A stretch of 64,000 nucleotides of DNA from an uncultured Dokdonia sp. (GTDB lineage Bacteria; Bacteroidota; Bacteroidia; Flavobacteriales; Flavobacteriaceae): NCBI RefSeq assembly GCF_947496725.1, contig NZ_CANMDS010000002.1:434001-498000 (forward strand), read 5' to 3'. Below the pieces are notes generated by a model that did not search any database, had not been told where the DNA came from, and worked only from the letters and a program-made list of their open reading frames with translations. Below, piece after piece: positions 1 through 64,000 of the stretch. Each line of letters starts with the position of its first letter. Positions within the stretch are counted from its first letter, which is position 1. Made by a program: the position numbers and the translations under genes.

Positions 1-2
1 TT

Positions 3-1112
3 TTAGGAAGAACCTTTGCAGAGGTAAGTAGTATTGCTCCAGAGTTTAATACAAGAACAAATAACAAACGCTTTTTACAAATCATATACTGGCTAGGTAA
101 ACTGGCTATTGCAGAGGTTTTAAAAGAAAACAAGCGTACGGTTACATTTAGCCCAGTGTTGCGTGAGCGACTAGGTCATCACATACACGGTGAGGTGTGG
201 GCAAATGATATTAAGGCTACCTTAAAACAACACGGTTTAATACACAGACCGTTACACATTATAAGTGCAAATATGCACTCTGTAATGAATACGCTATATG
301 CCCCACTTGCTCTTAAGTCTGAGCTTCGCAAGAAGTCTAAACTCGACATTTATGAGATGCTTAGTAATAGCGGCAACAGTGCATTACGTAATAAAGTGCA
401 AAAAGTAGCGTTACAAAACGGAATGATATACCTTCCGGATGAAAGCGGAACGAATATTAACGTTCAGATTTTTGATATGTGTAAGCTTCCTGTGGCAGAA
501 AATGATTTCTGTAAGAAGGAGATGAAAGATGAAGAACACCCCGTAATTATTGTGATGGACTATGCCTTTGGAGAGCAAGCTTACGAAACTATGGAGGAGC
601 TACTCAAACCATATCAAGATGGTGAGGAGAAGATATATCTAGACGTAGATTCTATATCTATAATGGGTAAAGCCGGTATTCTTGAAGGAGGCAAGGGAGA
701 TCTTATGATACCTAGCGCACACCTTTTTGAAGGGACTGCAGATAATTATCCTTTTGAAAATGAATTGTCTAAAGAAGACTTTGAAGATAACGGACTTCTC
801 GTTTTTGAAGGAGCAATGGTTTCTGTACTAGGTACATCACTACAAAATAGGGATATCCTTAAATTCTTTCACGACAGTACGTGGAGCGTTATTGGACTAG
901 AGATGGAAGGTGCTCATTATCAAAAAGCGATACAAGCCGCAGCAAAGTTGCGTAAAAGTATAAAGGAAACAGTAAAAGTGCGTTATGCATACTATGCTAG
1001 TGATAACCCCCTAGAAACGGGAAGTACACTGGCTTCTGGAGGATTAGGTACTACAGGTGTAAAGCCTACATACCTCATCACAGAAAAAATACTGGATCAA
1101 TTATTCAAGTAA
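3..1112 (+). CDS. Nucleoside-phosphorylase-like protein (DUF6909-like), 5' end outside window
   Basis: The reading frame is open from the window edge, so the start lies upstream; a GTG at 156 is internal. Seen: a segment reading MGKAGILEGGKGDLMIPSAH and, about 60 residues later, GLEMEGAHYQKA. These resemble the G-x-AGG-L...GD-x-VIP and EMEGA motifs of purine/uridine phosphorylases and MTA/SAH nucleosidases. The protein is a Bacteroidota family I believe is catalogued as DUF6909. A nucleoside-binding fold is inferred from the motifs; the substrate is unknown. The gene precedes the polysaccharide locus by 77 bases and is probably not part of it. Confidence 0.6.
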   Translation, partial: LGRTFAEVSSIAPEFNTRTNNKRFLQIIYWLGKLAIAEVLKENKRTVTFSPVLRERLGHHIHGEVWANDIKATLKQHGLIHRPLHIISANMHSVMNTLYAPLALKSELRKKSKLDIYEMLSNSGNSALRNKVQKVALQNGMIYLPDESGTNINVQIFDMCKLPVAENDFCKKEMKDEEHPVIIVMDYAFGEQAYETMEELLKPYQDGEEKIYLDVDSISIMGKAGILEGGKGDLMIPSAHLFEGTADNYPFENELSKEDFEDNGLLVFEGAMVSVLGTSLQNRDILKFFHDSTWSVIGLEMEGAHYQKAIQAAAKLRKSIKETVKVRYAYYASDNPLETGSTLASGGLGTTGVKPTYLITEKILDQLFK

Positions 1113-1189
1113 TTTAAGAGTCTAAATTATAAACTGTATTTTGGACCTTTAACGGCTTACAGACCACTAACGACCAAAATATAATACGT

Positions 1190-2182
1190 ATGAGCGATCA
1201 TTACAATCAACCTGCAACCCAGCAGGAGATGGACCTTTCTGATATATTCTCTCTCATAGGCAGATTTATAAAAAACTGTATCTACTTCATATTTAGAATA
1301 GTAGATTTTATAATTAGAAAATGGTGGATTATACTACTGCTTATAGTCGCAGGTATTGTCCTTGGCTACTTTACAAAGGGTGCAGCTTCATATGAGGCAA
1401 ATCTTTTACTTAAGACTAATTTTAAAAGTCAGTCGTACGTTTATACTGCTATTAACCAGTTTAATAATAATCTAGCCGAAGGGGATACAGACTTTGTTAT
1501 TTCTCTTGGTAAAGACCCATCTACCTTTGGCGTGGCTTCTGTAGAGGTCGCTCCCGTGGTAGAGGTACTTGATCTCATAGCGTATATAGGTGAGAATGAT
1601 AGAGCCCTAGGCGAGATGACTCGTGAGTTTAAACTAGAAGATGATAGGGAGCTTTTTGCTACAGATCGTTTTCTGTCTACTTATAAATATCACAAGCTCA
1701 CCGTAGGCCTCAAGAGTGAGCAGGGTAAAGAAGATATTGCAAGCCTTATGAGTTTCATTAATGATCAACCCTTTGCACGCGAGCTCAAGGAGAAAGGTCT
1801 TGTAACTCATACAGAATTTATTAAAAGCCAAGAGCAATCTATAGAACAGATTAATAGTCTTATCAATGCCTACAGTAAAGAAAACGGTCTCTTAAATAGC
1901 ACTAAGGAAGATGGTTTCTATTTTAATAATAGAAGTGATAATATCTCAGATTTATTTGATGTAAAAACACTCTTACAAAGGAATTTAGAAGAGCTTAAAA
2001 ATGATGATGTAAGCTACACAGATGTGGCCGTTATTGTAAGCGACATTCAAGCTTCTAGAGACACATCTATTCTAGATAATATGATTGTTATATATCCGCT
2101 ATTATTTGTGATATTGTTTCTTCTTGTTTCCGGCACAATAAAGTTTTACAACTCATATAAAGCCGAAACATTAAATAATTAA
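1190..2182 (+). CDS. Wzz-like polysaccharide chain-length regulator
   Basis: A 330-residue membrane protein with a first transmembrane segment at about residues 44-62 and a second at about 298-316 near the C-terminus. The large region between them would be periplasmic. This two-helix hairpin is the architecture of Wzz/PCP chain-length determinants. No Walker motifs or C-terminal tyrosine kinase domain follow, so it resembles the kinase-free O-antigen type. It opens a run of co-directional polysaccharide genes, with gmd 20 bases downstream. It likely sets the length of the polymer made by the Wzy-like protein at 7318. The assignment rests on topology and context more than on sequence motifs. 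Confidence 0.65.
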
Positions 2183-2202
2183 GAAACTCCAATACGCACG
2201 TT

Positions 2203-3321
2203 ATGAGTCATAAAGTAGCATTAATCACAGGTGTCACAGGGCAAGATGGAGCTTATCTCAGTGAGTTTCTCCTTAAAAAAGGGTACGAAGTACACGGTAT
2301 AAAACGTAGGACGTCTCTATTTAATACAGATAGAATAGATCACTTGTATGAGGATCCTCATATCGATAATCAACGGTTTTTCTTGCATTACGGTGATCTT
2401 ACAGATAGCACAAACCTCTTTAGAATTATACAAGAAGTACAGCCAGACGAGATTTATAATCTTGGAGCAATGAGCCACGTTCAGGTTTCTTTTGAGATGC
2501 CTGAGTATACGGCAAATGTAGATGGTCTAGGTGCTCTACGCCTGCTAGAAGCTGTAAGAGCTTTAGGATTAGAGAAGAAAACAAAAATCTATCAAGCATC
2601 TACTTCAGAGCTGTATGGTAAGGTACAAGAGGTACCACAAAGCGAGACAACACCGTTTTATCCTCGTAGTCCATATGCAGTAGCAAAGCTTTATGCATAC
2701 TGGTCTACCGTAAACCACCGTGAGGCGTACAATATGTTTGCTTGCAACGGTATATTATTTAATCACGAGTCGCCAGTAAGGGGAGAGACTTTTGTAACTA
2801 GAAAAATCACTAGAGCAACCGCAAAGATTGCCTTAGGTCTTCAAGATAAAATGTATCTAGGTAATCTAGATGCAAAACGTGACTGGGGACACGCAAAAGA
2901 TTATGTACGTATGATGTGGATGATCTTACAAGCAGATGAACCAGAAGATTGGGTGATAGCTACAGGAGAGACAACTACTGTGAGAGACTTCATAAAAATG
3001 GCTTTTAACTATATAGGCGTCACCTTAGAGTTTACAGGTGTGGGAGTAGAAGAAAAAGGTAAAGTAGTCTCATCAAATAATCCTGGGTACCCGGTAAAAG
3101 AAGGTCAAGTAGTTGTTGAGGTAGATCCAAAATATTTTAGACCTACAGAAGTAGAGCTCTTAATAGGTGATGCTTCAAAAGCTTATAATAAGCTAGGTTG
3201 GAAACCAGAGTATAAACTACAAGGACTTGTAGATGATATGATGAAGAGCGATATCAAGCTAATGCAAAAGGACAGCTATCTTAAAGAAGGAGGGTATCAA
3301 ACAATGAACTATTTTGAGTAG
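2203..3321 (+). CDS. gmd: GDP-mannose 4,6-dehydratase
   Basis: Converts GDP-mannose to GDP-4-keto-6-deoxymannose in the cytoplasm, the first step to GDP-L-fucose. Seen: the N-terminal nucleotide-binding motif [10 protein letters not shown] at residues 10-19, the STSELYG segment, and the catalytic pair Y158/K162 in SPYAVAK of the extended short-chain dehydrogenase family. The 372 residues match the family. Its stop overlaps the TTG start of the GDP-fucose synthase gene by 8 bases, so the two steps are translationally coupled. Product assignment is very secure. Confidence 0.97.
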
Positions 3322-4375
3322 CACAACTATACCTAAAGAGGCAAAAATCTATGTTGCAGGCCATAGAGGCCTTGTGGGAAGTGCAATTGTAAAGGCACTT
3401 ACTGCAAAGGGCTATCATCACATCGTCACGCGCACACACCAAGAGCTGGATCTTACAGATACCCTTGCCACGGCAACATTTTTTAAAACAGAAAAACCAG
3501 CATATGTTTTTCTGGCTGCCGCAAAGGTGGGTGGTATCATAGCAAACAATACGTACAGAGCAGACTTTTTGTATCTCAATCTTATGATACAAAACAACGT
3601 GATACACCAGAGTTACAAGCACGGAGTTAAAAAATTACTTTTCTTGGGTAGTACCTGTATTTATCCAAAAAACGCACCACAACCTATGCCAGAAGATGCG
3701 CTGCTCACAGGTACACTAGAGTATACAAATGAGCCCTATGCTATTGCAAAAATCGCAGGAATCAAGCTTTGTGAGAGTTACAATCTTCAGTATGGGACAG
3801 ATTTTCTATCGGTAATGCCTACTAATTTATATGGGTACAATGATAATTTTGACCTTGAGAAATCACACGTTTTGCCTGCACTTATTAGAAAAATGCACCT
3901 TGCAAAGCTCTTGTCAGAAGGTAAAAACGACGAGGTATGTAAAGATCTAGAGGTTTCCGCTTTCGCGAAAGCGCAACCTATCCTAAAAAAGTTTGGCATC
4001 TCTGCTGAAAGTGTAGAGATATGGGGAACAGGTAGTCCTAGACGCGAGTTTTTATGGAGTCAAGATATGGCAGATGCCTGTGTACATATAATGGAAAAAA
4101 CGAGCTTTGATCAAGTAAGAGGCGACAGTAATGAGGTAAGGAATACCCATATAAATATAGGTACAGGCATAGATATAAGTATAAAAGAGCTTGCTATGCT
4201 TATAAAAAGCACCGTAGGTTTTAATGGTAAACTAGTTTTTGATACTTCAAAGCCAGACGGAACACCTCGTAAACTTACTAACGTAGATAAACTACACGAG
4301 CTAGGGTGGAAGCATACCGTAAACCTAGATGAAGGTGTTGTAAACCTATACAACTGGTACTTAAAAAAGAAATAG
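3314..4375 (+). CDS. fcl: GDP-L-fucose synthase
   Basis: Epimerises and reduces GDP-4-keto-6-deoxymannose to GDP-L-fucose using NADPH. Seen: GHRGLVGSA at about residues 16-24, the [16 protein letters not shown] segment typical of this enzyme, and the catalytic Y142/K146 in PYAIAK. The best start is a TTG inside the end of gmd. At 353 residues it exceeds the roughly 320 of the enterobacterial enzyme; the extra length includes a loop around residues 205-230. The iterated palindrome encodes AFAKA at residues 216-220, within that variable loop, so it probably spares the active site. Confidence 0.95.
3958..3973. repeat. Iterated palindrome in fcl
   Basis: CGCTTTCGCGAAAGCG; coding, read as AFAKA. 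Confidence 0.95.
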
Positions 4376-4996
4376 ATGAATCCCAAAATCTGGACCCCTA
4401 GATATATAACAAACAGAATAGGACTCTATGTATATGAGCAATTTAATAAGGATAAACCTTGGATTGCACCTAGCGCTATAAAATGGCTAGACACAAACTT
4501 ACATAAAGAGATGTCTGGCGTAGAGTTTGGGTCTGGTAGAAGTACTGTTTGGTATGCTCATAAGCTTAAGAACCTCGTAAGCATAGAAGATCATCAGGAC
4601 TGGTATCAAAAAGTAAAACAACAACTTGAAAAAGCTAAGCTTACAAACGTGCGCTATATCTTAAAATCTTGTGAGCAGGATATGTTAGGCCATATCCCTT
4701 ACGTAGATATTGTAAAAGAATTTGATAATAGTTCCATAAATTTTATGGTTGTAGATGGTAAATATCGTGATCGTATTGCCCTAGAAGCTATACAGAAGCT
4801 CACCTCTGGAGGTTTCTTGTTGCTAGATGATGCAGAGCGGTATATACCACTTGATTCACATACACCTTATAATTACAAGAAGGAAGGAAAGAAACAACCA
4901 GAGGAGTGGAAAACGTTTTCAGAACGCACAAGTAGCTGGAAGCAACTGCATTTTACAAGCGGTGTGTCAGACACAGTAGTTTTAATAAAACCATAA
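4376..4996 (+). CDS. Class I SAM-dependent methyltransferase-like protein
   Basis: 206 residues, starting at the base after the fcl stop codon. Seen: VEFGSGRSTVWYAHKL, which fits the glycine-rich SAM-binding motif I of Rossmann-type methyltransferases, and an acidic residue at the end of the next strand (SIEDH). FMVVDGKYRDRI and LLLDDAERY would be later core strands. The setting between fucose synthesis and the flippase suggests it methylates a sugar of the surface glycan. That target is inferred, and a non-methyltransferase Rossmann role cannot be excluded. Confidence 0.65.
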   Translation: MNPKIWTPRYITNRIGLYVYEQFNKDKPWIAPSAIKWLDTNLHKEMSGVEFGSGRSTVWYAHKLKNLVSIEDHQDWYQKVKQQLEKAKLTNVRYILKSCEQDMLGHIPYVDIVKEFDNSSINFMVVDGKYRDRIALEAIQKLTSGGFLLLDDAERYIPLDSHTPYNYKKEGKKQPEEWKTFSERTSSWKQLHFTSGVSDTVVLIKP

Positions 4997-6265
4997 TTGA
5001 GTATATTAAAATCCATAAAAGAGAATGCTGCAGGCCGCAAGATGGCTGGCAACTACGTTTCGTTACTGTTTATACAGGCGGCAAATATTCTGTTACCTCT
5101 TATTTTATTGCCTTACCTAGTACGCACACTAGGTGTAGAAAAATATGGACTTGTATTACTGGCACAATCTTTTTGCACCATTTTATATGTGTTTGTAGAG
5201 TTTGGATTTAACTTAAGTGCTACCCGCAGGATATCTATTCTCAAAGACAATGCCTCAGAAAAATCTCAAGTATTTTCGGCGGTGATATCTATAAAATTAT
5301 TGCTGGCTGTTGCAGTAGCGGTTGTGTATGCGATAATCATACTTGCGTTTCCTAGGTTTAGGTTAGAGTGGGAGGTATATGCGTTAAGTTATGGTGTAGT
5401 AGTAGGGCAGGCATTGTTTCCAGATTGGTTTTTTCAGGGAATTGAGAAAATGCAGTTTATAGCAATACTCAATGTGCTTGCTAAAATCATTTTTACGGCT
5501 CTTATCTTCATTTTTGTACGTGAGGTAGGTGATTATAGCAATGTGCCATTATTCACCAGTATAGGCTTTCTTATAGCCGGAACCATAAGCTTTATCATAA
5601 GTCTCAAGTTTGTAAAACTCATTAAGCCTTCAAAAAAGATGATGGGTGAACTTATGACAGAGAGTAAAAGCATCTTTGTGTCTAATATAGCTGCACGTCT
5701 TTTTAACTCTGCAAATGTATTTATAGTGGGGATGATTGCTGGAGATGCTATCGCTGGTATTTACGGTAGTTTTGAAAAGATTTTTATGGCAGCCAAAGGT
5801 TTCTTTTCTCCCATTATGCAAGCTGTTTTCCCCTGGCTCTCTGTACAAGATGAGGCGAAGAGAAGAGCGAGTATACGTAAGATGGCGCCATTTATTATTT
5901 TGCTTGCGAGTGTATTTGTTACCATAATACTCATCTTTGGAGGAGATATTTTACAACTGTTATTTGATGATCCCGCCATAACAGCTTATACAACTGCATT
6001 TAAGATATTATGTACTGCAACCGTTTTTGCAGGCCTTAATATGCTCATCCTTACCTTATACTTACCTGCTGTAGGCGCCTATGTAAAGCGTATGAATATA
6101 CTATTAATAGGAGGCGTTTTAAATGTATTACTCGCCTGTTTACTGGTGTCCATATGGCCTATTTATGGTATTGTGATAGCAGTAGTTTTTACAGAATTAG
6201 CGCTAGCGTTATTAAGTTGGGTGTATTTCTTTAAACAGTCTAAACCCCAAACATATGCCGTCTAG
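4997..6265 (+). CDS. Polysaccharide flippase, Wzx family
   Basis: 422 residues with about twelve hydrophobic segments and the N-terminal pattern of oligosaccharide flippases (NYVSLLFIQAANILLPLILL, then PYLVRTLGVEKYG). It would move undecaprenyl-linked repeat units across the inner membrane. The start is a TTG immediately after the previous stop. Its 3' end overlaps the following glycosyltransferase by 11 bases. A second, unrelated-looking flippase gene lies at 40382, outside this locus. Confidence 0.88.
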   Translation: MSILKSIKENAAGRKMAGNYVSLLFIQAANILLPLILLPYLVRTLGVEKYGLVLLAQSFCTILYVFVEFGFNLSATRRISILKDNASEKSQVFSAVISIKLLLAVAVAVVYAIIILAFPRFRLEWEVYALSYGVVVGQALFPDWFFQGIEKMQFIAILNVLAKIIFTALIFIFVREVGDYSNVPLFTSIGFLIAGTISFIISLKFVKLIKPSKKMMGELMTESKSIFVSNIAARLFNSANVFIVGMIAGDAIAGIYGSFEKIFMAAKGFFSPIMQAVFPWLSVQDEAKRRASIRKMAPFIILLASVFVTIILIFGGDILQLLFDDPAITAYTTAFKILCTATVFAGLNMLILTLYLPAVGAYVKRMNILLIGGVLNVLLACLLVSIWPIYGIVIAVVFTELALALLSWVYFFKQSKPQTYAV

Positions 6266-7328
6266 ACTTACCATTGTACAGACTGCATTACCAGACTATA
6301 GAGCAGGCTTCTATGATGAACTCTACAGATTACTGGACACAAATTTCTCACTATATGGTGGAGCTCATTATTTTGAGCCGTCTGTACAAACAGACAATAG
6401 TATTTTACATAAAAAATTAGAAAACAAATTTATACTAGGGAATCGTTTTTTATGGCAACGAGGAGTTAGACATCTAGCATTTGAGCCTGGTATTGTTGTA
6501 CTTGAGATGAACCCTCGCATATTGAGCAACTGGTGGTTGTTATACAAACGGAAGTCTAAGGGGCTCAAAACCGTGTTGTGGGGTCACGCCTGGCCGCGTA
6601 AGGGTAAACATAGTCCTACAGATCGCTTGCGTCATAAAATGCGTAAACTAGCTTCTACCATCGTGGTGTATACTAAAAAACAGCAGGAAGAGCTACAAGA
6701 AAAAATGCCCGCAACACACATACTCGCCGCGCCTAACGCACTTATGAGTAGTGCAGTAATGAATGTCGCTTCAGGTAAACCACAACACCTTATTTACGTA
6801 GGGCGATTAACTCCAGAAAAAAAACCACTCTTTTTAGTCCAAGCATTTAAAGCGTGTTTGCCAGATCTCTCTCCAGAAACTAAGCTTCTCGTAGTAGGCG
6901 CTGGAGAAGAACAATCTAAAATCGCTACATTTATAGAGAAACATCATCTTGAGAATCGTGTGGTATTGTATGGGCATATAAGTGACACAAAGGAGTTAGA
7001 ACGACTTTATGCATCAAGCTTGTTTAGTGTTTCGCCGGGTTATGTAGGTCTATCTATTACCCAAAGTTTTGGTTTTGGTGTACCTATGCTTATTTCTCGT
7101 GATGAACCGCACTCGCCAGAAATAGAGGCAGCAATAGAGGGCAATAATGTGGTGTTTTATGAGACAGATGATGTGGTACGCTTTCGCGAAAGCGTAAAAA
7201 AAATATTCTCAAACAGAGAAGAGTGGATTGAAAAAAGAGATGCAATCTCCACCTACTGTCGTGAGCGATATACGGTAGAGGCAATGGCAAGGGTGTTTTA
7301 TAAACTTACGCAAGACGATGATAGGTAG
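6255..7328 (+). CDS. GT4-type glycosyltransferase
   Basis: 357 residues with the GT-B fold pattern. The C-terminal half carries LIYVGRLTPEKKPLFLVQAF, VVGAGEEQSKI and the nucleotide-sugar binding stretch SPGYVGLSITQSFGFGVPML, where family 4 enzymes normally have an E-x7-E pattern. It overlaps its neighbours by 11 bases on both sides, indicating tight coupling in the polysaccharide operon. A 20-base copy of the iterated palindrome at 7177-7196 encodes VRFRESV near residues 308-314, in the C-terminal helical region. Donor and acceptor are unknown. Confidence 0.85.
   Translation: MPSRLTIVQTALPDYRAGFYDELYRLLDTNFSLYGGAHYFEPSVQTDNSILHKKLENKFILGNRFLWQRGVRHLAFEPGIVVLEMNPRILSNWWLLYKRKSKGLKTVLWGHAWPRKGKHSPTDRLRHKMRKLASTIVVYTKKQQEELQEKMPATHILAAPNALMSSAVMNVASGKPQHLIYVGRLTPEKKPLFLVQAFKACLPDLSPETKLLVVGAGEEQSKIATFIEKHHLENRVVLYGHISDTKELERLYASSLFSVSPGYVGLSITQSFGFGVPMLISRDEPHSPEIEAAIEGNNVVFYETDDVVRFRESVKKIFSNREEWIEKRDAISTYCRERYTVEAMARVFYKLTQDDDR
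7177..7196. repeat. Iterated palindrome, full 20-base form
   Basis: TACGCTTTCGCGAAAGCGTA inside a glycosyltransferase gene, read as VRFRESV. Confidence 0.95.
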
Positions 7329-8760
7329 ACTCATCTTACTACTAGCTTATCTAGGGATAAGTGTTGTGCTGTTTGCAACTTTTGCAACAGATGTATGGGT
7401 GTGGATGTCATTTTTTATGAGCAACCTTGTACTGTTTGCGTTGTTATGGTGGCATTTATATCAAGAGCGAGAGTACTCACCGTTTATATCTGTATACATT
7501 GTTTTTAACTTCTTGTTTTTTATCATAGCACCCATATTGCAGCTACGAGTTATAGGAGATAAGAATGCAGATTTCTTAACAAAGCTACCTTACACATCTT
7601 CAGGCATTATTTATAGTAATGTATTAATAATACTTTTTACGCTCTGTTTTTTTGGAGCTTATACGTGGTTTAAAAAAACTAGAAAAACGAGGGTTATAGT
7701 CCCAAATTATAATAGAGACAAAAGATTACCTCTTGTGCTTTTTGGGATATTAGGTATTTCTTTACTCGTATTTATTGTAAGTATGGGGTTTGTTTTTAAC
7801 GAGATGGCTCGTGCTGGATGGATGGCCTCATCTATAGGTCGCACTGCTTTACTTATATGGAAAAAGCTACTTTTTGTAGTACCGCTAGGGGGTGTTATTT
7901 TAACGGTACAGTATTATAAACAGTCTAAAAAGTCAGGTATAAATGTGCTTGCTGTGGCTGTTATGTTTGTCTTATTTATGGTACTGCTATTATGGTTTAA
8001 AAATCCGCTAGTAGAAAAGAGAAATGCCTTAGGTCCCATTTATATTTCTATAATTTACCTCCTCGCACCTAGACTGCTTAATAGTAATGTGAAGACGATG
8101 TTTTTTATGTTTTTTACAATGGTTGTTGTGTTCCCACTTTCGGCTATTATTACGCACGCAAAGTCTTCTTTGAGACAGATTATTATACAGCCGCGTATAC
8201 TTCTAGATGAGTTTGAAGGTGAGGGGATAGGTGAGGTTTTTAACACAATACATTATGATGCCTTTATAAATATAGTTGCTACGATAGATTATGTAAAGTA
8301 CGAGGGCTTCTCATATGGACACCAGTTTTTAAGCGCTTTTTTGTTTTTTATACCCCGTAAAATCTGGGAAGGAAAGCCAGTGAGTACGGGGCAGCTAGTA
8401 GGTGAGCACTTAATAGACAACTATGAGTTTACGTATAGTAACTTATCTAACCCTATGGTATCTGAGGGATATGTAAATTTTGGGATTATAGGTGTTATAC
8501 TTCTTGCCATTGCTCTTGGGTATGCAATAGTTTACTTTTTAACTTGGTTACATAGCCACATTCTTATTAAAAAAATTATGGCTTTTTACTTTGCGATACA
8601 CTTATTGTTTTTCTTAAGAGGAGATTTTGCAAATGGATTTTCGTATTACGTGGGAACTCTTATAGGTGTTATGGGTATTGCTAGATTAATAGATTACCTT
8701 ATCAAAAATGGATTAAATAATCAATATAAATGGAGGCAAAAACAAATAACAAAAGCTTAG
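7318..8760 (+). CDS. O-antigen polymerase-like membrane protein (Wzy candidate)
   Basis: 480 residues with about twelve predicted membrane helices and a large mid-protein loop. The segment FLFFIPRKIWEGKPVSTGQLVGE is typical of oligosaccharide repeat-unit polymerases (EpsG/Wzy-like). It starts 11 bases inside the preceding glycosyltransferase and overlaps the next membrane gene by 31 bases. With the Wzz-like and Wzx-like genes it completes a Wzx/Wzy assembly set. Polymerases are poorly conserved, so the call depends on topology, one motif and context. Confidence 0.7.
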   Translation: MIGRLILLLAYLGISVVLFATFATDVWVWMSFFMSNLVLFALLWWHLYQEREYSPFISVYIVFNFLFFIIAPILQLRVIGDKNADFLTKLPYTSSGIIYSNVLIILFTLCFFGAYTWFKKTRKTRVIVPNYNRDKRLPLVLFGILGISLLVFIVSMGFVFNEMARAGWMASSIGRTALLIWKKLLFVVPLGGVILTVQYYKQSKKSGINVLAVAVMFVLFMVLLLWFKNPLVEKRNALGPIYISIIYLLAPRLLNSNVKTMFFMFFTMVVVFPLSAIITHAKSSLRQIIIQPRILLDEFEGEGIGEVFNTIHYDAFINIVATIDYVKYEGFSYGHQFLSAFLFFIPRKIWEGKPVSTGQLVGEHLIDNYEFTYSNLSNPMVSEGYVNFGIIGVILLAIALGYAIVYFLTWLHSHILIKKIMAFYFAIHLLFFLRGDFANGFSYYVGTLIGVMGIARLIDYLIKNGLNNQYKWRQKQITKA

Positions 8761-9956
8761 TGTATCTAGAAGGAGCTTTGTTTCTTCTATTTGCATCAAT
8801 ACTGTTACCTACAAATGTAAAATCTATTGCTGTGGGGTTGTTTTGTGCTGTCTCAGTTTATCATTTTTTCAAAAGTAAAAACACATTTAATACTCGCTTT
8901 TTTCTAGTAAATGCTGCGGTTTATTTTCTAATAGCGATAACACTCATTTACAGTGATAACATCGCTTATGGAGTAAGAAAACTCACCTCTTTTTTGTCAT
9001 TACTGTTATTTCCGCTCTGTTTTGCCTTGTTTTCAAGAAACGATATGAGATACCTCTATTCTCGGTTAGATAAAATGCTAGGAGTTTATCTTTTGACCGT
9101 TGTTCTTTTTAATGTGATTCCGTTTTTATGGTTTTACATTACACATTATAGTTTTAGTGATATGCTCATTCATTTTCCTACTGTGATGCGTGTTGATGTG
9201 GGTAAATATGGTATACACCCTATCTATTTATCAATGCATTGTAGTGTGGCGATTTTATTCTCAATGTTCATATTGCGCTCCTTAAAAAGTAAATGGAAAA
9301 TAGTAGGAGTCTTATTACTTGATGCAATACTCATTTTGTTCTTACTGCTGTATGCAAAGAAGGGGCCTATTTTAGCCCTTATGATTGTCTCTACACTGTT
9401 TATACTATTTCAACGTAAAAGAGCAATTGTACGACCTTATATTTTTGCAATTCTAGGTCTTGTTGTATTGATGATTGCCATACCACGCACCAGAAATAAA
9501 TTTTTAGAACTTCAAAAAATTGAGGTGATTGGTGAGGGAGGACCTACGTCTACAAATATTAGATATACTATTTACGGCGTAGCAAAAGAACTTATTTATG
9601 AAAGTCCAATTTTAGGGTATGGTATAGGTGATTATAGGGATGTGCTCAATAAAAAGTATGAAACCACAGGTAATAGTGTTTTAAAAGAAGGGAGGTATAA
9701 CACCCATAATCAGTTTTTGAGTTTATTAACCATAGGAGGAGTCATATTATTATTAGCTTTTTTATGCACACTAGCTATAAATCTTGTATTTGCAACGCGA
9801 TTTAATAATGAACTCTTTATACTAGTTCTGTTATTTTATGGCATTGTTATGTTAACTACAAATATTTTAGAGCGTGAGGCAGGAGTTATTTACTTTGCAT
9901 TATTTTTTAACTTCCTTTCTGCCAAAACACTTTTTGTAAACCCCTCAGATGCCTAA
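8730..9956 (+). CDS. O-antigen ligase/polymerase family membrane protein
   Basis: 408 residues with about ten membrane helices. The segment ESPILGYGIGDYRDVL followed by NTHNQFLSLLTIGG matches the Wzy_C/WaaL signature (G-x-G-x-G/D, then HN-x-FL). Ligases transfer the finished polymer to lipid A-core; polymerases of the same family extend it. Presence of another polymerase-like gene just upstream favours ligase for this one, but that is inference. It overlaps the next glycosyltransferase by 8 bases. Confidence 0.72.
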   Translation: MEAKTNNKSLVYLEGALFLLFASILLPTNVKSIAVGLFCAVSVYHFFKSKNTFNTRFFLVNAAVYFLIAITLIYSDNIAYGVRKLTSFLSLLLFPLCFALFSRNDMRYLYSRLDKMLGVYLLTVVLFNVIPFLWFYITHYSFSDMLIHFPTVMRVDVGKYGIHPIYLSMHCSVAILFSMFILRSLKSKWKIVGVLLLDAILILFLLLYAKKGPILALMIVSTLFILFQRKRAIVRPYIFAILGLVVLMIAIPRTRNKFLELQKIEVIGEGGPTSTNIRYTIYGVAKELIYESPILGYGIGDYRDVLNKKYETTGNSVLKEGRYNTHNQFLSLLTIGGVILLLAFLCTLAINLVFATRFNNELFILVLLFYGIVMLTTNILEREAGVIYFALFFNFLSAKTLFVNPSDA

Positions 9957-11025
9957 TAAAAAAGTTCTTCTTATTGGACCACTACCAGAGCCAACCACTG
10001 GTGTATCGCTAGCAAATCAGGTGGTAAGTAGCGTGCTTAAAAATGAAGGTTATAACGTTACGGAGGTAAATACATCCTTTAGTTATCTAGATGAAGAGCT
10101 GGGTGTATTTTCCTTTAAAAAGCTTTGGCACAACCTTAAGTATAATACACAGGCGTTTAAAGTTTTTTCAAACCACATTATTTATTTCACTCCAGGACAA
10201 ACGTTTTTTGGGGTTCTTAAATATGCAGTTTTTATAGTTTTTGCTGCGCTTTCGCGAAAGCGTATCATCACCCATATACACGGCAATCACCTAGGTACAG
10301 CTTACCATCAAATGACCGGTATAAAAAGATGGGTTACAAAGAAACTTATGTCTTTATCTAGCGACGGGATTGTGCTGTCTGAGTCATTAAAACCAAATTT
10401 GACACCCTTTCTAGATAAAAAAAATATTCATATTCTACCCAATTTTGCTCAAGAGTATTTAAAAATAGATATCACAAAAGACTACGCCTCTCCACGGTTT
10501 ATCTATTTGAGTAACCTAATGCAAGAAAAAGGAATTATAATATTTTTAAAAGCACTTCTAGAACTTCAAAATCAGAATATTTCTTACCAAGCTCAAATAG
10601 GTGGAGCTGTCACAAAAGAAATGTGGATGCAAGTAAAACCATTGTTGCTGCAACTCAAAAATGTAGACTATAAAGGCGTGGTAATGGGAGAAGAAAAGAA
10701 AGCCCTTTTTGAGTGGGGTAATGTCTTTGTGCTGCCTACATATTATAAAATGGAAGGGCAGCCCATATCTATCTTAGAAGCAATGGCAACAGGTAGTCTA
10801 ATAATTACCACAACGCAAGGAGGAATACCAGACATTATAAAAAATGGAGAACAAGGTCTCTTTGTTGAAAAACAAAATGTAGAAGATCTCGTTTTAAAGA
10901 TGAAAAGTATTGCCAGTAATCCCAAGATTATTTCTGATATTGGGGTTAAGAACCAGGAACATTTTAGTGAAAACTTCACTATGCAAGCTTTTACCAGTAG
11001 ACTTATAACCATATTTAGAAAGTAG
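9949..11025 (+). CDS. GT4-type glycosyltransferase
   Basis: 358 residues. Seen: an N-terminal glycine-rich loop (GPLPEPTTGVSLANQVV), RFIYLSNLMQEKGI at the start of the second Rossmann domain, and a donor-site stretch YYKMEGQPISILEAMATGS. The last contains the paired glutamates of family 4 GT-B enzymes (E in KMEG and in LEAM). The iterated palindrome at 10247-10262 encodes ALSRKRI near residues 100-106, between core elements of the first domain. The gene sits in the middle of the operon and its stop overlaps the GTG start of the acetyltransferase by one base. Confidence 0.87.
   Translation: MPNKKVLLIGPLPEPTTGVSLANQVVSSVLKNEGYNVTEVNTSFSYLDEELGVFSFKKLWHNLKYNTQAFKVFSNHIIYFTPGQTFFGVLKYAVFIVFAALSRKRIITHIHGNHLGTAYHQMTGIKRWVTKKLMSLSSDGIVLSESLKPNLTPFLDKKNIHILPNFAQEYLKIDITKDYASPRFIYLSNLMQEKGIIIFLKALLELQNQNISYQAQIGGAVTKEMWMQVKPLLLQLKNVDYKGVVMGEEKKALFEWGNVFVLPTYYKMEGQPISILEAMATGSLIITTTQGGIPDIIKNGEQGLFVEKQNVEDLVLKMKSIASNPKIISDIGVKNQEHFSENFTMQAFTSRLITIFRK
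10247..10262. repeat. Iterated palindrome
   Basis: 16-base core inside a glycosyltransferase gene, read as ALSRKR. Confidence 0.95.
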
Positions 11026-11573
11026 TGGAATACCAGAATTTAGATAAATATAAAACGCCAAAGGGTTTTCGTGGGAGGTCTGCTTTTATAGTACAACTAT
11101 GGCGTGTGGTATATGCTGTTTTTTTTAAACACTCTCCACAGTTTTTATACGGCTGGAGACGTTTTATTTTGAGATGTTTTGGCGCACAAGTGGGCAAAAA
11201 TGTCATCATAAGACCTAGCGCTCAGATAACCTACCCCTGGAAGTTAAACCTAGGTGATCACAGCTGGATAGGAGATGAGGTTGTTTTGTACACTTTAGGA
11301 CCTATTACGATAGGTGCAAATGCCGTTATATCACAACGTAGTTATTTATGCACAGGCTCGCACGACTATCGCTCACCTCATTTTGATATTTATGCAAAGC
11401 CTATACACATAGCAGAGAAGTGCTGGCTGGCTACAGATGTTTACGTGGCACCAGGAGTATCTGTAGGTGCCGGAACCGTAATAGGTGCTAGAAGTAGCGT
11501 TTTTAAAAACGTACCAGCAGGTAAGGTATGTATAGGTTCTCCACTAGTTATATTAAAAGATCGTATTGAATAA
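11025..11573 (+). CDS. WcaF-like sugar O-acetyltransferase (left-handed beta-helix)
   Basis: 182 residues with hexapeptide repeats (for example IGDEVV, ITIGAN, VSVGAGTVIGARSSV) that form a left-handed beta-helix, plus SHDYRSPHFD containing the active-site histidine region seen in WcaF/NodL-like acetyltransferases. It would acetylate a sugar of the repeat unit using acetyl-CoA. The GTG start overlaps the previous stop. The next gene starts with TTG inside this gene's last codons. It resembles WcaF of the colanic acid locus, and the next gene resembles WcaI. Confidence 0.87.
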   Translation: MEYQNLDKYKTPKGFRGRSAFIVQLWRVVYAVFFKHSPQFLYGWRRFILRCFGAQVGKNVIIRPSAQITYPWKLNLGDHSWIGDEVVLYTLGPITIGANAVISQRSYLCTGSHDYRSPHFDIYAKPIHIAEKCWLATDVYVAPGVSVGAGTVIGARSSVFKNVPAGKVCIGSPLVILKDRIE

Positions 11574-12789
11574 TCTCACAGGCAAGCACATCACTCTCAT
11601 CTCCCTTAACTTCTATCCAGAAGATACGGCCATAGGTTTATATAGTACCCAGATGGCAGAGTACCTAGAGCAACAGGGTGCACATATATCTGTCATCACA
11701 GCTTTTCCGTATTATCCTCAGTGGGAGATTGCTCCGGCATATCAAGATAAAGGGAGTTACTTACACGAGAAAAAAGGATCTATAGACATTTATAGATACA
11801 AGCAGTTTACACCTAAGAGTCCCACCTTTTTAAAGCGTGTGGTACATATTACAGACTTTACACTAGGCTCACGTTTTAACTTTAAGCAAATAAAGGAGTG
11901 CGATATTGTGATTTCAGTAATACCATTTACGAGCAGTGCGTGGTTAGGTAATACGCTTTCGCGAAAGCGTAATGCAAAACACTGGATACATATTCAAGAT
12001 TTTGAATTTGACGCAGCTTTTCAATCTGGACTTGCCAGCTCGTCAGAAAGTAAAAGTGTTGCTTATAAGGGTTTAATGCGTTTAGAGCGCTCTATTCTGG
12101 ACAGAGCAGACTGTGTGAGCACTATAAGCCAGACTATGCTGGCTAAACTTAAAGAAAAGACAAATACGACTACATATTACCTGCCTAACTGGATAGATGC
12201 CACAGAGAGTGACCCGTCTCAAGTGGCACAACACCCATACTTTTCCCAAGACAAGTTTAGTATTCTGTATGCGGGTAATGTGGGAGATAAACAAGACTGG
12301 TCTTTTTTTAAAAAAATAGTTGCTGCACTAGATTTTACAAAGTTTGAAGTAATTGTAGTAGGTGCAGGAGCAAAAATGGAGATTCTTAAAGATCAACTTA
12401 AAGCGTCAGATGTACAATTTTATGATCCCGTACCTCTAGAAGGGTTAGCGAGTTTACTAGCTAGTGCAGATGTACATATCTTATTTCAAAAAGCCGAAGT
12501 TGTAGACACTGTAATGCCTTCAAAAATTTTAGGAATGATGGCAAGTGCACGCCCTTCTATAATAACCGGCCACCCAGAGGCAGAGCCTGCAAAAATTATA
12601 GAGGCATCGCAAGGCGGCTATTATAAAAGCACCACAGATGCACAAGAGATTGTGGCTATTTTAAACAGCCTACGTACCAATAGTGATCGAGCAACGTTAA
12701 TGGGGAGTAACGCAAGGAAGTTTATAGTAGAAAAATATGCCAGAAAAGCTATTTTGAAAGACTTTACTGACACATTGAGAAGGTTATAG
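11566..12789 (+). CDS. WcaI-like glycosyltransferase
   Basis: 407 residues. The N-terminus LISLNFYPEDTAIGLYSTQM and the ITAFPYYPQWEI segment are characteristic of the colanic-acid WcaI-type GT4 enzymes. The second domain has FSILYAGNVGDKQDW and the donor-site region DTVMPSKILGMMASARP. The start is a TTG overlapping wcaF by 8 bases. A 20-base palindrome copy at 11952-11971 encodes NTLSRKRN near residues 129-136. The 91 bases after the gene separate it from the UDP-xylose synthase gene. Confidence 0.85.
   Translation: MNNLTGKHITLISLNFYPEDTAIGLYSTQMAEYLEQQGAHISVITAFPYYPQWEIAPAYQDKGSYLHEKKGSIDIYRYKQFTPKSPTFLKRVVHITDFTLGSRFNFKQIKECDIVISVIPFTSSAWLGNTLSRKRNAKHWIHIQDFEFDAAFQSGLASSSESKSVAYKGLMRLERSILDRADCVSTISQTMLAKLKEKTNTTTYYLPNWIDATESDPSQVAQHPYFSQDKFSILYAGNVGDKQDWSFFKKIVAALDFTKFEVIVVGAGAKMEILKDQLKASDVQFYDPVPLEGLASLLASADVHILFQKAEVVDTVMPSKILGMMASARPSIITGHPEAEPAKIIEASQGGYYKSTTDAQEIVAILNSLRTNSDRATLMGSNARKFIVEKYARKAILKDFTDTLRRL
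11952..11971. repeat. Iterated palindrome, full 20-base form
   Basis: Inside the wcaI-like gene, read as TLSRKRN. Confidence 0.95.
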
Positions 12790-12821
12790 GAGCTTAGTTT
12801 TATAAGCAGTGAATACTTCCT

Positions 12822-12829
12822 TATTTTTA
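12822..12829 (+). promoter_or_regulatory. Possible -7 element TATTTTTA upstream of the UDP-xylose synthase gene
   Basis: Seven of eight bases fit the Bacteroidota TAnnTTTG element (last base A). It lies 52 bases before the ATG at 12881, in the first real gap of the polysaccharide locus. No convincing -33 element is visible. Confidence 0.3.
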
Positions 12830-12880
12830 CGGCAAGCAGTCAGTCATAAGATTTGCTGCCCAATCAACCAATAATAGAGA

Positions 12881-13867
12881 ATGAAGAGAGTTTTAATAAC
12901 AGGTGCAGCAGGATTTTTAGGGTCACATTTATGTGATCGTTTTATTAAAGAAGGCTTTCACGTTATAGGGATGGATAATCTTATTACCGGTAGTTTATCT
13001 AATATTGAGCATCTTTTTAAATTAGAACATTTTGAGTTTCATCATCACGATGTGACCACTTTTGTACACGTGCCAGGTGAGCTAGATTATATATTACACT
13101 TTGCCTCACCAGCAAGTCCTATAGATTACCTTAAAATTCCAATACAGACCTTAAAAGTAGGCTCATTAGGCACCCATAACCTACTAGGTCTTGCAAAGGT
13201 TAAAAATGCACGTATTCTCATAGCCTCTACTTCAGAGGTGTATGGAGATCCTCTAGTACACCCGCAAGATGAGGAGTATTATGGTAATGTAAATACCATA
13301 GGCCCACGTGGTGTATATGACGAGGCAAAGCGTTTTCAAGAGTCTATCACAATGGCTTATCACCGCTTTCACGGTCTTGAGACGCGCATTGTGCGCATAT
13401 TTAACACCTATGGCCCAAGAATGCGACTTAACGATGGTCGTGTAATACCAGCTTTTATGGGGCAAGCATTAAGAGGGGAGGATCTTACGGTTTTTGGAGA
13501 TGGTTTACAGACACGGTCTTTCTGTTATGTAGATGATCAAGTAGAAGGTATTTACAGGCTACTTATGAGTGATTATGTACTTCCAGTAAACATAGGTAAC
13601 CCAGATGAGATCACGATAAAAGACTTTGCAGAGGAGATTATAAAACTTACAGGTACAGATCAAAAGGTAATCTATAAAGACTTGCCTGTAGATGACCCTA
13701 TGCAGCGCAAGCCAGATATTACAAAAGCTAAAGAGATTTTGGACTGGACAGCTACCGTAGGTAGAAAAGAGGGTATGCAAAAAACCTTCGAATATTTTAA
13801 AAACCTTACACAAGAGGAGCTCTATAAAAGTGAGCATAAGGACTTCTCAAAGCACATACGTAAATAA
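12881..13867 (+). CDS. UDP-glucuronate decarboxylase (UDP-xylose synthase)
   Basis: 328-residue extended short-chain dehydrogenase. Seen: GAAGFLGSH at 8-16, [10 protein letters not shown], and the catalytic Y146/K150 in GVYDEAKRF, a signature that separates UDP-xylose synthases from other sugar epimerases. [10 protein letters not shown] is also typical. It converts UDP-glucuronate to UDP-xylose in the cytoplasm, so the surface glycan may contain xylose or a derivative as well as fucose. It is followed 2 bases later by the initiating sugar transferase gene. Confidence 0.9.
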
Positions 13868-13869
13868 GT

Positions 13870-15222
13870 ATGGCGCAACGCGTAGGTAGATATTCAGTTT
13901 ATATAAGGCCAGCAATTTATTGTATAGACCTTGCAATTATAGTGTTGCTAGCTAAGCTATGTCTTGTAATGAATGAAAACTTCTTGTTGTTTTCTCTGTA
14001 CATCATTGCTACGTGGGTGTTTACCGCAACCAAGTCAGATTTTTATGAGGTATATCGATACACAAGACCCACGCGCATTGTCTCTCTTATTTTATTACAA
14101 CTTGCCATATTTGCTTTATTAGTATTTGCTTTTTATGGTTTCTTTCAAGATGTAAACACATCACCAAGTAGTGTTGTTTTTTATGTCTTATATGTATTTC
14201 TTGGGGTGTCTATCGTAAAGTTTGGGGTGTTTTATTTACTTAAAACCTATAGAACTGTGCTAGGTGGTAACCATCGTAATGTGGTTATTCTAGGTTGGAA
14301 TAATCAAGCAGAAGAGCTCAAAAACTTCTTTTTAGAAAACAAGGCCTACGGGTATATGGTTAAGAGCACTTTTGATATAAATAAACCTAAAGTCTCTCTA
14401 GATAGTATTTTTAGATATGTTTTAGAAAATAATATAGATGAGGTATACTGCTCTGTAGAGCAATTCTCAAATGAAGAACTTAGAGAAATTTCTGAGTTTA
14501 CAGATAACAATCTTAAAATCCTCAAATTTATACCAGATAGCAGAGAGATTTTTACAAAAAAACTGGAGTACCAGTACTTAGGGATTACCCCAATCTTATC
14601 ATTACGTACCATCCCTATAGACACGCCTCTTAACCAATTTATAAAGCGTGCTTTTGACATTGTTCTATCGGTAATTGTATTAGTAGGAGTTCTTTCTTGG
14701 CTCACACCTATACTCGCCATATTAATTAAGTTGGACTCAAAGGGAACCGTGTTTTTTAAACAAAAACGTAATGGTCTTGATTATCACGAGTTTTACTGCT
14801 ATAAATTTAGATCTATGAGACCTAATGAAAAGGCAGATCTTGAGCAGGTGAGTAAAAATGATGAGCGCATCACTCGTGTAGGTCAGTTCTTAAGAAAAAC
14901 AAGTATGGACGAGTTGCCACAGTTTATAAATGTCCTTAAAGGAGATATGTCTGTTGTGGGCCCACGACCACATATGGTAAGCCACACGCATATGTATGCA
15001 GAACGCATAGATAAGTTTATGGTACGCCATTTTATAAAACCTGGTATTACCGGTCTGGCACAAGTAAGCGGTTATAGAGGTGAGGTGGAGACAGATGAGG
15101 ATATTGTAAACCGCGTAAAGTTTGATATATTCTATGTAGAAAACTGGTCATTGTTTTTAGATATCAAAATTGTGTTTACCACCGTTTATAAAGCCATAGT
15201 AGGAGATGAAAAAGCCTACTAG
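13870..15222 (+). CDS. Undecaprenyl-phosphate sugar phosphotransferase (WcaJ/WbaP-like)
   Basis: 450 residues: four to five N-terminal membrane helices, a nucleotide-binding-like central domain, another helix at about 265-285, and a C-terminal catalytic domain. Catalytic-domain motifs seen are VFFKQKRNGLDYHEFYCYKFRSM, TSMDELPQFINVLKGDMSVVGPRPH and GITGLAQVSGYRGE. These are the hallmarks of the polyprenyl-phosphate hexose-1-phosphate transferase family, which begins repeat-unit assembly on the lipid carrier. Its 3' end overlaps the next glycosyltransferase by 17 bases. The sugar transferred is not decided by the sequence. Confidence 0.93.
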   Translation: MAQRVGRYSVYIRPAIYCIDLAIIVLLAKLCLVMNENFLLFSLYIIATWVFTATKSDFYEVYRYTRPTRIVSLILLQLAIFALLVFAFYGFFQDVNTSPSSVVFYVLYVFLGVSIVKFGVFYLLKTYRTVLGGNHRNVVILGWNNQAEELKNFFLENKAYGYMVKSTFDINKPKVSLDSIFRYVLENNIDEVYCSVEQFSNEELREISEFTDNNLKILKFIPDSREIFTKKLEYQYLGITPILSLRTIPIDTPLNQFIKRAFDIVLSVIVLVGVLSWLTPILAILIKLDSKGTVFFKQKRNGLDYHEFYCYKFRSMRPNEKADLEQVSKNDERITRVGQFLRKTSMDELPQFINVLKGDMSVVGPRPHMVSHTHMYAERIDKFMVRHFIKPGITGLAQVSGYRGEVETDEDIVNRVKFDIFYVENWSLFLDIKIVFTTVYKAIVGDEKAY

Positions 15223-16000
15223 CCATACACCACAACCCTTAGTTTCTATTATAACACCATTGTATAATGCGGCACGTTTTATACAAGCTTGTAGCGCAAG
15301 TATACAAGCGCAAACCTATCAAAACTGGGAGCATATTATTGTAGATGATGCCTCTACAGATGGCTCGCTATCACTAGCACAAGAGCTTGCTAGCACAGAT
15401 AGTAGGATACGTGTTGTTACGCTTTCGCGAAACAAAGGAGCCGCCTACGCCCGTAATAAAGCAACAGAGGTTGCGAGTGGTGACTACATAGCCTTTCTAG
15501 ATGCAGATGACCTTTGGCATCCCGAAAAATTATCTAAACAAATTACTTTTATGCAAAAGCATAATTGTGCAGTATCGTACACCAGCTACATACAAATAGA
15601 TGATGAGGGTAACCCACTAGGAAAGCGCATAAACGCGATGCCTTCTCTTTCGTATAGTAAACAGCACAAAAATAATTACATAGGTAATCTCACTGGAGTA
15701 TACAATGCTAGCCTGACAGGTAAAATAAGCGCGCCTAGCATAAGAAAAAGGCAAGACTGGGCATTGTGGCTTGAAGCAATAAAAAGAAGCAATAAAAAAG
15801 CCCTAGGGCTTCAAGAGGATCTAGCTTTTTATAGGATACGTGAAGGATCTATGAGTGCAAATAAAGTACAACTAGTAAAGTATAATTTTAAATTTTACAA
15901 TCAGCATCTGGAGTATTCTTGGTTTAAATCAGCATACTGGTTAGGGATTTTTTTAATGGAGTACTTTTTTGTGAGACCAAAATATATAGAAACTTACTAG
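15206..16000 (+). CDS. GT2-family glycosyltransferase
   Basis: 264 residues of GT-A fold. Seen: VSIITPLYNAARFI at the N-terminus, VDDASTDGS, and FLDADDLWHPEKL with the metal-binding DxD. Such enzymes add a sugar from a nucleotide donor at the cytoplasmic face of the membrane. It ends the polysaccharide run and meets the convergent nuclease-like gene with a 4-base overlap. A decayed palindrome (15420-15432) encodes LSRNK right after VVT. Confidence 0.87.
   Translation: MKKPTSHTPQPLVSIITPLYNAARFIQACSASIQAQTYQNWEHIIVDDASTDGSLSLAQELASTDSRIRVVTLSRNKGAAYARNKATEVASGDYIAFLDADDLWHPEKLSKQITFMQKHNCAVSYTSYIQIDDEGNPLGKRINAMPSLSYSKQHKNNYIGNLTGVYNASLTGKISAPSIRKRQDWALWLEAIKRSNKKALGLQEDLAFYRIREGSMSANKVQLVKYNFKFYNQHLEYSWFKSAYWLGIFLMEYFFVRPKYIETY
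15420..15432. repeat. Decayed iterated palindrome
   Basis: CGCTTTCGCGAAA then C; the right flank is lost. Read as LSRNK in the GT2 gene. Confidence 0.5.
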
Positions 16001-16935
16001 AAAGCTATTTGCATCCAGATAGGTCTGTGGTCAGATAGGTAATACTTTACATAAGACTTAAACTTGCTGTGGTTTTCTTGCCATAAGTCTGGAAAAACTG
16101 CGTTATCAAAATCAAAAGTCCCATTTGCCTGTATGGTGTTTTTTAGAGAAGGTAAAAAGGCTATTTGATCATACATCTTATCATCTGCAATGTTTGAGTA
16201 TACCTTAGTAGAATGTTTAGGTAGTTCTAGGCCACGTTTTACCAAGGCTTTATAGATGAGGTCACCAGGTTCTACTAGTGGTAAGTTAAAATCACCAAGT
16301 GCAATAATTTTATCAGAAAAGGCATATTTAGAGTTTCCCATCAAGTCTGTGTGCCTAGCTATTGCATAAGTTTCTAAAGCTCTACGATGAATGTTTTTCT
16401 TACTGTTACTCCCAAAGTAGGAGTGTACATTAAGTAAAACAAAATTTGTATTTCTCCATTGAAAAGAGCCTAGATAAGGATTGCGATCAAAGCCAGTAAA
16501 AGAGCTAGTAACTCCAGGCAACTTTATATACTTATGATCCTTAGGCGGGATTGCTACTTCCCCTACCATCTCAAGTTGCTTTACTACGCGGCTATCAAAT
16601 ATGTAGGCAAACCGTTCATTATTACCAGCCTTATCAGAAAAAAGTAAGTTATAATGACTAGGTAACGCGGCTTCTATTTGTCTAAGGCCTTCAAGGTTTA
16701 CGTTTACCTCTTGTATGGCAATGAGATCAAACCAGTCTATAATTTCTGCTATAAGGGCTGCGTGTATAGTCCAGCGTTTATGAAGTCCTAAGTTTGCAAT
16801 GTTCCAAGAAGCGATGAGCAATTTGGTTTTAGACTTTTCTGGAATGTGACGCTTTTCTTTATGTGCTAGTAATAAGTCTATCTGATCTTTAACCGAAAAA
16901 TTATAAGTAAATGCAGGTTTTGGAAAGGCTGGCAT
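15997..16935 (-). CDS. Endonuclease/exonuclease/phosphatase family protein
   Basis: 312 residues. Seen: IASWNIANL, LIAIQEV (metal-binding glutamate), ALGDFNLP (D and N of the active site), YDQIAF and SDHRPIW (terminal catalytic histidine). Together these are the complete motif set of the DNase I/exonuclease III/inositol phosphatase fold. No signal peptide is apparent, so it is probably cytoplasmic. The substrate is not predictable from these motifs. It is convergent with the polysaccharide locus and 93 bases downstream of the CapK-like gene on the same strand. Confidence 0.85.
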   Translation of the reverse strand: MPAFPKPAFTYNFSVKDQIDLLLAHKEKRHIPEKSKTKLLIASWNIANLGLHKRWTIHAALIAEIIDWFDLIAIQEVNVNLEGLRQIEAALPSHYNLLFSDKAGNNERFAYIFDSRVVKQLEMVGEVAIPPKDHKYIKLPGVTSSFTGFDRNPYLGSFQWRNTNFVLLNVHSYFGSNSKKNIHRRALETYAIARHTDLMGNSKYAFSDKIIALGDFNLPLVEPGDLIYKALVKRGLELPKHSTKVYSNIADDKMYDQIAFLPSLKNTIQANGTFDFDNAVFPDLWQENHSKFKSYVKYYLSDHRPIWMQIAF

Positions 16936-17028
16936 AACACGATATTTTATGGTAAGATAGAAATTGTAATACTACCGATAAAGAGGTATTTGCCTGTTTA
17001 TCAAGTCAGAACTTATGGATAAGTTCAG

Positions 17029-18336
17029 TTAGACTTTTGATGTAAACTGTTTTAATTTACCGCGGTCAGATCTATCCATTGTAGTTACCTTGATAAAATC
17101 TACTTTTAACCCTTCTTCAAGATAAGTTGCTGTTGCCTTTTTTATAGCATCTTGTTGCTCAGTACTGAGTGGTCTTTGTGCTGTATAAATAAACATAAAT
17201 GTATCTAGTGCTGTTTGTTCAATTACAAACTCTTCTACATTACCATCATCTTGTATGATGCTCTTTGTTACATAATAAAAGGTGAGACCTGGTACTACTT
17301 TTCCGCTTGGTAATCTTGCTATATCATTTGTGCGGCCTTGCAATTTTTCTAGAATTGGTTTTTTGGGAGTACTTTTTCGCGAAAGCGCACCCATATCTCC
17401 TATATCATAGCGTATAAATGGATGGGCTTTATTGTAAAAAGAGGTAATCACAATGCGTCCCACTTCGCCATTAGGTACGGTACGATTATTTTCATCAAGA
17501 ATTTCAACGAGCAGGAGCTCGCTGTCTACTTGTAACTCATTGTCTTTATTTTGAAATGCGATGAGTCCAATTTCTGATGCCCCATACTCATTGATAACAG
17601 GTACGTTGAGGTATTCTTCTATAAGCTTACGGTCATCTGGAAAGAGCATCTCGCTCGTTACAATACAAGCTTTAAGAGTAGGACAAACCTCTTTAAGGAT
17701 GAGATTGTGTTTTTTTAAATATTTGGCAAATAGTACAATACTGCTGGTGTAACCGTTTATGTACTCAAATTTCTTTTTCTTAAATGCTTTGTGAATAGAT
17801 TTTAGTGCTTTTTCATTAAGATTAAAAATTGGGAAGCGGTATCTATTGCTTAAAAAGTCTTTGAGACGCTCTTTTGTATACCCAATAGCGTTGAGCGGAA
17901 TACCGTAAAATCGTGCTTGTTTTGAGCGGTCTAGATCAAGGTCAAACCATTGATATCTATCTTCAAAAGAGGCCCAAGTGAGTGCGTGTGCGTCTTTATC
18001 TTTTGCAAATGTAAAAGGTGTGCCAGAGGAGCCGGAGGTTTTACCTACGTGTACATTTTTAAGATGATAGAGTTCAGAGAGTCTTTGTTCAAGTGGTTGT
18101 TGTAAATCTTTCTTTGTGAGCACTGGTAGTGTTTCCCAGTCTTTTTCATCTCTTTTTATAAGTAGATTTTTATAAAAAGAGTTGTAAATCTCGTGATAGG
18201 TTACTATGGTCTTTTTTTGTTCTGAAATGTAGTCTTCATATTCACTTTCTGGTATGCTTTGGATACGTGCTAATTCTGCTTTTGCAAAATCAGTATCAAA
18301 CCCTTTCATTCGTAACGCTCGGTTAAATAGTTTCAA
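17029..18336 (-). CDS. CapK/phenylacetate-CoA-ligase-like adenylate-forming protein
   Basis: 435 residues. Seen: the phosphate-binding loop GKTSGSSGTPF, the adenylation motif NEYGASEIG, and RYDIGDMG with the ATP-ribose-binding aspartate. This is the PaaK/CapK subgroup; CapK members are common beside polysaccharide loci, where they are thought to activate an acyl substituent. The start appears to be TTG. A decayed palindrome at 17374-17387 encodes ALSRKS in the C-terminal part. The substrate is unknown. Confidence 0.78.
   Translation of the reverse strand: MKLFNRALRMKGFDTDFAKAELARIQSIPESEYEDYISEQKKTIVTYHEIYNSFYKNLLIKRDEKDWETLPVLTKKDLQQPLEQRLSELYHLKNVHVGKTSGSSGTPFTFAKDKDAHALTWASFEDRYQWFDLDLDRSKQARFYGIPLNAIGYTKERLKDFLSNRYRFPIFNLNEKALKSIHKAFKKKKFEYINGYTSSIVLFAKYLKKHNLILKEVCPTLKACIVTSEMLFPDDRKLIEEYLNVPVINEYGASEIGLIAFQNKDNELQVDSELLLVEILDENNRTVPNGEVGRIVITSFYNKAHPFIRYDIGDMGALSRKSTPKKPILEKLQGRTNDIARLPSGKVVPGLTFYYVTKSIIQDDGNVEEFVIEQTALDTFMFIYTAQRPLSTEQQDAIKKATATYLEEGLKVDFIKVTTMDRSDRGKLKQFTSKV
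17374..17387. repeat. Decayed iterated palindrome
   Basis: TTTTTCGCGAAAGCG region in the CapK-like gene; the left arm lost GC. Minus-strand reading ALSRKS. Confidence 0.55.
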
Positions 18337-18417
18337 GTCACCTTAATTTTAAATACCAAAATACAAAACACGTTTGAAAAATATAGAGACATCGCACCTA
18401 TTTACACAAGCAAAACT

Positions 18418-18425
18418 TATTTTTG
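18418..18425 (+). promoter_or_regulatory. -7 promoter element TATTTTTG for purD
   Basis: Exact match to the Bacteroidota TAnnTTTG element, followed by CTC, 25 bases before the purD ATG at 18450. The expected transcript start would be near 18430. A good -33 TTTG at the usual distance is not obvious. Confidence 0.55.
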
Positions 18426-18449
18426 CTCTTAAACCTAAAAACCACTCAA

Positions 18450-19718
18450 ATGAACATCTTAATCTTAGGCTCTGGAGGACGCGAGCATACATTTGCATAT
18501 AAAATTGCTCAAAGTGATCACTGTGATGCATTGTTTGTAGCGCCTGGTAACGCTGGAACGTCACAAATAGCAACAAATGTTGCTATAGGAGTTACAGACT
18601 TTGACGCAATTAAAGCGCTTGTTATAAAAGAAGAGATAGAGATGGTAGTAGTAGGGCCAGAAGACCCGCTTGTACAAGGTGTTTACGACTTTTTTAAAGC
18701 AGATGAATCGCTTAAAAACGTGGCTGTTATAGGACCTAGTAAAGTAGGCGCAGCGCTAGAAGGAAGTAAAGAGCGTGCAAAAGAGTTTATGATGGCTCAT
18801 AATATTCCTACGGCGGCTTATGAGGCATTTACCGCAGAAACACTTGATAAGGGACAGGCATTTTTAGAAACACTACAGGCGCCTTATGTACTAAAAGCAG
18901 ATGGCCTTGCTGCAGGAAAAGGGGTTTTAATTATAGACAATCTTGAAGAGGCAAAGCAAGAGCTAGCAAATATGCTGGGAGGAAAATTTGGTGATGCAAG
19001 TGCAACCGTCGTGATCGAGGAGTTTTTAGACGGTATAGAGCTTAGTGTTTTTGTACTCACAGATGGTAAGAACTATAAAGTACTCCCTACAGCCAAAGAT
19101 TATAAGCGTATAGGTGAGGGAGATGTAGGTCTTAACACTGGTGGTATGGGCGCTATAAGTCCGGTACCATTTGCAGATGGTGCTTTTATGCAAAAAATAG
19201 AGGAGCGTATCGTAAAACCTACGGTAAACGGGCTTTCTAAAGAAAACATTGAGTACAAAGGTTTTATTTTTATAGGTCTTATCAAAGTAGGAGATGACCC
19301 TAAAGTAATAGAGTACAACGTGCGTATGGGAGATCCAGAGACAGAGGTGGTATTACCACGTATACAGTCTGATCTTGTAGAGCTTTTTATGGCAGTAGAT
19401 ACTCAAACGTTAGATAAACAGGAGTTTAAACTAGACCCAAGAAGTGCAGCAACGGTTATGCTCGTATCTGGAGGTTATCCAGAAGCATATGAAAAAGGTA
19501 AAGTCATTACAGGCCTTGATACGGTAGAAGATTCACTTGTTTTTCACGCAGGAACTACAGAAAAAGATGGGCAAGTAGTGACTAACGGAGGTCGTGTTAT
19601 CGCAATTACATCTTTTGATGATGACTTCAAACAGGCCATAAAAAAATCCTATCAAAATATAGAAAATCTACATTTTGATAGGATCAATTATCGTACAGAT
19701 ATAGGCTTTGACCTATAA
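18450..19718 (+). CDS. purD: Phosphoribosylamine-glycine ligase
   Basis: Second step of purine synthesis: joins glycine to phosphoribosylamine with ATP. 422 residues beginning MNILILGSGGREH, the conserved N-terminus of the family, which is why the internal ATG at 18450 is preferred over an upstream TTG at 18423. Other seen motifs are GPEDPLVQG, the ATP-grasp stretch KADGLAAGKGV, EEFLDGIELSVF, and YNVRMGDPETEVVLPR. It has its own promoter element and converges with a small membrane-protein gene 7 bases downstream. Confidence 0.97.
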   Translation: MNILILGSGGREHTFAYKIAQSDHCDALFVAPGNAGTSQIATNVAIGVTDFDAIKALVIKEEIEMVVVGPEDPLVQGVYDFFKADESLKNVAVIGPSKVGAALEGSKERAKEFMMAHNIPTAAYEAFTAETLDKGQAFLETLQAPYVLKADGLAAGKGVLIIDNLEEAKQELANMLGGKFGDASATVVIEEFLDGIELSVFVLTDGKNYKVLPTAKDYKRIGEGDVGLNTGGMGAISPVPFADGAFMQKIEERIVKPTVNGLSKENIEYKGFIFIGLIKVGDDPKVIEYNVRMGDPETEVVLPRIQSDLVELFMAVDTQTLDKQEFKLDPRSAATVMLVSGGYPEAYEKGKVITGLDTVEDSLVFHAGTTEKDGQVVTNGGRVIAITSFDDDFKQAIKKSYQNIENLHFDRINYRTDIGFDL

Positions 19719-19725
19719 AGTAATA

Positions 19726-19989
19726 TTAAAGGTTGCTCTCGAGCTCGCTGTTTTTTCCTAAAAAACCGTGAGCTTTTGCTTCACGATACTCAGTATCATT
19801 TGCATCATATTTCTTGATTTCCATAATCCAGTATACGATTGCAACAGCACAAATAAGCATAAAAATCCAGTTTATACCGTTTGCAAGCCACCAGTTACTT
19901 AGCTCTAACTCTGCGAGTGCATTAAAGGGTGCAAATAAAGTTGCTTCTGCAAATTCTTGAACTCCTTCAAAAAATCCTGTCAAACTCAT
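19726..19989 (-). CDS. Small flavobacterial membrane protein (DUF6341-like)
   Basis: 87 residues with one clear transmembrane segment (about 38-55, WIFMLICAVAIVYWIM) and a charged C-terminal tail. It resembles a short conserved flavobacterial protein, sometimes mislabelled uracil phosphoribosyltransferase; it has none of that enzyme's motifs. It is divergent from the membrane protein gene at 20068, with which it is often paired in flavobacteria (from memory). Function unknown. Confidence 0.65.
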   Translation of the reverse strand: MSLTGFFEGVQEFAEATLFAPFNALAELELSNWWLANGINWIFMLICAVAIVYWIMEIKKYDANDTEYREAKAHGFLGKNSELESNL

Positions 19990-20044
19990 AATGTTGTATG
20001 TTTACAATATTGAAATCTTAGTTGTACATCTATAGATGCGACTG

Positions 20045-20052
20045 CAAAAATA
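20045..20052 (-). promoter_or_regulatory. -7 promoter element TATTTTTG (minus strand)
   Basis: Minus-strand reading TATTTTTGCA fits TAnnTTTG exactly and lies 55 bases before the start codon of the small membrane protein ending at 19989. Confidence 0.5.
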
Positions 20053-20067
20053 GGAAAAAAACTAGCT

Positions 20068-20994
20068 ATGCTCACAAGATTTTTTGGTACTTCAAAGCCC
20101 CTAGCCGTAGTTGTGGTCATCATTTATATGACATTAGGCTTTTTTTATAGCAATAGGCAGTGGGTTATAGAGCCCTTTAACTGGCAAGAAACCCTGCGAC
20201 TAGTGGGGATGTGGCTACTTTTTATAAGCACAATGTTTATACTCAATTTTGTAGCTCAAAAAAATGATTTGACTAAGCGTAGCACCTACGGCGTATTACT
20301 TTTTGCTGCGTTTAGCCTTGCATTGCCAGCGGCTTTACGAGATGGCGCGATACTACTTGCAGGCTTTTTTATTCTCATAGCCTTGCGACGTATCATAAGT
20401 TTTAAATCTGAGTTATATATGGAACGCAAGATTTTTGATGCCACCCTATGGATACTTCTAGCAGCACTTTCTTTTTATTTTAGTTGGTTGTATTTAATAG
20501 CGATTTATATTGCACTTCTATTATATAATATATCAAACCCCAGATATTTAATTATACCCCTCATTGCAATCATATCATTTGCAGTTATATACTATAGTTT
20601 TTTGCTGTTACAAGCTGGTAGTCCGGCAGATGTTGACATTGTATTTGAGTCTGTGTCATTTGATTTTAAGGCCTATAATGAACTTGAAACTCTCACACCC
20701 ATTGCATTTTTTATAGCCCTGCTATTATGGACCGTATGGCGCTACCTAGGAGAGCAAAGAAATGCCTCTTCTGGAGCAAAGTCTCGATACTCTGTAATAT
20801 TAGGATTGCTAGCCGTAGGGATAGTTGTTATCACACTCTCGGCACATAAAACAGGTGCAGAGTGGTATCTTATTCTACCTGTAATGACTATTATAGTAAG
20901 TAATTTTTTAGAACACACAGAGAGTCCTATTTTTAAGGAAAGCCTGTTGTGGCTTATTGTCCTTCTTCCGGTATTTATAAACTATATCGCATAA
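20068..20994 (+). CDS. Polytopic membrane protein (DUF6427-like)
   Basis: 308 residues with about nine to ten hydrophobic segments and few long loops. It resembles a flavobacterial family I recall as DUF6427, usually encoded near purD and DUF4254 genes. No catalytic motif is visible. The stop codon overlaps the ATG of the next gene by one base, so the downstream restriction-modification pair is read from the same direction and perhaps the same transcript. Function unknown. Confidence 0.65.
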   Translation: MLTRFFGTSKPLAVVVVIIYMTLGFFYSNRQWVIEPFNWQETLRLVGMWLLFISTMFILNFVAQKNDLTKRSTYGVLLFAAFSLALPAALRDGAILLAGFFILIALRRIISFKSELYMERKIFDATLWILLAALSFYFSWLYLIAIYIALLLYNISNPRYLIIPLIAIISFAVIYYSFLLLQAGSPADVDIVFESVSFDFKAYNELETLTPIAFFIALLLWTVWRYLGEQRNASSGAKSRYSVILGLLAVGIVVITLSAHKTGAEWYLILPVMTIIVSNFLEHTESPIFKESLLWLIVLLPVFINYIA

Positions 20995-21635
20995 TGAAGC
21001 TCGATATATCCTACATAGAGAGTGAGTTAAAGAAAAGGTGTAACCTTCCCTATGTTTGGAATAGAAAGCAAAATGATACTTGGGATGATGCGACTAAGTT
21101 TATTTATAAAACAATGTCTTGGGAAGCACTTTTAGCTCAAATAGAGGAGCAACAAAAGGAGCACAATTTTCCCACACAAGATTTCTTTAACTACGCCATA
21201 AACAGATGGTACAACTTCTGGAGTGCCCAGGCCGTAGAAAAAATCTTTACAGACCTACCAGGTTTCGCACCTAACCCTAATCCGGTAGAAGACCACTACG
21301 ATTTTAGATGGCTAGGCGAGCGCATAGACCATAAAACAAGTATATTCCCAAAAGGATTTGGTGAGAATTACGCTTTCGCGAAAGCGCACAAAACACAACT
21401 CATACAGTGGTTTTACAAGCACCAAAGTACCGGACAACGCTTTCACCTCAATAACAGGTTATTTATAGTCGTGCACGACCAAAACGGAGAACACTGGAAA
21501 CTAAAAGCCGAAATAGAACTCATAAAATCCATCATAGAACCCTACGGAAAACAGAAAACACCAGCAGTAATGGAAGTCCTTTCCCTCGAGGAAGGAAAGG
21601 AAACAATGGCAGACATTATATGGGTAAATAGATGA
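20994..21635 (+). CDS. Putative type II restriction endonuclease (PD-(D/E)XK-like)
   Basis: 213 residues. The ATG overlapping the previous stop is chosen because MKLDISYIE begins the soluble protein. Seen: a helix with E82, then aspartates D100 and D103, and IDHKTS with D112 and K114. That spacing fits the D...(D/E)-x-K metal site of PD-(D/E)XK nucleases (compare D-I-K in EcoRV). The gene overlaps an adenine methyltransferase gene by 4 bases, the usual layout of a type II system. The palindrome encodes AFAKA at 127-131, just after the putative active site. I do not recognise the family; nuclease function is inferred from motif and neighbour. Confidence 0.55.
   Translation: MKLDISYIESELKKRCNLPYVWNRKQNDTWDDATKFIYKTMSWEALLAQIEEQQKEHNFPTQDFFNYAINRWYNFWSAQAVEKIFTDLPGFAPNPNPVEDHYDFRWLGERIDHKTSIFPKGFGENYAFAKAHKTQLIQWFYKHQSTGQRFHLNNRLFIVVHDQNGEHWKLKAEIELIKSIIEPYGKQKTPAVMEVLSLEEGKETMADIIWVNR
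21371..21386. repeat. Iterated palindrome in the putative restriction gene
   Basis: 16-base core, read as AFAKA. Confidence 0.95.
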
Positions 21636-22630
21636 ATTATATAGGTTCAAAACATAGATTATCTTCCTTTATACAGGACACTATATATAGCGTGTGTGGG
21701 CAAGACCTAAGCGATTTGGTTTTTTGCGATCTCTTTGCAGGTACAGGCGCAGTAGGTAGGGTATTTAAATCTCAAGTAAAAGCCGTCATAGCAAATGATC
21801 TTGAGTTTTATAGCTACGTTCTCAATCGTAATTATATAGGAAATTATAAGAGTTTTGAATATAATGACCTCATAGAAAACCTAAATTCATTACCACTACA
21901 AAAGGGTTTTATTGCCGCACAATATGGAGAAGGAGGTGTGGGTAATCGGTTATATTTCAGCAAGCATAATGCTCAAAAAATTGATAGCATACGCACAGAG
22001 GTTGAAAAATGGTATGGTAATAAAGCGATAAGTACAGATGTCTACTATTTTCTACTAGCCAGCCTACTTGAGAGTGCAGATAAAATTGCAAACACAGCCT
22101 CTGTTTATGGATCTTATCTCAAAACTATAAAACCTAGAGCCGCAAAGGGTATGGTCATTACTCCGGCTACTTTTGAGATTACAAAGACGGCTCATCAAGT
22201 ATTTCAAGAAGATGGTAACGAGCTTATTACTAAAATAAGCGGAGATATTTTATACATAGATCCACCATATAATGTACGGCAGTATGGTGCAAATTATCAC
22301 ATACTTAATACCATTGCAAAATATAATATCTTTGCACCACGAGGAAAAACAGGTCTTCCCATCTATAATAAAAGTGCTTATTGTAGTAAGAAAACGGTTG
22401 TCTCAAGCTTTGAACAACTTATAAAAAATGCTCAGTTTAAGTACATTTTTGTAAGCTACAGTAATGAGGGTTTAATGAGTCCATCAGTTATTAAGAAGGT
22501 GATGGAGCAGTATGGTAGATATGATGTAAAAACCACCAGCTATAAACGATTCAGAGCAGATAAAACAGCTAGCCGTCATCACAAAGCTAGCAGCACAATA
22601 GAGTATTTACACATTTTAGAAAAACAATAA
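21632..22630 (+). CDS. D12-class N6-adenine DNA methyltransferase
   Basis: 332 residues. Seen: MNYIGSKHRL at the N-terminus (typical of Dam/D12 enzymes, part of the SAM site), DLFAGTGAVG at 33-42 (motif I), and DPPYNVRQYG with the catalytic DPPY at 210-213. It would methylate adenine at the 6 position in a specific DNA site, protecting host DNA from the partner nuclease encoded upstream with a 4-base overlap. The target site cannot be read from sequence. The next gene follows after one base, so the pair is embedded in a housekeeping run. Confidence 0.9.
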   Translation: MNYIGSKHRLSSFIQDTIYSVCGQDLSDLVFCDLFAGTGAVGRVFKSQVKAVIANDLEFYSYVLNRNYIGNYKSFEYNDLIENLNSLPLQKGFIAAQYGEGGVGNRLYFSKHNAQKIDSIRTEVEKWYGNKAISTDVYYFLLASLLESADKIANTASVYGSYLKTIKPRAAKGMVITPATFEITKTAHQVFQEDGNELITKISGDILYIDPPYNVRQYGANYHILNTIAKYNIFAPRGKTGLPIYNKSAYCSKKTVVSSFEQLIKNAQFKYIFVSYSNEGLMSPSVIKKVMEQYGRYDVKTTSYKRFRADKTASRHHKASSTIEYLHILEKQ

Positions 22631-22631
22631 T

Positions 22632-23243
22632 ATGTTTACAGATAAGGCAAATGCCATTTTTAAAGAAGCGATAGACACCTATCACGTAATAAACACCGTA
22701 GATCAACCTTTTATCAACAAGTATGATAAAAATGAAGATGTACTAGGGCACTTGCTATACCGTAAATGCTGGATAGATACTGTACAATGGCATTATGAAG
22801 ATATTATACGCGACCCTCAAATAGACCCTGTGGCTGCACTTACACTTAAACGTAAGATTGATGCCTCAAACCAAGATCGTACAGATATGGTAGAGTATAT
22901 AGATAGCTACTTTCTTGAGAAGTATAAAGATGTAACTGTAAAAGAAGGAGCGACAATTAATACAGAAAGCCCGGCTTGGGGAGTAGACCGTTTATCTATA
23001 CTTGCTTTAAAAGTATATCATATGCAAGAAGAAGCAACACGTGAAGATGCAAGTGATGCACACAGAGCTGCTTGCCAGACTAAGCTAGATGTTTTACTAG
23101 AGCAACGCGTAGACCTCTCTACAGCAATAGATACCTTACTTGATGACATCTCAAAAGGAGACAAGTATATGAAGGTATACAAGCAAATGAAAATGTATAA
23201 TGACGATGAGTTAAACCCAGTACTCAGAAACATTAAAAAGTAA
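22632..23243 (+). CDS. DUF4254 family protein
   Basis: 203-residue, mostly helical, charged soluble protein. It has a central segment (WGVDRLSILALKVYHM) and an N-terminal HLLYRKCWIDTVQWHYED that I recognise from DUF4254. This family is typically encoded beside a family 9 glycosyltransferase in Bacteroidota, as it is here. A lipopolysaccharide-related role is suggested only by that neighbour. No catalytic residues are evident. Confidence 0.8.
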   Translation: MFTDKANAIFKEAIDTYHVINTVDQPFINKYDKNEDVLGHLLYRKCWIDTVQWHYEDIIRDPQIDPVAALTLKRKIDASNQDRTDMVEYIDSYFLEKYKDVTVKEGATINTESPAWGVDRLSILALKVYHMQEEATREDASDAHRAACQTKLDVLLEQRVDLSTAIDTLLDDISKGDKYMKVYKQMKMYNDDELNPVLRNIKK

Positions 23244-23256
23244 TGAATCCTTACGT

Positions 23257-23292
23257 ACGATACCGTTCTTTATTTTAAAGAGCGGTATCGTG
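23257..23292 (+). other. Strong intergenic hairpin
   Basis: Arms ACGATACCGTTCTTT (23257-23271) and AAAGAGCGGTATCGT (23278-23292) pair over 15 positions with a single G-U and a 6-base loop. No U-run follows directly, so it may be a weak terminator, a processing site or a leader structure for the glycosyltransferase whose ATG is 10 bases downstream. Confidence 0.6.
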
Positions 23293-23302
23293 CATTCTTA
23301 CA

Positions 23303-24316
23303 ATGGCTAGACAAAAACATATTCTCATCATACGGCTCTCTGCAATGGGAGATGTAGCGATGACGGTGCCTGTGGTTTACGCTTTCGCGAAAGCAAATCC
23401 AGACATAAAAATATCTTTTCTCTCAAAACCATTTTTTAAACCCATTGTAAGCTCCATACCTAACCTTGAATTTGTTGCTGCAAATGTCACTTCAGAACAT
23501 AAAGGAGTGATGGGTATATGGAAACTCGCACGAGAGCTTAAAAAGCTTGGTATCACACACGTTGCAGACTTGCACAATGTCATACGGTCTAAAATGCTTC
23601 GTACCTTTCTTAATCTGCCTAGTGCAACTCTAGATAAAGGAAGAGCCGAAAAGAAAGCACTCACTAGAGAAAGCGATAAGAACTTTACACAACTTGCTAC
23701 AACCGTACAGCGCTACAAAGCTGTTTTTGACAACCTAGAATTTAAAGACCTAGTTCCAGAGGTTTTACCAAAACCCAATAAAGCGCCAGCAATCATTGAG
23801 TTTACAGCAGGTCATAATCGTAAGTGGCTGGGAGTAGCACCTTTTGCCGCTCACCTAGGTAAGCAGTATCCTCTAGATTATATGAAAATGGTAGTAGAAG
23901 GAATAGACCAATTAGATAAGTACGATATCTTTCTATTTGGAGCGCCCTCAGAAGTGACTATACTTAATAACCTCTCAGATAGCTGTAAAAATGTAAAGGT
24001 CGTAGCTGGAGCACTTAAATTTAAAGAAGAACTTAATCTTATAAGTCAGCTAGACGGTATGCTTTCTATGGATAGTGGTAACGCACACCTAGCAGCAATG
24101 TATGGCGTGCCTACGATAAGCCTTTGGGGAGTAACACATCCTTATGCAGGCTTTGCTCCATTTAATCAAGAAGAGCACTGCATAGTGTCAGACAGAAAAA
24201 AGTATCCAAAAATCCCAACTTCAATATACGGCAATCTAGTGCCAGAAGGTTATGAAGATGTGATGAAAACCACCTTACCAGAACAGGTAATAGATAAGAT
24301 TAAAGCAACTATCTAA
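23303..24316 (+). CDS. Glycosyltransferase family 9 (heptosyltransferase-like)
   Basis: 337 residues. The N-terminus ILIIRLSAMGDVAMTVPVVYAF is the family 9 acceptor-side signature. SMDSGNAHLAAMYGVPTISLWG is the conserved C-terminal nucleotide-sugar motif with the D-S-G-N/H-A-H pattern. Such enzymes add heptose or another sugar to lipid A-core. The palindrome (23381-23394, one flank base changed) encodes AFAKA at about residues 27-31, directly after the first helix. It follows DUF4254 after a strong hairpin. Confidence 0.9.
   Translation: MARQKHILIIRLSAMGDVAMTVPVVYAFAKANPDIKISFLSKPFFKPIVSSIPNLEFVAANVTSEHKGVMGIWKLARELKKLGITHVADLHNVIRSKMLRTFLNLPSATLDKGRAEKKALTRESDKNFTQLATTVQRYKAVFDNLEFKDLVPEVLPKPNKAPAIIEFTAGHNRKWLGVAPFAAHLGKQYPLDYMKMVVEGIDQLDKYDIFLFGAPSEVTILNNLSDSCKNVKVVAGALKFKEELNLISQLDGMLSMDSGNAHLAAMYGVPTISLWGVTHPYAGFAPFNQEEHCIVSDRKKYPKIPTSIYGNLVPEGYEDVMKTTLPEQVIDKIKATI
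23381..23394. repeat. Iterated palindrome in the family 9 glycosyltransferase gene
   Basis: 14-base core GCTTTCGCGAAAGC, read as AFAKA. Confidence 0.9.
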
Positions 24317-24350
24317 TATAACATACTATGCGCGCACAGTAAAATTATAC

Positions 24351-24358
24351 TATATTTG
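24351..24358 (+). promoter_or_regulatory. -7 promoter element TATATTTG
   Basis: Exact TAnnTTTG match 18 bases before the ATG at 24376. The predicted transcript start near 24363 rules out the upstream GTG at 24358 as the translation start. Confidence 0.55.
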
Positions 24359-24375
24359 TGGTATATTATATAACT

Positions 24376-25329
24376 ATGAGCGCAACAAAACCTACCCTTA
24401 ACGACTTACTAGGCATTACTCACCCTATTATTATGGCACCTATGTTTCTGGTGTCTAATGTCGCAATGTTAAAAGCCGGAATGGAGAGTGGCATTGCTGC
24501 TTGTGTGCCAGCACTTAATTATAGAACTATAGAAGAGCTTAAAGCTGCCATTAATGAGCTTAAAGCGGCAAAAGTACCTGGAGGAGCCTTCGGGATAAAT
24601 CTTATTGTAAATAAATCTAATATGAAGTACCCTGCACAGCTGGAAGCAGCTTGTGAGCTAGGTGTAGACTTCATTATCACATCTCTCGGGTCACCTAGAA
24701 TGGTTATCGAGAAGGCAAAACCAAAGGGAATTAAAGTATTTTGTGATGTTACAGACTTGAGCTACTCAAAAAAGGTAGAAGCAATGGGTTGTGATGCACT
24801 AGTTGCAGTAAATAATCAAGCAGGAGGCCACAGAGGTAATATCGCTCCAGAAGCACTTATAAAAGAGCTTAATGAAAACTGCGCGATACCAGTAATAACT
24901 GCTGGTGGAGTTGCAAACAAGAGCGACCTTGATCGTGCAATGTCTTACGGCGCGATAGGAGCAAGTATAGGAAGCCCTTTTATAGCTTCAGAAGAGGCAC
25001 CTGTGTCTCAAGAGTACAAGCAAGCTTGTGTAGACTTTGGTGCAAAAGATATCGTGATGACACAAAAGATATCTGGTACGCCGTGTACAGTTATTAATAC
25101 ACCTTATGTTCAAAAGATAGGAACAAAACAAACCTGGCTAGAAGGTCTTCTTAATAAAAATAAGAAGCTCAAAAAATGGGTGAAAGCCATTCGTTTTGCA
25201 AAGGGTATGCGTGATACCACAAAGGCCGCACAGGGAGCTACTTATAAAACCGTATGGGTTGCAGGACCATCTATAGAGCAAACCACAGCGATAGAGCCTG
25301 TAGCAACGATTATTAAGAAGTTTATATAG
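24376..25329 (+). CDS. Nitronate monooxygenase-like flavin enzyme
   Basis: 317-residue FMN-binding TIM barrel. Seen: LGITHPIIMAPMFLVSN at the N-terminus, VNNQAGGHRGN (flavin/substrate loop with the conserved histidine), and PVITAGGVANKSDLDRAMSYGAIGASIGSPF (phosphate-binding glycines). The family oxidises nitronates; several members are instead enoyl reductases (FabK) or of unknown substrate, so the reaction is not certain. The start at 24376 follows the promoter element. A palindrome copy and a rho-independent terminator follow. Confidence 0.82.
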   Translation: MSATKPTLNDLLGITHPIIMAPMFLVSNVAMLKAGMESGIAACVPALNYRTIEELKAAINELKAAKVPGGAFGINLIVNKSNMKYPAQLEAACELGVDFIITSLGSPRMVIEKAKPKGIKVFCDVTDLSYSKKVEAMGCDALVAVNNQAGGHRGNIAPEALIKELNENCAIPVITAGGVANKSDLDRAMSYGAIGASIGSPFIASEEAPVSQEYKQACVDFGAKDIVMTQKISGTPCTVINTPYVQKIGTKQTWLEGLLNKNKKLKKWVKAIRFAKGMRDTTKAAQGATYKTVWVAGPSIEQTTAIEPVATIIKKFI

Positions 25330-25332
25330 AAA

Positions 25333-25352
25333 TACGCTTTCGCGAAAGCGTA
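25333..25352. repeat. Iterated palindrome, intergenic 20-base form
   Basis: Starts 3 bases after the stop codon of the flavin enzyme gene and 9 bases before its terminator. Confidence 0.95.
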
Positions 25353-25361
25353 AATAAAACC

Positions 25362-25399
25362 AAAACCTGTCAAGTCATAAAGATGAGACAGGTTTTTTT
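25362..25399. terminator. Bidirectional rho-independent terminator
   Basis: Arms AAAACCTGTC (25362-25371) and GACAGGTTTT (25387-25396) continue into a T run. It serves the plus-strand flavin enzyme gene, and its A-rich left arm gives a U-run for the convergent ABC gene, whose stop codon overlaps the right side. Confidence 0.85.
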
Positions 25400-26060
25400 A
25401 TGTAATATACCCTTGTAGCCTAAGATCTTCTACCGAATATACTACCGAAGAAAACCCGTTAGAAAGTACAATGTTACTCGTAGTAACGTCTAGTACATCT
25501 GTATAATAATGGTCTGTGACTATGATTCCTTTTTTTGCTTTAAGCGAAAACAAAAACTCTTTTATCTTTTCTTTATACAAGGGCTCTATCATAGAGAAAG
25601 GCTCATCTAGCATAAGGAATGGGTGATTAAGATTTGCTACAAGTAGCAGCTCTAGATAACGTATCTCACCCATTGAGAGTACGCCCGCTTTTTTTGACGC
25701 TATTTTTTCTATAAATGGAGCTCTAAAAATGGCGTCTTGATCATCACCATCACTATAAAATAGCGGGATGATATCTCTTACTTTTAAATGTTTAGGTAAA
25801 AAGCTTTCTTGTGGTAAATAGCCTATATATTGACTAGGAATAATCTTTTCTAGAGATATAGGTGAGCCATTTATGGTAAGTGTTGCTTTAGTCGCTTTTA
25901 AGGTGCCAAAAAGTATCTTGAGCAATGTAGATTTGCCAGATCCATTAGCACCAAATAGTCCCAAAATATCACCAGTCTTTAGTGTGAAGGAGACATCTTT
26001 GAGCACTTCTTTGCTTCCAAATGATTTTTGTGCAGATATGAGTTGTAGCTCGTTTATCAT
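25398..26060 (-). CDS. ABC transporter ATP-binding protein
   Basis: 220 residues. Seen: Walker A GANGSGKST, a Q-loop QESF, a signature variant LSMGEIRYLEL, Walker B FLMLDEPFS and a switch histidine in VTDHYY. The normal LSGGQ is here LSMGE, a mild divergence. It is coupled by a 4-base overlap to an upstream small membrane protein gene. The substrate is unknown, and no full-length permease adjoins it. Confidence 0.88.
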   Translation of the reverse strand: MINELQLISAQKSFGSKEVLKDVSFTLKTGDILGLFGANGSGKSTLLKILFGTLKATKATLTINGSPISLEKIIPSQYIGYLPQESFLPKHLKVRDIIPLFYSDGDDQDAIFRAPFIEKIASKKAGVLSMGEIRYLELLLVANLNHPFLMLDEPFSMIEPLYKEKIKEFLFSLKAKKGIIVTDHYYTDVLDVTTSNIVLSNGFSSVVYSVEDLRLQGYIT

Positions 26061-26350
26061 ACAAAGAAGGATGTAATGATAAGCAAGACTATGGCTAGAA
26101 AACCATTTATCAAATAGGTTCTTGTGATGAGGTGCCTCTTTGTAAAACCAAGATTATGGTACATATAGTATTGTTGTTTTTGAAAGTAACCAAAGGCAAG
26201 AATGCCCAAGCCAGTCCCAAACACACCAAAAACAACGATAGTTACTAGAACACCATTTATAATGCTATCTCGAGCAGGAACTGTCGCGAGTCCAAATAAA
26301 ATGCAGACTGCAGCAGCATATAATGTTACGTCACGATAAAAGTTCCACAT
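26057..26350 (-). CDS. Small membrane protein coupled to an ABC ATPase
   Basis: 97 residues with three hydrophobic segments (about 9-24, 33-53 and 80-96). It overlaps the ATPase gene by 4 bases and precedes it, so the pair is probably one unit. It is too small for a normal ABC permease. Family not recognised. Confidence 0.6.
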   Translation of the reverse strand: MWNFYRDVTLYAAAVCILFGLATVPARDSIINGVLVTIVVFGVFGTGLGILAFGYFQKQQYYMYHNLGFTKRHLITRTYLINGFLAIVLLIITSFFV

Positions 26351-26407
26351 AGGTTAAAAATAGATAATCTCCTTTTAAGGTAGGGGTAACATAATTTAAT
26401 GGCATAA

Positions 26408-26441
26408 AAAAACCTGCCTATTGTATAACGGGCAGGTTTTT
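26408..26441 (-). terminator. Rho-independent terminator
   Basis: Arms AAAAACCTGCC (26408-26418) and GGCAGGTTTTT (26431-26441). Read on the minus strand it ends in a T run and closes the gene that stops at 26464. Confidence 0.8.
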
Positions 26442-26463
26442 AAAAATGTTATAATGTCTGTGT

Positions 26464-26934
26464 TTAAATAACATTTATTTGAGCAATATACCTTTCAATA
26501 AATTCTTTGTCTTTTTTACTATTCAAAATCAACAATTCATTGTTTTTATGAGTTCTATAATTCATTAGAAACTTCGTTTTACCACTACGAGTCAATTCTG
26601 AAAATTGCAAACGTTTTGAGTCAAATTTATTTGTTAGTAATTCCGTTTTTTGAGTATGCTCAAGTATTTTTCTTAGATAAGTTAATTCTCCGGTTTTTTC
26701 GTCAATCTTCAATTCAGAATAATAAACCCAAGCAGTAAACCTATATGATATAAATCCAATCGATGTTAAAGCGGTAACGAATATTCCGAGACCAATTCCT
26801 AGAAACCAAATTAGAAATACAGAAGAGGCAGCGGTCCAAATAAATAATTCTTTCCAATTAAATGGAAGTCTATCACTTAAAGTATGAACATTACCATTTC
26901 TTGAAATTTTATAGTAATTCCCTTTATGATTCAT
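26464..26934 (-). CDS. Hypothetical two-helix membrane protein, probably acquired
   Basis: 156 residues: a polar N-terminus, two adjacent transmembrane segments at about 30-65, and a charged cytoplasmic-type C-terminal domain. Family not recognised. Its codon choice differs from the neighbours: isoleucine is mostly ATT and glutamate mostly GAA, whereas flanking genes favour ATA and mix GAG. It has its own terminator. These points suggest recent acquisition (inference). Only 12 bases separate it from the start-distal end of the reductase gene on the same strand. Confidence 0.6.
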   Translation of the reverse strand: MNHKGNYYKISRNGNVHTLSDRLPFNWKELFIWTAASSVFLIWFLGIGLGIFVTALTSIGFISYRFTAWVYYSELKIDEKTGELTYLRKILEHTQKTELLTNKFDSKRLQFSELTRSGKTKFLMNYRTHKNNELLILNSKKDKEFIERYIAQINVI

Positions 26935-26946
26935 TATTACGACTAA

Positions 26947-27999
26947 CTATATATCATCATAATCTACCACAATTCTAGCTGAGGTAGGATGCGCCTGGCA
27001 GGTAAGGATGAGTCCCTCTGCAACCTCTGCATCTGTAAGAATTTGATTTTGTGACATCACAGCAGTACCTTCTGTTACTCTTGCGATACAGCTACTGCAT
27101 ACGCCGCCTTGACAAGAGTGTGGTGCGTCTATATCTTCATCTAGCGATGCGTCAAGAATGTTTGTCTCTTGATCCATTGTAAACTCAAACTCCTCATCGT
27201 CACAAAGTACTTTTATAGCCGTTTTACCATCTAGAGGCGCTTCTATTTCTGAAGTTTCTGTGCTTGCAGTAAAAAGTTCAAAATGTATAGCAGTATCTGC
27301 AACTTCATTTTCTTTTAGAACTTTAGTTACTTCATTAATCATTGCCTCTGGACCACATAAAAAGTAATCGTCAAAGTTGTTTTCGGCATATTTATTTTTT
27401 ACCACAAAGTTTACCGTAGATTTCATAATACGGCCAAAGTGTGCGCCATCTACACGCGACTGCGAGTAAATAGACTCTATAGAGAAGCGATCTGTATATT
27501 GAGATCTCAAGGCTTGTAACTCGTCTATAAACATCGCCTCCTCTGGTGTTCGGTTCCCAAAGACTAGTACAAAAGTGCTATCTGGAGATTGAGTAAGGGT
27601 TGTCTTTATCATAGACAGAATAGGTGTAATACCAGAACCTGCGGCAAATGCTGCGTAGTTTTTCGCTTTCGCGAAAGCGGAATTATCTATCTTAAATCTA
27701 CCCTCTGGTTCTTGTACCTCTAGCGTGTCACCTTCCTTAAGTTCTCTATTTGCATACGTTGAAAACGTTCCGTTTTCTACCTCTTTTACAGCAACGGTAA
27801 GCCCCTCTTGAGGTGTGCTACAAATAGAGTAAGCACGTCTAACCTCTGTGCCATCTATAGTAGTTTTTAAAGTAATATATTGACCAGGCGCAAAGGTAAA
27901 GTGCTCTTTTAAAGCACCCGGAAGTGCAAAAGTAATAGCAACAGACTTTGTTGTGATTCTTGTAATGGTCTGAATATGAAGTGTATGAAATGAAGACAT
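26947..27999 (-). CDS. PaaE-like ferredoxin reductase (FAD, NAD(P)H and 2Fe-2S domains)
   Basis: 350 residues. Domains in order: FAD-binding with RRAYSICSTP, NAD-binding with AAGSGITPILSM, and a C-terminal plant-type ferredoxin with the cluster motif CQGGVCSSC and a final cysteine in LTCQAHP. This order is that of PaaE and related oxygenase reductases, which pass electrons from NAD(P)H to a partner oxygenase. No Paa genes are nearby, so the partner is unknown. The start at 27999 is chosen because a TATTTTTG promoter element lies only 15 bases upstream. The palindrome encodes AFAKA in the hinge before the NAD domain. Confidence 0.85.
   Translation of the reverse strand: MSSFHTLHIQTITRITTKSVAITFALPGALKEHFTFAPGQYITLKTTIDGTEVRRAYSICSTPQEGLTVAVKEVENGTFSTYANRELKEGDTLEVQEPEGRFKIDNSAFAKAKNYAAFAAGSGITPILSMIKTTLTQSPDSTFVLVFGNRTPEEAMFIDELQALRSQYTDRFSIESIYSQSRVDGAHFGRIMKSTVNFVVKNKYAENNFDDYFLCGPEAMINEVTKVLKENEVADTAIHFELFTASTETSEIEAPLDGKTAIKVLCDDEEFEFTMDQETNILDASLDEDIDAPHSCQGGVCSSCIARVTEGTAVMSQNQILTDAEVAEGLILTCQAHPTSARIVVDYDDI
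27664..27679. repeat. Iterated palindrome in the reductase gene
   Basis: 16-base core, minus-strand reading AFAKA at a domain hinge. Confidence 0.95.
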
Positions 28000-28013
28000 T
28001 GACGTTTTTTTTA

Positions 28014-28021
28014 CAAAAATA
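28014..28021 (-). promoter_or_regulatory. -7 promoter element TATTTTTG (minus strand)
   Basis: Exact TAnnTTTG match on the minus strand, 14 bases before the reductase ATG at 27999. It implies a very short 5' leader. Confidence 0.5.
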
Positions 28022-28093
28022 CAAAGCAATGCGTTTTATGTGTAACATTACGAGTAGTTTAAATACCTATACCTCGCTAAACAACCGAAAATT

Positions 28094-29563
28094 ATGGTCA
28101 AACAATTTGTAAGCCTTGAGTGGAAGGCATTTTTTAGAAGTCCTGCTTTTGGGACTAACCTTGCACTTAAAATTTTGATGGTTTTTGGAGCCTTAATGAT
28201 GGTTTTATACCTAGGAGGTGCTGGTGTGGGTCTTTATTTTATACTTGAAAAAGCAGACCTTGAGCCTTTCTCTACCGTAAATACATTTGTTATTTACTAC
28301 ATAGTAGGTGATCTTATAATAAGATATATGGGGCAAAAAATGCCCGTGGTAAATATTAAACCGCTATTACTTTTACCTTTTAAAAAGACTAAGATTGTAA
28401 AGTTTGCACTTGGTAAAACGGTGCTTGCCTTCTGGAACTGGATGCACGCTTTTTTCTTTATTCCATTTTCTATTGTTTTACTGGCAAAGGGTTTTAATCC
28501 GCTAGGTGTGATTGCGTGGCACGTGGCAATGTTTTGCTTTATATATGCAAATAATTTTATTAATGTCTTTTTAAATGACAAGCTGTGGCTTGTGTTGAGC
28601 GTAGGAGCATTATTTGCTGCCTTGGGCTTTGCTCAGTATTATGGCTATTTTGATATCACAGCCTTTACACAACCGTTTTTTCAAGGGTTATATGAGTATA
28701 TGTGGCCTGTTATATTTCCTATAGCATTACTTGTTACAGTAGCAACGGTTGCTTTTAAGTACTTTCTTGCAAGACTATATCTAGATGCAGGGTTGGCAAA
28801 AAAGGTGAGTGAAGCCAGTGGTGGAGATTTAGGGTGGCTAGATCGTTTTGGGAAGCAGTCTACTTTTCTTAAAAATGATATTAGACTTATAATGAGAAAT
28901 AAACGCTCTAAGACTACTGTGTTTATGAGTGTTATGTTCTTGTTTTACGGGTTGCTCTTTTTTACGGGTGCTGTTGAGGTTTATGATGGTCCTTTCTGGA
29001 AGATGTTTGCTGCTGTATTTGTGAGTGGTGGTTTCCTTTTTAGTTTTGGGCAGTTTGTTCCATCTTGGGATAGTGCCTATTACCCACTTATGATGACACA
29101 AAATATTGCCTATAAAGATTACTTAAAGTCTAAGTGGTTACTTGTGGTGATTGCCACATTCTTTTCGGCCATATTATGTATACCCTATATTTATTTTGGG
29201 TGGGATATACTTATTGCAGTACTAGTAGGAGCTATATTTAATATGGGTATAAATGCACACCTTGTATTGCTAGGGGGTGCTTATATAAAAACACCTATAG
29301 ACTTACAGAGTGGTAAAAAGGCCTTTGGAGACAAGAGTTCTTTTAACCTTAAAACGCTGCTTGTGAGTTTACCTAAAATGCTTGGGCCTATGGCACTTTA
29401 TGCGATAGGGCACTTTACAGTAGGACCTACTTTGGGCTATGCACTAGTCGCTATAGTAGGGCTTATAGGCTTTGCTTTTAGAGACAAAGTATTTGACCAG
29501 ATTATAAAAATATATAAGACTGAGAAGTATAAAACGCTTGCAGCTTACAAACAAACAAAATAG
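28094..29563 (+). CDS. DUF5687 ABC-exporter permease
   Basis: 489 residues with about ten to twelve hydrophobic segments. It starts VKQFVSLEWKAFFRSPAFG, an N-terminal pattern I recognise from DUF5687. These proteins act as the membrane part of a Bacteroidota ABC exporter with a separate ATPase, which is encoded 7 bases downstream. Transported substrate unknown. Confidence 0.82.
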   Translation: MVKQFVSLEWKAFFRSPAFGTNLALKILMVFGALMMVLYLGGAGVGLYFILEKADLEPFSTVNTFVIYYIVGDLIIRYMGQKMPVVNIKPLLLLPFKKTKIVKFALGKTVLAFWNWMHAFFFIPFSIVLLAKGFNPLGVIAWHVAMFCFIYANNFINVFLNDKLWLVLSVGALFAALGFAQYYGYFDITAFTQPFFQGLYEYMWPVIFPIALLVTVATVAFKYFLARLYLDAGLAKKVSEASGGDLGWLDRFGKQSTFLKNDIRLIMRNKRSKTTVFMSVMFLFYGLLFFTGAVEVYDGPFWKMFAAVFVSGGFLFSFGQFVPSWDSAYYPLMMTQNIAYKDYLKSKWLLVVIATFFSAILCIPYIYFGWDILIAVLVGAIFNMGINAHLVLLGGAYIKTPIDLQSGKKAFGDKSSFNLKTLLVSLPKMLGPMALYAIGHFTVGPTLGYALVAIVGLIGFAFRDKVFDQIIKIYKTEKYKTLAAYKQTK

Positions 29564-29570
29564 AGAGACG

Positions 29571-30284
29571 ATGATCACAGTACACAACTTGTCAAAATCA
29601 TATAACGGAGTTACAGTTCTTAACCTTGAAGGTTTTGAAATCCCAAGGGGTCAGTCTTTTGGACTTGTAGGTAATAATGGAGCCGGTAAGACTACGCTTT
29701 TCAGCTGTCTGCTAGATCTTATACAACCTTCTACAGGTTATATAGAAAATGGAGGCGTAAAAGTAAATGAGAGTGAAGACTGGAAAATACATACGGCTTC
29801 TTTTATAGATGAGTCATTCCTTATAGGATACCTTACTCCAGAAGAGTACTTTTATTTTATAGGAGATCTAAGAGGAGAAAATAAGGCAGATGTAGATGCA
29901 TTGCTCGCGACTTTTGAAGACTTCTTTAATGATGAGATTATAGGAAAACGTAAATACTTACGTGATCTTTCAAAAGGAAATCAAAAAAAGGTAGGTATTG
30001 TAGCAACATTAATAGGGAGTCCGGATGTAATTATACTTGATGAGCCATTTGCAAATCTTGATCCTACTACGCAAATACGTTTAAAAGGAATTATAAAAAA
30101 GATGGCATCAGATAGAGAGGTAACTGTCTTGGTGTCTAGTCACGATCTTCAGCACGTTACAGAAGTTTGTGAGCGTATTGTGGTGTTAGAGAAAGGAACT
30201 TTAGTAAAAGATATTATGACTTCTCCAGCAACTCTTAAAGATCTAGAGGCTTACTTTGCTGGTAATGAGGTGGTAGTAGAGTAA
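29571..30284 (+). CDS. ABC transporter ATP-binding protein
   Basis: 237 residues. Start MITVHNLSKSY at 29571 is chosen over an upstream in-frame ATG that would lie inside the permease gene. Seen: Walker A GNNGAGKTT, signature LSKGNQKKVGI, Walker B VIILDEPFANLD, and the switch histidine SSHDLQHV. It is the energy partner of the DUF5687 permease just upstream. Confidence 0.92.
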   Translation: MITVHNLSKSYNGVTVLNLEGFEIPRGQSFGLVGNNGAGKTTLFSCLLDLIQPSTGYIENGGVKVNESEDWKIHTASFIDESFLIGYLTPEEYFYFIGDLRGENKADVDALLATFEDFFNDEIIGKRKYLRDLSKGNQKKVGIVATLIGSPDVIILDEPFANLDPTTQIRLKGIIKKMASDREVTVLVSSHDLQHVTEVCERIVVLEKGTLVKDIMTSPATLKDLEAYFAGNEVVVE

Positions 30285-30403
30285 GAGTCTTAAGTTGGGG
30301 TAAAAAAAATGGCCACAATAAAGCGACCATTTCCTAAGTTCCCCAACTTAATTCTTCAAGTTTATGCAACTTGAACAGTAAAAATACTAAAGTGCTAGGT
30401 ATC

Positions 30404-30428
30404 AACCGAAAAAACAGCGGTTTTTTTT
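30404..30428 (+). terminator. Probable rho-independent terminator
   Basis: Short stem AACCG (30404-30408)/CGGTT (30418-30422) with an A-rich loop and an uninterrupted T run to 30428. It may close the ABC exporter operon or a small RNA formed by the hairpins upstream. Confidence 0.5.
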
Positions 30429-30542
30429 AGAATTTTCTTAACTTTTTTTTAAGACATCCACAAATTATCTGCTCAAAGGCACTATATGACGTGAAGAGTC
30501 CTAATAAAAAGATGGAAATCTATGTTTTTTCAAAAAGAAATG

Positions 30543-30550
30543 TATTTTTA
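30543..30550 (+). promoter_or_regulatory. Possible -7 element TATTTTTA for sprE
   Basis: Seven of eight bases match TAnnTTTG; it lies 58 bases before the TTG start at 30609. Confidence 0.35.
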
Positions 30551-30608
30551 CACGCTTCCATACTAAAATGGGTAAATTACAGTTCCTTTTAGTAAAAACA
30601 CAACAGGT

Positions 30609-33146
30609 TTGACAATACTCTTAAGACGTATCCTCTGTACAAGTATTCTTGTATTAATTCTTGCGAGCTGCTCTCGCAAGAAAGATTCATTTATAAGTCG
30701 CAACTACCACGCAGTTACCACAGAGTACAATACGTTATATAATGGTAACGTCGCCCTAGATGAAGGTAAGAGTGCACTTATACAAACCTTTAATGATAAC
30801 TACTGGGAGGTATTACCTATAGAGCGCATTTCTTTTGAAGAAAACACGGCTCTAGGTGAAGAGAACAGAGATCCTAACTTTGTAAGAGCAGAAGAAAAAG
30901 CAATCAAAGCCATACAGCGCCACTCTATGAAAATAGATGGAGAAGAGCGCAACCCACAAATGGATGAAGCCTTCTTACTACTAGGAAAAGCAAGATATTT
31001 TGACCAGCAATTTGTCCCAGCACTCGAAGCTTTTAATTACGTACTTGCATATTACCCTAAGAGTAACAATATCGCTCAGGCAAAAGTCTGGAAGGAAAAG
31101 ACAAACATCAGGCTAGAAAATAATGAGATTGCTATAGAGAATCTCAATAAGATTTTTAAAGTAGAGAAAAATCTCAAAAACCAAGACATTGCAGATGCAA
31201 AAGCAATGCTTGCGCAGGCCTACCTAAATCTAAACAAACCAGATAGTGCTCTCATTTATATAAAAGAAGCATCAGACCTTACTCGTAAGTATGAAGAAAG
31301 AGGTCGCTATAACTACATCAAGGGGCAGCTGTATAATCGTCTCGATAAAAAAGATAGTGCAAACCTTGCCTTTCAAGAAGTGATAGACCTTAATAGAAAG
31401 ATACCGCGCAAGTATCATATTAATGCACATCTAGAGCAAATACGTAGTAGTGACCTTACTACAGAAGATACTCTTGCACTAAGAGAGCGTCTAGATAAAA
31501 TGGTAAGCAATAGAGAGAATAGACCATTTTTAGATAAAATATATTACACAAAGGCGGCCTATTATATGAGCCTAGGTAAAGAAGACTCTGCTATTGCAAA
31601 TTATAATAAGTCATTAAGGGAGACTAGCACAGATAACTATCTTGTGTCACGAGATTATCTCGCACTTGCAGACTATAATTTTGAGCAAGCCGCATATAAA
31701 ACTGCTGGTGCTTATTATGATAGTATGCTGGGTAAAATAAGCGACCGTACAAGAGAGTATAGGTCTGTAAAAAAGAAGCGTGATAACCTTACAGATGTTA
31801 TTGCATATGAAGATCTTACCCTTCGTAATGACAGTATAATTTCGCTAGTTACAATGTCTGAAGATGATCTAACGGCATATTTTGACAACTATATAGCAGA
31901 GCTTAAGGCAAAGGAAGCTGCAGACTCTATTGCTAGAGTAGATAAAATACGTAATAACGAGTTTTTTAATAGTAGTACTAGTGCTCGTAAAAAAACACAA
32001 GCTACAGCTGGTGAATTTTACTTCTATAATGATGTGGCCGTATCTTATGGTAAGCAAGCCTTTGAGCGTAGATGGGGTAAAAGAAGACTAGCAGATGGAT
32101 GGCGCCTCTCATCAAAACAAACTCCAGCTAGTAACGGAGGACTCTTGCCGGTAGCACTTCAAGAAGAAGAGGAGACACAAAAGAAAACAGCACAAGACTA
32201 TATTGCAACACTACCTAGGGATAGAACTCAAATAGATAGCCTCATTAAAGAGCGTGACTTTGCATACTTTCAGCTAGGGCTTATTTATAAAGAAAAGTTT
32301 AAAGAATATCCTTTGGCGGCAAATCGTTTAGAAAAGCTATTAAGTTTCAAACCTGATGAGAAGCTTGTGTTGCCAGCTACCTATAACTTGTATCAAGTGT
32401 ATGAATCTATGGACGCTTTCGCGAAAGCGGAAACCTATAAAAACGAGATCACCACAAAGTATCCAGACTCTCGTTATGCTACAAGAATAAATAATCCTAA
32501 TACAGCACTTGAAGCAGATGCAGAGGCTCCAGAAGAAATTTATAAAGGTTTATACAAGCGTTTTCAAAACCAAGAATATGCAGGTCTTCTCTCAGACCTA
32601 GAAATAAAAATTGATCAACTTTATGGAGATCCATATTTACCTAAATTTGAACTGCTTAAAGCAACCGTGTTAGGTAGATATAAAGGGTATGATGCTTACA
32701 AAGAGAGCCTTAATTATGTAGCACTTACCTACCCACGTACAGAAGAGGGTAAGAAAGCTCAAAACTTATTGCGCAATGCTTTGCCTACAATGAAGTTTGA
32801 AAACTTTGATGACGAGGCAATTTCTATAAACTATAAGGTGCTATACTCCTTTACAAGTTCTGACGTGCAAGGAGCGCGCGATTTTCAGAGGAGACTTGTA
32901 GAGAGCTTTGAAAAAATAGGCTACACACAGTTTTCTACCTCTATAGATGTATATAATGAGAAAGAGTCTTTTGTAGTAATACACTTTTTAGACAGTAGAA
33001 ATCAAGCCGAAGGCCTTGTTGAATTACTTGCAGTAAATGATCAAGTAAGAATTACAAGACCTAATACCATTATTGCTTCAGAAAATTATAAGATCATCCA
33101 AGTACATAAAAACTTTGATGCTTATAAGGCACAAAAAACAAAATGA
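30609..33146 (+). CDS. sprE: SprE/PorW-like type IX secretion and gliding lipoprotein
   Basis: 845 residues with a lipoprotein signal (hydrophobic stretch ending LILASC, cysteine at about 21) and many tetratricopeptide-like helical repeats, for example AFLLLGKARYFDQQFVPALEAFNYVLAYYP. The mature N-terminus (FISRNYHAVTTEYNTLYNGN) is characteristic of SprE of Flavobacterium, equivalent to PorW. That lipoprotein is needed for type IX protein secretion and gliding. Start TTG at 30609 gives the correct signal peptide. The palindrome at 32414-32429 encodes AFAKA between two repeats near residue 605. The bactofilin gene follows 24 bases later. Confidence 0.88.
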   Translation: MTILLRRILCTSILVLILASCSRKKDSFISRNYHAVTTEYNTLYNGNVALDEGKSALIQTFNDNYWEVLPIERISFEENTALGEENRDPNFVRAEEKAIKAIQRHSMKIDGEERNPQMDEAFLLLGKARYFDQQFVPALEAFNYVLAYYPKSNNIAQAKVWKEKTNIRLENNEIAIENLNKIFKVEKNLKNQDIADAKAMLAQAYLNLNKPDSALIYIKEASDLTRKYEERGRYNYIKGQLYNRLDKKDSANLAFQEVIDLNRKIPRKYHINAHLEQIRSSDLTTEDTLALRERLDKMVSNRENRPFLDKIYYTKAAYYMSLGKEDSAIANYNKSLRETSTDNYLVSRDYLALADYNFEQAAYKTAGAYYDSMLGKISDRTREYRSVKKKRDNLTDVIAYEDLTLRNDSIISLVTMSEDDLTAYFDNYIAELKAKEAADSIARVDKIRNNEFFNSSTSARKKTQATAGEFYFYNDVAVSYGKQAFERRWGKRRLADGWRLSSKQTPASNGGLLPVALQEEEETQKKTAQDYIATLPRDRTQIDSLIKERDFAYFQLGLIYKEKFKEYPLAANRLEKLLSFKPDEKLVLPATYNLYQVYESMDAFAKAETYKNEITTKYPDSRYATRINNPNTALEADAEAPEEIYKGLYKRFQNQEYAGLLSDLEIKIDQLYGDPYLPKFELLKATVLGRYKGYDAYKESLNYVALTYPRTEEGKKAQNLLRNALPTMKFENFDDEAISINYKVLYSFTSSDVQGARDFQRRLVESFEKIGYTQFSTSIDVYNEKESFVVIHFLDSRNQAEGLVELLAVNDQVRITRPNTIIASENYKIIQVHKNFDAYKAQKTK
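32414..32429. repeat. Iterated palindrome in sprE
   Basis: 16-base core, read as AFAKA between TPR-like repeats. Confidence 0.95.
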
Positions 33147-33170
33147 GATTAAATATAAACCCCCTTACAA

Positions 33171-33575
33171 ATGTTTTCAGATAACAAAAAAGGAAAAGGA
33201 CCTGCTCTTACAAATCAACAAAACCGCATAAGCCAGGGTACAACTCTTAAGGGAGATGTTACCTCAGAAGGAGGTTTTCGTATAGATGGTGTAATAGAGG
33301 GTAATATTACAGCGCCAAATAAGATTGTAATAGGTAAAACAGGTGTTGTAACCGGTACAGTTATTTGCAACGATGCAGATGTAGAGGGTAAAATTGTAGG
33401 TAGATTAGAGATAAAAAATTTACTCTCTATAAAGACTTCTGCACATATTGAGGGAGAGGTTATTACTGGTAAGCTTGCCGTAGAGCCTGGGGCAACCTTT
33501 AATGCATCTTGTGAGATGAAAGGCAACCTTAAATCGCTATCTAATGCCAAAGGAAAAGGAGAACGCTCCGCTTAA
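33171..33575 (+). CDS. Bactofilin (polymer-forming cytoskeletal protein)
   Basis: 134 residues: a short disordered start, then a right-handed beta-helix-like core of repeating hydrophobic/glycine turns (GTTLKGDVTSEGGFRIDGVIEGNI, KIVIGKTGVVTGTVICNDADVEGKI). Bactofilins assemble into filaments that position cell-wall enzymes. The 3' end overlaps atpZ by 32 bases, so it is translated just ahead of the ATP synthase genes. Confidence 0.93.
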   Translation: MFSDNKKGKGPALTNQQNRISQGTTLKGDVTSEGGFRIDGVIEGNITAPNKIVIGKTGVVTGTVICNDADVEGKIVGRLEIKNLLSIKTSAHIEGEVITGKLAVEPGATFNASCEMKGNLKSLSNAKGKGERSA

Positions 33576-33759
33576 AAACTGGGCGCGGTTTTCTACCATT
33601 GCCTTACAAATGGGTGTGACTATATACTTAGGTAATCTATTAGGCATATGGCTGGATCAAAAGTTTGAAACTACATTCTTAGAAAAAACAGTTACACTCT
33701 TTGCTATTTTTCTTTCTATCTACTTCGTCATAAAAGGGGTAATGCGTCTCAATAAATAA
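33544..33759 (+). CDS. atpZ: AtpZ/AtpI-family protein
   Basis: 71 residues with two transmembrane hairpin helices (about 16-36 and 46-66) and the segment GNLLGIWLDQKFET typical of AtpZ. AtpZ/AtpI proteins assist assembly or ion supply of the ATP synthase ring. The start lies inside the bactofilin gene, and the next gene begins at the base after its stop. Confidence 0.85.
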   Translation: MPKEKENAPLKNWARFSTIALQMGVTIYLGNLLGIWLDQKFETTFLEKTVTLFAIFLSIYFVIKGVMRLNK

Positions 33760-34161
33760 GTGTTGATCAAAAAATTAATTCTTTATACACTTGGTGTTAT
33801 AAGCTTATTTCTCATTAGTTATAACGTTCACCATTATCTCACATTAAAATTTGAGATATATCATCCATACAGTTTATGGAGTGTTTATCTATATCAAGCA
33901 ATAGCATCTTATATACTTGTTGTAGTCTTTGAGCTACTTGCCTCGCTCACAAAAGAGTTTAAAGATCAACTAGGTTTTTTATACTTAGGATCTATGGCGG
34001 TAAAAGTTTTATTCTTTTGTGTTCTTTTTAGAGATGTTATTTTTTTTGGACCTGATTTGAGTAAGAGAGACAGTGTTTCTCTACTGTTACCCATCTTCAT
34101 ATTTATCTTTTATGAGGTAATTGTTATTGTGAAAATCTTGAATAGAGAGACTCAAAATTGA
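33760..34161 (+). CDS. Membrane protein upstream of ATP synthase (DUF6168-like)
   Basis: 133 residues with four hydrophobic segments and a GTG start immediately after atpZ. It occupies the position of the AtpI-type auxiliary protein in Bacteroidota ATP synthase operons and resembles a family I recall as DUF6168. Role probably ATP synthase assembly; unproven. Confidence 0.65.
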   Translation: MLIKKLILYTLGVISLFLISYNVHHYLTLKFEIYHPYSLWSVYLYQAIASYILVVVFELLASLTKEFKDQLGFLYLGSMAVKVLFFCVLFRDVIFFGPDLSKRDSVSLLLPIFIFIFYEVIVIVKILNRETQN

Positions 34162-34199
34162 AATAATTACGAAATCTGTTTTATTTTCAAGAAAATGAG

Positions 34200-34207
34200 T
34201 ACTTTTG
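34200..34207 (+). promoter_or_regulatory. -7 promoter element TACTTTTG for atpB
   Basis: Exact TAnnTTTG, followed by CAC, 40 bases before the atpB ATG. It gives the ATP synthase structural genes a promoter separate from the bactofilin/atpZ run. Confidence 0.6.
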
Positions 34208-34247
34208 CACAGAATTTTAGGCCACGTCATTTATTGAAAATATTGGA

Positions 34248-35426
34248 ATGAAAATAGCATCAAAATCGATTTCATTTTTAACATTAGTTCTTGTGCTTTT
34301 GACTTCTTTTTCTGTTTACGGAAAAGATGGAGCAAAAAAGGGTGATCCTGTTAATACAAGAACGGAGATTAATGAGTACATACAACATCACTTAAAGGAC
34401 TCTCACGACTTCCATTTATTCTCAACTTTTGATGATAATGGAGTTGAGCATCACTGGGGTTTTCCTTTACCAGTAATGTTGTGGGGAGAAAATGGCTTTA
34501 CGGCTTTTATGTCTTCAGAGTTTCACCACGATGATGATGGAACTGTCGTTGTAGAAAAAGGTGATAGCCGCTTTGTAAAACTTCATAGTAGAATATATGA
34601 GCTTAACGCTGGTGAGACTGCTGTTCAGTTTGATGAAGAGCACCACGCAGTAAATGCTTCAAAGCCTTTTGATTTATCTATCACAAAGAGTGTCTTCGGG
34701 ATATTACTTATAGGTTTATTAATGCTGTTTTGGTTCTCAAGACTAGCAAGACAATACAAAAACAAACAAGTTCCTACAGGATTTGGACGTGTACTTGAGC
34801 CACTAGTGGTTTATGTACGTGATGAAATTGCTAAGCCAAACATTGGTGAGAGCTATAGAAAATTTACTGGATACCTTCTTACTGTATTCTTCTTTATTTG
34901 GATACTTAACCTTGTAGGTTTAATGCCATTCGGATTTAATGTTACAGGTCAGATAGCTGTTACAGCGGCACTAGCTGTTATTACATTAGTAATTTATGTG
35001 TTTAGTGGTAATAAGCACTTCTGGGGGCATATGTTATGGATGCCAGGTATTCCTTATGTGTTTAGACCATTACTAGGTATTATAGAACTTATAGGTACAC
35101 TAGTTATTAAGCCATTTTCATTATTAGTACGTCTGTTTGCAAACATTACTGCAGGTCACACGGTTGTAATGAGTCTTGTAGCGGTAGGTATTCTTATGCA
35201 AGAAAGCTTATCTGCAACAGGGTCTACTATTGTATCATTATTTTTATCATTATTCATAATGCTTATTGAGGTGCTAGTAGCATTCTTACAAGCTTATATA
35301 TTTACAACACTCTCTGCACTATTTATAGGTATGGCAGTTGCAGATGATCATCACGATGAGGAGCTGCACGACGAGCTAGGAGAGGAGATTGAGGACACTG
35401 AAGTTATCCGTAAGAACTTCACTTAA
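34248..35426 (+). CDS. atpB: ATP synthase F0 subunit a
   Basis: 392 residues, longer than the 270 of Escherichia coli because of an N-terminal signal peptide (cleavage near residue 25) and a histidine-rich extracytoplasmic domain, as is usual in Bacteroidota. The C-terminal half carries the proton half-channels, with the essential arginine in LLVRLFANITAGH and the final helix EVLVAFLQAYIFTTLSALFI. Forms the ion path against the c ring. Confidence 0.97.
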   Translation: MKIASKSISFLTLVLVLLTSFSVYGKDGAKKGDPVNTRTEINEYIQHHLKDSHDFHLFSTFDDNGVEHHWGFPLPVMLWGENGFTAFMSSEFHHDDDGTVVVEKGDSRFVKLHSRIYELNAGETAVQFDEEHHAVNASKPFDLSITKSVFGILLIGLLMLFWFSRLARQYKNKQVPTGFGRVLEPLVVYVRDEIAKPNIGESYRKFTGYLLTVFFFIWILNLVGLMPFGFNVTGQIAVTAALAVITLVIYVFSGNKHFWGHMLWMPGIPYVFRPLLGIIELIGTLVIKPFSLLVRLFANITAGHTVVMSLVAVGILMQESLSATGSTIVSLFLSLFIMLIEVLVAFLQAYIFTTLSALFIGMAVADDHHDEELHDELGEEIEDTEVIRKNFT

Positions 35427-35466
35427 TTAAGAATTTTTATTTGTTTAATTTTTTATATACACTATT

Positions 35467-35691
35467 ATGTCTTTAGCATTAGTACAAGAAGTAGCACCAA
35501 TGTTCCCAAATTTAGTAGGAGCTGGTCTAGTAGTAATTGGAGGTGGTATCGGTCTTGGTAAGATTGGTGGAGCTGCAATGGAAGGAATTGCTCGTCAGCC
35601 TGAGGCTGCTGGTAAAATCCAGACTGCGATGATTATCGTTGCTGCACTTTTAGAAGGACTTGCATTTGGAGCGCTTATATTAGGAGCTTAA
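35467..35691 (+). CDS. atpE: ATP synthase F0 subunit c
   Basis: 74 residues forming two helices: a glycine-rich first helix (GAGLVVIGGGIGLG), the polar loop ARQPEA, and a second helix with the ion-binding glutamate in AALLEGLAFG. The residue after that glutamate is glycine, not the serine/threonine of sodium-binding rings, so proton coupling is likely. A strong hairpin follows the gene. Confidence 0.97.
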   Translation: MSLALVQEVAPMFPNLVGAGLVVIGGGIGLGKIGGAAMEGIARQPEAAGKIQTAMIIVAALLEGLAFGALILGA

Positions 35692-35707
35692 TCCAGATCA
35701 ACTCTAA

Positions 35708-35749
35708 AAATTCAACTTCCTGTAACGGTTGGTTACAGGAGTTGAATTT
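35708..35749 (+). other. Intra-operon hairpin between atpE and atpF
   Basis: Left arm 35708-35726 and right arm 35732-35749 pair over 18 bases with one bulged T and a 5-base loop (GGTTG). No clear T run follows. It lies 17 bases after the atpE stop and would act as a 3' stabiliser or partial terminator, helping make more subunit c than b. Confidence 0.75.
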
Positions 35750-35789
35750 AATTAAACAAAGATTATAAGAACACAGAACCACTTTTGAG

Positions 35790-36290
35790 ATGGAACAATT
35801 ATTAGAGAATTTTTCACTTGACCTGTTTGTAAAACAAACAATCCTTTTCTTATTGCTTATTTTCCTTATGGTAAAATTTGCTTGGAAACCTATTATGAGC
35901 GCACTTAATGAGCGTGAAGAAGGAATACAAGGAGCTCTTGATGCTGCAGAAAATGCAAAGAAAGAGATGGCAAGTCTTCAAGCAGATAACGAGAAGCTTT
36001 TAAAAGAAGCTAGAGCAGAGCGTGAAGCGATGCTTAAGGAAGCTCGTGAGATGAAGACTAAAATGATAGATGACGCAAAGGTAGAAGCCAAAGACGCTGC
36101 AGATAAAATGGTAGCTCAAGCACAAGCAGCTATTGAGGCAGAACGTAAGAGCGCTATCGCAGATCTTAAAGGTCAGGTTGCAGCACTTTCTGTAGAGATT
36201 GCAGAGAAAGTTGTAAAAAATGAGCTTTCTGATAAAGAAAAGCAACTAGGTCTTGTAGACAAGATGCTAGGTCAAGCAACATTAAACTAA
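35790..36290 (+). CDS. atpF: ATP synthase F0 subunit b
   Basis: 166 residues: one N-terminal membrane helix (about 14-28) and a long alanine/lysine/glutamate-rich coiled coil forming the peripheral stalk. The segment VKFAWKPIMSALNEREEGI is typical. It lies between atpE and atpH in the standard order. Confidence 0.96.
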   Translation: MEQLLENFSLDLFVKQTILFLLLIFLMVKFAWKPIMSALNEREEGIQGALDAAENAKKEMASLQADNEKLLKEARAEREAMLKEAREMKTKMIDDAKVEAKDAADKMVAQAQAAIEAERKSAIADLKGQVAALSVEIAEKVVKNELSDKEKQLGLVDKMLGQATLN

Positions 36291-36312
36291 CAGATTTTAA
36301 GCCGCTATCACT

Positions 36313-36849
36313 ATGAGTAGAGCAGCAATACGATATGCAAAAGCAGTACTAGATCTTGCAAAAGATAATGGATCTGTAGAGGCAGTTTTAAATGATATGA
36401 AATCTGTAAAGGCTACTATTGAAGGAAGTAAAGAACTTCGCAATGCCTTAAACAGTCCTGTAATAAAAGCAGACGATAAGCGCGCTGTATTACGTCAGGT
36501 ATTTACAGACGGTACAAAAGAGACCTTAGGTCTTGTAGATGTTCTTGTAGATAATAGTAGAGCAAATTTACTAGGTGGTGTGGCAGATAGTTTTATTGCA
36601 GAGTACAATAAAAGCAATAAGATTGAGAGTGCTACAGTAACTACAGCAGTAGCTTTAACTCCAGAACTGGAGACTAAGGTTCTTGCAAAAGTAAAAGAGC
36701 TTACAGGAAGCACGAACGTAACTCTTACAAACGAGATTGATGAGAGCATCATAGGTGGTTTTGTATTAAGAGTAGGTGATACACAGTACAATGCAAGTAT
36801 CGCTAGCCAGTTAGGCAAGTTAAAAAGAGAATTTAGTAACAGTTTATAA
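36313..36849 (+). CDS. atpH: ATP synthase F1 subunit delta
   Basis: 178 residues, the family length. Seen: N-terminal RAAIRYAKAVLDLA and C-terminal DESIIGGFVLRVGDTQYNASI, both conserved in delta/OSCP. It joins the peripheral stalk to the F1 head. A hairpin and a decayed palindrome fill the gap to atpA. Confidence 0.96.
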   Translation: MSRAAIRYAKAVLDLAKDNGSVEAVLNDMKSVKATIEGSKELRNALNSPVIKADDKRAVLRQVFTDGTKETLGLVDVLVDNSRANLLGGVADSFIAEYNKSNKIESATVTTAVALTPELETKVLAKVKELTGSTNVTLTNEIDESIIGGFVLRVGDTQYNASIASQLGKLKREFSNSL

Positions 36850-36857
36850 ATAAACGG

Positions 36858-36873
36858 CTCATCGTGAGATGAG
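36858..36873 (+). other. Small hairpin between atpH and atpA
   Basis: CTCATC-GTGA-GATGAG with a GTGA tetraloop, 8 bases after the atpH stop and just before the decayed palindrome at 36877. Confidence 0.5.
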
Positions 36874-36876
36874 AAA

Positions 36877-36891
36877 ATTTTCGCGAAAGCG
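36877..36891. repeat. Decayed copy of the iterated palindrome (atpH-atpA gap)
   Basis: Right half intact (TCGCGAAAGCGG); the left arm reads TTT in place of GCT. Confidence 0.6.
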
Positions 36892-36911
36892 GACTTATAA
36901 ATTTAGATCAA

Positions 36912-38489
36912 ATGGCAGAAGTTAAACCAGCAGAAGTTTCGGCAATTTTAAAGAAACAACTTTCAGGTTTTGAAGCAACAGCTTCCCTTGACGAAGTAGG
37001 AACAGTACTAACTGTGGGTGATGGTATCGCTCGTATTTACGGACTTGCAAACGCACAATATGGTGAGCTTGTAGAGTTTGAAAGCGGTCTTGAGGCAATT
37101 GTTCTTAACCTTGAAGAAGATAACGTAGGGGTTGTACTCTTAGGTACTTCTTCATCTATTAAAGAAGGTGATACCGTAAAACGTACACAACGTATCGCAT
37201 CTATCCAGGTAGGTGAGGGTATTACTGGACGTGTGGTAAACACGTTAGGTCTTCCTATTGATGGAAAGGGACCTATCGCTGGAGAAACTTATGAGATGCC
37301 ACTTGAGCGTAAAGCGCCTGGTGTTGTTTTTCGTGAGCCAGTAACAGAGCCATTACAAACGGGTATTAAGGCAATTGATGCTATGATACCAGTAGGTAGA
37401 GGGCAGCGTGAGCTTGTAATTGGTGACCGTCAGACAGGTAAGTCTACTGTTTGTATTGACACTATCCTTAACCAAAAAGAATTTTACGATGCTGGTGAGC
37501 CAGTACACTGTATATATGTAGCTATTGGACAGAAAGCTTCTACTGTTGCACTTATTGCACAAGTACTAGAAGATGCTGGAGCAATGGCATACACAACTAT
37601 CGTAGCGGCAAATGCATCAGATCCTGCAGCAATGCAAGTATATGCACCATTTGCAGGAGCTGCAATTGGAGAGTACTTTAGAGATACAGGTCGTCCTGCT
37701 TTAATCATTTATGATGATTTATCTAAGCAAGCAGTTGCATACCGTGAGGTATCACTTCTTCTTCGTCGTCCACCGGGACGTGAGGCATACCCTGGAGATG
37801 TATTCTTCTTACACTCTAGATTACTTGAGCGTGCTGCAAAGGTGATTAATGATGATGCTATTGCAAAAACAATGAATGACCTTCCAGATAGTCTTAAACC
37901 TATCGTAAAAGGTGGAGGATCACTTACTGCACTTCCTATCATTGAGACACAAGCGGGTGACGTATCTGCTTATATCCCTACAAACGTAATTTCTATTACA
38001 GATGGGCAGATCTTCTTAGATGGAGATTTATTTAACTCAGGTGTACGTCCTGCTATTAACGTAGGTATCTCGGTATCACGTGTAGGTGGTAACGCACAGA
38101 TTAAGTCAATGAAGAAAGTATCTGGTACACTTAAGCTTGATCAAGCAGCTTTCCGTGAACTAGAAGCGTTTGCAAAGTTTGGATCAGATCTAGATGCTGC
38201 TACCCTTAACGTAATTGAAAAAGGAAAGCGTAACGTAGAGATACTTAAGCAAGCAGAAAACACGCCATTTACAGTAGAGGATCAAATTGCAATTATTTAT
38301 GCAGGATCTAAAAACTTATTACGTGACGTGCCTGTAAACAGAGTTAAAGAATTTGAAGCAGAATATATCGAGTTCTTAAACGCAAAGCACAGAGGTATCC
38401 TTGATACACTTAAGTCTGGAAAGCTTACAGATGAAGTTACAGATACACTTGTAGCAGTAGCAAAAGACCTATCTGCTAACTATAACTAG
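36912..38489 (+). CDS. atpA: ATP synthase F1 subunit alpha
   Basis: 525 residues. Seen: Walker [10 protein letters not shown], the conserved [11 protein letters not shown] lead-in, and [29 protein letters not shown] containing the family signature. It carries the non-catalytic nucleotide sites and pairs with beta, which is not encoded in this window. The coding sequence lacks any copy of the iterated palindrome although both flanking gaps hold partial ones. Confidence 0.99.
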
Positions 38490-38497
38490 TAGAATTT

Positions 38498-38510
38498 CGC
38501 TTTCGCGAAA
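38498..38510. repeat. Decayed copy of the iterated palindrome (atpA-atpG gap)
   Basis: CGCTTTCGCGAAA intact, right flank lost; 8 bases after the atpA stop codon. Confidence 0.65.
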
Positions 38511-38526
38511 AATATAATTCAACAAC

Positions 38527-38544
38527 TCCCGCGCAAGCGGGAGA
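38527..38544 (+). other. GC-rich hairpin with GCAA tetraloop in the atpA-atpG gap
   Basis: CTCCCGC-GCAA-GCGGGAG, a perfect 7-base stem closed by a GNRA tetraloop in an otherwise AT-rich gap. A wider pairing AGACTTG (38543-38549)/CAAGTCT (38577-38583) overlaps its end. Probably an mRNA processing or stability element. Confidence 0.65.
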
Positions 38545-38610
38545 CTTGTCAAAATTAAAGACAAATCGTGCCTAGCAAGTCTTACTTGTAAACACGGGAA
38601 TTTATACAAG

Positions 38611-39474
38611 ATGGCAAACTTAAAGGAAATAAGAAACAGAATTTCATCAGTATCTTCTACGATGCAGATTACCAGTGCTATGAAAATGGTATCTGCTGCA
38701 AAGTTGAAGAAAGCACAAGATGCAATTACAGCAATGCGCCCATATTCTGATAAGCTTACTGAGCTTTTACAGAACTTAAGTGCAACGCTAGAAGGAGATT
38801 CTGGAAGCAAACTCGCAGAAGATCGTGAGATTAATAAGGTACTTATTGTAGCTATTTCATCAAACAGAGGTCTTGCAGGAGCTTTTAATACAAACATTAT
38901 TAAAGGTGTAAATGCACGTGTTGCTGCAAAGTATGCTGGCAAAGAAGTGCACCTAGTAACCTTAGGTAAAAAAGCAGATGCTATACTTGGTAAGACTTTT
39001 AAGGTAATCGAAAATAACAATGATATTTACGATGATCTTACTTTTGATAACGTATCAGCTATTGCAGAAGATTTAATGGCTCGTTTTGAAGCTGGTGAGT
39101 ATGATCGTATAGACATCATTTACAACAAGTTTAAAAATGCAGCAACGCAAATTGTTACTCCTGAGCAGTTTCTACCTATCGTAGCAACCGTACAAGAAGA
39201 AACAACTGCCACTGCAGATTATATTTTTGAGCCGTCTAAAGAAGAGATTGTAGAGGGATTAATTCCTAAAGCATTAAAGACACAGCTTTTTAAAGGTATA
39301 AGAGACTCTGTAGCGTCAGAACACGGTGCACGTATGACTGCGATGCACAAAGCAACAGATAACGCAACAGAGCTTAGAGATGCGCTTAAGTTGCAATATA
39401 ACAAAGCACGTCAAGCGGCTATTACAAACGAGATACTCGAGATTGTAGGTGGTGCAGAAGCTTTAAATAACTAA
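38611..39474 (+). CDS. atpG: ATP synthase F1 subunit gamma
   Basis: 287 residues. N-terminal MANLKEIRNRISSVSSTMQITSAMKMVSAAKL and the C-terminal ARQAAITNEILEIVGGAEAL are the paired coiled-coil helices of the rotor. ISSNRGLAGAFNTNI is also conserved. It is the last ATP synthase gene here; beta and epsilon must be elsewhere, as is usual in Bacteroidota. Confidence 0.98.
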   Translation: MANLKEIRNRISSVSSTMQITSAMKMVSAAKLKKAQDAITAMRPYSDKLTELLQNLSATLEGDSGSKLAEDREINKVLIVAISSNRGLAGAFNTNIIKGVNARVAAKYAGKEVHLVTLGKKADAILGKTFKVIENNNDIYDDLTFDNVSAIAEDLMARFEAGEYDRIDIIYNKFKNAATQIVTPEQFLPIVATVQEETTATADYIFEPSKEEIVEGLIPKALKTQLFKGIRDSVASEHGARMTAMHKATDNATELRDALKLQYNKARQAAITNEILEIVGGAEALNN

Positions 39475-39498
39475 TAAGTAGCAATTACTTTCATTATA

Positions 39499-39533
39499 AA
39501 AAAATCCCGAATCATTTGATTCGGGATTTTTTT
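39499..39533 (+). terminator. Rho-independent terminator of the ATP synthase operon
   Basis: AAAATCCCGAATCA/TGATTCGGGATTTT stem followed by a T run, 25 bases after atpG. Confidence 0.9.
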
Positions 39534-39540
39534 ATGCCTA

Positions 39541-39734
39541 ATTGAAACGTGATGTAGGTACGTTTTAAATGCGTCTCTTTTAAAATATCGACCCGTTTTA
39601 CGGGTGATAATAGAGTAAACGATTATCGGTTTTCACCTATTTATTGATGAAGCTAGTTATATTTAAATTCTTTCTTCACAATTATTTTGGTTTGAGTGTA
39701 AACCTCGAGGTGTCTATGATCTCGAGGTTTTCTT
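39541..39734 (+). ncRNA. Candidate small RNA region with its own terminator
   Basis: Between the atpG terminator and the next gene's leader there is no supported ORF. The region contains ACCCG-TTTTA-CGGGT (39591-39605) and ends in a second terminator, AAACCTCGAG (39700-39709)/CTCGAGGTTT (39721-39730) plus T's. An isolated terminator with no gene before it suggests a short transcript. No promoter of the TAnnTTTG type was found, and no known RNA family was recognised. Confidence 0.3.
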
Positions 39735-39735
39735 T
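39700..39735 (+). terminator. Orphan rho-independent terminator
   Basis: Perfect 10-base stem AAACCTCGAG/CTCGAGGTTT followed by TCTTTTG. The nearest upstream gene, atpG, already has a terminator. Confidence 0.75.
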
Positions 39736-39812
39736 TGTAAGACGAAGTCTAATTGTTGTTTACTATCGTATCTTGGAATGAGATTTGTATATTACTCATA
39801 AACAACCATCAT

Positions 39813-40334
39813 ATGTATAAACTATTTACAGTTTTGAGCCTAGCAGTTAGTTCTTTGTTATTAACGCAATGCAAGTCTGCATCATCTATAGAAAATCAAG
39901 AAATAATGACTTTGTCCACACCTTCATTTGCTTCTGTAGCCGCTCATTATAATACGTATGTTGCCGGTGTGCAGGGTGGTGGTACGGGTATTGAATTTTA
40001 TATACCTACAGAGGTAGCTTCAACAATTACAATGGAGAAAATCTTCTTTCGCGAAAGCGCAGGTAGACTTATGAAATCTAATACAGGTTATGTTGCACGG
40101 TTTAGAACAGATAAAGGCTTAGATCAGGATGTTGTGATGTCTAATAATGCAAATGAAGAAGCTGTAAATACACCTCCAGTGGTAAATGATACATTTCCAT
40201 TTGCCCTTACAAATGATCAAGCAGGGCTTATCTATAAAGATAATGGGGTTGTGAAGTACTGTATCTTGTCTAACATAAAGGAGCGCGACTCAAAAGCCTA
40301 CCCACAACAACGACCAAGAGGAAATGGCTACTAG
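39813..40334 (+). CDS. Hypothetical lipoprotein
   Basis: 173 residues. Start MYKLFTVLSL at 39813 gives a lipoprotein signal with lipobox LLTQC at about 15-19, so a longer in-frame start is rejected. The mature part is soluble, with TPPVVNDTFPFALTNDQAGLIYKDNG and a proline/arginine-rich end. A decayed palindrome encodes FRESA. Family not recognised; it would be anchored to a membrane on the periplasmic or outer side. Confidence 0.65.
   Translation: MYKLFTVLSLAVSSLLLTQCKSASSIENQEIMTLSTPSFASVAAHYNTYVAGVQGGGTGIEFYIPTEVASTITMEKIFFRESAGRLMKSNTGYVARFRTDKGLDQDVVMSNNANEEAVNTPPVVNDTFPFALTNDQAGLIYKDNGVVKYCILSNIKERDSKAYPQQRPRGNGY
40046..40059. repeat. Decayed iterated palindrome
   Basis: CTTTCGCGAAAGCG with the left GC replaced by TT; read as FFRESA in a lipoprotein gene. 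Confidence 0.6.
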
Positions 40335-40353
40335 ATACTAGGGTTAATTTCTG

Positions 40354-40361
40354 TATTTTTA
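40354..40361 (+). promoter_or_regulatory. Possible -7 element TATTTTTA
   Basis: Seven of eight bases of TAnnTTTG, 21 bases before the TTG start of the flippase gene. Confidence 0.35.
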
Positions 40362-40381
40362 GCCTATAAATTCCTTCCTCT

Positions 40382-41845
40382 TTGAGCGCTCTTAAAAATC
40401 TTTTTAAACACACGTTTATTTATGGCCTGGCAACAGTTTTGCCTAGAGTTCTCACGGCTCTATTAACGCGATTGTATACTGGTTACTTGCCAGATACAGA
40501 TGCTTTTGGAGAGATGACTATTGTGTTTTCATATATAATGATTTTTAACGTGCTGCTTACTTATGGTATGGAGACAGCCTTTTTTAGGTTTTTTAATGAT
40601 GAAATGCATACTAAAAAAACACTATCAACCTCTTTACTTGGTTTGCTAGGGTCTACCATTTTATTTGTTATTATAGCATTTACTGGGATAGATGCACTCT
40701 CAAGTATATCTGATGTTCCTGCGCAATACTGGAGATGGGTGATTTTAGTCATAGCGTTTGACACGCTTGCGGTAATACCCTTTGCATATATGCGAGCTCA
40801 AAATATGAGTATGCGCTATGCACTTATAAAGTTACTTAACGTTATTATTTCTACAGGATTATCTGTGGTATTTCTTGTGTGGTTACCGCAGTTAGATAGT
40901 ATAAACAGTTATTTACCCACAGATAAAATTGAGCTTGCATTTATTGCATTTTGCATACCTAGTTTTTTGATACTACTTATCGTGATAAAGCCCTATTTTA
41001 CAAGATGGTCTTTTGATACGATTTTATTTAAAAAAATGCTTGCCTACGGTGCTCCCGTACTTATTGCAGGTCTTGCCTTTGCTGTAAATGAATCCTTTGA
41101 CAAGATTCTATTAGAAAAGTTACTACCAGAAAATATTGCAGAGAGTGAAGTGGGAATTTATGGTGCGTGTTATAAACTTTCAATAGGGATGACGCTGTTT
41201 GCCACAGCTTTTAGAATAGGGATAGAGCCCTTCTTTTTTAGCGAGGCAAAAAATGAAAACGCACATTATATGTATGCTCAAATCACAAAGGCATTTGTGG
41301 TTCTTGGTGCCATTGCGCTATTTGTCTATGTAGTACTTGTAGATGTGGTAAAAGTAATCCTTCTAGACGACCCTGCTTACTGGGAGGCTATGAATATTGT
41401 GCCACTTATACTCGTAGCATACCTGTTTTTTGGAGTTTATCAAACGCTGTCCGTCTGGTATAAAGTAACAGATAAAACTAGATATGGCGCTTATATTTCG
41501 GTTGCAGGGGCATTACTTACCATAGTGATAAATGTCTTACTTATCCCAAAAATAGGATATCTAGCCAGTGCCATTGCTACCTGTGCAGCATACACCTTGA
41601 TGATGGTAACATCATATATAATGGGTCGCAAACATTTAGCAATCCCTTATGACCTAAAAAATATACTTTTGTACCTCGTGTTAAGTATCGCATTGTCTAG
41701 TCTATATTTTTATGGATTTAGAGATTACTTTGGCGTGGGTAGCTTGAGACTGTATCTTGTAGGAGCTGTAATGACCGTATTATTGATTGGTGTAATAAGC
41801 TTCCGCGAAAAAGAGCTACTCTTGCGTATATCAAAAAGAAAATGA
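40382..41845 (+). CDS. Polysaccharide/lipid flippase (MATE/Wzx-like)
   Basis: 487 residues with fourteen likely membrane helices. N-terminal LKNLFKHTFIYGLATVLPRVLTALLTRLYTGYLP is the pattern of oligosaccharide flippases. Start is TTG. It heads a conserved-looking run with dut, a nucleotidyltransferase, TPR, DUF4292 and EnvC-like genes, so it may export a cell-envelope lipid-linked intermediate rather than O-antigen. The substrate is inferred only from context. A full 20-base palindrome starts one base after its stop. Confidence 0.85.
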   Translation: MSALKNLFKHTFIYGLATVLPRVLTALLTRLYTGYLPDTDAFGEMTIVFSYIMIFNVLLTYGMETAFFRFFNDEMHTKKTLSTSLLGLLGSTILFVIIAFTGIDALSSISDVPAQYWRWVILVIAFDTLAVIPFAYMRAQNMSMRYALIKLLNVIISTGLSVVFLVWLPQLDSINSYLPTDKIELAFIAFCIPSFLILLIVIKPYFTRWSFDTILFKKMLAYGAPVLIAGLAFAVNESFDKILLEKLLPENIAESEVGIYGACYKLSIGMTLFATAFRIGIEPFFFSEAKNENAHYMYAQITKAFVVLGAIALFVYVVLVDVVKVILLDDPAYWEAMNIVPLILVAYLFFGVYQTLSVWYKVTDKTRYGAYISVAGALLTIVINVLLIPKIGYLASAIATCAAYTLMMVTSYIMGRKHLAIPYDLKNILLYLVLSIALSSLYFYGFRDYFGVGSLRLYLVGAVMTVLLIGVISFREKELLLRISKRK

Positions 41846-41846
41846 G

Positions 41847-41866
41847 TACGCTTTCGCGAAAGCGTA
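41847..41866. repeat. Iterated palindrome, intergenic 20-base form
   Basis: Begins one base after the flippase stop codon. Confidence 0.95.
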
Positions 41867-41917
41867 ATTAAAAAATAATAGTATCTCAGTACGAGAATAA
41901 GTTAGAAAGAAGAACAA

Positions 41918-42352
41918 ATGAAAATAAAGGTTATAAATAAAAGTGCACACGCACTTCCTCACTATGAAACCATTGCTAGTGCAGGAATGGATTTGCGTGC
42001 AAATATCACAGAGTCAATCACGATAGGACCGTTAGAAAGAGCTATTGTTCCTACGGGAATATTTATGGAGCTACCAGTAGGTGTAGAGGCTCAAGTAAGA
42101 CCACGTAGTGGCCTAGCTGCAAAAAAGGGCGTGACTGTGCTCAATGCTCCTGGAACCATAGATGCAGATTATAGAGGGGAAGTGGGAGTAATCCTTGTGA
42201 ACCTATCTAATGAACCGTTTACAATTGAAAATGGTGAACGCATTGCACAAATGGTCATTGCAAAGCACGAGCAAGGACAATGGGAAGAAGTGACAGAACT
42301 TTCAACCACAGATCGTGGTGAAGGCGGTTTTGGGAGTACAGGGGTAAAATAA
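41918..42352 (+). CDS. dut: dUTP diphosphatase
   Basis: 144 residues. Seen: [33 protein letters not shown] with the catalytic aspartate and tyrosine, RIAQMVI and the C-terminal [10 protein letters not shown] that closes over the substrate. All five motifs of the trimeric dUTPases are present. It hydrolyses dUTP to dUMP, keeping uracil out of DNA. Confidence 0.97.
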
Positions 42353-42405
42353 GAAATGACACCTAGCAACATAATAGCAACCTTATTATAGAAAAATTTA
42401 TATAA

Positions 42406-43425
42406 ATGAAAATAATAGTACCAATGGCCGGTCTAGGCTCTAGATTGCGACCACATAGTTTAACCATACCAAAACCATTAATTCCTGTAGCGGGAGCGCC
42501 TATTGTACACAGACTTGTACGAGATATTGCAAAGATCTTAAAGCAACCTATAGACGAGATTGCTTTTGTACTAGGAGACCCTACATTTTTTGGTGATGCT
42601 GTAATTGCACAACTTGAAGAGCTTGCAGAAAGTCTTGGAGCAAAAGCATCTATTTATCGCCAGGGAGCTCCATTAGGAACTGGTCACGCTATTATGAGTG
42701 CAGAACCATCTTTAAGTGGTCCAGCGGTAATAGCTTATGCAGATGCGCTTATACGCGCAGACTTGGAACTAGATCCTGAGGCAGATAGTGTAATCTGGAC
42801 TAAGAAAGTGCCTAACCCAGAAGCTTACGGAGTTGTAAAACTTAATGAGAAAGATGAGATTGTAGAGCTTGTAGAGAAGCCAGAAACCTTTGTGTCTGAT
42901 CAAGCGGTGATAGGTATATATTATTTTAAGGATGTAGCCGTTCTTAAAGAGAAGCTTCAAGAAGTTCTTGATGAAAACCTTATGAATGGAGGTGAGTACC
43001 AGATTAACGATGGTATTAAGAAAATGATGGCAGAAGGTCGTATTTTCAAAACTGGAACCGTTACAGAGTGGATGGATTGTGGTAATAAAGAGGTTGCCAT
43101 AGATACTAATTCTAAGATGTTACAGTTTTTACACGATGAGAAGGAAGAGCAACTAATAGCAGACTCAGTGGTAAATGAAAATTCAACTATTATTGAGCCT
43201 TGTTTTATAGGTGAAAACGTAGTTCTTAAAAATTGTACCATAGGTCCAGGTGTTGCGATAGGAGCTGGCACAACTATTGAAGATAGTACCATAAGTCACA
43301 GCTTAATCCAGCAAGATAGTTTGATAAAAAACGCACAGTGGACAGAAGCGATGATAGGTAATAAAGTACAATATAACGGAGAACACACACGCGTAAGTCT
43401 AGGGGATTACACGGTGATGAAATAA
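42406..43425 (+). CDS. Sugar-1-phosphate nucleotidyltransferase
   Basis: 339 residues. N-terminal MAGLGSRLRPHSLTIPKPLIPVAG is the nucleotide-binding signature of NDP-sugar pyrophosphorylases. EKPETFVSDQAVIGIYYF and GEYQINDGI follow. The C-terminus has hexapeptide-like repeats (CFIGENVVLKNCTIGPGVAIGAGTTIEDSTI). It makes an NDP-sugar from a sugar-1-phosphate; the sugar and base are not decided by these motifs (glucose and dTTP/UTP are commonest). Confidence 0.88.
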   Translation: MKIIVPMAGLGSRLRPHSLTIPKPLIPVAGAPIVHRLVRDIAKILKQPIDEIAFVLGDPTFFGDAVIAQLEELAESLGAKASIYRQGAPLGTGHAIMSAEPSLSGPAVIAYADALIRADLELDPEADSVIWTKKVPNPEAYGVVKLNEKDEIVELVEKPETFVSDQAVIGIYYFKDVAVLKEKLQEVLDENLMNGGEYQINDGIKKMMAEGRIFKTGTVTEWMDCGNKEVAIDTNSKMLQFLHDEKEEQLIADSVVNENSTIIEPCFIGENVVLKNCTIGPGVAIGAGTTIEDSTISHSLIQQDSLIKNAQWTEAMIGNKVQYNGEHTRVSLGDYTVMK

Positions 43426-43445
43426 GTTTTATATAATCATATTTA

Positions 43446-44828
43446 ATGAAAAAAGGAATCTACATACTCATACTCACGATCGCTTTTACACTAGTAAAGG
43501 ATCGTGCGTATGGGCAATTCTTAAAAGAAGCAAATCCCTTTGCAGATGAGAATGTAGATGACCTAGGTAATGTTTCAGACGATTTTCAGACATCTTTCTT
43601 TGAAGCATTAAAACAAAAGGGAATTGAGAATTATGAGCGTGCCATTATGGAGCTTAACAAGTGTATCTCAATGTCACCATCTAGTCATCCTATTTTATAT
43701 TTTGAGCGAGGTAAAAATCACGTATTCTTAAAAAAGTATGATGAGGCTGCTTTAGATCTTAATAAGTTTTTAGAACTCGAGCCAAATAATGAAGATGTAC
43801 TAGAAGCATTATATGAAGTCTACTTCCAGCAGCGAGATTATGATGCAGCAGAAACTACTGTAAAAAATCTTATTAATTTTGACGTGCAGTATAAAGAAGA
43901 TCTTGCACGTATTTATACAAGCACAAAAAGATATAACGAGGCGCTAGATCTTATAGATGAGCTTGATGAAGAAATAGGTACAGATATATATCGTGATAGA
44001 TTAAAAAACAGATTGTATCTACTCTCTGGAGATACATCTAGGCAGGTAAAAGCTATAGAGAAAAATATAGCCTCAAACCCTAAAAGTGAAGCAGAGTATC
44101 TTAAACTCATATTGCTTTATAGCGAGCAAGGAAATACGCAAAAAGCTTATGAAACCGCTCTAGAACTTCAAAAGGTAAACCCATATGCAGATGAGGTACA
44201 CCTAGCTCTGTATAAGTTTAATCTCAATGATAATAAAATAGACGAGGCCATAAGCTCTATGCAAAAAGTACTGGAAAGTACTCGTATGAGTGCCGCAGCA
44301 AAGCATCGCGTGCTTAATGACTTTGTGCTATTTGTAAACGGTAACCCACAATATGAACCGCAGTTAGAAAAAGCCATTGCAGTTTTTGACACACAGGTGG
44401 GAGATTCTAATATCTATCAAGAATTAGCCTCTTATTACATTAAAAAAGGAAGTAAGGATAAGGCACTGCCATATCTAAAGAAAGCTTTACAAAGTGATCC
44501 AGAAAATCTCGAGCTTATTAAAAACACAAGCCTTTTACTTTTGGACTCTGGAAGCTTTAAAGATGCCGAAGAGATTGCTGCAAATGCACTAGACCTTTAT
44601 CCATCACAGCCTCTACTATACCTTACTTATGGAGTCGCACTTAATAATCAAGGTAAATTTAAAGCAGCCATAGATCAACTTGAACTAGGCGTAGATTATG
44701 TGATAGATGATGTAAAGATGGAAATAGATTTTTACCAGCAACTAGGCGATGCACATAAAGGAGACGGTAATGCTTCTACAGCAAGTAAATACTACAATAA
44801 AGTAGAACAATTAAAAGCGCAAGGATAA
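43446..44828 (+). CDS. Secreted TPR protein
   Basis: 460 residues with an N-terminal signal peptide (hydrophobic to about 18, cleavage after AYG). Tetratricopeptide repeats run from about residue 55 to the end (for example PSSHPILYFERGKNHVFLKKYDEAALDLNKFLELEPNN). Likely a periplasmic scaffold. It lies 2 bases before a DUF4292 lipoprotein gene, suggesting the two work together at the envelope. Confidence 0.82.
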   Translation: MKKGIYILILTIAFTLVKDRAYGQFLKEANPFADENVDDLGNVSDDFQTSFFEALKQKGIENYERAIMELNKCISMSPSSHPILYFERGKNHVFLKKYDEAALDLNKFLELEPNNEDVLEALYEVYFQQRDYDAAETTVKNLINFDVQYKEDLARIYTSTKRYNEALDLIDELDEEIGTDIYRDRLKNRLYLLSGDTSRQVKAIEKNIASNPKSEAEYLKLILLYSEQGNTQKAYETALELQKVNPYADEVHLALYKFNLNDNKIDEAISSMQKVLESTRMSAAAKHRVLNDFVLFVNGNPQYEPQLEKAIAVFDTQVGDSNIYQELASYYIKKGSKDKALPYLKKALQSDPENLELIKNTSLLLLDSGSFKDAEEIAANALDLYPSQPLLYLTYGVALNNQGKFKAAIDQLELGVDYVIDDVKMEIDFYQQLGDAHKGDGNASTASKYYNKVEQLKAQG

Positions 44829-44830
44829 TA

Positions 44831-45610
44831 ATGAGAAAGCTCGTTTACATTATTTTATTAGTAGCTCTCGCAAGTTGTGGTGCAAAAAAAGCAGCGAGTA
44901 CTAGCACTGCCGAAGATGTCTCTGCAAAAAGACTTATAACTGAGTATTACAACAATGCACTCACTTATAAAACGCTAGATGCCCGTACCAAGATAAAGTA
45001 CAGAGATAAGAAAGGATCAAAGCCTACAGTAACACTTACGATACGCATAGAAAAAGACAAAAAAATCTGGCTAAACGCGTCACTCATTGGTTTTTCTGGT
45101 GCTCGCGCCTTGATTACACCACAAAAGGTACAATTTTATGACAAGCTCAATAATCAATATTTTGATGGAGACTTTACATTTCTTAGTCAGTACTTAGGAG
45201 TAGATATAGATTTTTATCAGTTACAGCGATTGCTTACGGGACAAACTGTTTATGACCTAAGAGAGGGAAAGTATACCTTTAAAGAAACGCAAACGGGTTA
45301 TGAGGTCACACCAAAAAAGCAACTCAAGGAGGCACTCATCTTCTTTGGGATTGCTACTCAAAATTTTGTCACGCAAGAACAGCGCATAGAGCAAACAGAT
45401 GGTAACGGGACTTTAGATATCGCATATGGAAATTACAAAGAGGTAGGTGGTAAGACCTTCCCATTTTCGCTAGATATTCTTGCAGATGATGGTCGCAACC
45501 AGTCACAGGTACAAATCGAGTTTCGTGATATAGATTTAGATGGAGAGGTACGTATGCCGTTTAGTATTCCTTCTGGATATGAAGAAATAAAGCTAGATGC
45601 AAAGAGATAG
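44831..45610 (+). CDS. DUF4292 lipoprotein
   Basis: 259 residues. Lipoprotein signal with lipobox LASC at about 14-17. The rest is beta-rich, with IKYRDKKGSKPTVTLTIRIEKDKKIWLNASLIGFSGARALITPQKVQFYD typical of DUF4292, whose fold is thought to resemble LolB-like lipoprotein carriers. It overlaps the EnvC-like gene by 14 bases. Role in outer-membrane biogenesis is inferred. Confidence 0.85.
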   Translation: MRKLVYIILLVALASCGAKKAASTSTAEDVSAKRLITEYYNNALTYKTLDARTKIKYRDKKGSKPTVTLTIRIEKDKKIWLNASLIGFSGARALITPQKVQFYDKLNNQYFDGDFTFLSQYLGVDIDFYQLQRLLTGQTVYDLREGKYTFKETQTGYEVTPKKQLKEALIFFGIATQNFVTQEQRIEQTDGNGTLDIAYGNYKEVGGKTFPFSLDILADDGRNQSQVQIEFRDIDLDGEVRMPFSIPSGYEEIKLDAKR

Positions 45611-46829
45611 GCGCATATATATAGCTCTTCTGAGTGTTTTTATGATGCTCTTTGCTACGCAAGCAGCTTTTGGGCAGTCTGCAAAGCAAAAGCAGCTAGA
45701 ACAGCGTCGTGAGGCTCTTAAAAGAGAAATGCGACAGTTGCAACGCTTACGCGAAACAAATAAGAAAAAAGAAATATCTATCCTCACCCAAGTAGAAGAT
45801 CTGGACACCCAGATAAGACTACGCTCAGATCTCATACGAGTTACAAATAGTCAAGCCAATTTATTGTCAAGAGAGATTAATGAAAATCTCGTAAAGATGG
45901 AAAACCTCCGTAAGGAGCTCGCCATATTAAAAGAAGATTATGGTGAGATGATACGCAAGTCGTATAAAAGTAAAAGTGGACAAAGCAAGGTGATGTTTTT
46001 ACTCTCTAGTGAAGATTTTAAGCAAGCTTACAAGCGTGTACAGTATATGAAGCAGTATGCAAACTACCGCAAGAAGCAAGGTGAGCAAATCAAAGAACGC
46101 ACAATACTTATACAAGAGACTAATAAAAAACTAGTCAAGCAAAAAGCAGACAAAGAAACCCTAATTGCCGAAAATAGAACGGCAAAAAAGGAACTAGATA
46201 AAGAAAAGCAACGCCAGGACCTACTCATAAAAGAAATACGTAAAGAGTCTAGTACCTATATCGCTCAGATTAAAAAGAAACAAAAGGAGGCAGATCGCAT
46301 AGACAGACAGATAGATAAGCTCATTGCAGATGCTATTGCTGCTAGTAATAAAAAAGCAGGTAAATCTACAAGCAGTAAGACATTTGCTCTCACACCAGCA
46401 GAGGTTACACTCGCAAAAGAGTTTTCTAGTAATAAAGGTAGACTCATATGGCCAGTAGAGCGTGGCCGCGTGGTAAGACCTTACGGTAAGTCTGCACACC
46501 CTACCTTACCCGGGATAACTTTAAGCAATAGTGGTGTAGATATAGAAACTACAGAAAATGCTACTGTAAGAGCCATCTTTGAGGGAGAGGTAACTTCTAT
46601 ACAAGACGCAAAGGGAGCAAACATTGCTATTATCATAAGGCACGGTGATTATCTTACTACCTATTTTAATCTTAAAAATATTAAAGTAAAACTAGGTCAA
46701 AAAGTAACTCTTAAACAGCCACTAGGTGAAGTCTCTCGTAATGCATTTACGGGCAAGAGCATTCTTAAATTTAGGGTAAGTAAAAACCAGACCAAGCTCA
46801 ACCCTACACAGTGGATAAGTAGACGATAG
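45597..46829 (+). CDS. EnvC-like murein hydrolase activator (degenerate LytM)
   Basis: 410 residues: signal peptide (cleaved near AFGQ, about 26), a long coiled coil at about 30-250, and a C-terminal LytM/M23 domain at about 285-405. The zinc ligands are lost: the usual H-x-G-x-D position reads NSGVD, and the usual H-x-H region reads YFNL. So it should not cleave peptidoglycan itself but activate an amidase, as EnvC does in Escherichia coli. The start overlaps the DUF4292 gene. Confidence 0.88.
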   Translation: MQRDRRIYIALLSVFMMLFATQAAFGQSAKQKQLEQRREALKREMRQLQRLRETNKKKEISILTQVEDLDTQIRLRSDLIRVTNSQANLLSREINENLVKMENLRKELAILKEDYGEMIRKSYKSKSGQSKVMFLLSSEDFKQAYKRVQYMKQYANYRKKQGEQIKERTILIQETNKKLVKQKADKETLIAENRTAKKELDKEKQRQDLLIKEIRKESSTYIAQIKKKQKEADRIDRQIDKLIADAIAASNKKAGKSTSSKTFALTPAEVTLAKEFSSNKGRLIWPVERGRVVRPYGKSAHPTLPGITLSNSGVDIETTENATVRAIFEGEVTSIQDAKGANIAIIIRHGDYLTTYFNLKNIKVKLGQKVTLKQPLGEVSRNAFTGKSILKFRVSKNQTKLNPTQWISRR

Positions 46830-46838
46830 CTGCTGGTT

Positions 46839-46858
46839 TACGCTTTCGCGAAAGCGTA
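46839..46858. repeat. Iterated palindrome, intergenic 20-base form
   Basis: Begins 9 bases after the stop codon of the EnvC-like gene. Confidence 0.95.
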
Positions 46859-46943
46859 CTTCTAAATATCATTTGGCATTTCATTTATATTTTTTGTAAT
46901 AAGCTTAACACAAGCGAGTTACATAAGTTTTAAATTTAGGGCT

Positions 46944-47453
46944 ATGAAACATCTCAGCCTCTTGCTCTTAATTTTATGCGCTTCAATTATTAGTGCTCAA
47001 AACACCACAACCACGGCAGAACCTCGTTTTTCTCTCAACGCAATAGGTGCGCTACCTAGTAATGTAGGAGAACCTAATAAAGAATTTTATGATCAAACAC
47101 GCACGCTACTTGTGGGGACATCTTTAGGTTATAAGTCTAGCTTGCAGGGTGGGATATCAAGGTCACGTGTAGGTAATGACGAGGTGGTCGAGTTTCCTCT
47201 TATTTTTAGATATCAAGCCACAAAGGGTATAAGTGCATACCTGGGTGTACAAGGGCAAGTAGTGAGAGGACTTGACACCAGTGGGCTTATGTTTACAGAG
47301 TTTGCCCCTACTATGGGAATAGATGTGCAATTTACACCAGAGTGGGATGCAGGTATTCAGTTTATGGCACCCGTATATCAAAATAGTGCTGCGCCTGCAG
47401 TAAGCTACGAGCTATCGCACCCTATTAGATTAAGAACAGGTATAAAATTTTAG
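46944..47453 (+). CDS. Hypothetical outer-membrane beta-barrel-like protein
   Basis: 169 residues with a signal peptide (cleavage after ISAQ, about 19) and amphipathic beta-strand patterns. It ends in phenylalanine (RLRTGIKF), as do outer-membrane barrels. Family not recognised. Confidence 0.6.
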   Translation: MKHLSLLLLILCASIISAQNTTTTAEPRFSLNAIGALPSNVGEPNKEFYDQTRTLLVGTSLGYKSSLQGGISRSRVGNDEVVEFPLIFRYQATKGISAYLGVQGQVVRGLDTSGLMFTEFAPTMGIDVQFTPEWDAGIQFMAPVYQNSAAPAVSYELSHPIRLRTGIKF

Positions 47454-47564
47454 TGTTTACTAGGCTTGCAAACTTTAGCACAACCATAACACTTTTTAAT
47501 ACACTCTTATTACAATAGACATCTCATTGTGAGTAATTTAGTGGTGAACTTAAAAAGAAATATT

Positions 47565-47750
47565 ATGAACTCGACAGAATTAGAAGGAAAGTGGAATCAA
47601 GTAAAAGGAGATTTCAAACAGAAATATGGTAAGCATTTTGATAATGATGAGACCTTTGTAGATGGAAAGATGGATGAGGTTCTAGGCCGTATTCAAGAAA
47701 AAACAGGAAAAACAAAAGAGGCTATTAAAGAAGAAATAGAAAAGTGGTAA
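47565..47750 (+). CDS. CsbD family stress protein
   Basis: 61 residues starting MNSTELEGKWNQVKGDFKQKYG, the CsbD signature, with a second similar half (DGKMDEVLGRIQEKTGKTKEAIKEEIEKW). CsbD proteins are small, charged and stress-induced; molecular role unknown. The ATG at 47565 matches the family start, so an upstream in-frame start is rejected. A shared terminator follows. Confidence 0.88.
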   Translation: MNSTELEGKWNQVKGDFKQKYGKHFDNDETFVDGKMDEVLGRIQEKTGKTKEAIKEEIEKW

Positions 47751-47769
47751 TAGCCCATAGATACAAATA

Positions 47770-47800
47770 AAAAAAAGCCTCCATAATGGAGGCTTTTTTA
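47770..47800. terminator. Bidirectional rho-independent terminator
   Basis: AAAAAAGCCTCC/GGAGGCTTTTTT with a 5-base loop, between the convergent csbD-like and thioesterase genes. Confidence 0.9.
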
Positions 47801-47802
47801 TG

Positions 47803-48312
47803 CTATATAAATAATGCTTTGAGCTCTGTTGCTTCTGCAGGTTTCATCTTGCCTGCAAGCACAAGTGATAGTTGTTTACGGCGTAAGGCTGCATCATAAC
47901 GCTGTTTCTCAAGATCAGATTCTGGTACAACTTGAGGTACTGGTACAGGCTGCCCTTGCTCATCTACTGCTACAAAGGTGTAAATCGCCTCGTTTGCTTG
48001 CGTTTTAAGGCCGCTCTCGCGATCTTCTATCCATACATCTATAATGACTTCCATAGATGTTTTAAATGCTCTAGAAATCTTTGCTTCTACAGTAACAACG
48101 CTCCCTAGAGCAATCATTCTATTAAAAGCTACGTGATTTACAGATGCTGTAACAACGATACGACGTGAGTGACGTCTTGCAGCAATACTAGCTGCTCTAT
48201 CCATACGAGCAAGTAGCTCACCTCCAAAAAGATTACCCAGTGGGTTAGTCTCACTTGGCAGTACAAGATCTGTAAGTATTGTTTTTGAGTCGCTTGGTGT
48301 GCGTGAATCCAT
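47803..48312 (-). CDS. Acyl-CoA thioesterase, hotdog fold (YciA-like)
   Basis: 169 residues. Seen: LPSETNPLGNLFGGELLARMDRAASIAARRHS, the conserved hotdog helix with catalytic asparagine/aspartate of the YciA/BACH group, and VNHVAFNRMIALGSVV. It hydrolyses acyl-CoA to free acid and CoA. It has a TACCTTTG promoter element and shares a terminator with the CsbD gene. Confidence 0.9.
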   Translation of the reverse strand: MDSRTPSDSKTILTDLVLPSETNPLGNLFGGELLARMDRAASIAARRHSRRIVVTASVNHVAFNRMIALGSVVTVEAKISRAFKTSMEVIIDVWIEDRESGLKTQANEAIYTFVAVDEQGQPVPVPQVVPESDLEKQRYDAALRRKQLSLVLAGKMKPAEATELKALFI

Positions 48313-48330
48313 AGATATTCAATTTTGGCG

Positions 48331-48338
48331 CAAAGGTA
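48331..48338 (-). promoter_or_regulatory. -7 promoter element TACCTTTG (minus strand)
   Basis: Exact TAnnTTTG match 18 bases before the thioesterase start. Confidence 0.55.
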
Positions 48339-48380
48339 CACCAAAGTAGAAAAGGGAAACAGTAAAATGTATAAAGAGTA

Positions 48381-49316
48381 TTAATCGATACTTTGTACAA
48401 GTAACCAAGCATCTTGATTATCTGTCTTACGTATTGCTCTAAGTTCTGAAAGTGCTTCTTGAGAGTCTGTAAAGCTTCCGTACACTACTTGATGCAGTCC
48501 ATACTTGTTAGTCCCTATGGTACGAGCTTTATATCCTTTTTCTGTAAGCTGGTCTACACGCTTCTGGGCATTTTCTTCCATACGGAAGGCGCCCGCTACA
48601 ATGTGATAATTACCTGCAGGCTTTGTAAGTGATAGCTGTATAGCTGGTAAAGGATTAGGGATAACAAAAGTCGCTTCTTGTATCTTATCTTCTAGCTGCT
48701 CTCTTGCTTGCTCTTGTGCCACATAGTTATGCTCTTTTACATCTTGAACATAGTTAAAGCTAGCCGCTCCAAGAACGCCAAAGGCGATAACCGCTGCTGC
48801 TGCATACTTAAGCCAAGAGTTACTTGCCTTACGTTCTGGTGTAAAAGCAATAGGTGTTGTCTCCTCAAGTGCAATAACTTCTTCTTTATAAACTTCTCGC
48901 ATAATCTCTGGAGAGGTAAAAGAAGATAGCCCAAAAGAATCTGTAAGATAGTTGAGGTGATATGATGGCTCAAACTGTAATCTACTCTCTGTGTCTAGAG
49001 ATAGTGTACCTATGTTTGTTAGCGTTTGTGACTCTCCCTTATGCAGGTTGTCATAAAGAAAGCGCACGTAGGTTTTAATACGATTACTCGCCTCACTATG
49101 AGGAATCATCTCTGTCTTTGCAATATAGTTTGCCAGTAAACCATCACTGTCTGTAAGTTGTGCATTAAATGACAATTTCTTTTTAGGCGGATAAAAAGCG
49201 TGTGTAGTGGCGTGTATTTGCGCACTTTGGATTTGAGTCAAAAAAGCCCCAAAACCTGGTAAAATTACACACTCATATCTGTATAAAAGGTCACTTATGT
49301 ATTGGTCTAACTGCAT
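48381..49316 (-). CDS. HU-CCDC81 and SPOR domain membrane protein
   Basis: 311 residues. N-terminal residues 1 to about 120 match the bacterial HU-CCDC81 pair (DLLYRYECVILPGFGAFLTQ). A transmembrane helix lies at about 171-190, then a coiled stretch, and a C-terminal SPOR domain at about 235-310 (GNYHIVAGAFRMEENAQKRVDQL). SPOR binds denuded septal peptidoglycan. The protein would link cytoplasmic DNA-like-binding domains to the division site (inference). Confidence 0.88.
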   Translation of the reverse strand: MQLDQYISDLLYRYECVILPGFGAFLTQIQSAQIHATTHAFYPPKKKLSFNAQLTDSDGLLANYIAKTEMIPHSEASNRIKTYVRFLYDNLHKGESQTLTNIGTLSLDTESRLQFEPSYHLNYLTDSFGLSSFTSPEIMREVYKEEVIALEETTPIAFTPERKASNSWLKYAAAAVIAFGVLGAASFNYVQDVKEHNYVAQEQAREQLEDKIQEATFVIPNPLPAIQLSLTKPAGNYHIVAGAFRMEENAQKRVDQLTEKGYKARTIGTNKYGLHQVVYGSFTDSQEALSELRAIRKTDNQDAWLLVQSID

Positions 49317-49320
49317 AACT

Positions 49321-49328
49321 CAAAAATA
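49321..49328 (-). promoter_or_regulatory. -7 promoter element TATTTTTG, possibly giving a leaderless mRNA
   Basis: Exact TAnnTTTG on the minus strand with its last base only 4 bases before the ATG at 49316. Confidence 0.5.
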
Positions 49329-49417
49329 GTCAAAATGTCTAGTCACGCAACAAGGCGAGATATATTTTATTAACAGATATAATAGTTGTTACTTAGTAGC
49401 CTCAATTTCAAGCATTA

Positions 49418-50521
49418 ATGACAGAAAAAGAATTACTCGCACTTCTTACCTTACAATACACCCCAAATCTGGGTGATGGTTCTATAAAAAAACTGCTTCA
49501 GCACTTTGGTTCGGCTACGGCGGTTTTAGAACAGAAAAAGAGCACATTGCTTAAGATAGATGGTATAGGTGAGCATAAACTTAAAGCTTTTGGTAATGAG
49601 GAGTATCACGCTTTCGCGAAAGCGGAATTAAAATTCATACAAGATAACAACATAAACGTCTGTGCATTTACAGATGAGCAATACCCACAACGCCTTAAAC
49701 ACTGTCTAGATGGACCAGTGCTGCTATTTTCTAGAGGAAACATAAACTGGAATAATAGAAGAATTATAAGCATTGTAGGGACTAGAAAGATTACCACCTA
49801 TGGGGAGCATTTTATAAAAAAGCTCATTAAAGATTTGGCTCCCTTAAATCCGCTTATTATCTCTGGCTTTGCTTATGGGGTAGATATTACCACACATAAA
49901 GCCTGTATTGAGCACGGCTTGCAAAATGTAGGTGTACTGGCTCACGGGCTTAATCAAATTTACCCCAAGGTGCACGCTAAGTATATGAGCGATGTAGAGG
50001 CAAATGGTGGTTTTGTTACAGACTTCTGGAGTAAGAGCAGTTTTGTACATACTAACTTCTTACAGCGCAACCGTATTATTGCTGGGCTGTCTGAGGCTAC
50101 TATCGTTATAGAATCTGCAGAAAAAGGAGGCTCTCTTGTGACTGCAGACTTTGCAAATGGATATAATCGAGACGTGTTTGCGGTACCGGGCAGGGCAGAA
50201 GATAAGCAGAGCTTAGGTTGTAATAATCTCATAAAACAGCAGCGAGCAAATCTTATGACTAGTGCTGCAGATCTTATTTATATACTGGGCTGGAAACTAG
50301 AGCAAGAACAAGCTCCCGTGATCCAAAAACAACTTTTTGTAGAACTTACAGATGAAGAAAAACTGGTATGGCGCTTCTTAAAAGACAATGGCAAAGAGCT
50401 TATGGACATCATCGCTCTTAATTGTAAATTGCCCACTTACAAGATTGCAAGCATCTTATTACAAATGGAATTAAAAGGAGTAATAAGGCCTCTCCCTGGT
50501 AAACTCTTTGAAATTATCTAG
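49418..50521 (+). CDS. dprA: DNA-processing protein DprA
   Basis: 367 residues: an N-terminal helix-hairpin-helix region, a Rossmann core with ISIVGTRKITTYG, ISGFAYGVDITTHKA, FLQRNRIIAGLS and ESAEKGGSLVTADFA, and a C-terminal winged helix. It loads RecA on incoming single-stranded DNA in natural transformation. The palindrome encodes AFAKA at about residues 65-69, between the N-terminal domain and the core. Confidence 0.95.
   Translation: MTEKELLALLTLQYTPNLGDGSIKKLLQHFGSATAVLEQKKSTLLKIDGIGEHKLKAFGNEEYHAFAKAELKFIQDNNINVCAFTDEQYPQRLKHCLDGPVLLFSRGNINWNNRRIISIVGTRKITTYGEHFIKKLIKDLAPLNPLIISGFAYGVDITTHKACIEHGLQNVGVLAHGLNQIYPKVHAKYMSDVEANGGFVTDFWSKSSFVHTNFLQRNRIIAGLSEATIVIESAEKGGSLVTADFANGYNRDVFAVPGRAEDKQSLGCNNLIKQQRANLMTSAADLIYILGWKLEQEQAPVIQKQLFVELTDEEKLVWRFLKDNGKELMDIIALNCKLPTYKIASILLQMELKGVIRPLPGKLFEII
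49609..49624. repeat. Iterated palindrome in dprA
   Basis: 16-base core, read as AFAKA between domains. Confidence 0.95.
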
Positions 50522-50566
50522 TAACATAATATATTTAAGTAGCTGATTTTGAGTTAATTGAATTTT

Positions 50567-50582
50567 TGGCACGTGGTTTGAA
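50567..50582 (+). promoter_or_regulatory. Candidate sigma-54 (-24/-12) promoter
   Basis: TGGCACG, 4 bases, then TTGAA, against the sigma-54 consensus TGGCACG-N4-TTGCW. The spacing is exact; one key base (C to A in the -12 element) differs. It ends 30 bases before the ATG at 50613, the right distance. Confidence 0.45.
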
Positions 50583-50612
50583 TACTGTTAAGGGAATCCA
50601 AAAACAAACAGT

Positions 50613-51572
50613 ATGAAAACGATCAAACATTTTATTGCAGTAGCGCTCGTCGCCATTTTGTTTACTTCGTGTTATACAGAGGCGATTGTAGAAGTAGATC
50701 CATATGTAGAGGTTAATAATGGACCTACACTTAATCAAGTATTAACAGATTATGAGATTTGGTATGTAGATATAGATGCCTCATCTGGAAATATAGTTGT
50801 ACCATTTTTACAAAAGGCATTTACAGTCTCTTTTAGAGGAGGAAATATCTTTGCAAATAATAACCTTTCTGGTTTAGGGTACAATGGAGCCGGGTTTGGG
50901 ATAGATGTAGGTAGCTATGATACCTTTGGTTTTGAGCTAGATGCTTATCACGATTTAGACGGAGATTACAGCTTTGACGTACGCCAGTTATCTGGTAATG
51001 AGATAGAATTATATCACCCGTCTACAGGAGCGAGATATATACTGGTAGGTTACCAGCGCAACACCTTTGACTATGACCTAGTGTTTTACAATAACATACA
51101 CTACTTCTTACAAGAGTTTGAGGCTTGGGAAAAAATATATACGAGTCAAGAAGGTGAGATCAATCCTTTTGATAATGAGAACTACTTACAGTTTTTACCA
51201 GCAGGGGTTTCTGGCAACTTTAGAAGCTCTGAAGATGGTAATGGTACACCAGTAAATAATATATACTGGGACTATGATGGGATTTATGATGTAGATGATG
51301 TACCTGGTGATTTTTACCTAAAAACTTTAACACTAGATTATAATTTTCCAGACAATGAGTTCTTTGACCTTACCGTTATAGATGACGAGACCATAGAGTT
51401 ATATCAAGTAACTACAGGTACTACCTACCAGTTTAGAGGTAGAGGGTATATAGAGTTTAGAACCTCAGAAGATGGGAAGTCTAAAACCTTACCTAAGTTA
51501 CGTAAGAAGACTTCAGAAATTAAAAAAGAAATAGAAGCGCTCAAGGCGAAAAAAGCAAAAGCGCTAAAATAA
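50613..51572 (+). CDS. Hypothetical secreted lipoprotein
   Basis: 319 residues. Lipoprotein signal with lipobox LFTSC at about 16-20. The mature part is rich in aspartate, tyrosine and glycine, with two similar beta-rich halves (LDYNFPDNEFFDLTVIDDETIELYQ compares with YHDLDGDYSFDVRQLSGNEIELYH). The C-terminal tail is strongly lysine-rich (KEIEALKAKKAKALK). It may be driven by the sigma-54-like site upstream. I believe the family is common in flavobacteria but do not know a function. Confidence 0.7.
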   Translation: MKTIKHFIAVALVAILFTSCYTEAIVEVDPYVEVNNGPTLNQVLTDYEIWYVDIDASSGNIVVPFLQKAFTVSFRGGNIFANNNLSGLGYNGAGFGIDVGSYDTFGFELDAYHDLDGDYSFDVRQLSGNEIELYHPSTGARYILVGYQRNTFDYDLVFYNNIHYFLQEFEAWEKIYTSQEGEINPFDNENYLQFLPAGVSGNFRSSEDGNGTPVNNIYWDYDGIYDVDDVPGDFYLKTLTLDYNFPDNEFFDLTVIDDETIELYQVTTGTTYQFRGRGYIEFRTSEDGKSKTLPKLRKKTSEIKKEIEALKAKKAKALK

Positions 51573-51633
51573 AAAGGATCACTGTACAACCACAGTGTGA
51601 CGCATAAAGATTTTTTGGTTGGTTATTTAGTTG

Positions 51634-51678
51634 GAAAACCCTTACCTAAGTGTTACTTAGCGTAAGGGTTTTCTGTTT
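51634..51678 (+). terminator. Rho-independent terminator
   Basis: Long stem GAAAACCCTTAC (51634-51645)/GTAAGGGTTTTC (51662-51673), with an inner CTAAG/CTTAG pair and T's after. The rest of the 261-base gap (51573-51833) shows nothing else clear. Confidence 0.85.
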
Positions 51679-51833
51679 TAAGAAAGCATTATTTCTATAG
51701 ATATAATGCATAATAATGAAGACTAATGTACTAGAAGATTATTATTGCCAAACTCCTCTTAACAATACTGTATAAACACCTACTTTTTTGTAAATTGACT
51801 ACACAATAAAAACACTAACTAAAAATTATAATT

Positions 51834-52334
51834 ATGGGATTATTTTCATTTATTAAAAATGCCGGAGCAAAAGTATTCGGAATAGGAAAAACAGAAGAAG
51901 AAGAGGCGGCAGAAGCAGCAGCAGTTGCAGAAGAAAAGATTGCAATGGAAAATGCAAAAGCAGCAAGTAATATGGCAGAAACTATTAGTGACCTTGGTCT
52001 AGATGTAGATGATCTAGATATATCTATAGATGGTGATGTTGCTGTTGTTGCAGGTAGTGCACACGACCAAGCTACTAAAGAAAAAGTAATCCTTGTAGTA
52101 GGAAACTCTACAGGTATTGCAACGGTAGACGATAGACTTACTGTAGAGAACCCAGAGCCAGAAGCTCGTTTTTATACGGTAGAAAAAGGAGATTCTTTAA
52201 GCAAGATCTCAAAAGCGATGTACGGAGACCCAATGAAGTACCCACAAATTTTTGAAGCAAATAAGCCTATGCTTAAAGACGTAGATTTAATTTATCCAGG
52301 GCAGGTATTACGTATTCCTCACTTAGAGAAATAA
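51834..52334 (+). CDS. Kbp/YgaU-like BON and LysM protein
   Basis: 166 residues: a short start, an alanine/glutamate-rich helix, a BON domain at about 45-100 (LGLDVDDLDISIDGDVAVVAGSA), and a C-terminal LysM at about 112-163 (FYTVEKGDSLSKISKAMYGDPMKYPQIFEANKPML). This layout equals the potassium-binding protein Kbp of Escherichia coli. It has no signal peptide, so it is probably cytoplasmic. Confidence 0.9.
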   Translation: MGLFSFIKNAGAKVFGIGKTEEEEAAEAAAVAEEKIAMENAKAASNMAETISDLGLDVDDLDISIDGDVAVVAGSAHDQATKEKVILVVGNSTGIATVDDRLTVENPEPEARFYTVEKGDSLSKISKAMYGDPMKYPQIFEANKPMLKDVDLIYPGQVLRIPHLEK

Positions 52335-52367
52335 AAGAAAGCGCTCAAGCGCGATTATAGACTAATT

Positions 52368-52418
52368 AAAAGAACAAATATGAAGGGCTATAGTCTAGAA
52401 TGTTTGTTCTTTTTTTAT
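52368..52418 (+). terminator. Rho-independent terminator with long loop
   Basis: AAAAGAACAAA (52368-52378)/TTTGTTCTTTT (52403-52413) followed by further T's. It is 34 bases after the Kbp-like gene and abuts the end of the convergent gene. Confidence 0.75.
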
Positions 52419-52431
52419 GTAATAAATTCAT

Positions 52432-52761
52432 CTAGTTTAATGAACCAAAAATGTGCAGAATCTCTTTGCTCATATTCATTAAGACTAACACCCAGAATAC
52501 TACAGCGAGCCCTGCAAAGAGCTTTGCTTTACCTAGGTGAGTATTATGAGGTTCTTTTCGAGCCTTGACGTATTTTATAATTGTAAAGACACTGGAAACA
52601 ATAAATATTGCCGTGGCAAAACCTGTTAAAAAATCAGGTAAGTCATTACTTGATTTAATAACTCTGTTTAATATAAAATATACTAGAAAAGACACAACCA
52701 TCATAAGCCCGTAGTAAGTGGCTTCTTTTGCATTTTGGTCAGTGAGATCTCTTTTAGGCAT
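52432..52761 (-). CDS. Hypothetical membrane protein
   Basis: 109 residues with three hydrophobic segments (about 17-33, 44-64 and 80-96) and a charged N-terminus. Five bases downstream of nadD on the same strand, so probably in that operon. Family not recognised. Confidence 0.6.
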   Translation of the reverse strand: MPKRDLTDQNAKEATYYGLMMVVSFLVYFILNRVIKSSNDLPDFLTGFATAIFIVSSVFTIIKYVKARKEPHNTHLGKAKLFAGLAVVFWVLVLMNMSKEILHIFGSLN

Positions 52762-52766
52762 CAGGA

Positions 52767-53345
52767 TTATCTATAAAAACTCATCTCGTCTATAAAGGTG
52801 TAAACTTCTGGAGGAAGTAGCGGTCGTATGTTTTTGCCCTCTTTAATCGCCTTACGTATCATTGTAGAAGAAATCTCCATAATAGGAGCGTCTACTTTGT
52901 GAATCTTTGGGTGATTATCAAACTGTGTTTCAACCGTACCTTCAGAGATTCTAGGGTATACATAGATGTCGTGACGTTCCAAAATAACTTCATAGTTTTT
53001 CCACTTATGAAGGCTTTTAAGGTTGTCCTCACCCATTATTAAACAAAACTCGTGCTGAGGATACTTTTCTTCTAGATGAGCTAGCGTGTATACCGTATAG
53101 TTAGGCTGTGGTAAGTCAAACTCAATATTACTTGGCTCGATTTTGTCATAATGCTCTACAGCCTCCATTACCATCTGGTAGCGATGGTGATTGTTAAGAA
53201 GGCTACTCTTCTTCTTAAAAGGGTTGTGAGGCGTGATAACCATCCAGATTTTATCTAGATCACTATACTCTGCCATATGATTTGCAATAGCAAGATGCCC
53301 TATGTGTATAGGGTTAAAAGTTCCAAAGTATAGACCTATTTTCAA
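52767..53345 (-). CDS. nadD: Nicotinate-nucleotide adenylyltransferase
   Basis: 192 residues. Seen: GLYFGTFNPIHIGHLAIANHM (nucleotidyltransferase GTFNPIHxGH motif), FCLIMGEDNLKSLHKW, and ISSTMIRKAIKEGKN (the ISSTxIR motif). Adenylates nicotinate mononucleotide in NAD synthesis. It sits in a minus-strand run yicC-gmk-hopJ-nadD. Confidence 0.96.
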   Translation of the reverse strand: MKIGLYFGTFNPIHIGHLAIANHMAEYSDLDKIWMVITPHNPFKKKSSLLNNHHRYQMVMEAVEHYDKIEPSNIEFDLPQPNYTVYTLAHLEEKYPQHEFCLIMGEDNLKSLHKWKNYEVILERHDIYVYPRISEGTVETQFDNHPKIHKVDAPIMEISSTMIRKAIKEGKNIRPLLPPEVYTFIDEMSFYR

Positions 53346-53363
53346 GGGATAGTAAGTTTTGAG

Positions 53364-53708
53364 TTATTTCTTTTGGAGCGGGTTTGTGTCAAAGGCAATT
53401 CCGTCCCAACCGTATTTGATAAAATTTCTAATATTTTGGTGATCTGTCCCCTTTGGGTTTTGTAGCACATCTTCTCTGTAATATGCGCCAAAACACTGTA
53501 GTGTGTCACTTTTACTTAGTCCTTGCTCTTGTGCAAATGCAAACAGCTTACAAGAGCCATTGTTCTCACCTGCGTCATTATGAATGTCACCATTCTTAAA
53601 AGAGCTAGGTGTAAAAGTATATAGAGCTTCTATAACAGCCATTGTATCTGTAAACTCAATTTCGGTGGGTGCGCTGGTAAGTTTAGTTTTAAAATCTTGT
53701 AATGTCAT
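53364..53708 (-). CDS. HopJ-family protein
   Basis: 114 residues matching the HopJ type III effector family by FTDTMAVIEALYTFTPSSFKNGDIHNDAGENNGSCKLFAFA and the later QCFGAYYREDVL. The family name comes from a Pseudomonas effector, but homologues occur in many free-living marine bacteria. No secretion signal or type III system is present, so a housekeeping role is more likely. It lies between gmk and nadD. Confidence 0.85.
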   Translation of the reverse strand: MTLQDFKTKLTSAPTEIEFTDTMAVIEALYTFTPSSFKNGDIHNDAGENNGSCKLFAFAQEQGLSKSDTLQCFGAYYREDVLQNPKGTDHQNIRNFIKYGWDGIAFDTNPLQKK

Positions 53709-53715
53709 TGCGCTA

Positions 53716-54315
53716 TTATTTTACAAAATCGGTAACAAGTGTGACCGCTTCTTTAAGAGCTTTTTCTAGATTATCATTAAGGATAATATGATCAAATTGT
53801 GGTGCTGTGGCAAGCTCTACAGAGGCTTTTGCAACACGCATATTGATTTTATCCTCACTTTCTGTACTACGTTTTTTAAGACGTATTTTGAGCTCATCTA
53901 CACTAGGTGGTTTTACAAAAACGGCAAGTGTCTTATCTGGAAACTTTTTCTTTATGCGTAAACCGCCTACTACGTCTATATCAAATATAACGTGCTTACC
54001 CATCGCCCAGATACGTTGTACTTCTTTCCAGAGTGTACCGTAAAAGTTGTCACGATAGACCTCTTCCCATTCTAGAAAGTCGTCTGCTTTGATATGATTT
54101 TTAAACTCCTTAAGAGATATAAAGTAGTAATCTGTGCCGTGTACTTCTGTGCCACGAGGTTCTCTACTAGTCGCAGAGATACTAAACTCTAGATTGAGCT
54201 CTGGTTGACCCAAGAGATGTCTTACAATTGTTGTTTTACCACTACCAGAAGGCGCCGAAAAAACAATGAGTTTCCCCGTGTGATTTAGTTCTTGTGCGTC
54301 AGGTTGTTTTCCCAT
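53716..54315 (-). CDS. gmk: Guanylate kinase
   Basis: 199 residues. Seen: VFSAPSGSGKTTIVRHLL (Walker A), SISATSREPRGTEVHGTDYYF (GMP binding), and DVVGGLRIKKKFPD. Phosphorylates GMP to GDP. Its start overlaps the yicC stop by one base. Confidence 0.97.
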   Translation of the reverse strand: MGKQPDAQELNHTGKLIVFSAPSGSGKTTIVRHLLGQPELNLEFSISATSREPRGTEVHGTDYYFISLKEFKNHIKADDFLEWEEVYRDNFYGTLWKEVQRIWAMGKHVIFDIDVVGGLRIKKKFPDKTLAVFVKPPSVDELKIRLKKRSTESEDKINMRVAKASVELATAPQFDHIILNDNLEKALKEAVTLVTDFVK

Positions 54316-55178
54316 TAGAGTACGTTTAATACTTGCTCTTTTATTTTTTCTAGCTCATCTTTCATTTGCACCACTAGCTGTTGCATAGGTGCATAATTAG
54401 ACTTTGAGCCTATGGTATTAATCTCACGACCTATTTCTTGACCTATAAAGCCTAGCTTTTTACCGTTAGAGTTATCAGAATCTAGTGCTTCTGTAAAGTA
54501 ATCTAGGTGATTTTTAAGACGTACCTTTTCTTCTGTGATGTCGTATTTCTCTAGGTAATAAATAAGCTCTTGCTCAAACCTATTTTCGTCAAGATTGACC
54601 TTGAGATCTGCAACGGCTTTCTCCAGACGTACCTTTACATCTGCAAGACGATCTTTATCAAGAGTGATAACTTCATCTAGTAAACGCTGTAGATTTTTAA
54701 TGCGCAGTTCAAACTCAGTCTTGAGAGAGTTACCCTCGTCTAGTCTGTAAGCGTTTATCTCCTTAAGCGCACCTTCTAGATTAGTTACAATGGCTTTGTA
54801 CTCATTTTCATCCAGTTCTTCACGTTCAGTTTTGAGAGCATCGGGAAGTCTCACAGCCATTTTAAGTAGCTCTATCTCGCTAGGCTCACCAGCAACAGCG
54901 TTTGACAGCTGTTTCATATACGTGTTTACAACAGATTCATTAATCGCTGTATTGGTGTTTTCGCCAGTGCTTTCTATGTAGAGACCTACATCTATCTTAC
55001 CACGTTCTAGAGCTTTTGCCACCATATTGCGTAGTGCGAGTTCCTTCTCACGATATGTAGAAGGGATACGTGCATTGAGATCAAGGTTTTTGCTGTTAAG
55101 CGATTTGATCTCGATAGTAATCTTTTTTCCGGGAAGCTGTACGACACTCTTCCCAAAACCAGTCATTGATTTTATCAT
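54315..55178 (-). CDS. yicC: YicC/YloC-family endoribonuclease
   Basis: 287 residues starting MIKSMTGFGKS, the family's conserved N-terminus; an in-frame start 81 bases further upstream is rejected because it would cross the iterated palindrome. The C-terminus has KLGFIGQEIGREINTIGSKSNYAPMQQLVVQMKDELEKI, also conserved. YicC proteins are reported to be endoribonucleases. Its gene is followed by gmk, a common pairing. Confidence 0.92.
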   Translation of the reverse strand: MIKSMTGFGKSVVQLPGKKITIEIKSLNSKNLDLNARIPSTYREKELALRNMVAKALERGKIDVGLYIESTGENTNTAINESVVNTYMKQLSNAVAGEPSEIELLKMAVRLPDALKTEREELDENEYKAIVTNLEGALKEINAYRLDEGNSLKTEFELRIKNLQRLLDEVITLDKDRLADVKVRLEKAVADLKVNLDENRFEQELIYYLEKYDITEEKVRLKNHLDYFTEALDSDNSNGKKLGFIGQEIGREINTIGSKSNYAPMQQLVVQMKDELEKIKEQVLNVL

Positions 55179-55234
55179 AGCGCAAAGATAATGGTTCAGT
55201 AAGTAATGAAAAATTAAGAATGACTGTGGTTTTT

Positions 55235-55254
55235 TACGCTTTCGCGAAAGCGTA
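55235..55254. repeat. Iterated palindrome, intergenic 20-base form
   Basis: 8 bases beyond the stop of the SdpI-like gene (minus strand) and upstream of yicC. Confidence 0.95.
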
Positions 55255-55262
55255 ATCACACC

Positions 55263-55595
55263 CTATTTTACTTTTTCTTGCATATAAGAGCGCACCTGGT
55301 AGTTAGCTAGCACAACATATGCTACTAATGCTATGTAACCACCGTATGCGGCATAAGGGCTTTCTAAAAAGAGAAGACAACTACATATAGCAAAAAGTGC
55401 AATGGTGCCTATCCCGTACTTTTGAGCAAGAAAAGAGTATGCTTTATCCCAAGTGGCTTGATCTCTCATCCACCATTCTGGAGCTTTTGATAAAAAAGGA
55501 TTACCCAGCGATGGCGGAAAGTAACGTGTATTTATAAATAATGCCAGACTTATGAGTGCTGGGGCAAATGTGGTAAGGAGTGCAGGGAAGTTCAT
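55263..55595 (-). CDS. Small membrane protein (SdpI-like)
   Basis: 110 residues with three hydrophobic segments. The central stretch (PFLSKAPEWWMRDQATWDKAYSFLAQKYG) recalls the W-x2-A pattern of the SdpI/YhfL family. Its start overlaps the stop of the upstream DUF1080 gene by one base. A full palindrome copy lies 8 bases past its stop. Confidence 0.6.
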   Translation of the reverse strand: MNFPALLTTFAPALISLALFINTRYFPPSLGNPFLSKAPEWWMRDQATWDKAYSFLAQKYGIGTIALFAICSCLLFLESPYAAYGGYIALVAYVVLANYQVRSYMQEKVK

Positions 55596-56356
55596 TAATC
55601 TAATTTACGTAACCAAATATTTCTATATCCTACACCACTCATATCTCCGTGATCTTGCAGTACGATAGGACCGTCACCGTGAGCATTGTTTTTTGGGAAA
55701 CCTATGTATTCTGTACTACCTTTAATCTCGTAGTGATCTTGTATGAGTACACCATTTAAAAATACGGTGATTGTAGCAGCTTTTGTTTTTTTACCCGCAG
55801 CATTAAACGCTGGCGCGTGAAAAACAATATCATAGCTGTTCCACTCTCCAGTAGGCTTTGCAGCCATAACGTCTGGAGCTTTTTGCTTATAAATAGAGCC
55901 TACCATACCGTTTACATAGGTGTCATTATCATTGTTATTTAAGATTTGTACTTCGTATAAGCCTTGAAAAAACACACCACTATTACTTCTGTTTTGGTTA
56001 GTCTGCGTGTTGTTTGGGTCACTGCGCCATTCTAGGTGTAATTGCACACTCCCGAAGTCTTCTTTGGTCACAATATCTCCCGTCTTATCTTTTACGGTCA
56101 TACTCCCGTCTTGATTAATCGTCCACTTAGGAGCGCCGCCGTCGTTTTTACTTTTCCAAGCGTTGAGGTTTGTGCCGTCAAACAATACTACAGCATCACT
56201 AGGGATACCGGTTTGCCCGTTTATGGCAACCTTTGCAGGTTTTGGACCCCATACTTCTGTTTGTTCTGGTTTTGTAGGTTCATTACCCACATTTCCTGAG
56301 CCGCAAGATGTAATGGTTAGTGCTGTTGCGATAATTCCTAAATGGTATAATTTCAT
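55595..56356 (-). CDS. DUF1080 lipoprotein, probable 3-keto-glycoside hydrolase
   Basis: 253 residues with a lipoprotein signal (lipobox ITSC at about 15-18), then a concanavalin-like beta-sandwich of the 3-keto-disaccharide hydrolase (DUF1080) family: VVLFDGTNLNAWKS, GSVQLHLEWRS, NSGVFFQGLYEVQIL, GPIVLQDHGDMSGVGYRNIWLRKL. Members cleave glycosides whose sugar was oxidised at carbon 3. It would sit on a membrane facing the periplasm or surface. It is a paralogue of the gene 3 bases upstream. Confidence 0.88.
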   Translation of the reverse strand: MKLYHLGIIATALTITSCGSGNVGNEPTKPEQTEVWGPKPAKVAINGQTGIPSDAVVLFDGTNLNAWKSKNDGGAPKWTINQDGSMTVKDKTGDIVTKEDFGSVQLHLEWRSDPNNTQTNQNRSNSGVFFQGLYEVQILNNNDNDTYVNGMVGSIYKQKAPDVMAAKPTGEWNSYDIVFHAPAFNAAGKKTKAATITVFLNGVLIQDHYEIKGSTEYIGFPKNNAHGDGPIVLQDHGDMSGVGYRNIWLRKLD

Positions 56357-56359
56357 AAT

Positions 56360-57118
56360 CTATAATTCTTTTATTGTAATGTTGCGGTACCATACTTTAT
56401 CTCCGTGATCTTGGAGACCTATGTGACCTTCTTGATATTTACCAAAGCCTTTCCAGTCTGCAAACTTAGTCTTTGCAACCATAGCATCCCACTCTTCGCC
56501 ATTTACGGGGAAGGTATATGCTTCTTTACCGTTAAGGCTAACTTTACCTAGGTTGCTATCGTGATTGATATAAAGCGTTACTTTATTCCACTCACCAGCG
56601 GGATTGATCATACCGTCTGCAGGTTTTATCATATCATAAAGAGATCCTGCTTTGTGCGTTCCATTTGCCACCTTTGCATCTGGGTGACGCTCGTCATCTA
56701 GCACTTGTATCTCTGGGCCAGTTTCATAAGCTTCTTTAAACTCTGGAGATTCCTTTACACCCCAAAAGATGCCACTGTTACCACCTTCAGAAACTTTCCA
56801 CTCTAGATTGAGTTCAAAGTTTTTATAGGTGTTTTTTGTAATGATGTTTTTACCACCTTCTTCCCCAGGCGTAAAAGCCATTGCTCCATCTTCTATGGTC
56901 CAGTTGTCGTGCATACCGTCTGTACCATATCCTTTCCAAGCGTTGAGGTTAGAGCCGTCAAAAAGAACAACTTTATCACTAGGTTCGGCAATTTTTTTAC
57001 CGCCTATAGAGAAGGTATTGCCTTCTCCGCTCCTAATGTCTACAACCGTGGTTTTAGTCTCGTTTTTACAAGCAAATGCCATTAAAGCCACTGTTGCGAT
57101 ATAGAATGTTCTTTTCAT
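56360..57118 (-). CDS. DUF1080 lipoprotein, probable 3-keto-glycoside hydrolase (second copy)
   Basis: 252 residues. Lipobox AFAC at about 14-17 after a short signal. Conserved blocks match the neighbouring paralogue: VVLFDGSNLNAWKGYG, FELNLEWKVSEGGNSGIFWGVKE, GHIGLQDHGDKVWYRNITIKEL. The two proteins differ enough (a larger loop with ETGPEIQVLDDERHPDAK here) to suggest different substrates. Confidence 0.88.
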   Translation of the reverse strand: MKRTFYIATVALMAFACKNETKTTVVDIRSGEGNTFSIGGKKIAEPSDKVVLFDGSNLNAWKGYGTDGMHDNWTIEDGAMAFTPGEEGGKNIITKNTYKNFELNLEWKVSEGGNSGIFWGVKESPEFKEAYETGPEIQVLDDERHPDAKVANGTHKAGSLYDMIKPADGMINPAGEWNKVTLYINHDSNLGKVSLNGKEAYTFPVNGEEWDAMVAKTKFADWKGFGKYQEGHIGLQDHGDKVWYRNITIKEL

Positions 57119-57127
57119 AATTGTGTT

Positions 57128-58180
57128 TTAAAGTCCAAGTATCTTCTTTAACTGCTCCTTGTCAATATCCTCACCTGCAAAATCATCAAAGCGTTTTTGT
57201 GTAGCCTCAATAATATGTGAAGCGATAAAAGGTGCGCCTTCTCTAGCTCCTTGCTCAGGACTTTTTACACAACATTCCCACTCCATCACTGCCCAAACGT
57301 CACAACCGTATTCTGTGAGTTTTGTAAAAATAGTTTTAAAGTCTATCTGTCCATCTCCCGGAGAGCGGTAACGCCCAGCGCGATCTTGCCAGTCACTATA
57401 ACCGCCAAAGGTACCACGCTTCCCATCTGGTTTAAACTCAGAATCTTTTACGTGAAAGGCCTTTATAAACTCGTGATAGTGATCTATGTATGCGATATAA
57501 TCGAGTTGCTGTAATACAAAGTGACTTGGGTCATATAAAATATTACAACGCTTGTGATTACCTGTAGCTTCTAGAAAACGCTCAAAAGTCACTCCGTCGT
57601 GTAAATCTTCACCAGGGTGGATCTCATAAGCCACATCTACACCACACTCATCATAAGTGTTGAGTATAGGTAACCAGCGTTTGGCTAGTTCTTCAAACCC
57701 CATCTCAACAAGTCCTGCAGGACGTTGTGGCCAAGGGTGCATTGTATGCCAAAGCAACGAACCACTAAACGTCGCACTCACATCAAGACCTAGGTGTTTA
57801 CTTGCGTGTGCTGCGCTTATTACTTGCTTGCGAGCCCACTCAGTACGCTTCTTTGGATTGTTTTTACAATCGTCTGGAGCAAAATTATCAAACATCAAGT
57901 CATAAGCAGGATGTACTGCAACCAGTTGCCCTTGTAGGTGTGTAGAGAGCTCAGTTATCTCAAGCCCATAGTCATTTACTTTACCCTTAAGCTCATCACA
58001 GTAGGTTTTACTCTCTCCAGCTGTGGTGAGATCAATTAATCGGTTTTCCCAAGTTGGGATTTGTATTCCTTTATACCCAAGGTCTGCTGCCCATTTACAC
58101 AATCCGTCTAGCGAATTAAATGGTGCTTTGTCATCCATAAACTGGGCGAGAAATACTGCGGGTCCTTTTATTGTTTTCAT
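57128..58180 (-). CDS. Sugar phosphate isomerase/epimerase-like TIM barrel
   Basis: 350 residues, no signal peptide. Xylose-isomerase-like barrel features: DLGYKGIQIPTWENRL, VDVAYEIHPGEDLHDG with a metal-binding glutamate and histidine, NILYDPSHFVLQQLDYIAYIDHYHEFIKAFHVKDSEF (further metal ligands), and AVMEWECC. Start MKTIKGP at 58180 is preferred, since a longer start would lie in a hairpin. In related loci these enzymes act on 3-keto sugars (epimerase or lyase); the exact reaction is inferred. Confidence 0.83.
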   Translation of the reverse strand: MKTIKGPAVFLAQFMDDKAPFNSLDGLCKWAADLGYKGIQIPTWENRLIDLTTAGESKTYCDELKGKVNDYGLEITELSTHLQGQLVAVHPAYDLMFDNFAPDDCKNNPKKRTEWARKQVISAAHASKHLGLDVSATFSGSLLWHTMHPWPQRPAGLVEMGFEELAKRWLPILNTYDECGVDVAYEIHPGEDLHDGVTFERFLEATGNHKRCNILYDPSHFVLQQLDYIAYIDHYHEFIKAFHVKDSEFKPDGKRGTFGGYSDWQDRAGRYRSPGDGQIDFKTIFTKLTEYGCDVWAVMEWECCVKSPEQGAREGAPFIASHIIEATQKRFDDFAGEDIDKEQLKKILGL

Positions 58181-58196
58181 TGGATATATTTTTTTC

Positions 58197-58216
58197 ATTC
58201 TCGCAAAGGCGAGAAT
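58197..58216 (-). other. Small hairpin upstream of the TIM-barrel gene
   Basis: ATTCTCGC-AAAG-GCGAGAAT, 17 bases before the chosen start codon and 20 bases from a palindrome copy. It overlaps an alternative upstream ATG and could influence initiation. Confidence 0.5.
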
Positions 58217-58235
58217 CTTTTCAATTGTTGTTTTT

Positions 58236-58255
58236 TACGCTTTCGCGAAAGCGTA
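58236..58255. repeat. Iterated palindrome, intergenic 20-base form
   Basis: 6 bases beyond the stop of the Gfo/Idh gene (minus strand). Confidence 0.95.
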
Positions 58256-58261
58256 CTTATA

Positions 58262-59398
58262 CTACTCTAGGTCTACCCACACATTCCCATCACGATGAGA
58301 TTGCACGGCTTTCTCTATAAAATTCATTCCTCGTACACCATCTGTCATACCCGGAAACTCGCCCGAATTGTAGTCTTCTCCACGTATTGCCTTTGCAACA
58401 CCTTTATAGATATTACCCATCGCGTCAAAAATACCTTCTGGGTGTCCCGGAGGTAGTTTTGTGCCGTCTAGCGATAGCGGACTGTTATAAGCGTGGCCTG
58501 GTTTAAGCACGCGCATAGGTTGTCCATCTTCTAGTAAATAGAGATAATTAGGGTTTTCTTGCTCCCACTTGAGGCCTGCTTTTGTACCATAAACAGCTAC
58601 GGTAAAGTTGTTCTCCTCACCTGTTGCTATTTGACTAGATCGCAATACACCTTTTGTGTATTCATCTAGGCGTAGTAATACGGTACCGTCTATATCCATC
58701 TCATTATCTGCATATAGATGGTTGAGGTCTGCAAGTACAGATTTAATTTTTTTGCCAGTCACAAACTCTAGCATCTGGTAAGCGTGAACGCCTATATCGC
58801 CAAGACAGCAAGAAATTCCAGATTTCTCAGGCATCAAACGCCAAGTGCTATTGCGCTGCTCCTTGTCGTGTATGAGATTATTAATCCAGCCTTGGTAATA
58901 CTGAGCGTCTACTTTTTGTATCTCGCCTAGTTCTCCATTTGCTATCATTTCCCTCATCTGGCGTACCATAGGGTAGCCTGTGTAGGTATGTGTAAGCCCA
59001 AAGACGTTACCATTCTTCTTTTGGATAGCCTCAAGCTCTAGCGCCTCTGCGTGCGTCATCGTCATAGGCTTCTCACAAATCACGTTAAAGCCAGCCTCGA
59101 GAAGCTGCTTTGCCATCGGGAAGTGCAAGAAGTTAGGCGTAAGTATAGATACCACTTGCATACGCTGGTCTGCTGGGAGTGCTGTTTCCTTTTGTACAAG
59201 CTCCGTTAGATCTTTGTAAATACGATCTGTCGGGATGCCTATTTGAGCAGCAAATTCTTTGCTTATCTCAATATCTGGGTTAAAAGAACCACCTACTAGC
59301 TGGTATGCGTCAAACATACTTGCCGCCACGCGGTGTAACACACCTATTAAACTATCTCCGCCGCCACCTAAGACGCCCCATCTTATTTTATTGCTCAT
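58262..59398 (-). CDS. Gfo/Idh/MocA-family oxidoreductase
   Basis: 378 residues. N-terminal Rossmann domain with RWGVLGGGGDSLIGVLHRVA, then VSILTPNFLHFPMAKQLLEAGFNVICEKPMT containing the conserved EKP. The C-terminal domain has SGISCCLGDIGVHAYQMLEFVTG with the usual catalytic-region aspartate/histidine. No export signal. It would interconvert a sugar hydroxyl and ketone with NAD(P). Encoded between the MFS transporter and the TIM-barrel enzyme. Confidence 0.9.
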   Translation of the reverse strand: MSNKIRWGVLGGGGDSLIGVLHRVAASMFDAYQLVGGSFNPDIEISKEFAAQIGIPTDRIYKDLTELVQKETALPADQRMQVVSILTPNFLHFPMAKQLLEAGFNVICEKPMTMTHAEALELEAIQKKNGNVFGLTHTYTGYPMVRQMREMIANGELGEIQKVDAQYYQGWINNLIHDKEQRNSTWRLMPEKSGISCCLGDIGVHAYQMLEFVTGKKIKSVLADLNHLYADNEMDIDGTVLLRLDEYTKGVLRSSQIATGEENNFTVAVYGTKAGLKWEQENPNYLYLLEDGQPMRVLKPGHAYNSPLSLDGTKLPPGHPEGIFDAMGNIYKGVAKAIRGEDYNSGEFPGMTDGVRGMNFIEKAVQSHRDGNVWVDLE

Positions 59399-59498
59399 TG
59401 TGTTGTGTTTTTATTTTTTAATTATATCAAGTAAATATGTTTTTTCTAAGAAAAGTCTGCCCTTTAGGGTAGGGGAAAGACTTTTTAAGACTTTGCTA

Positions 59499-60722
59499 CT
59501 ACTCCGTATATTCTATTTTCTCACTCTTAAATAACAGTGCAAAAATCACAAATACTGCTGCTGCAAAAATCGCTGGGAATACCCATACTGAGTTCCAGTC
59601 GTGACCTTCACCTACAATGTTTGCATCTGTTATTTTTCCTGCCACATAAAAACCTACAAGCATACCTACACCGTAAGTAGCAAGTGTGATAAGTCCTTGA
59701 GCGGCACTTTTAATTTTTGGTCCAGCTTTGCTGTCTGTATAAATCTGTCCAGACACAAAGAAAAAGTCATAGCAAATACCGTGTAAAACAATTCCTGTAA
59801 TAATCATAAAGAAAAGGTCTCCCGTGTTACCATAAGCAAACAGTAGGTAGCGCAATGTCCAAGCGAGCATCCCTACAAGGATAGTTTTCTTAAACCCAAA
59901 TTTCTTAAAGAAGAAAGGAAGTAATAACATAAAGACTACCTCAGATACTTGACCTATAGAAGCAAGGGCTGTAGACTTTTCTACACCAGACTCCGTTAGG
60001 AACGGACTTAGATTTTGATAGTAAAAGGCAAGTGGAATACAAATAAGTACCGAAGAAAGGAAAAACACTAAGAAGTTTCTATCCTTAAGTAAATCTAAAG
60101 CTTCAAGACCTAAAATATCTTTAATTGCAACTTTCTCTCCTTTTGCACTTGGTGGTGTTTTAGGAAGTGTAAAACTAAAAACTCCTAGTACTGCAGAAGC
60201 AATAGCAGTCATTACAAATGTATTTTTAAGTAAACCTGCAGCGATAGATTCTTGAGAGTCCCATCCAAAAGCAAAACTTATTAATAGTCCTGCCACAATC
60301 CAACCGATGGTTCCCCATACACGAATGAATGGAAAGTCCTTTGATGGGTCTTTCATCTGGTTAAATGCAACCGAGTTTACTAGCGCCAGTGTAGGCATAT
60401 AAGCAATCATATACCCTAAAACATATGGATAAAACACAGCCGAATCTGTTGCTTGTGACATCAAATACATAAGTACGGCACCTATAATATGTAATACTCC
60501 CAGAATGCGCTCTGCATTAAAAAATCGATCTGCAATAAGACCTATAATAAATGGTGCTATAATAGCTCCCCAAGATTGTGTAGAAAAGGCTGCTGCAATT
60601 TCTCCTCCTTCGGCGCTTAGGTTATTACCCATAAAGGTACCTAAGGTTACAAACCAGCCTCCCCAGATAAAAAACTCGAGAAACATCATTAGGGATAATT
60701 GAAACTTAGTCGTTGATTTCAT
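59499..60722 (-). CDS. MFS transporter, nucleoside/sugar proton symporter family
   Basis: 407 residues with twelve membrane helices. N-terminal LSLMMFLEFFIWGGWFVTLGTFM and WGAIIAPFIIGLIADRFFNAERILGVLHIIGA match the nucleoside:H+ symporter group, which in Bacteroidota often sits beside Gfo/Idh and TIM-barrel genes and probably carries sugars. It lies 5 bases after the upstream lipoprotein gene on the same strand. Confidence 0.87.
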   Translation of the reverse strand: MKSTTKFQLSLMMFLEFFIWGGWFVTLGTFMGNNLSAEGGEIAAAFSTQSWGAIIAPFIIGLIADRFFNAERILGVLHIIGAVLMYLMSQATDSAVFYPYVLGYMIAYMPTLALVNSVAFNQMKDPSKDFPFIRVWGTIGWIVAGLLISFAFGWDSQESIAAGLLKNTFVMTAIASAVLGVFSFTLPKTPPSAKGEKVAIKDILGLEALDLLKDRNFLVFFLSSVLICIPLAFYYQNLSPFLTESGVEKSTALASIGQVSEVVFMLLLPFFFKKFGFKKTILVGMLAWTLRYLLFAYGNTGDLFFMIITGIVLHGICYDFFFVSGQIYTDSKAGPKIKSAAQGLITLATYGVGMLVGFYVAGKITDANIVGEGHDWNSVWVFPAIFAAAVFVIFALLFKSEKIEYTE

Positions 60723-60727
60723 ATTGC

Positions 60728-61717
60728 TTATTTAAGATTGTCTATTGATTTTTGAACTAGTGCTTTAGTCAGAGCGATACCTTCTTTTGGGTCTTCTAGT
60801 GGTCCTTCATATTCTGTACCCACATATCCTTCAAAACCACTATCGGCAACGATTTGCATTAATCGTTGATAGTCTAATTTTGTCTCATCACCATTTTCAT
60901 CAAAGTTATATGACTTTGCAGACACTCCTTTTGCATACGGCATCATTTCTTCTATTCCTTTATAGGTATCATATTCTAAAACACAAGGCGCGCCCCAGCG
61001 TTCTCCACCTTCACGTTTTACACAAAAGTTTCCAAAATCTGGTAAGACACCTACTGTTTCCATATTAACCTCTTTCATCACAGCAACAAGCTTTTCTCCA
61101 TCACTAGACCATCCTCCGTGGTTTTCTATAATTACGTTTACGCCTACTTCTTTACCGTAAGCTCCTAGTTCTTTAAGAGATGATACAGATAGTGCGTGCC
61201 ATTTTACAGGATCTAGCTCTCCAAAGAGATTTGCCCTTACCGAGTGTGCTCCCATAAGTTTTGCAGCATCCATCCATATTTTGTGATTTGCGATAGCTTC
61301 TTCTAGTTTTTTAGGATCTGGATCTGCTAGTTCACCAGCGTGATCAACCATAATAAGAACGTTATCCATTCCTGCAGCAGTTGCCTTAGCATTAAGGTTA
61401 TTTGCAAGTTTCATTACACGTTCTTTATAACCTGCCCCTACTTCAGCAACAAATGGATATAATTGTGTCACATATTCTACTCCGGTAAAACCAAGATCTT
61501 TGGCAATTTGCGGGAATTCCATCGGGTCCATAGTACCGTCTTGAAACGGTTTGTGAAGAGACCATTGAGCGAGGGAATGTTTGTAAGAGGGCATATTTTC
61601 TTTAGAAACTTCTTTTTCCGCTTTCGCGAAAGCGGAATTCTCTTCTTTTTTTACCTCTTCTTTACAAGAAATAAGTACAAAAGCGCATAAAAAAGCGCCT
61701 AACAAATAATTTTTCAT
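60728..61717 (-). CDS. Exported TIM-barrel isomerase-like lipoprotein
   Basis: 329 residues starting MKNYLLGAFLCAFVLISCKE, with lipobox LISC at about 15-18. A longer in-frame start would destroy the signal and is rejected. The mature part is a xylose-isomerase-like barrel (LGFTGVEYVTQLYPFVAEVG, VIIENHGGWSSDGEKL, GVLPDFGNFC, GTEYEGPLEDP). The palindrome encodes AFAKA at about residues 28-32, in the linker after the lipid anchor. It is the first gene of the minus-strand sugar operon, divergent from the GMC gene. Confidence 0.87.
   Translation of the reverse strand: MKNYLLGAFLCAFVLISCKEEVKKEENSAFAKAEKEVSKENMPSYKHSLAQWSLHKPFQDGTMDPMEFPQIAKDLGFTGVEYVTQLYPFVAEVGAGYKERVMKLANNLNAKATAAGMDNVLIMVDHAGELADPDPKKLEEAIANHKIWMDAAKLMGAHSVRANLFGELDPVKWHALSVSSLKELGAYGKEVGVNVIIENHGGWSSDGEKLVAVMKEVNMETVGVLPDFGNFCVKREGGERWGAPCVLEYDTYKGIEEMMPYAKGVSAKSYNFDENGDETKLDYQRLMQIVADSGFEGYVGTEYEGPLEDPKEGIALTKALVQKSIDNLK
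61616..61637. repeat. Iterated palindrome, 22-base variant form
   Basis: Core flanked by TTC and GAA, giving a perfect 22-base palindrome; minus-strand reading AFAKA in a lipoprotein linker. Confidence 0.95.
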
Positions 61718-61835
61718 AAGATGAATTTTAAATAAGACTAGAACTATAACGTTTTCGCCTGTCATTTACTGTTAAATCTAGTGTTTGACTAAGGTAGTCT
61801 TTTTTAGATATTCACAAAAAACAACTTAAAATTTA

Positions 61836-61843
61836 TATATTTG
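61836..61843 (+). promoter_or_regulatory. -7 promoter element TATATTTG for the GMC operon
   Basis: Exact TAnnTTTG, 39 bases before the ATG at 61882, within the 164-base divergent gap. Confidence 0.55.
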
Positions 61844-61881
61844 GTAACCTATATCCCAATAAATTTTCATTAATACATTTT

Positions 61882-63588
61882 ATGGTGAATACAGCTAACG
61901 AAAACGAAATGTACGACGCAATCGTCGTAGGCTCAGGAATCTCCGGAGGATGGGCAGCAAAAGAATTATGTGAAAACGGTATGAAAACACTCATTTTAGA
62001 GCGTGGTCGTATGGTAAAGCACATTGATGATTATCCTACAATGCACAATGACCCTTGGGACAATAAATTTAAGGGTAGTAATCCTCGCGATATTGAAGCT
62101 CGTTATGAGAAACAAGCGCGCACAGGTTACGTACATCAGGCAGATAGTCGTCACTTTTTTGTAGATGACGTAGATCACCCGTACAATGAGACAAAACGTT
62201 TTGACTGGATACGTGGGTACCACGTAGGAGGGCGTTCTATTATGTGGGGAAGACAGAGTTATAGACTGTCTGATATAGATTTTGAAGCAAATAAAAAAGA
62301 AGGCATAGCTGTAGACTGGCCAGTACGTTACAAAGATATCTCACCTTGGTATGATAAGGTAGAGGAGTATATCTCTGTATCTGGAGAAAAATTAGGTCTT
62401 GATGTATTACCAGACGGAAAGTTTTCTCCTCCTATGGAGCTTAATTGTGTAGAAGAGGTTCTTAAAAAGAATATGGCCGAAAATTATAAAGACGGTCGTC
62501 TTCTTACTATAGGTCGTGTGGCGCATATCACAGGTTCAAAAACCTATGATGGTCGTTCTGCTTGCCAGTTTAGAAATCGCTGTATGAGAGGATGTCCTTT
62601 TGGAGGATATTTCTCAAGTAACTCATCTACACTTCCAGCTGCAGAGCGTACAGGAAATATGACATTACGTCCATTTTCTATCGTAACAGAAGTTATATAT
62701 GATGATGCTACAGGAAAAGCTACTGGAGTAAAAGTGGTAGACCAAGAGACAAATGAAAAGTTAGAGTTTAAATCTAAAGTCGTTTTCCTTTGTGCATCTG
62801 CTATAGCATCTGCAAGTATACTTATGCAATCTAAGAGTGACCGTTTCCCTAATGGTATGGGTAATGACTCTGGAGAGCTAGGGCACAACTTAATGGATCA
62901 CCACTTTAAAGCGGGAGCTACTGCAAAGTGGGATGGAGATCTAGATAAATATTATAAAGGACGTCGCCCTAACGGGATTTACATACCTCGTTTTAGAAAC
63001 ATAGGAGGAGTAACAGACCAAAAAACCTTTAAGCGTGGTTACGGTTATCAAGGTGGTGCTGGTCGTGGTGATTATCAACCTCAAATTGCAGAGGCAGGAT
63101 ATGGCGCAGGACTTAAAAAAGCAATTCAAGAACCAGGAGGATGGACAATAGGTCTTATGGGCTTTGGAGAGTGTCTTCCTTACCACGAGAATAAAATGAC
63201 CCTAGATTATAATGATCTTGATAAATGGGGATTACCTAAGGTAAACTTTGATGCAGAGTGGAAAGAAAACGAGTGGGAAATGCGTAGGGATATGATTGCA
63301 AGTGCAAAAGATATGCTTAAAAATGCCGGCTTTAAAGATATCCAGACTATGGATGACCCAAGTGCACCAGGTAACGGAATACACGAGATGGGAACCGCAC
63401 GTATGGGTCGTGACCCAAAAACATCTGTTTGTAATGGTAATAACCAGCTACACGCAGTACCTAATGTATATGTGACAGATGGAGCGTTTATGACCTCTGC
63501 AAGTTGTGTAAACCCATCACTTACTTATATGGCTTTTAGTGCACGTGCTGCAAATCACGCTGCCGCTCAAATTAAAAAAGAAGCATAA
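61882..63588 (+). CDS. GMC-family FAD oxidoreductase (glucoside 3-dehydrogenase-like large subunit)
   Basis: 568 residues. Seen: the FAD-binding VVGSGISGGWAAKEL at about 16-30, the GMC-type HVGGRSIMWGRQSYR, a cysteine cluster CQFRNRCMRGCPFGG, and the C-terminal GNGIHEMGTARMG plus NVYVTDGAFMTSASCVNPSLTYMAFSARAA with the catalytic-region residues. This subgroup oxidises sugars and is partnered by a small subunit, encoded 2 bases downstream. Oxidation at carbon 3 is inferred from the DUF1080 genes across the divergent promoter. Confidence 0.9.
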   Translation: MVNTANENEMYDAIVVGSGISGGWAAKELCENGMKTLILERGRMVKHIDDYPTMHNDPWDNKFKGSNPRDIEARYEKQARTGYVHQADSRHFFVDDVDHPYNETKRFDWIRGYHVGGRSIMWGRQSYRLSDIDFEANKKEGIAVDWPVRYKDISPWYDKVEEYISVSGEKLGLDVLPDGKFSPPMELNCVEEVLKKNMAENYKDGRLLTIGRVAHITGSKTYDGRSACQFRNRCMRGCPFGGYFSSNSSTLPAAERTGNMTLRPFSIVTEVIYDDATGKATGVKVVDQETNEKLEFKSKVVFLCASAIASASILMQSKSDRFPNGMGNDSGELGHNLMDHHFKAGATAKWDGDLDKYYKGRRPNGIYIPRFRNIGGVTDQKTFKRGYGYQGGAGRGDYQPQIAEAGYGAGLKKAIQEPGGWTIGLMGFGECLPYHENKMTLDYNDLDKWGLPKVNFDAEWKENEWEMRRDMIASAKDMLKNAGFKDIQTMDDPSAPGNGIHEMGTARMGRDPKTSVCNGNNQLHAVPNVYVTDGAFMTSASCVNPSLTYMAFSARAANHAAAQIKKEA

Positions 63589-63589
63589 G

Positions 63590-64000
63590 ATGAAAAGAAG
63601 ACAATTAATAAAGAACTTAGGATTAGGTGGAGTGGCGCTCGTTGCAACACCTACAGTATTAAGCCTATTACAAAGCTGTAAAGCAGACGGGCCAGTGTTT
63701 GAACCTGTGTTTATTAATAACTCACAAGGTAAAGCGCTTCGTCATATTGTAGATCTTATCATCCCGTCAGACCAGGCGATACCAGGAGCTGTAGATGTAG
63801 GTGTGCATAAATTTATAGATAGCTACTGGAATGAAGTAATTACTTTAGAAAATCAAGCCCAACTTAAAGGAGGTTTTGATGCGCTAGAAAATAGATTGCA
63901 AGATGCAACTGGTAAAACTTTTGAAGATGCAGAAGCCGAAGATTATGACAAGCTACTAGCCAAATATCTAAATGCTTCAAAAGAACAAGAAGAGGTCTTT
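63590..64000 (+). CDS. Gluconate 2-dehydrogenase subunit 3-like protein, 3' end outside window
   Basis: 137 residues visible; the frame is open at the window edge. It begins MKRRQLIKNLGLGGVALVA, a twin-arginine-like export signal, with a lipobox-like LLQSC further on. The mature part ALRHIVDLIIPSDQAIPGAVDVGVHKFID is the signature of the gluconate 2-dehydrogenase gamma-type subunit that escorts GMC dehydrogenases through the Tat system. It starts 2 bases after the GMC gene. A cytochrome c partner, if any, would be further downstream. Confidence 0.9.
   Translation, partial: MKRRQLIKNLGLGGVALVATPTVLSLLQSCKADGPVFEPVFINNSQGKALRHIVDLIIPSDQAIPGAVDVGVHKFIDSYWNEVITLENQAQLKGGFDALENRLQDATGKTFEDAEAEDYDKLLAKYLNASKEQEEVF

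What the first reader, a model, noticed from the sequence alone, without database searches (positions are those of the whole stretch)
3958..61637. A highly iterated palindrome, CGCTTTCGCGAAAGCG, dispersed through the chromosome
The 14-base core GCTTTCGCGAAAGC occurs 15 times exactly in 64 kb (cores starting at 3959, 7180, 10248, 11955, 21372, 23381, 25336, 27665, 32415, 41850, 46842, 49610, 55238, 58239, 61620), with about six decayed copies. With random bases far less than one copy would be expected. It crosses unrelated genes and both coding and intergenic DNA, so it is not a regulon operator. It is not tandem and has no spacers. Its shape (TTTC...GAAA around a CG centre) loosely recalls parS and Noc sites, but the half-site spacing differs, so that link is only an analogy. 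Possible roles: binding site of a nucleoid or chromosome-segregation protein, a methylation site (its centre TCGCGA), or a self-spreading mini-palindrome.
Basis: partly seen in the sequence, partly recalled or inferred. Interest (0 to 1): 0.88.

Follow-up and report, generated by a model that had tools for sequence, protein, structure and literature searches.

The report
Evenly spaced palindrome across Dokdonia chromosomes

Summary
All 15 cores are where stated. The genome, a Dokdonia (Flavobacteriaceae), holds 905 exact copies; 18 of 18 Dokdonia genomes hold 369-905. Of 397 family genomes (237 genera) only Dokdonia and two genera that are not its sisters exceed 19 copies. The unit is larger than described: an invariant TTTCGCGAAA, GC arms, and C-poor, G/T-rich flanks of 20-25 bases with a three-base T rhythm. 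Spacing is strikingly even: 4-7 exact cores per 20 kb, variance/mean 0.14. Cores change several-fold more slowly than surrounding DNA. The 'decayed copies' look like half-sites that fill gaps. Viral contigs and a mobile copper element carry it.

Best guess, at modest confidence: a two-headed Chi-like site, read from either side by a DNA-end-processing machine. The window's genome has no PF00145 or PF01555 methyltransferase and only one ParB. AddB, part of the obvious Chi reader, is in all 21 genomes tested and shows no link to the motif.

The parts
3959..3972 (.). full site (both GC arms)
   Evidence: exact core
7180..7193 (.). full site
   Evidence: exact core
10248..10261 (.). full site
   Evidence: exact core
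11955..11968 (.). full site
   Evidence: exact core
15421..15434 (+). half-site, left arm intact
   Evidence: 2 mismatches; type L
17373..17386 (-). half-site, right arm intact
   Evidence: 2 mismatches; type R
21372..21385 (.). full site; orthologous place kept in Dokdonia G206
23381..23394 (.). full site; kept in G206
25336..25349 (.). full site starting 7 bases after the end of ORF 24358-25329
27665..27678 (.). full site; kept in G206
32415..32428 (.). full site; kept in G206
36877..36890 (-). half-site, right arm intact, just before the ATP-synthase alpha gene (36912-38489)
   Evidence: not at this place in G206
38499..38512 (+). half-site, left arm intact, just after the ATP-synthase alpha gene
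40045..40058 (-). site with one mismatch in the left arm, right arm intact
41850..41863 (.). full site starting 5 bases after the end of ORF 40382-41845
46842..46855 (.). full site; kept in Dokdonia MAG L031
49610..49623 (.). full site inside the dprA gene; kept in L031
55238..55251 (.). full site at the start of the yicC-like gene
58239..58252 (.). full site between ORFs 57128-58198 and 58262-59398
61620..61633 (.). full site inside ORF 60728-61765

Best explanation
The palindrome is a two-headed, Chi-like recognition site. Each half is a polar module, 5'-(C-poor, G/T-rich ~20 nt)-TTACGC-TTTCGCGAAA-3', and the full site is two such modules head to head sharing the 10-base centre. A processive machine that works inward from DNA ends (helicase-nuclease or similar) would read the module on one strand from either side, stop degrading, and hand the C-poor strand lying 5' of the core to a recombinase that binds three bases per subunit (RecA works so; recalled). 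Every stretch of DNA then needs one site within a few kb, which gives selection for even spacing, for keeping each site, and for phages and mobile elements to carry it as a mark of self. Shown by calculation: copy number, flanks, spacing, conservation, half-sites, presence in viral contigs.
For: Even spacing beyond placements that keep the coding/intergenic split (CV 0.50 against 0.80-1.38 in 2000 simulations). Slow change: 52 of 55 aligned sites kept against G249 at 95.1% identity, where 66.9% of random 10-mers are identical; 13 of 17 against G254 at 79.0%, where 19.2% are. C-poor flanks with period-3 T, also in strictly intergenic flanks (permutation p 0.0003 all, 0.0009 intergenic) and in a second genus (0.003 and 0.02). 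In half-sites the flank bias goes with the intact arm: C 71 of 782 against 120 of 782 bases, p 0.0002. Neighbouring half-sites are mostly of opposite type, 13 of 16, p 0.010. 30 viral contigs (41 stretches) hold the 16-mer; two of them were checked and have phage genes; the related Winogradskyella phage Peternella_1 has none. Parallel: E. coli phages without own recombinases hold Chi at host-like density, 0.2 per kb (PMC3784561, passages); here the host has 905 in 3.29 Mb.
Against: An AddB-like protein (PF12705, about 900 aa) is in all 21 genomes tested, motif-rich or poor; the AddB tree does not group the motif-rich genera, and they share 1 exclusive residue against 0-2 in the null (AddB pieces without the N-terminus). 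A second, AddA-like match was found in 18 of 21 and not in motif-rich G010 and G242 nor in G042. RecC is in 0 of 21. The 10-base invariant core is longer than the Chi sites I recall (5-8 bases), and I recall no palindromic Chi. A dimeric DNA-binding protein would also give half-sites with weaker flanks. The period-3 phase was chosen after seeing the data, and in the 26 intergenic G242 flanks period 3.5 has slightly more power than 3. Some half-site pairs in C2 and G254 are orthologous, and bases within a flank are not independent, so both p values are optimistic. Motif-poor hosts carry elements with the sites, so a site alone is not tied to a host reader. No experiment exists.
Confidence: 0.35

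Rival explanations
1. It is the binding site of a chromosome-organising or segregation protein (nucleoid protein, loop anchor or similar) that needs evenly spaced anchors along the chromosome.
For: Even spacing and strong conservation; enrichment in intergenic DNA (67 of 152 sites where about 7-10% of the DNA is non-coding); symmetric site of dimer shape.
Against: Viral contigs and a mobile element carry the site; diverged viral pairs share some sites at the same place (contigs chosen for having the motif). A three-base flank rhythm is unusual for a duplex-binding protein (inference; a 10-base rhythm was not fairly tested, since the detrending damps it). No Noc-like ParB paralogue in 10 of 11 Dokdonia genomes.
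Confidence: 0.25
2. It is a DNA-uptake sequence built up by molecular drive through natural transformation, as DUS of Neisseria or USS of Haemophilus.
For: DUS are overrepresented, highly conserved and spaced at the length of conversion fragments (PMC2397512, passages); even spacing of the Haemophilus sequence was reported by Karlin et al. as cited in PMC1939737, which itself finds it not so even (passages). A dprA gene is present. Drive on few-kb fragments would give even spacing (inference).
Against: DUS are absent from recently acquired genes (PMC2397512, passages), whereas here viral contigs and a mobile element carry the site, 21 ten-mers in 86 kb of the element. Almost no single-mismatch copies: 5 against 135 exact. 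Known uptake sequences are not palindromes (recalled). I recall no demonstrated transformation in Dokdonia; no paper search was made for it.
Confidence: 0.12
3. It is a HIP in the cyanobacterial sense, made and kept by an orphan DNA methyltransferase and mismatch repair.
For: Same outward look: palindromic, iterated, in genes and between them; changes by substitution. [quoted passage not shown]
Against: No PF00145 match in 6 of 11 Dokdonia genomes incl. the window's, nor in G242 or G190 (present in 5 Dokdonia and G010). No PF01555 match in 9 of 11 Dokdonia and only sub-cutoff ones in the other 2, none in G242 (present in G010 and G190). With its flanks the site is far longer than usual methyltransferase targets. 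Other methyltransferase families (e.g. PF02384, PF02086) were not tested.
Confidence: 0.1
4. It is a selfish mini-palindrome (REP/REPIN-like) that copies itself.
For: Palindrome in many copies.
Against: Copies are spaced more evenly than chance, hardly decayed and at orthologous places; in the close pair all four differences are substitutions; in the distant pair 3 of 8 involve gaps in poorly aligned DNA; flank bases do not pair across the centre beyond composition; 85 of 152 sites are in genes.
Confidence: 0.03

Closest known systems
HIP1 (GCGATCGC) of cyanobacteria and alternate HIPs
   Same: Palindrome iterated across a whole genome, in coding and intergenic DNA, kept by selection, function unsolved.
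   Different: 14-22 bases instead of 8, with long biased flanks; about 0.3 per kb against one per 1131 bp in Synechocystis (PMC6604393, passage); much evener than random placement; in Bacteroidota; no match to the two methyltransferase families tested in the window's genome; found in viral contigs.
Chi sites of RecBCD/AddAB
   Same: Similar density (E. coli host and phages 0.2 per kb, PMC3784561, passage), found all over the chromosome, carried by phages; G/T-rich strand 5' of the core resembles Chi's own G/T-richness (recalled).
   Different: Palindromic rather than one-directional, longer core, even spacing, no link with AddB found.
DUS/USS uptake sequences
   Same: Overrepresented, conserved core with weaker flanks.
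   Different: Palindrome; present in viral and mobile DNA; hardly any one-mismatch forms in Dokdonia.
parS / Noc binding sites
   Same: TTTC...GAAA palindromes.
   Different: Two instead of four central bases (recalled consensus); hundreds of sites; usually a single ParB per genome.

Membership tests
HIP class (cyanobacterial sense) | palindrome hugely overrepresented genome-wide | tested here: met
   905 copies, control 0
HIP class (cyanobacterial sense) | methyltransferase for part of the sequence in every such genome | tested here: inconclusive
   no PF00145 or PF01555 match in the window's genome; other families untested
Chi site | polar, strand-specific recognition | tested here: inconclusive
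   flank bias goes with the intact arm; unlike half-sites neighbour each other in 13 of 16 cases
Chi site | cognate RecBCD or AddAB whose specificity matches | tested here: inconclusive
   AddB-like match in 21 of 21, AddA-like in 18 of 21; RecC in 0 of 21; AddB shows no convergence
Chi site | alters end resection and raises recombination | not testable with these tools
   needs experiment
DNA uptake sequence | raises uptake by competent cells | not testable with these tools
   needs experiment
DNA uptake sequence | rare or absent in mobile and recently acquired DNA | tested here: not met
   viral contigs and an about 86-kb mobile element carry it
parS/Noc site | a ParB-family reader of its own, as Noc is beside ParB | tested here: not met
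   one PF02195 protein in 10 of 11 Dokdonia genomes, two in G261
REP/BIME/REPIN | almost wholly intergenic hairpins | tested here: not met
   85 of 152 in genes; no extra pairing of flanks
REP/BIME/REPIN | RAYT transposase in the genome | not tested
   PF01797 was not searched

The most novel reading that the evidence does not exclude
A bidirectional self-mark: a laterally moved DNA-end-processing or defence machine that spares DNA bearing a polar site. Three lineages that are not sisters have each studded the whole chromosome with two-headed versions, at an even 3-4 kb pitch in two of them; phages and mobile elements copy the mark to pass as self; and one lineage (G190) is now losing it.
Probability: 0.25. 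Interest if true: 0.92.

Novelty: new variant of a known kind. Interest (0 to 1): 0.82.

Why it matters
I know of few sequence marks laid out so evenly along a bacterial chromosome. Whatever reads it sets a length scale of about 3 kb for the DNA of the cell. The motif may also serve as a tracer of phages and mobile DNA that have lived in such hosts.

Tried and rejected
Alternate palindromes in 12 motif-poor relatives (17.5-20 kb each): no 12-mer palindrome above 2 copies. RNA or cruciform hairpin beyond the core: flanks pair no more than composition predicts. PF00145, PF01555, ParB/Noc, RecC. AddB convergence: 1 exclusive column, null 0-2. Origin-terminus trend in G190 (20 stretches): no clear one by eye. 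Site density in lineage-specific DNA: the spans fetched did not match end to end, so one search is not used as evidence. DNA search for named phages like the L145 contig: no match. Close pairs of sites as a clue to an autoregulated reader gene: they pointed to half-sites instead. Structure prediction was not used.

Statistics told against the reading: a 1000-bp exclusion zone with at most one site per intergenic region gives CV mean 0.643, lowest 0.493 of 500, so it can just reach the observed 0.504; but 9 of 131 observed gaps are under 1000 bp.
Full report
CHECK. All 15 stated cores are exact at the stated places; five more have one or two mismatches; shuffled sequence gives 0.12 on average. 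The window is C2:434001-498000 of a 3,291,590-base, 121-contig genome that holds 905 exact copies and none of the reversed control. The host is taken as Dokdonia: the dprA product of the window matches a Dokdonia MAG at 98%, and that 10-kb MAG contig has both of its sites at the same places. A 21-kb Hyunsoonleella locus from the same scan (61% identity) has no site.

DISTRIBUTION. All 18 genomes of the genus held have 369-905 copies. In the family, 397 genomes from 237 genera were counted: 80 have at least one copy, but only 6 genomes of 3 genera have hundreds, namely Dokdonia (2 in this draw), g11 (578, 609, 664) and g191 (408); the next highest is 19 (a first draw of 249 is). In a draw of 395 genomes of the phylum, no genome outside the family has more than one copy. 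A tree of five proteins of the ATP-synthase region (one identified by Pfam, the others named by position) from 17 genomes separates the three rich genera: Dokdonia lies with motif-poor G076 (0.998), g11 with G051 (weak, 0.48), G190 with G101 (0.978). The other two genera could not be named with the tools at hand.

ANATOMY. In 464 kb of G000 (400 kb of contig C1 plus the window) there are 135 exact cores but only 5 with one and 17 with two mismatches; control palindromes average 0, 0.07 and 0.84. TTTCGCGAAA is invariant in the sense that all 152 TTCGCGAA lie in it. Outward come GC, then C, A/T, T, T. To about 25 bases from the centre the left side is poor in C (about 5-8%, background about 19%) and rich in G and T, and the right side mirrors this. 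T peaks at 11, 14, 17 and 20 bases from the centre, in coding and in intergenic sites and in a second genus; the phase was picked after seeing it, so the p values are optimistic. The flanks do not pair with each other beyond composition.

HALF-SITES. Of the 17 two-mismatch copies, 13 have both mismatches in one GC arm. In Dokdonia pieces the C-poor flank follows the intact arm, and half-sites next to each other are mostly of opposite type (13 of 16 without G190, p 0.010; some pairs are orthologous, so the true weight is lower). In the window the five imperfect sites lie in the two 9.4-kb gaps of the exact series. I read the palindrome as two polar modules head to head. A dimeric protein with one good half-site is the plainer alternative.

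SPACING. Exact cores per 20 kb of C1: 4 7 7 7 6 6 7 6 6 6 6 5 5 7 7 5 6 5 5 7, variance/mean 0.14. Gap CV is 0.50; 2000 placements keeping the coding/intergenic split give 0.80-1.38. Stricter nulls: one site per intergenic region, CV 0.755 or more; with a 500-bp exclusion 0.628 or more; with a 1000-bp exclusion down to 0.493 (500 runs each). G249 (200 kb, largely orthologous to G000 DNA) and G242 (220 kb) give CV 0.52 and 0.42. G190 is less even (0.80, gaps cut by the 20-kb stretches) and shows decay: 63 exact, 18 with one and 29 with two mismatches in 440 kb.

SELECTION. Against G249 (95.1% identity) 52 of 55 aligned sites are identical, where 66.9% of random 10-mers and 64.4% of other CGCG 10-mers are; against G254 (79.0%) 13 of 17, where 19.2% and 18.4% are. 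One of 56 and 39 of 56 sites could not be aligned, the latter in large part because only 100 kb of G254 were fetched. In the close pair all four differences seen both ways were substitutions; in the distant pair 3 of 8 involved gaps. In genes 48 of 85 sites read in one frame as AFAKA, 20 and 17 in the others.

MOBILE DNA. In motif-poor hosts the copies cluster: all 16 of G076 lie within 78 kb of one contig, and 12 of 17 of G051 on one contig. In the fetched DNA 21 ten-mers lie within 86 kb of G076; much of that stretch is matched in G051, mostly at 75-100% protein identity. It carries a copper/metal efflux set (named from the G160 copy), a serine recombinase and a strawberry-notch helicase near a gene with an N6-methylase domain. 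Related copper regions in other genera often have two sites 933 bases apart. IMG/VR holds 41 stretches (30 contigs by my count) with the 16-mer; several are GC-rich with a single copy and may be chance, while one AT-richer contig holds 6 exact 16-mers in 37 kb; over 44 non-redundant sites the flank bias is visible. Two contigs were checked for phage genes and have them: terminase and Mu-like portal (L148), integrase and tape measure (L137). Over all, partly redundant, viral pairs below 97% identity, 35 sites are shared and 21 one-sided, with 31% of random 10-mers identical; sharing is seen down to 64-70% identity. These contigs were chosen for having the motif. The Mu-like Winogradskyella phage Peternella_1, 54.5% identical in terminase, has none.

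READERS TESTED. PF00145: no match in 6 of 11 Dokdonia genomes incl. the window's, nor in G242 and G190. PF01555: no match in 9 of 11 Dokdonia, sub-cutoff in 2; present in G010 and G190. ParB: one per genome in 10 of 11 Dokdonia. PF12705: an AddB-like protein in 21 of 21, a second AddA-like one in 18 of 21, not in G010, G242 and G042 (the names AddA and AddB are mine, from domain and size). RecC in 0 of 21. The AddB tree does not group the rich genera, and shared exclusive residues do not exceed the null.

READING. The even pitch, the care with which each site is kept, the C-poor strand 5' of the core on each strand, the three-base rhythm and the presence in viral DNA point together to a mark read by something that travels along or processes DNA, as Chi is. 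That RecA-type proteins bind three bases per subunit and favour G/T-rich DNA is recalled; a paper search for it gave nothing useful. The failure to link AddB is the main weakness; lateral transfer of an unknown machine would explain the scattered distribution better.

LITERATURE. Nine paper searches. One search found no paper with the 14-mer or the 12-mer; ten listed papers hold the 10-mer, none on Bacteroidota by title. Seen: PMC4390886 (outline with abstract, Discussion part 1, passages), PMC3784561, PMC1939737, PMC2397512 and PMC6604393 (passages). Xu et al. 2018 on HIP1 selection and periodicity is not held; I know it here only as cited in PMC6604393.

Noticed in passing
L210-L215, L216-L221 (G076 C3, G051 C6 and C98): An about 86-kb mobile element shared by two genera, with copper/metal efflux genes, a serine recombinase and a strawberry-notch helicase near an N6-methylase-domain gene.
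   Followed up: partly
L121, L124, L127: A copper region in several Flavobacteriaceae genera, often with two sites 933 bases apart; exact spacings 933, 10754, 3991 recur in G160 and G215.
   Followed up: partly
G190 (L092-L111): A genome in which the palindrome seems to be decaying: many one- and two-mismatch copies and less even spacing.
   Followed up: partly
L144 1321-6214: A viral contig with the site also carries a type III-like restriction-modification pair (N6_N4 methylase and ResIII/endonuclease proteins).
   Followed up: no
G010/G242 AddB (L192, L193): AddB of genus g11 is unusually diverged (about 32-39% identity to the other genera), and no AddA-like PF12705 match was found there.
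   Followed up: no
window 156-16000: Polysaccharide gene cluster (weak Wzy-like match, glycosyltransferase, sugar transferase) bears sites at normal density although such clusters are often variable.
   Followed up: no
G250, G260, G261, G263: Some Dokdonia assemblies are 4.8-5.5 Mb against about 3.3 Mb for others, with no more sites; possibly mixed or inflated assemblies.
   Followed up: no
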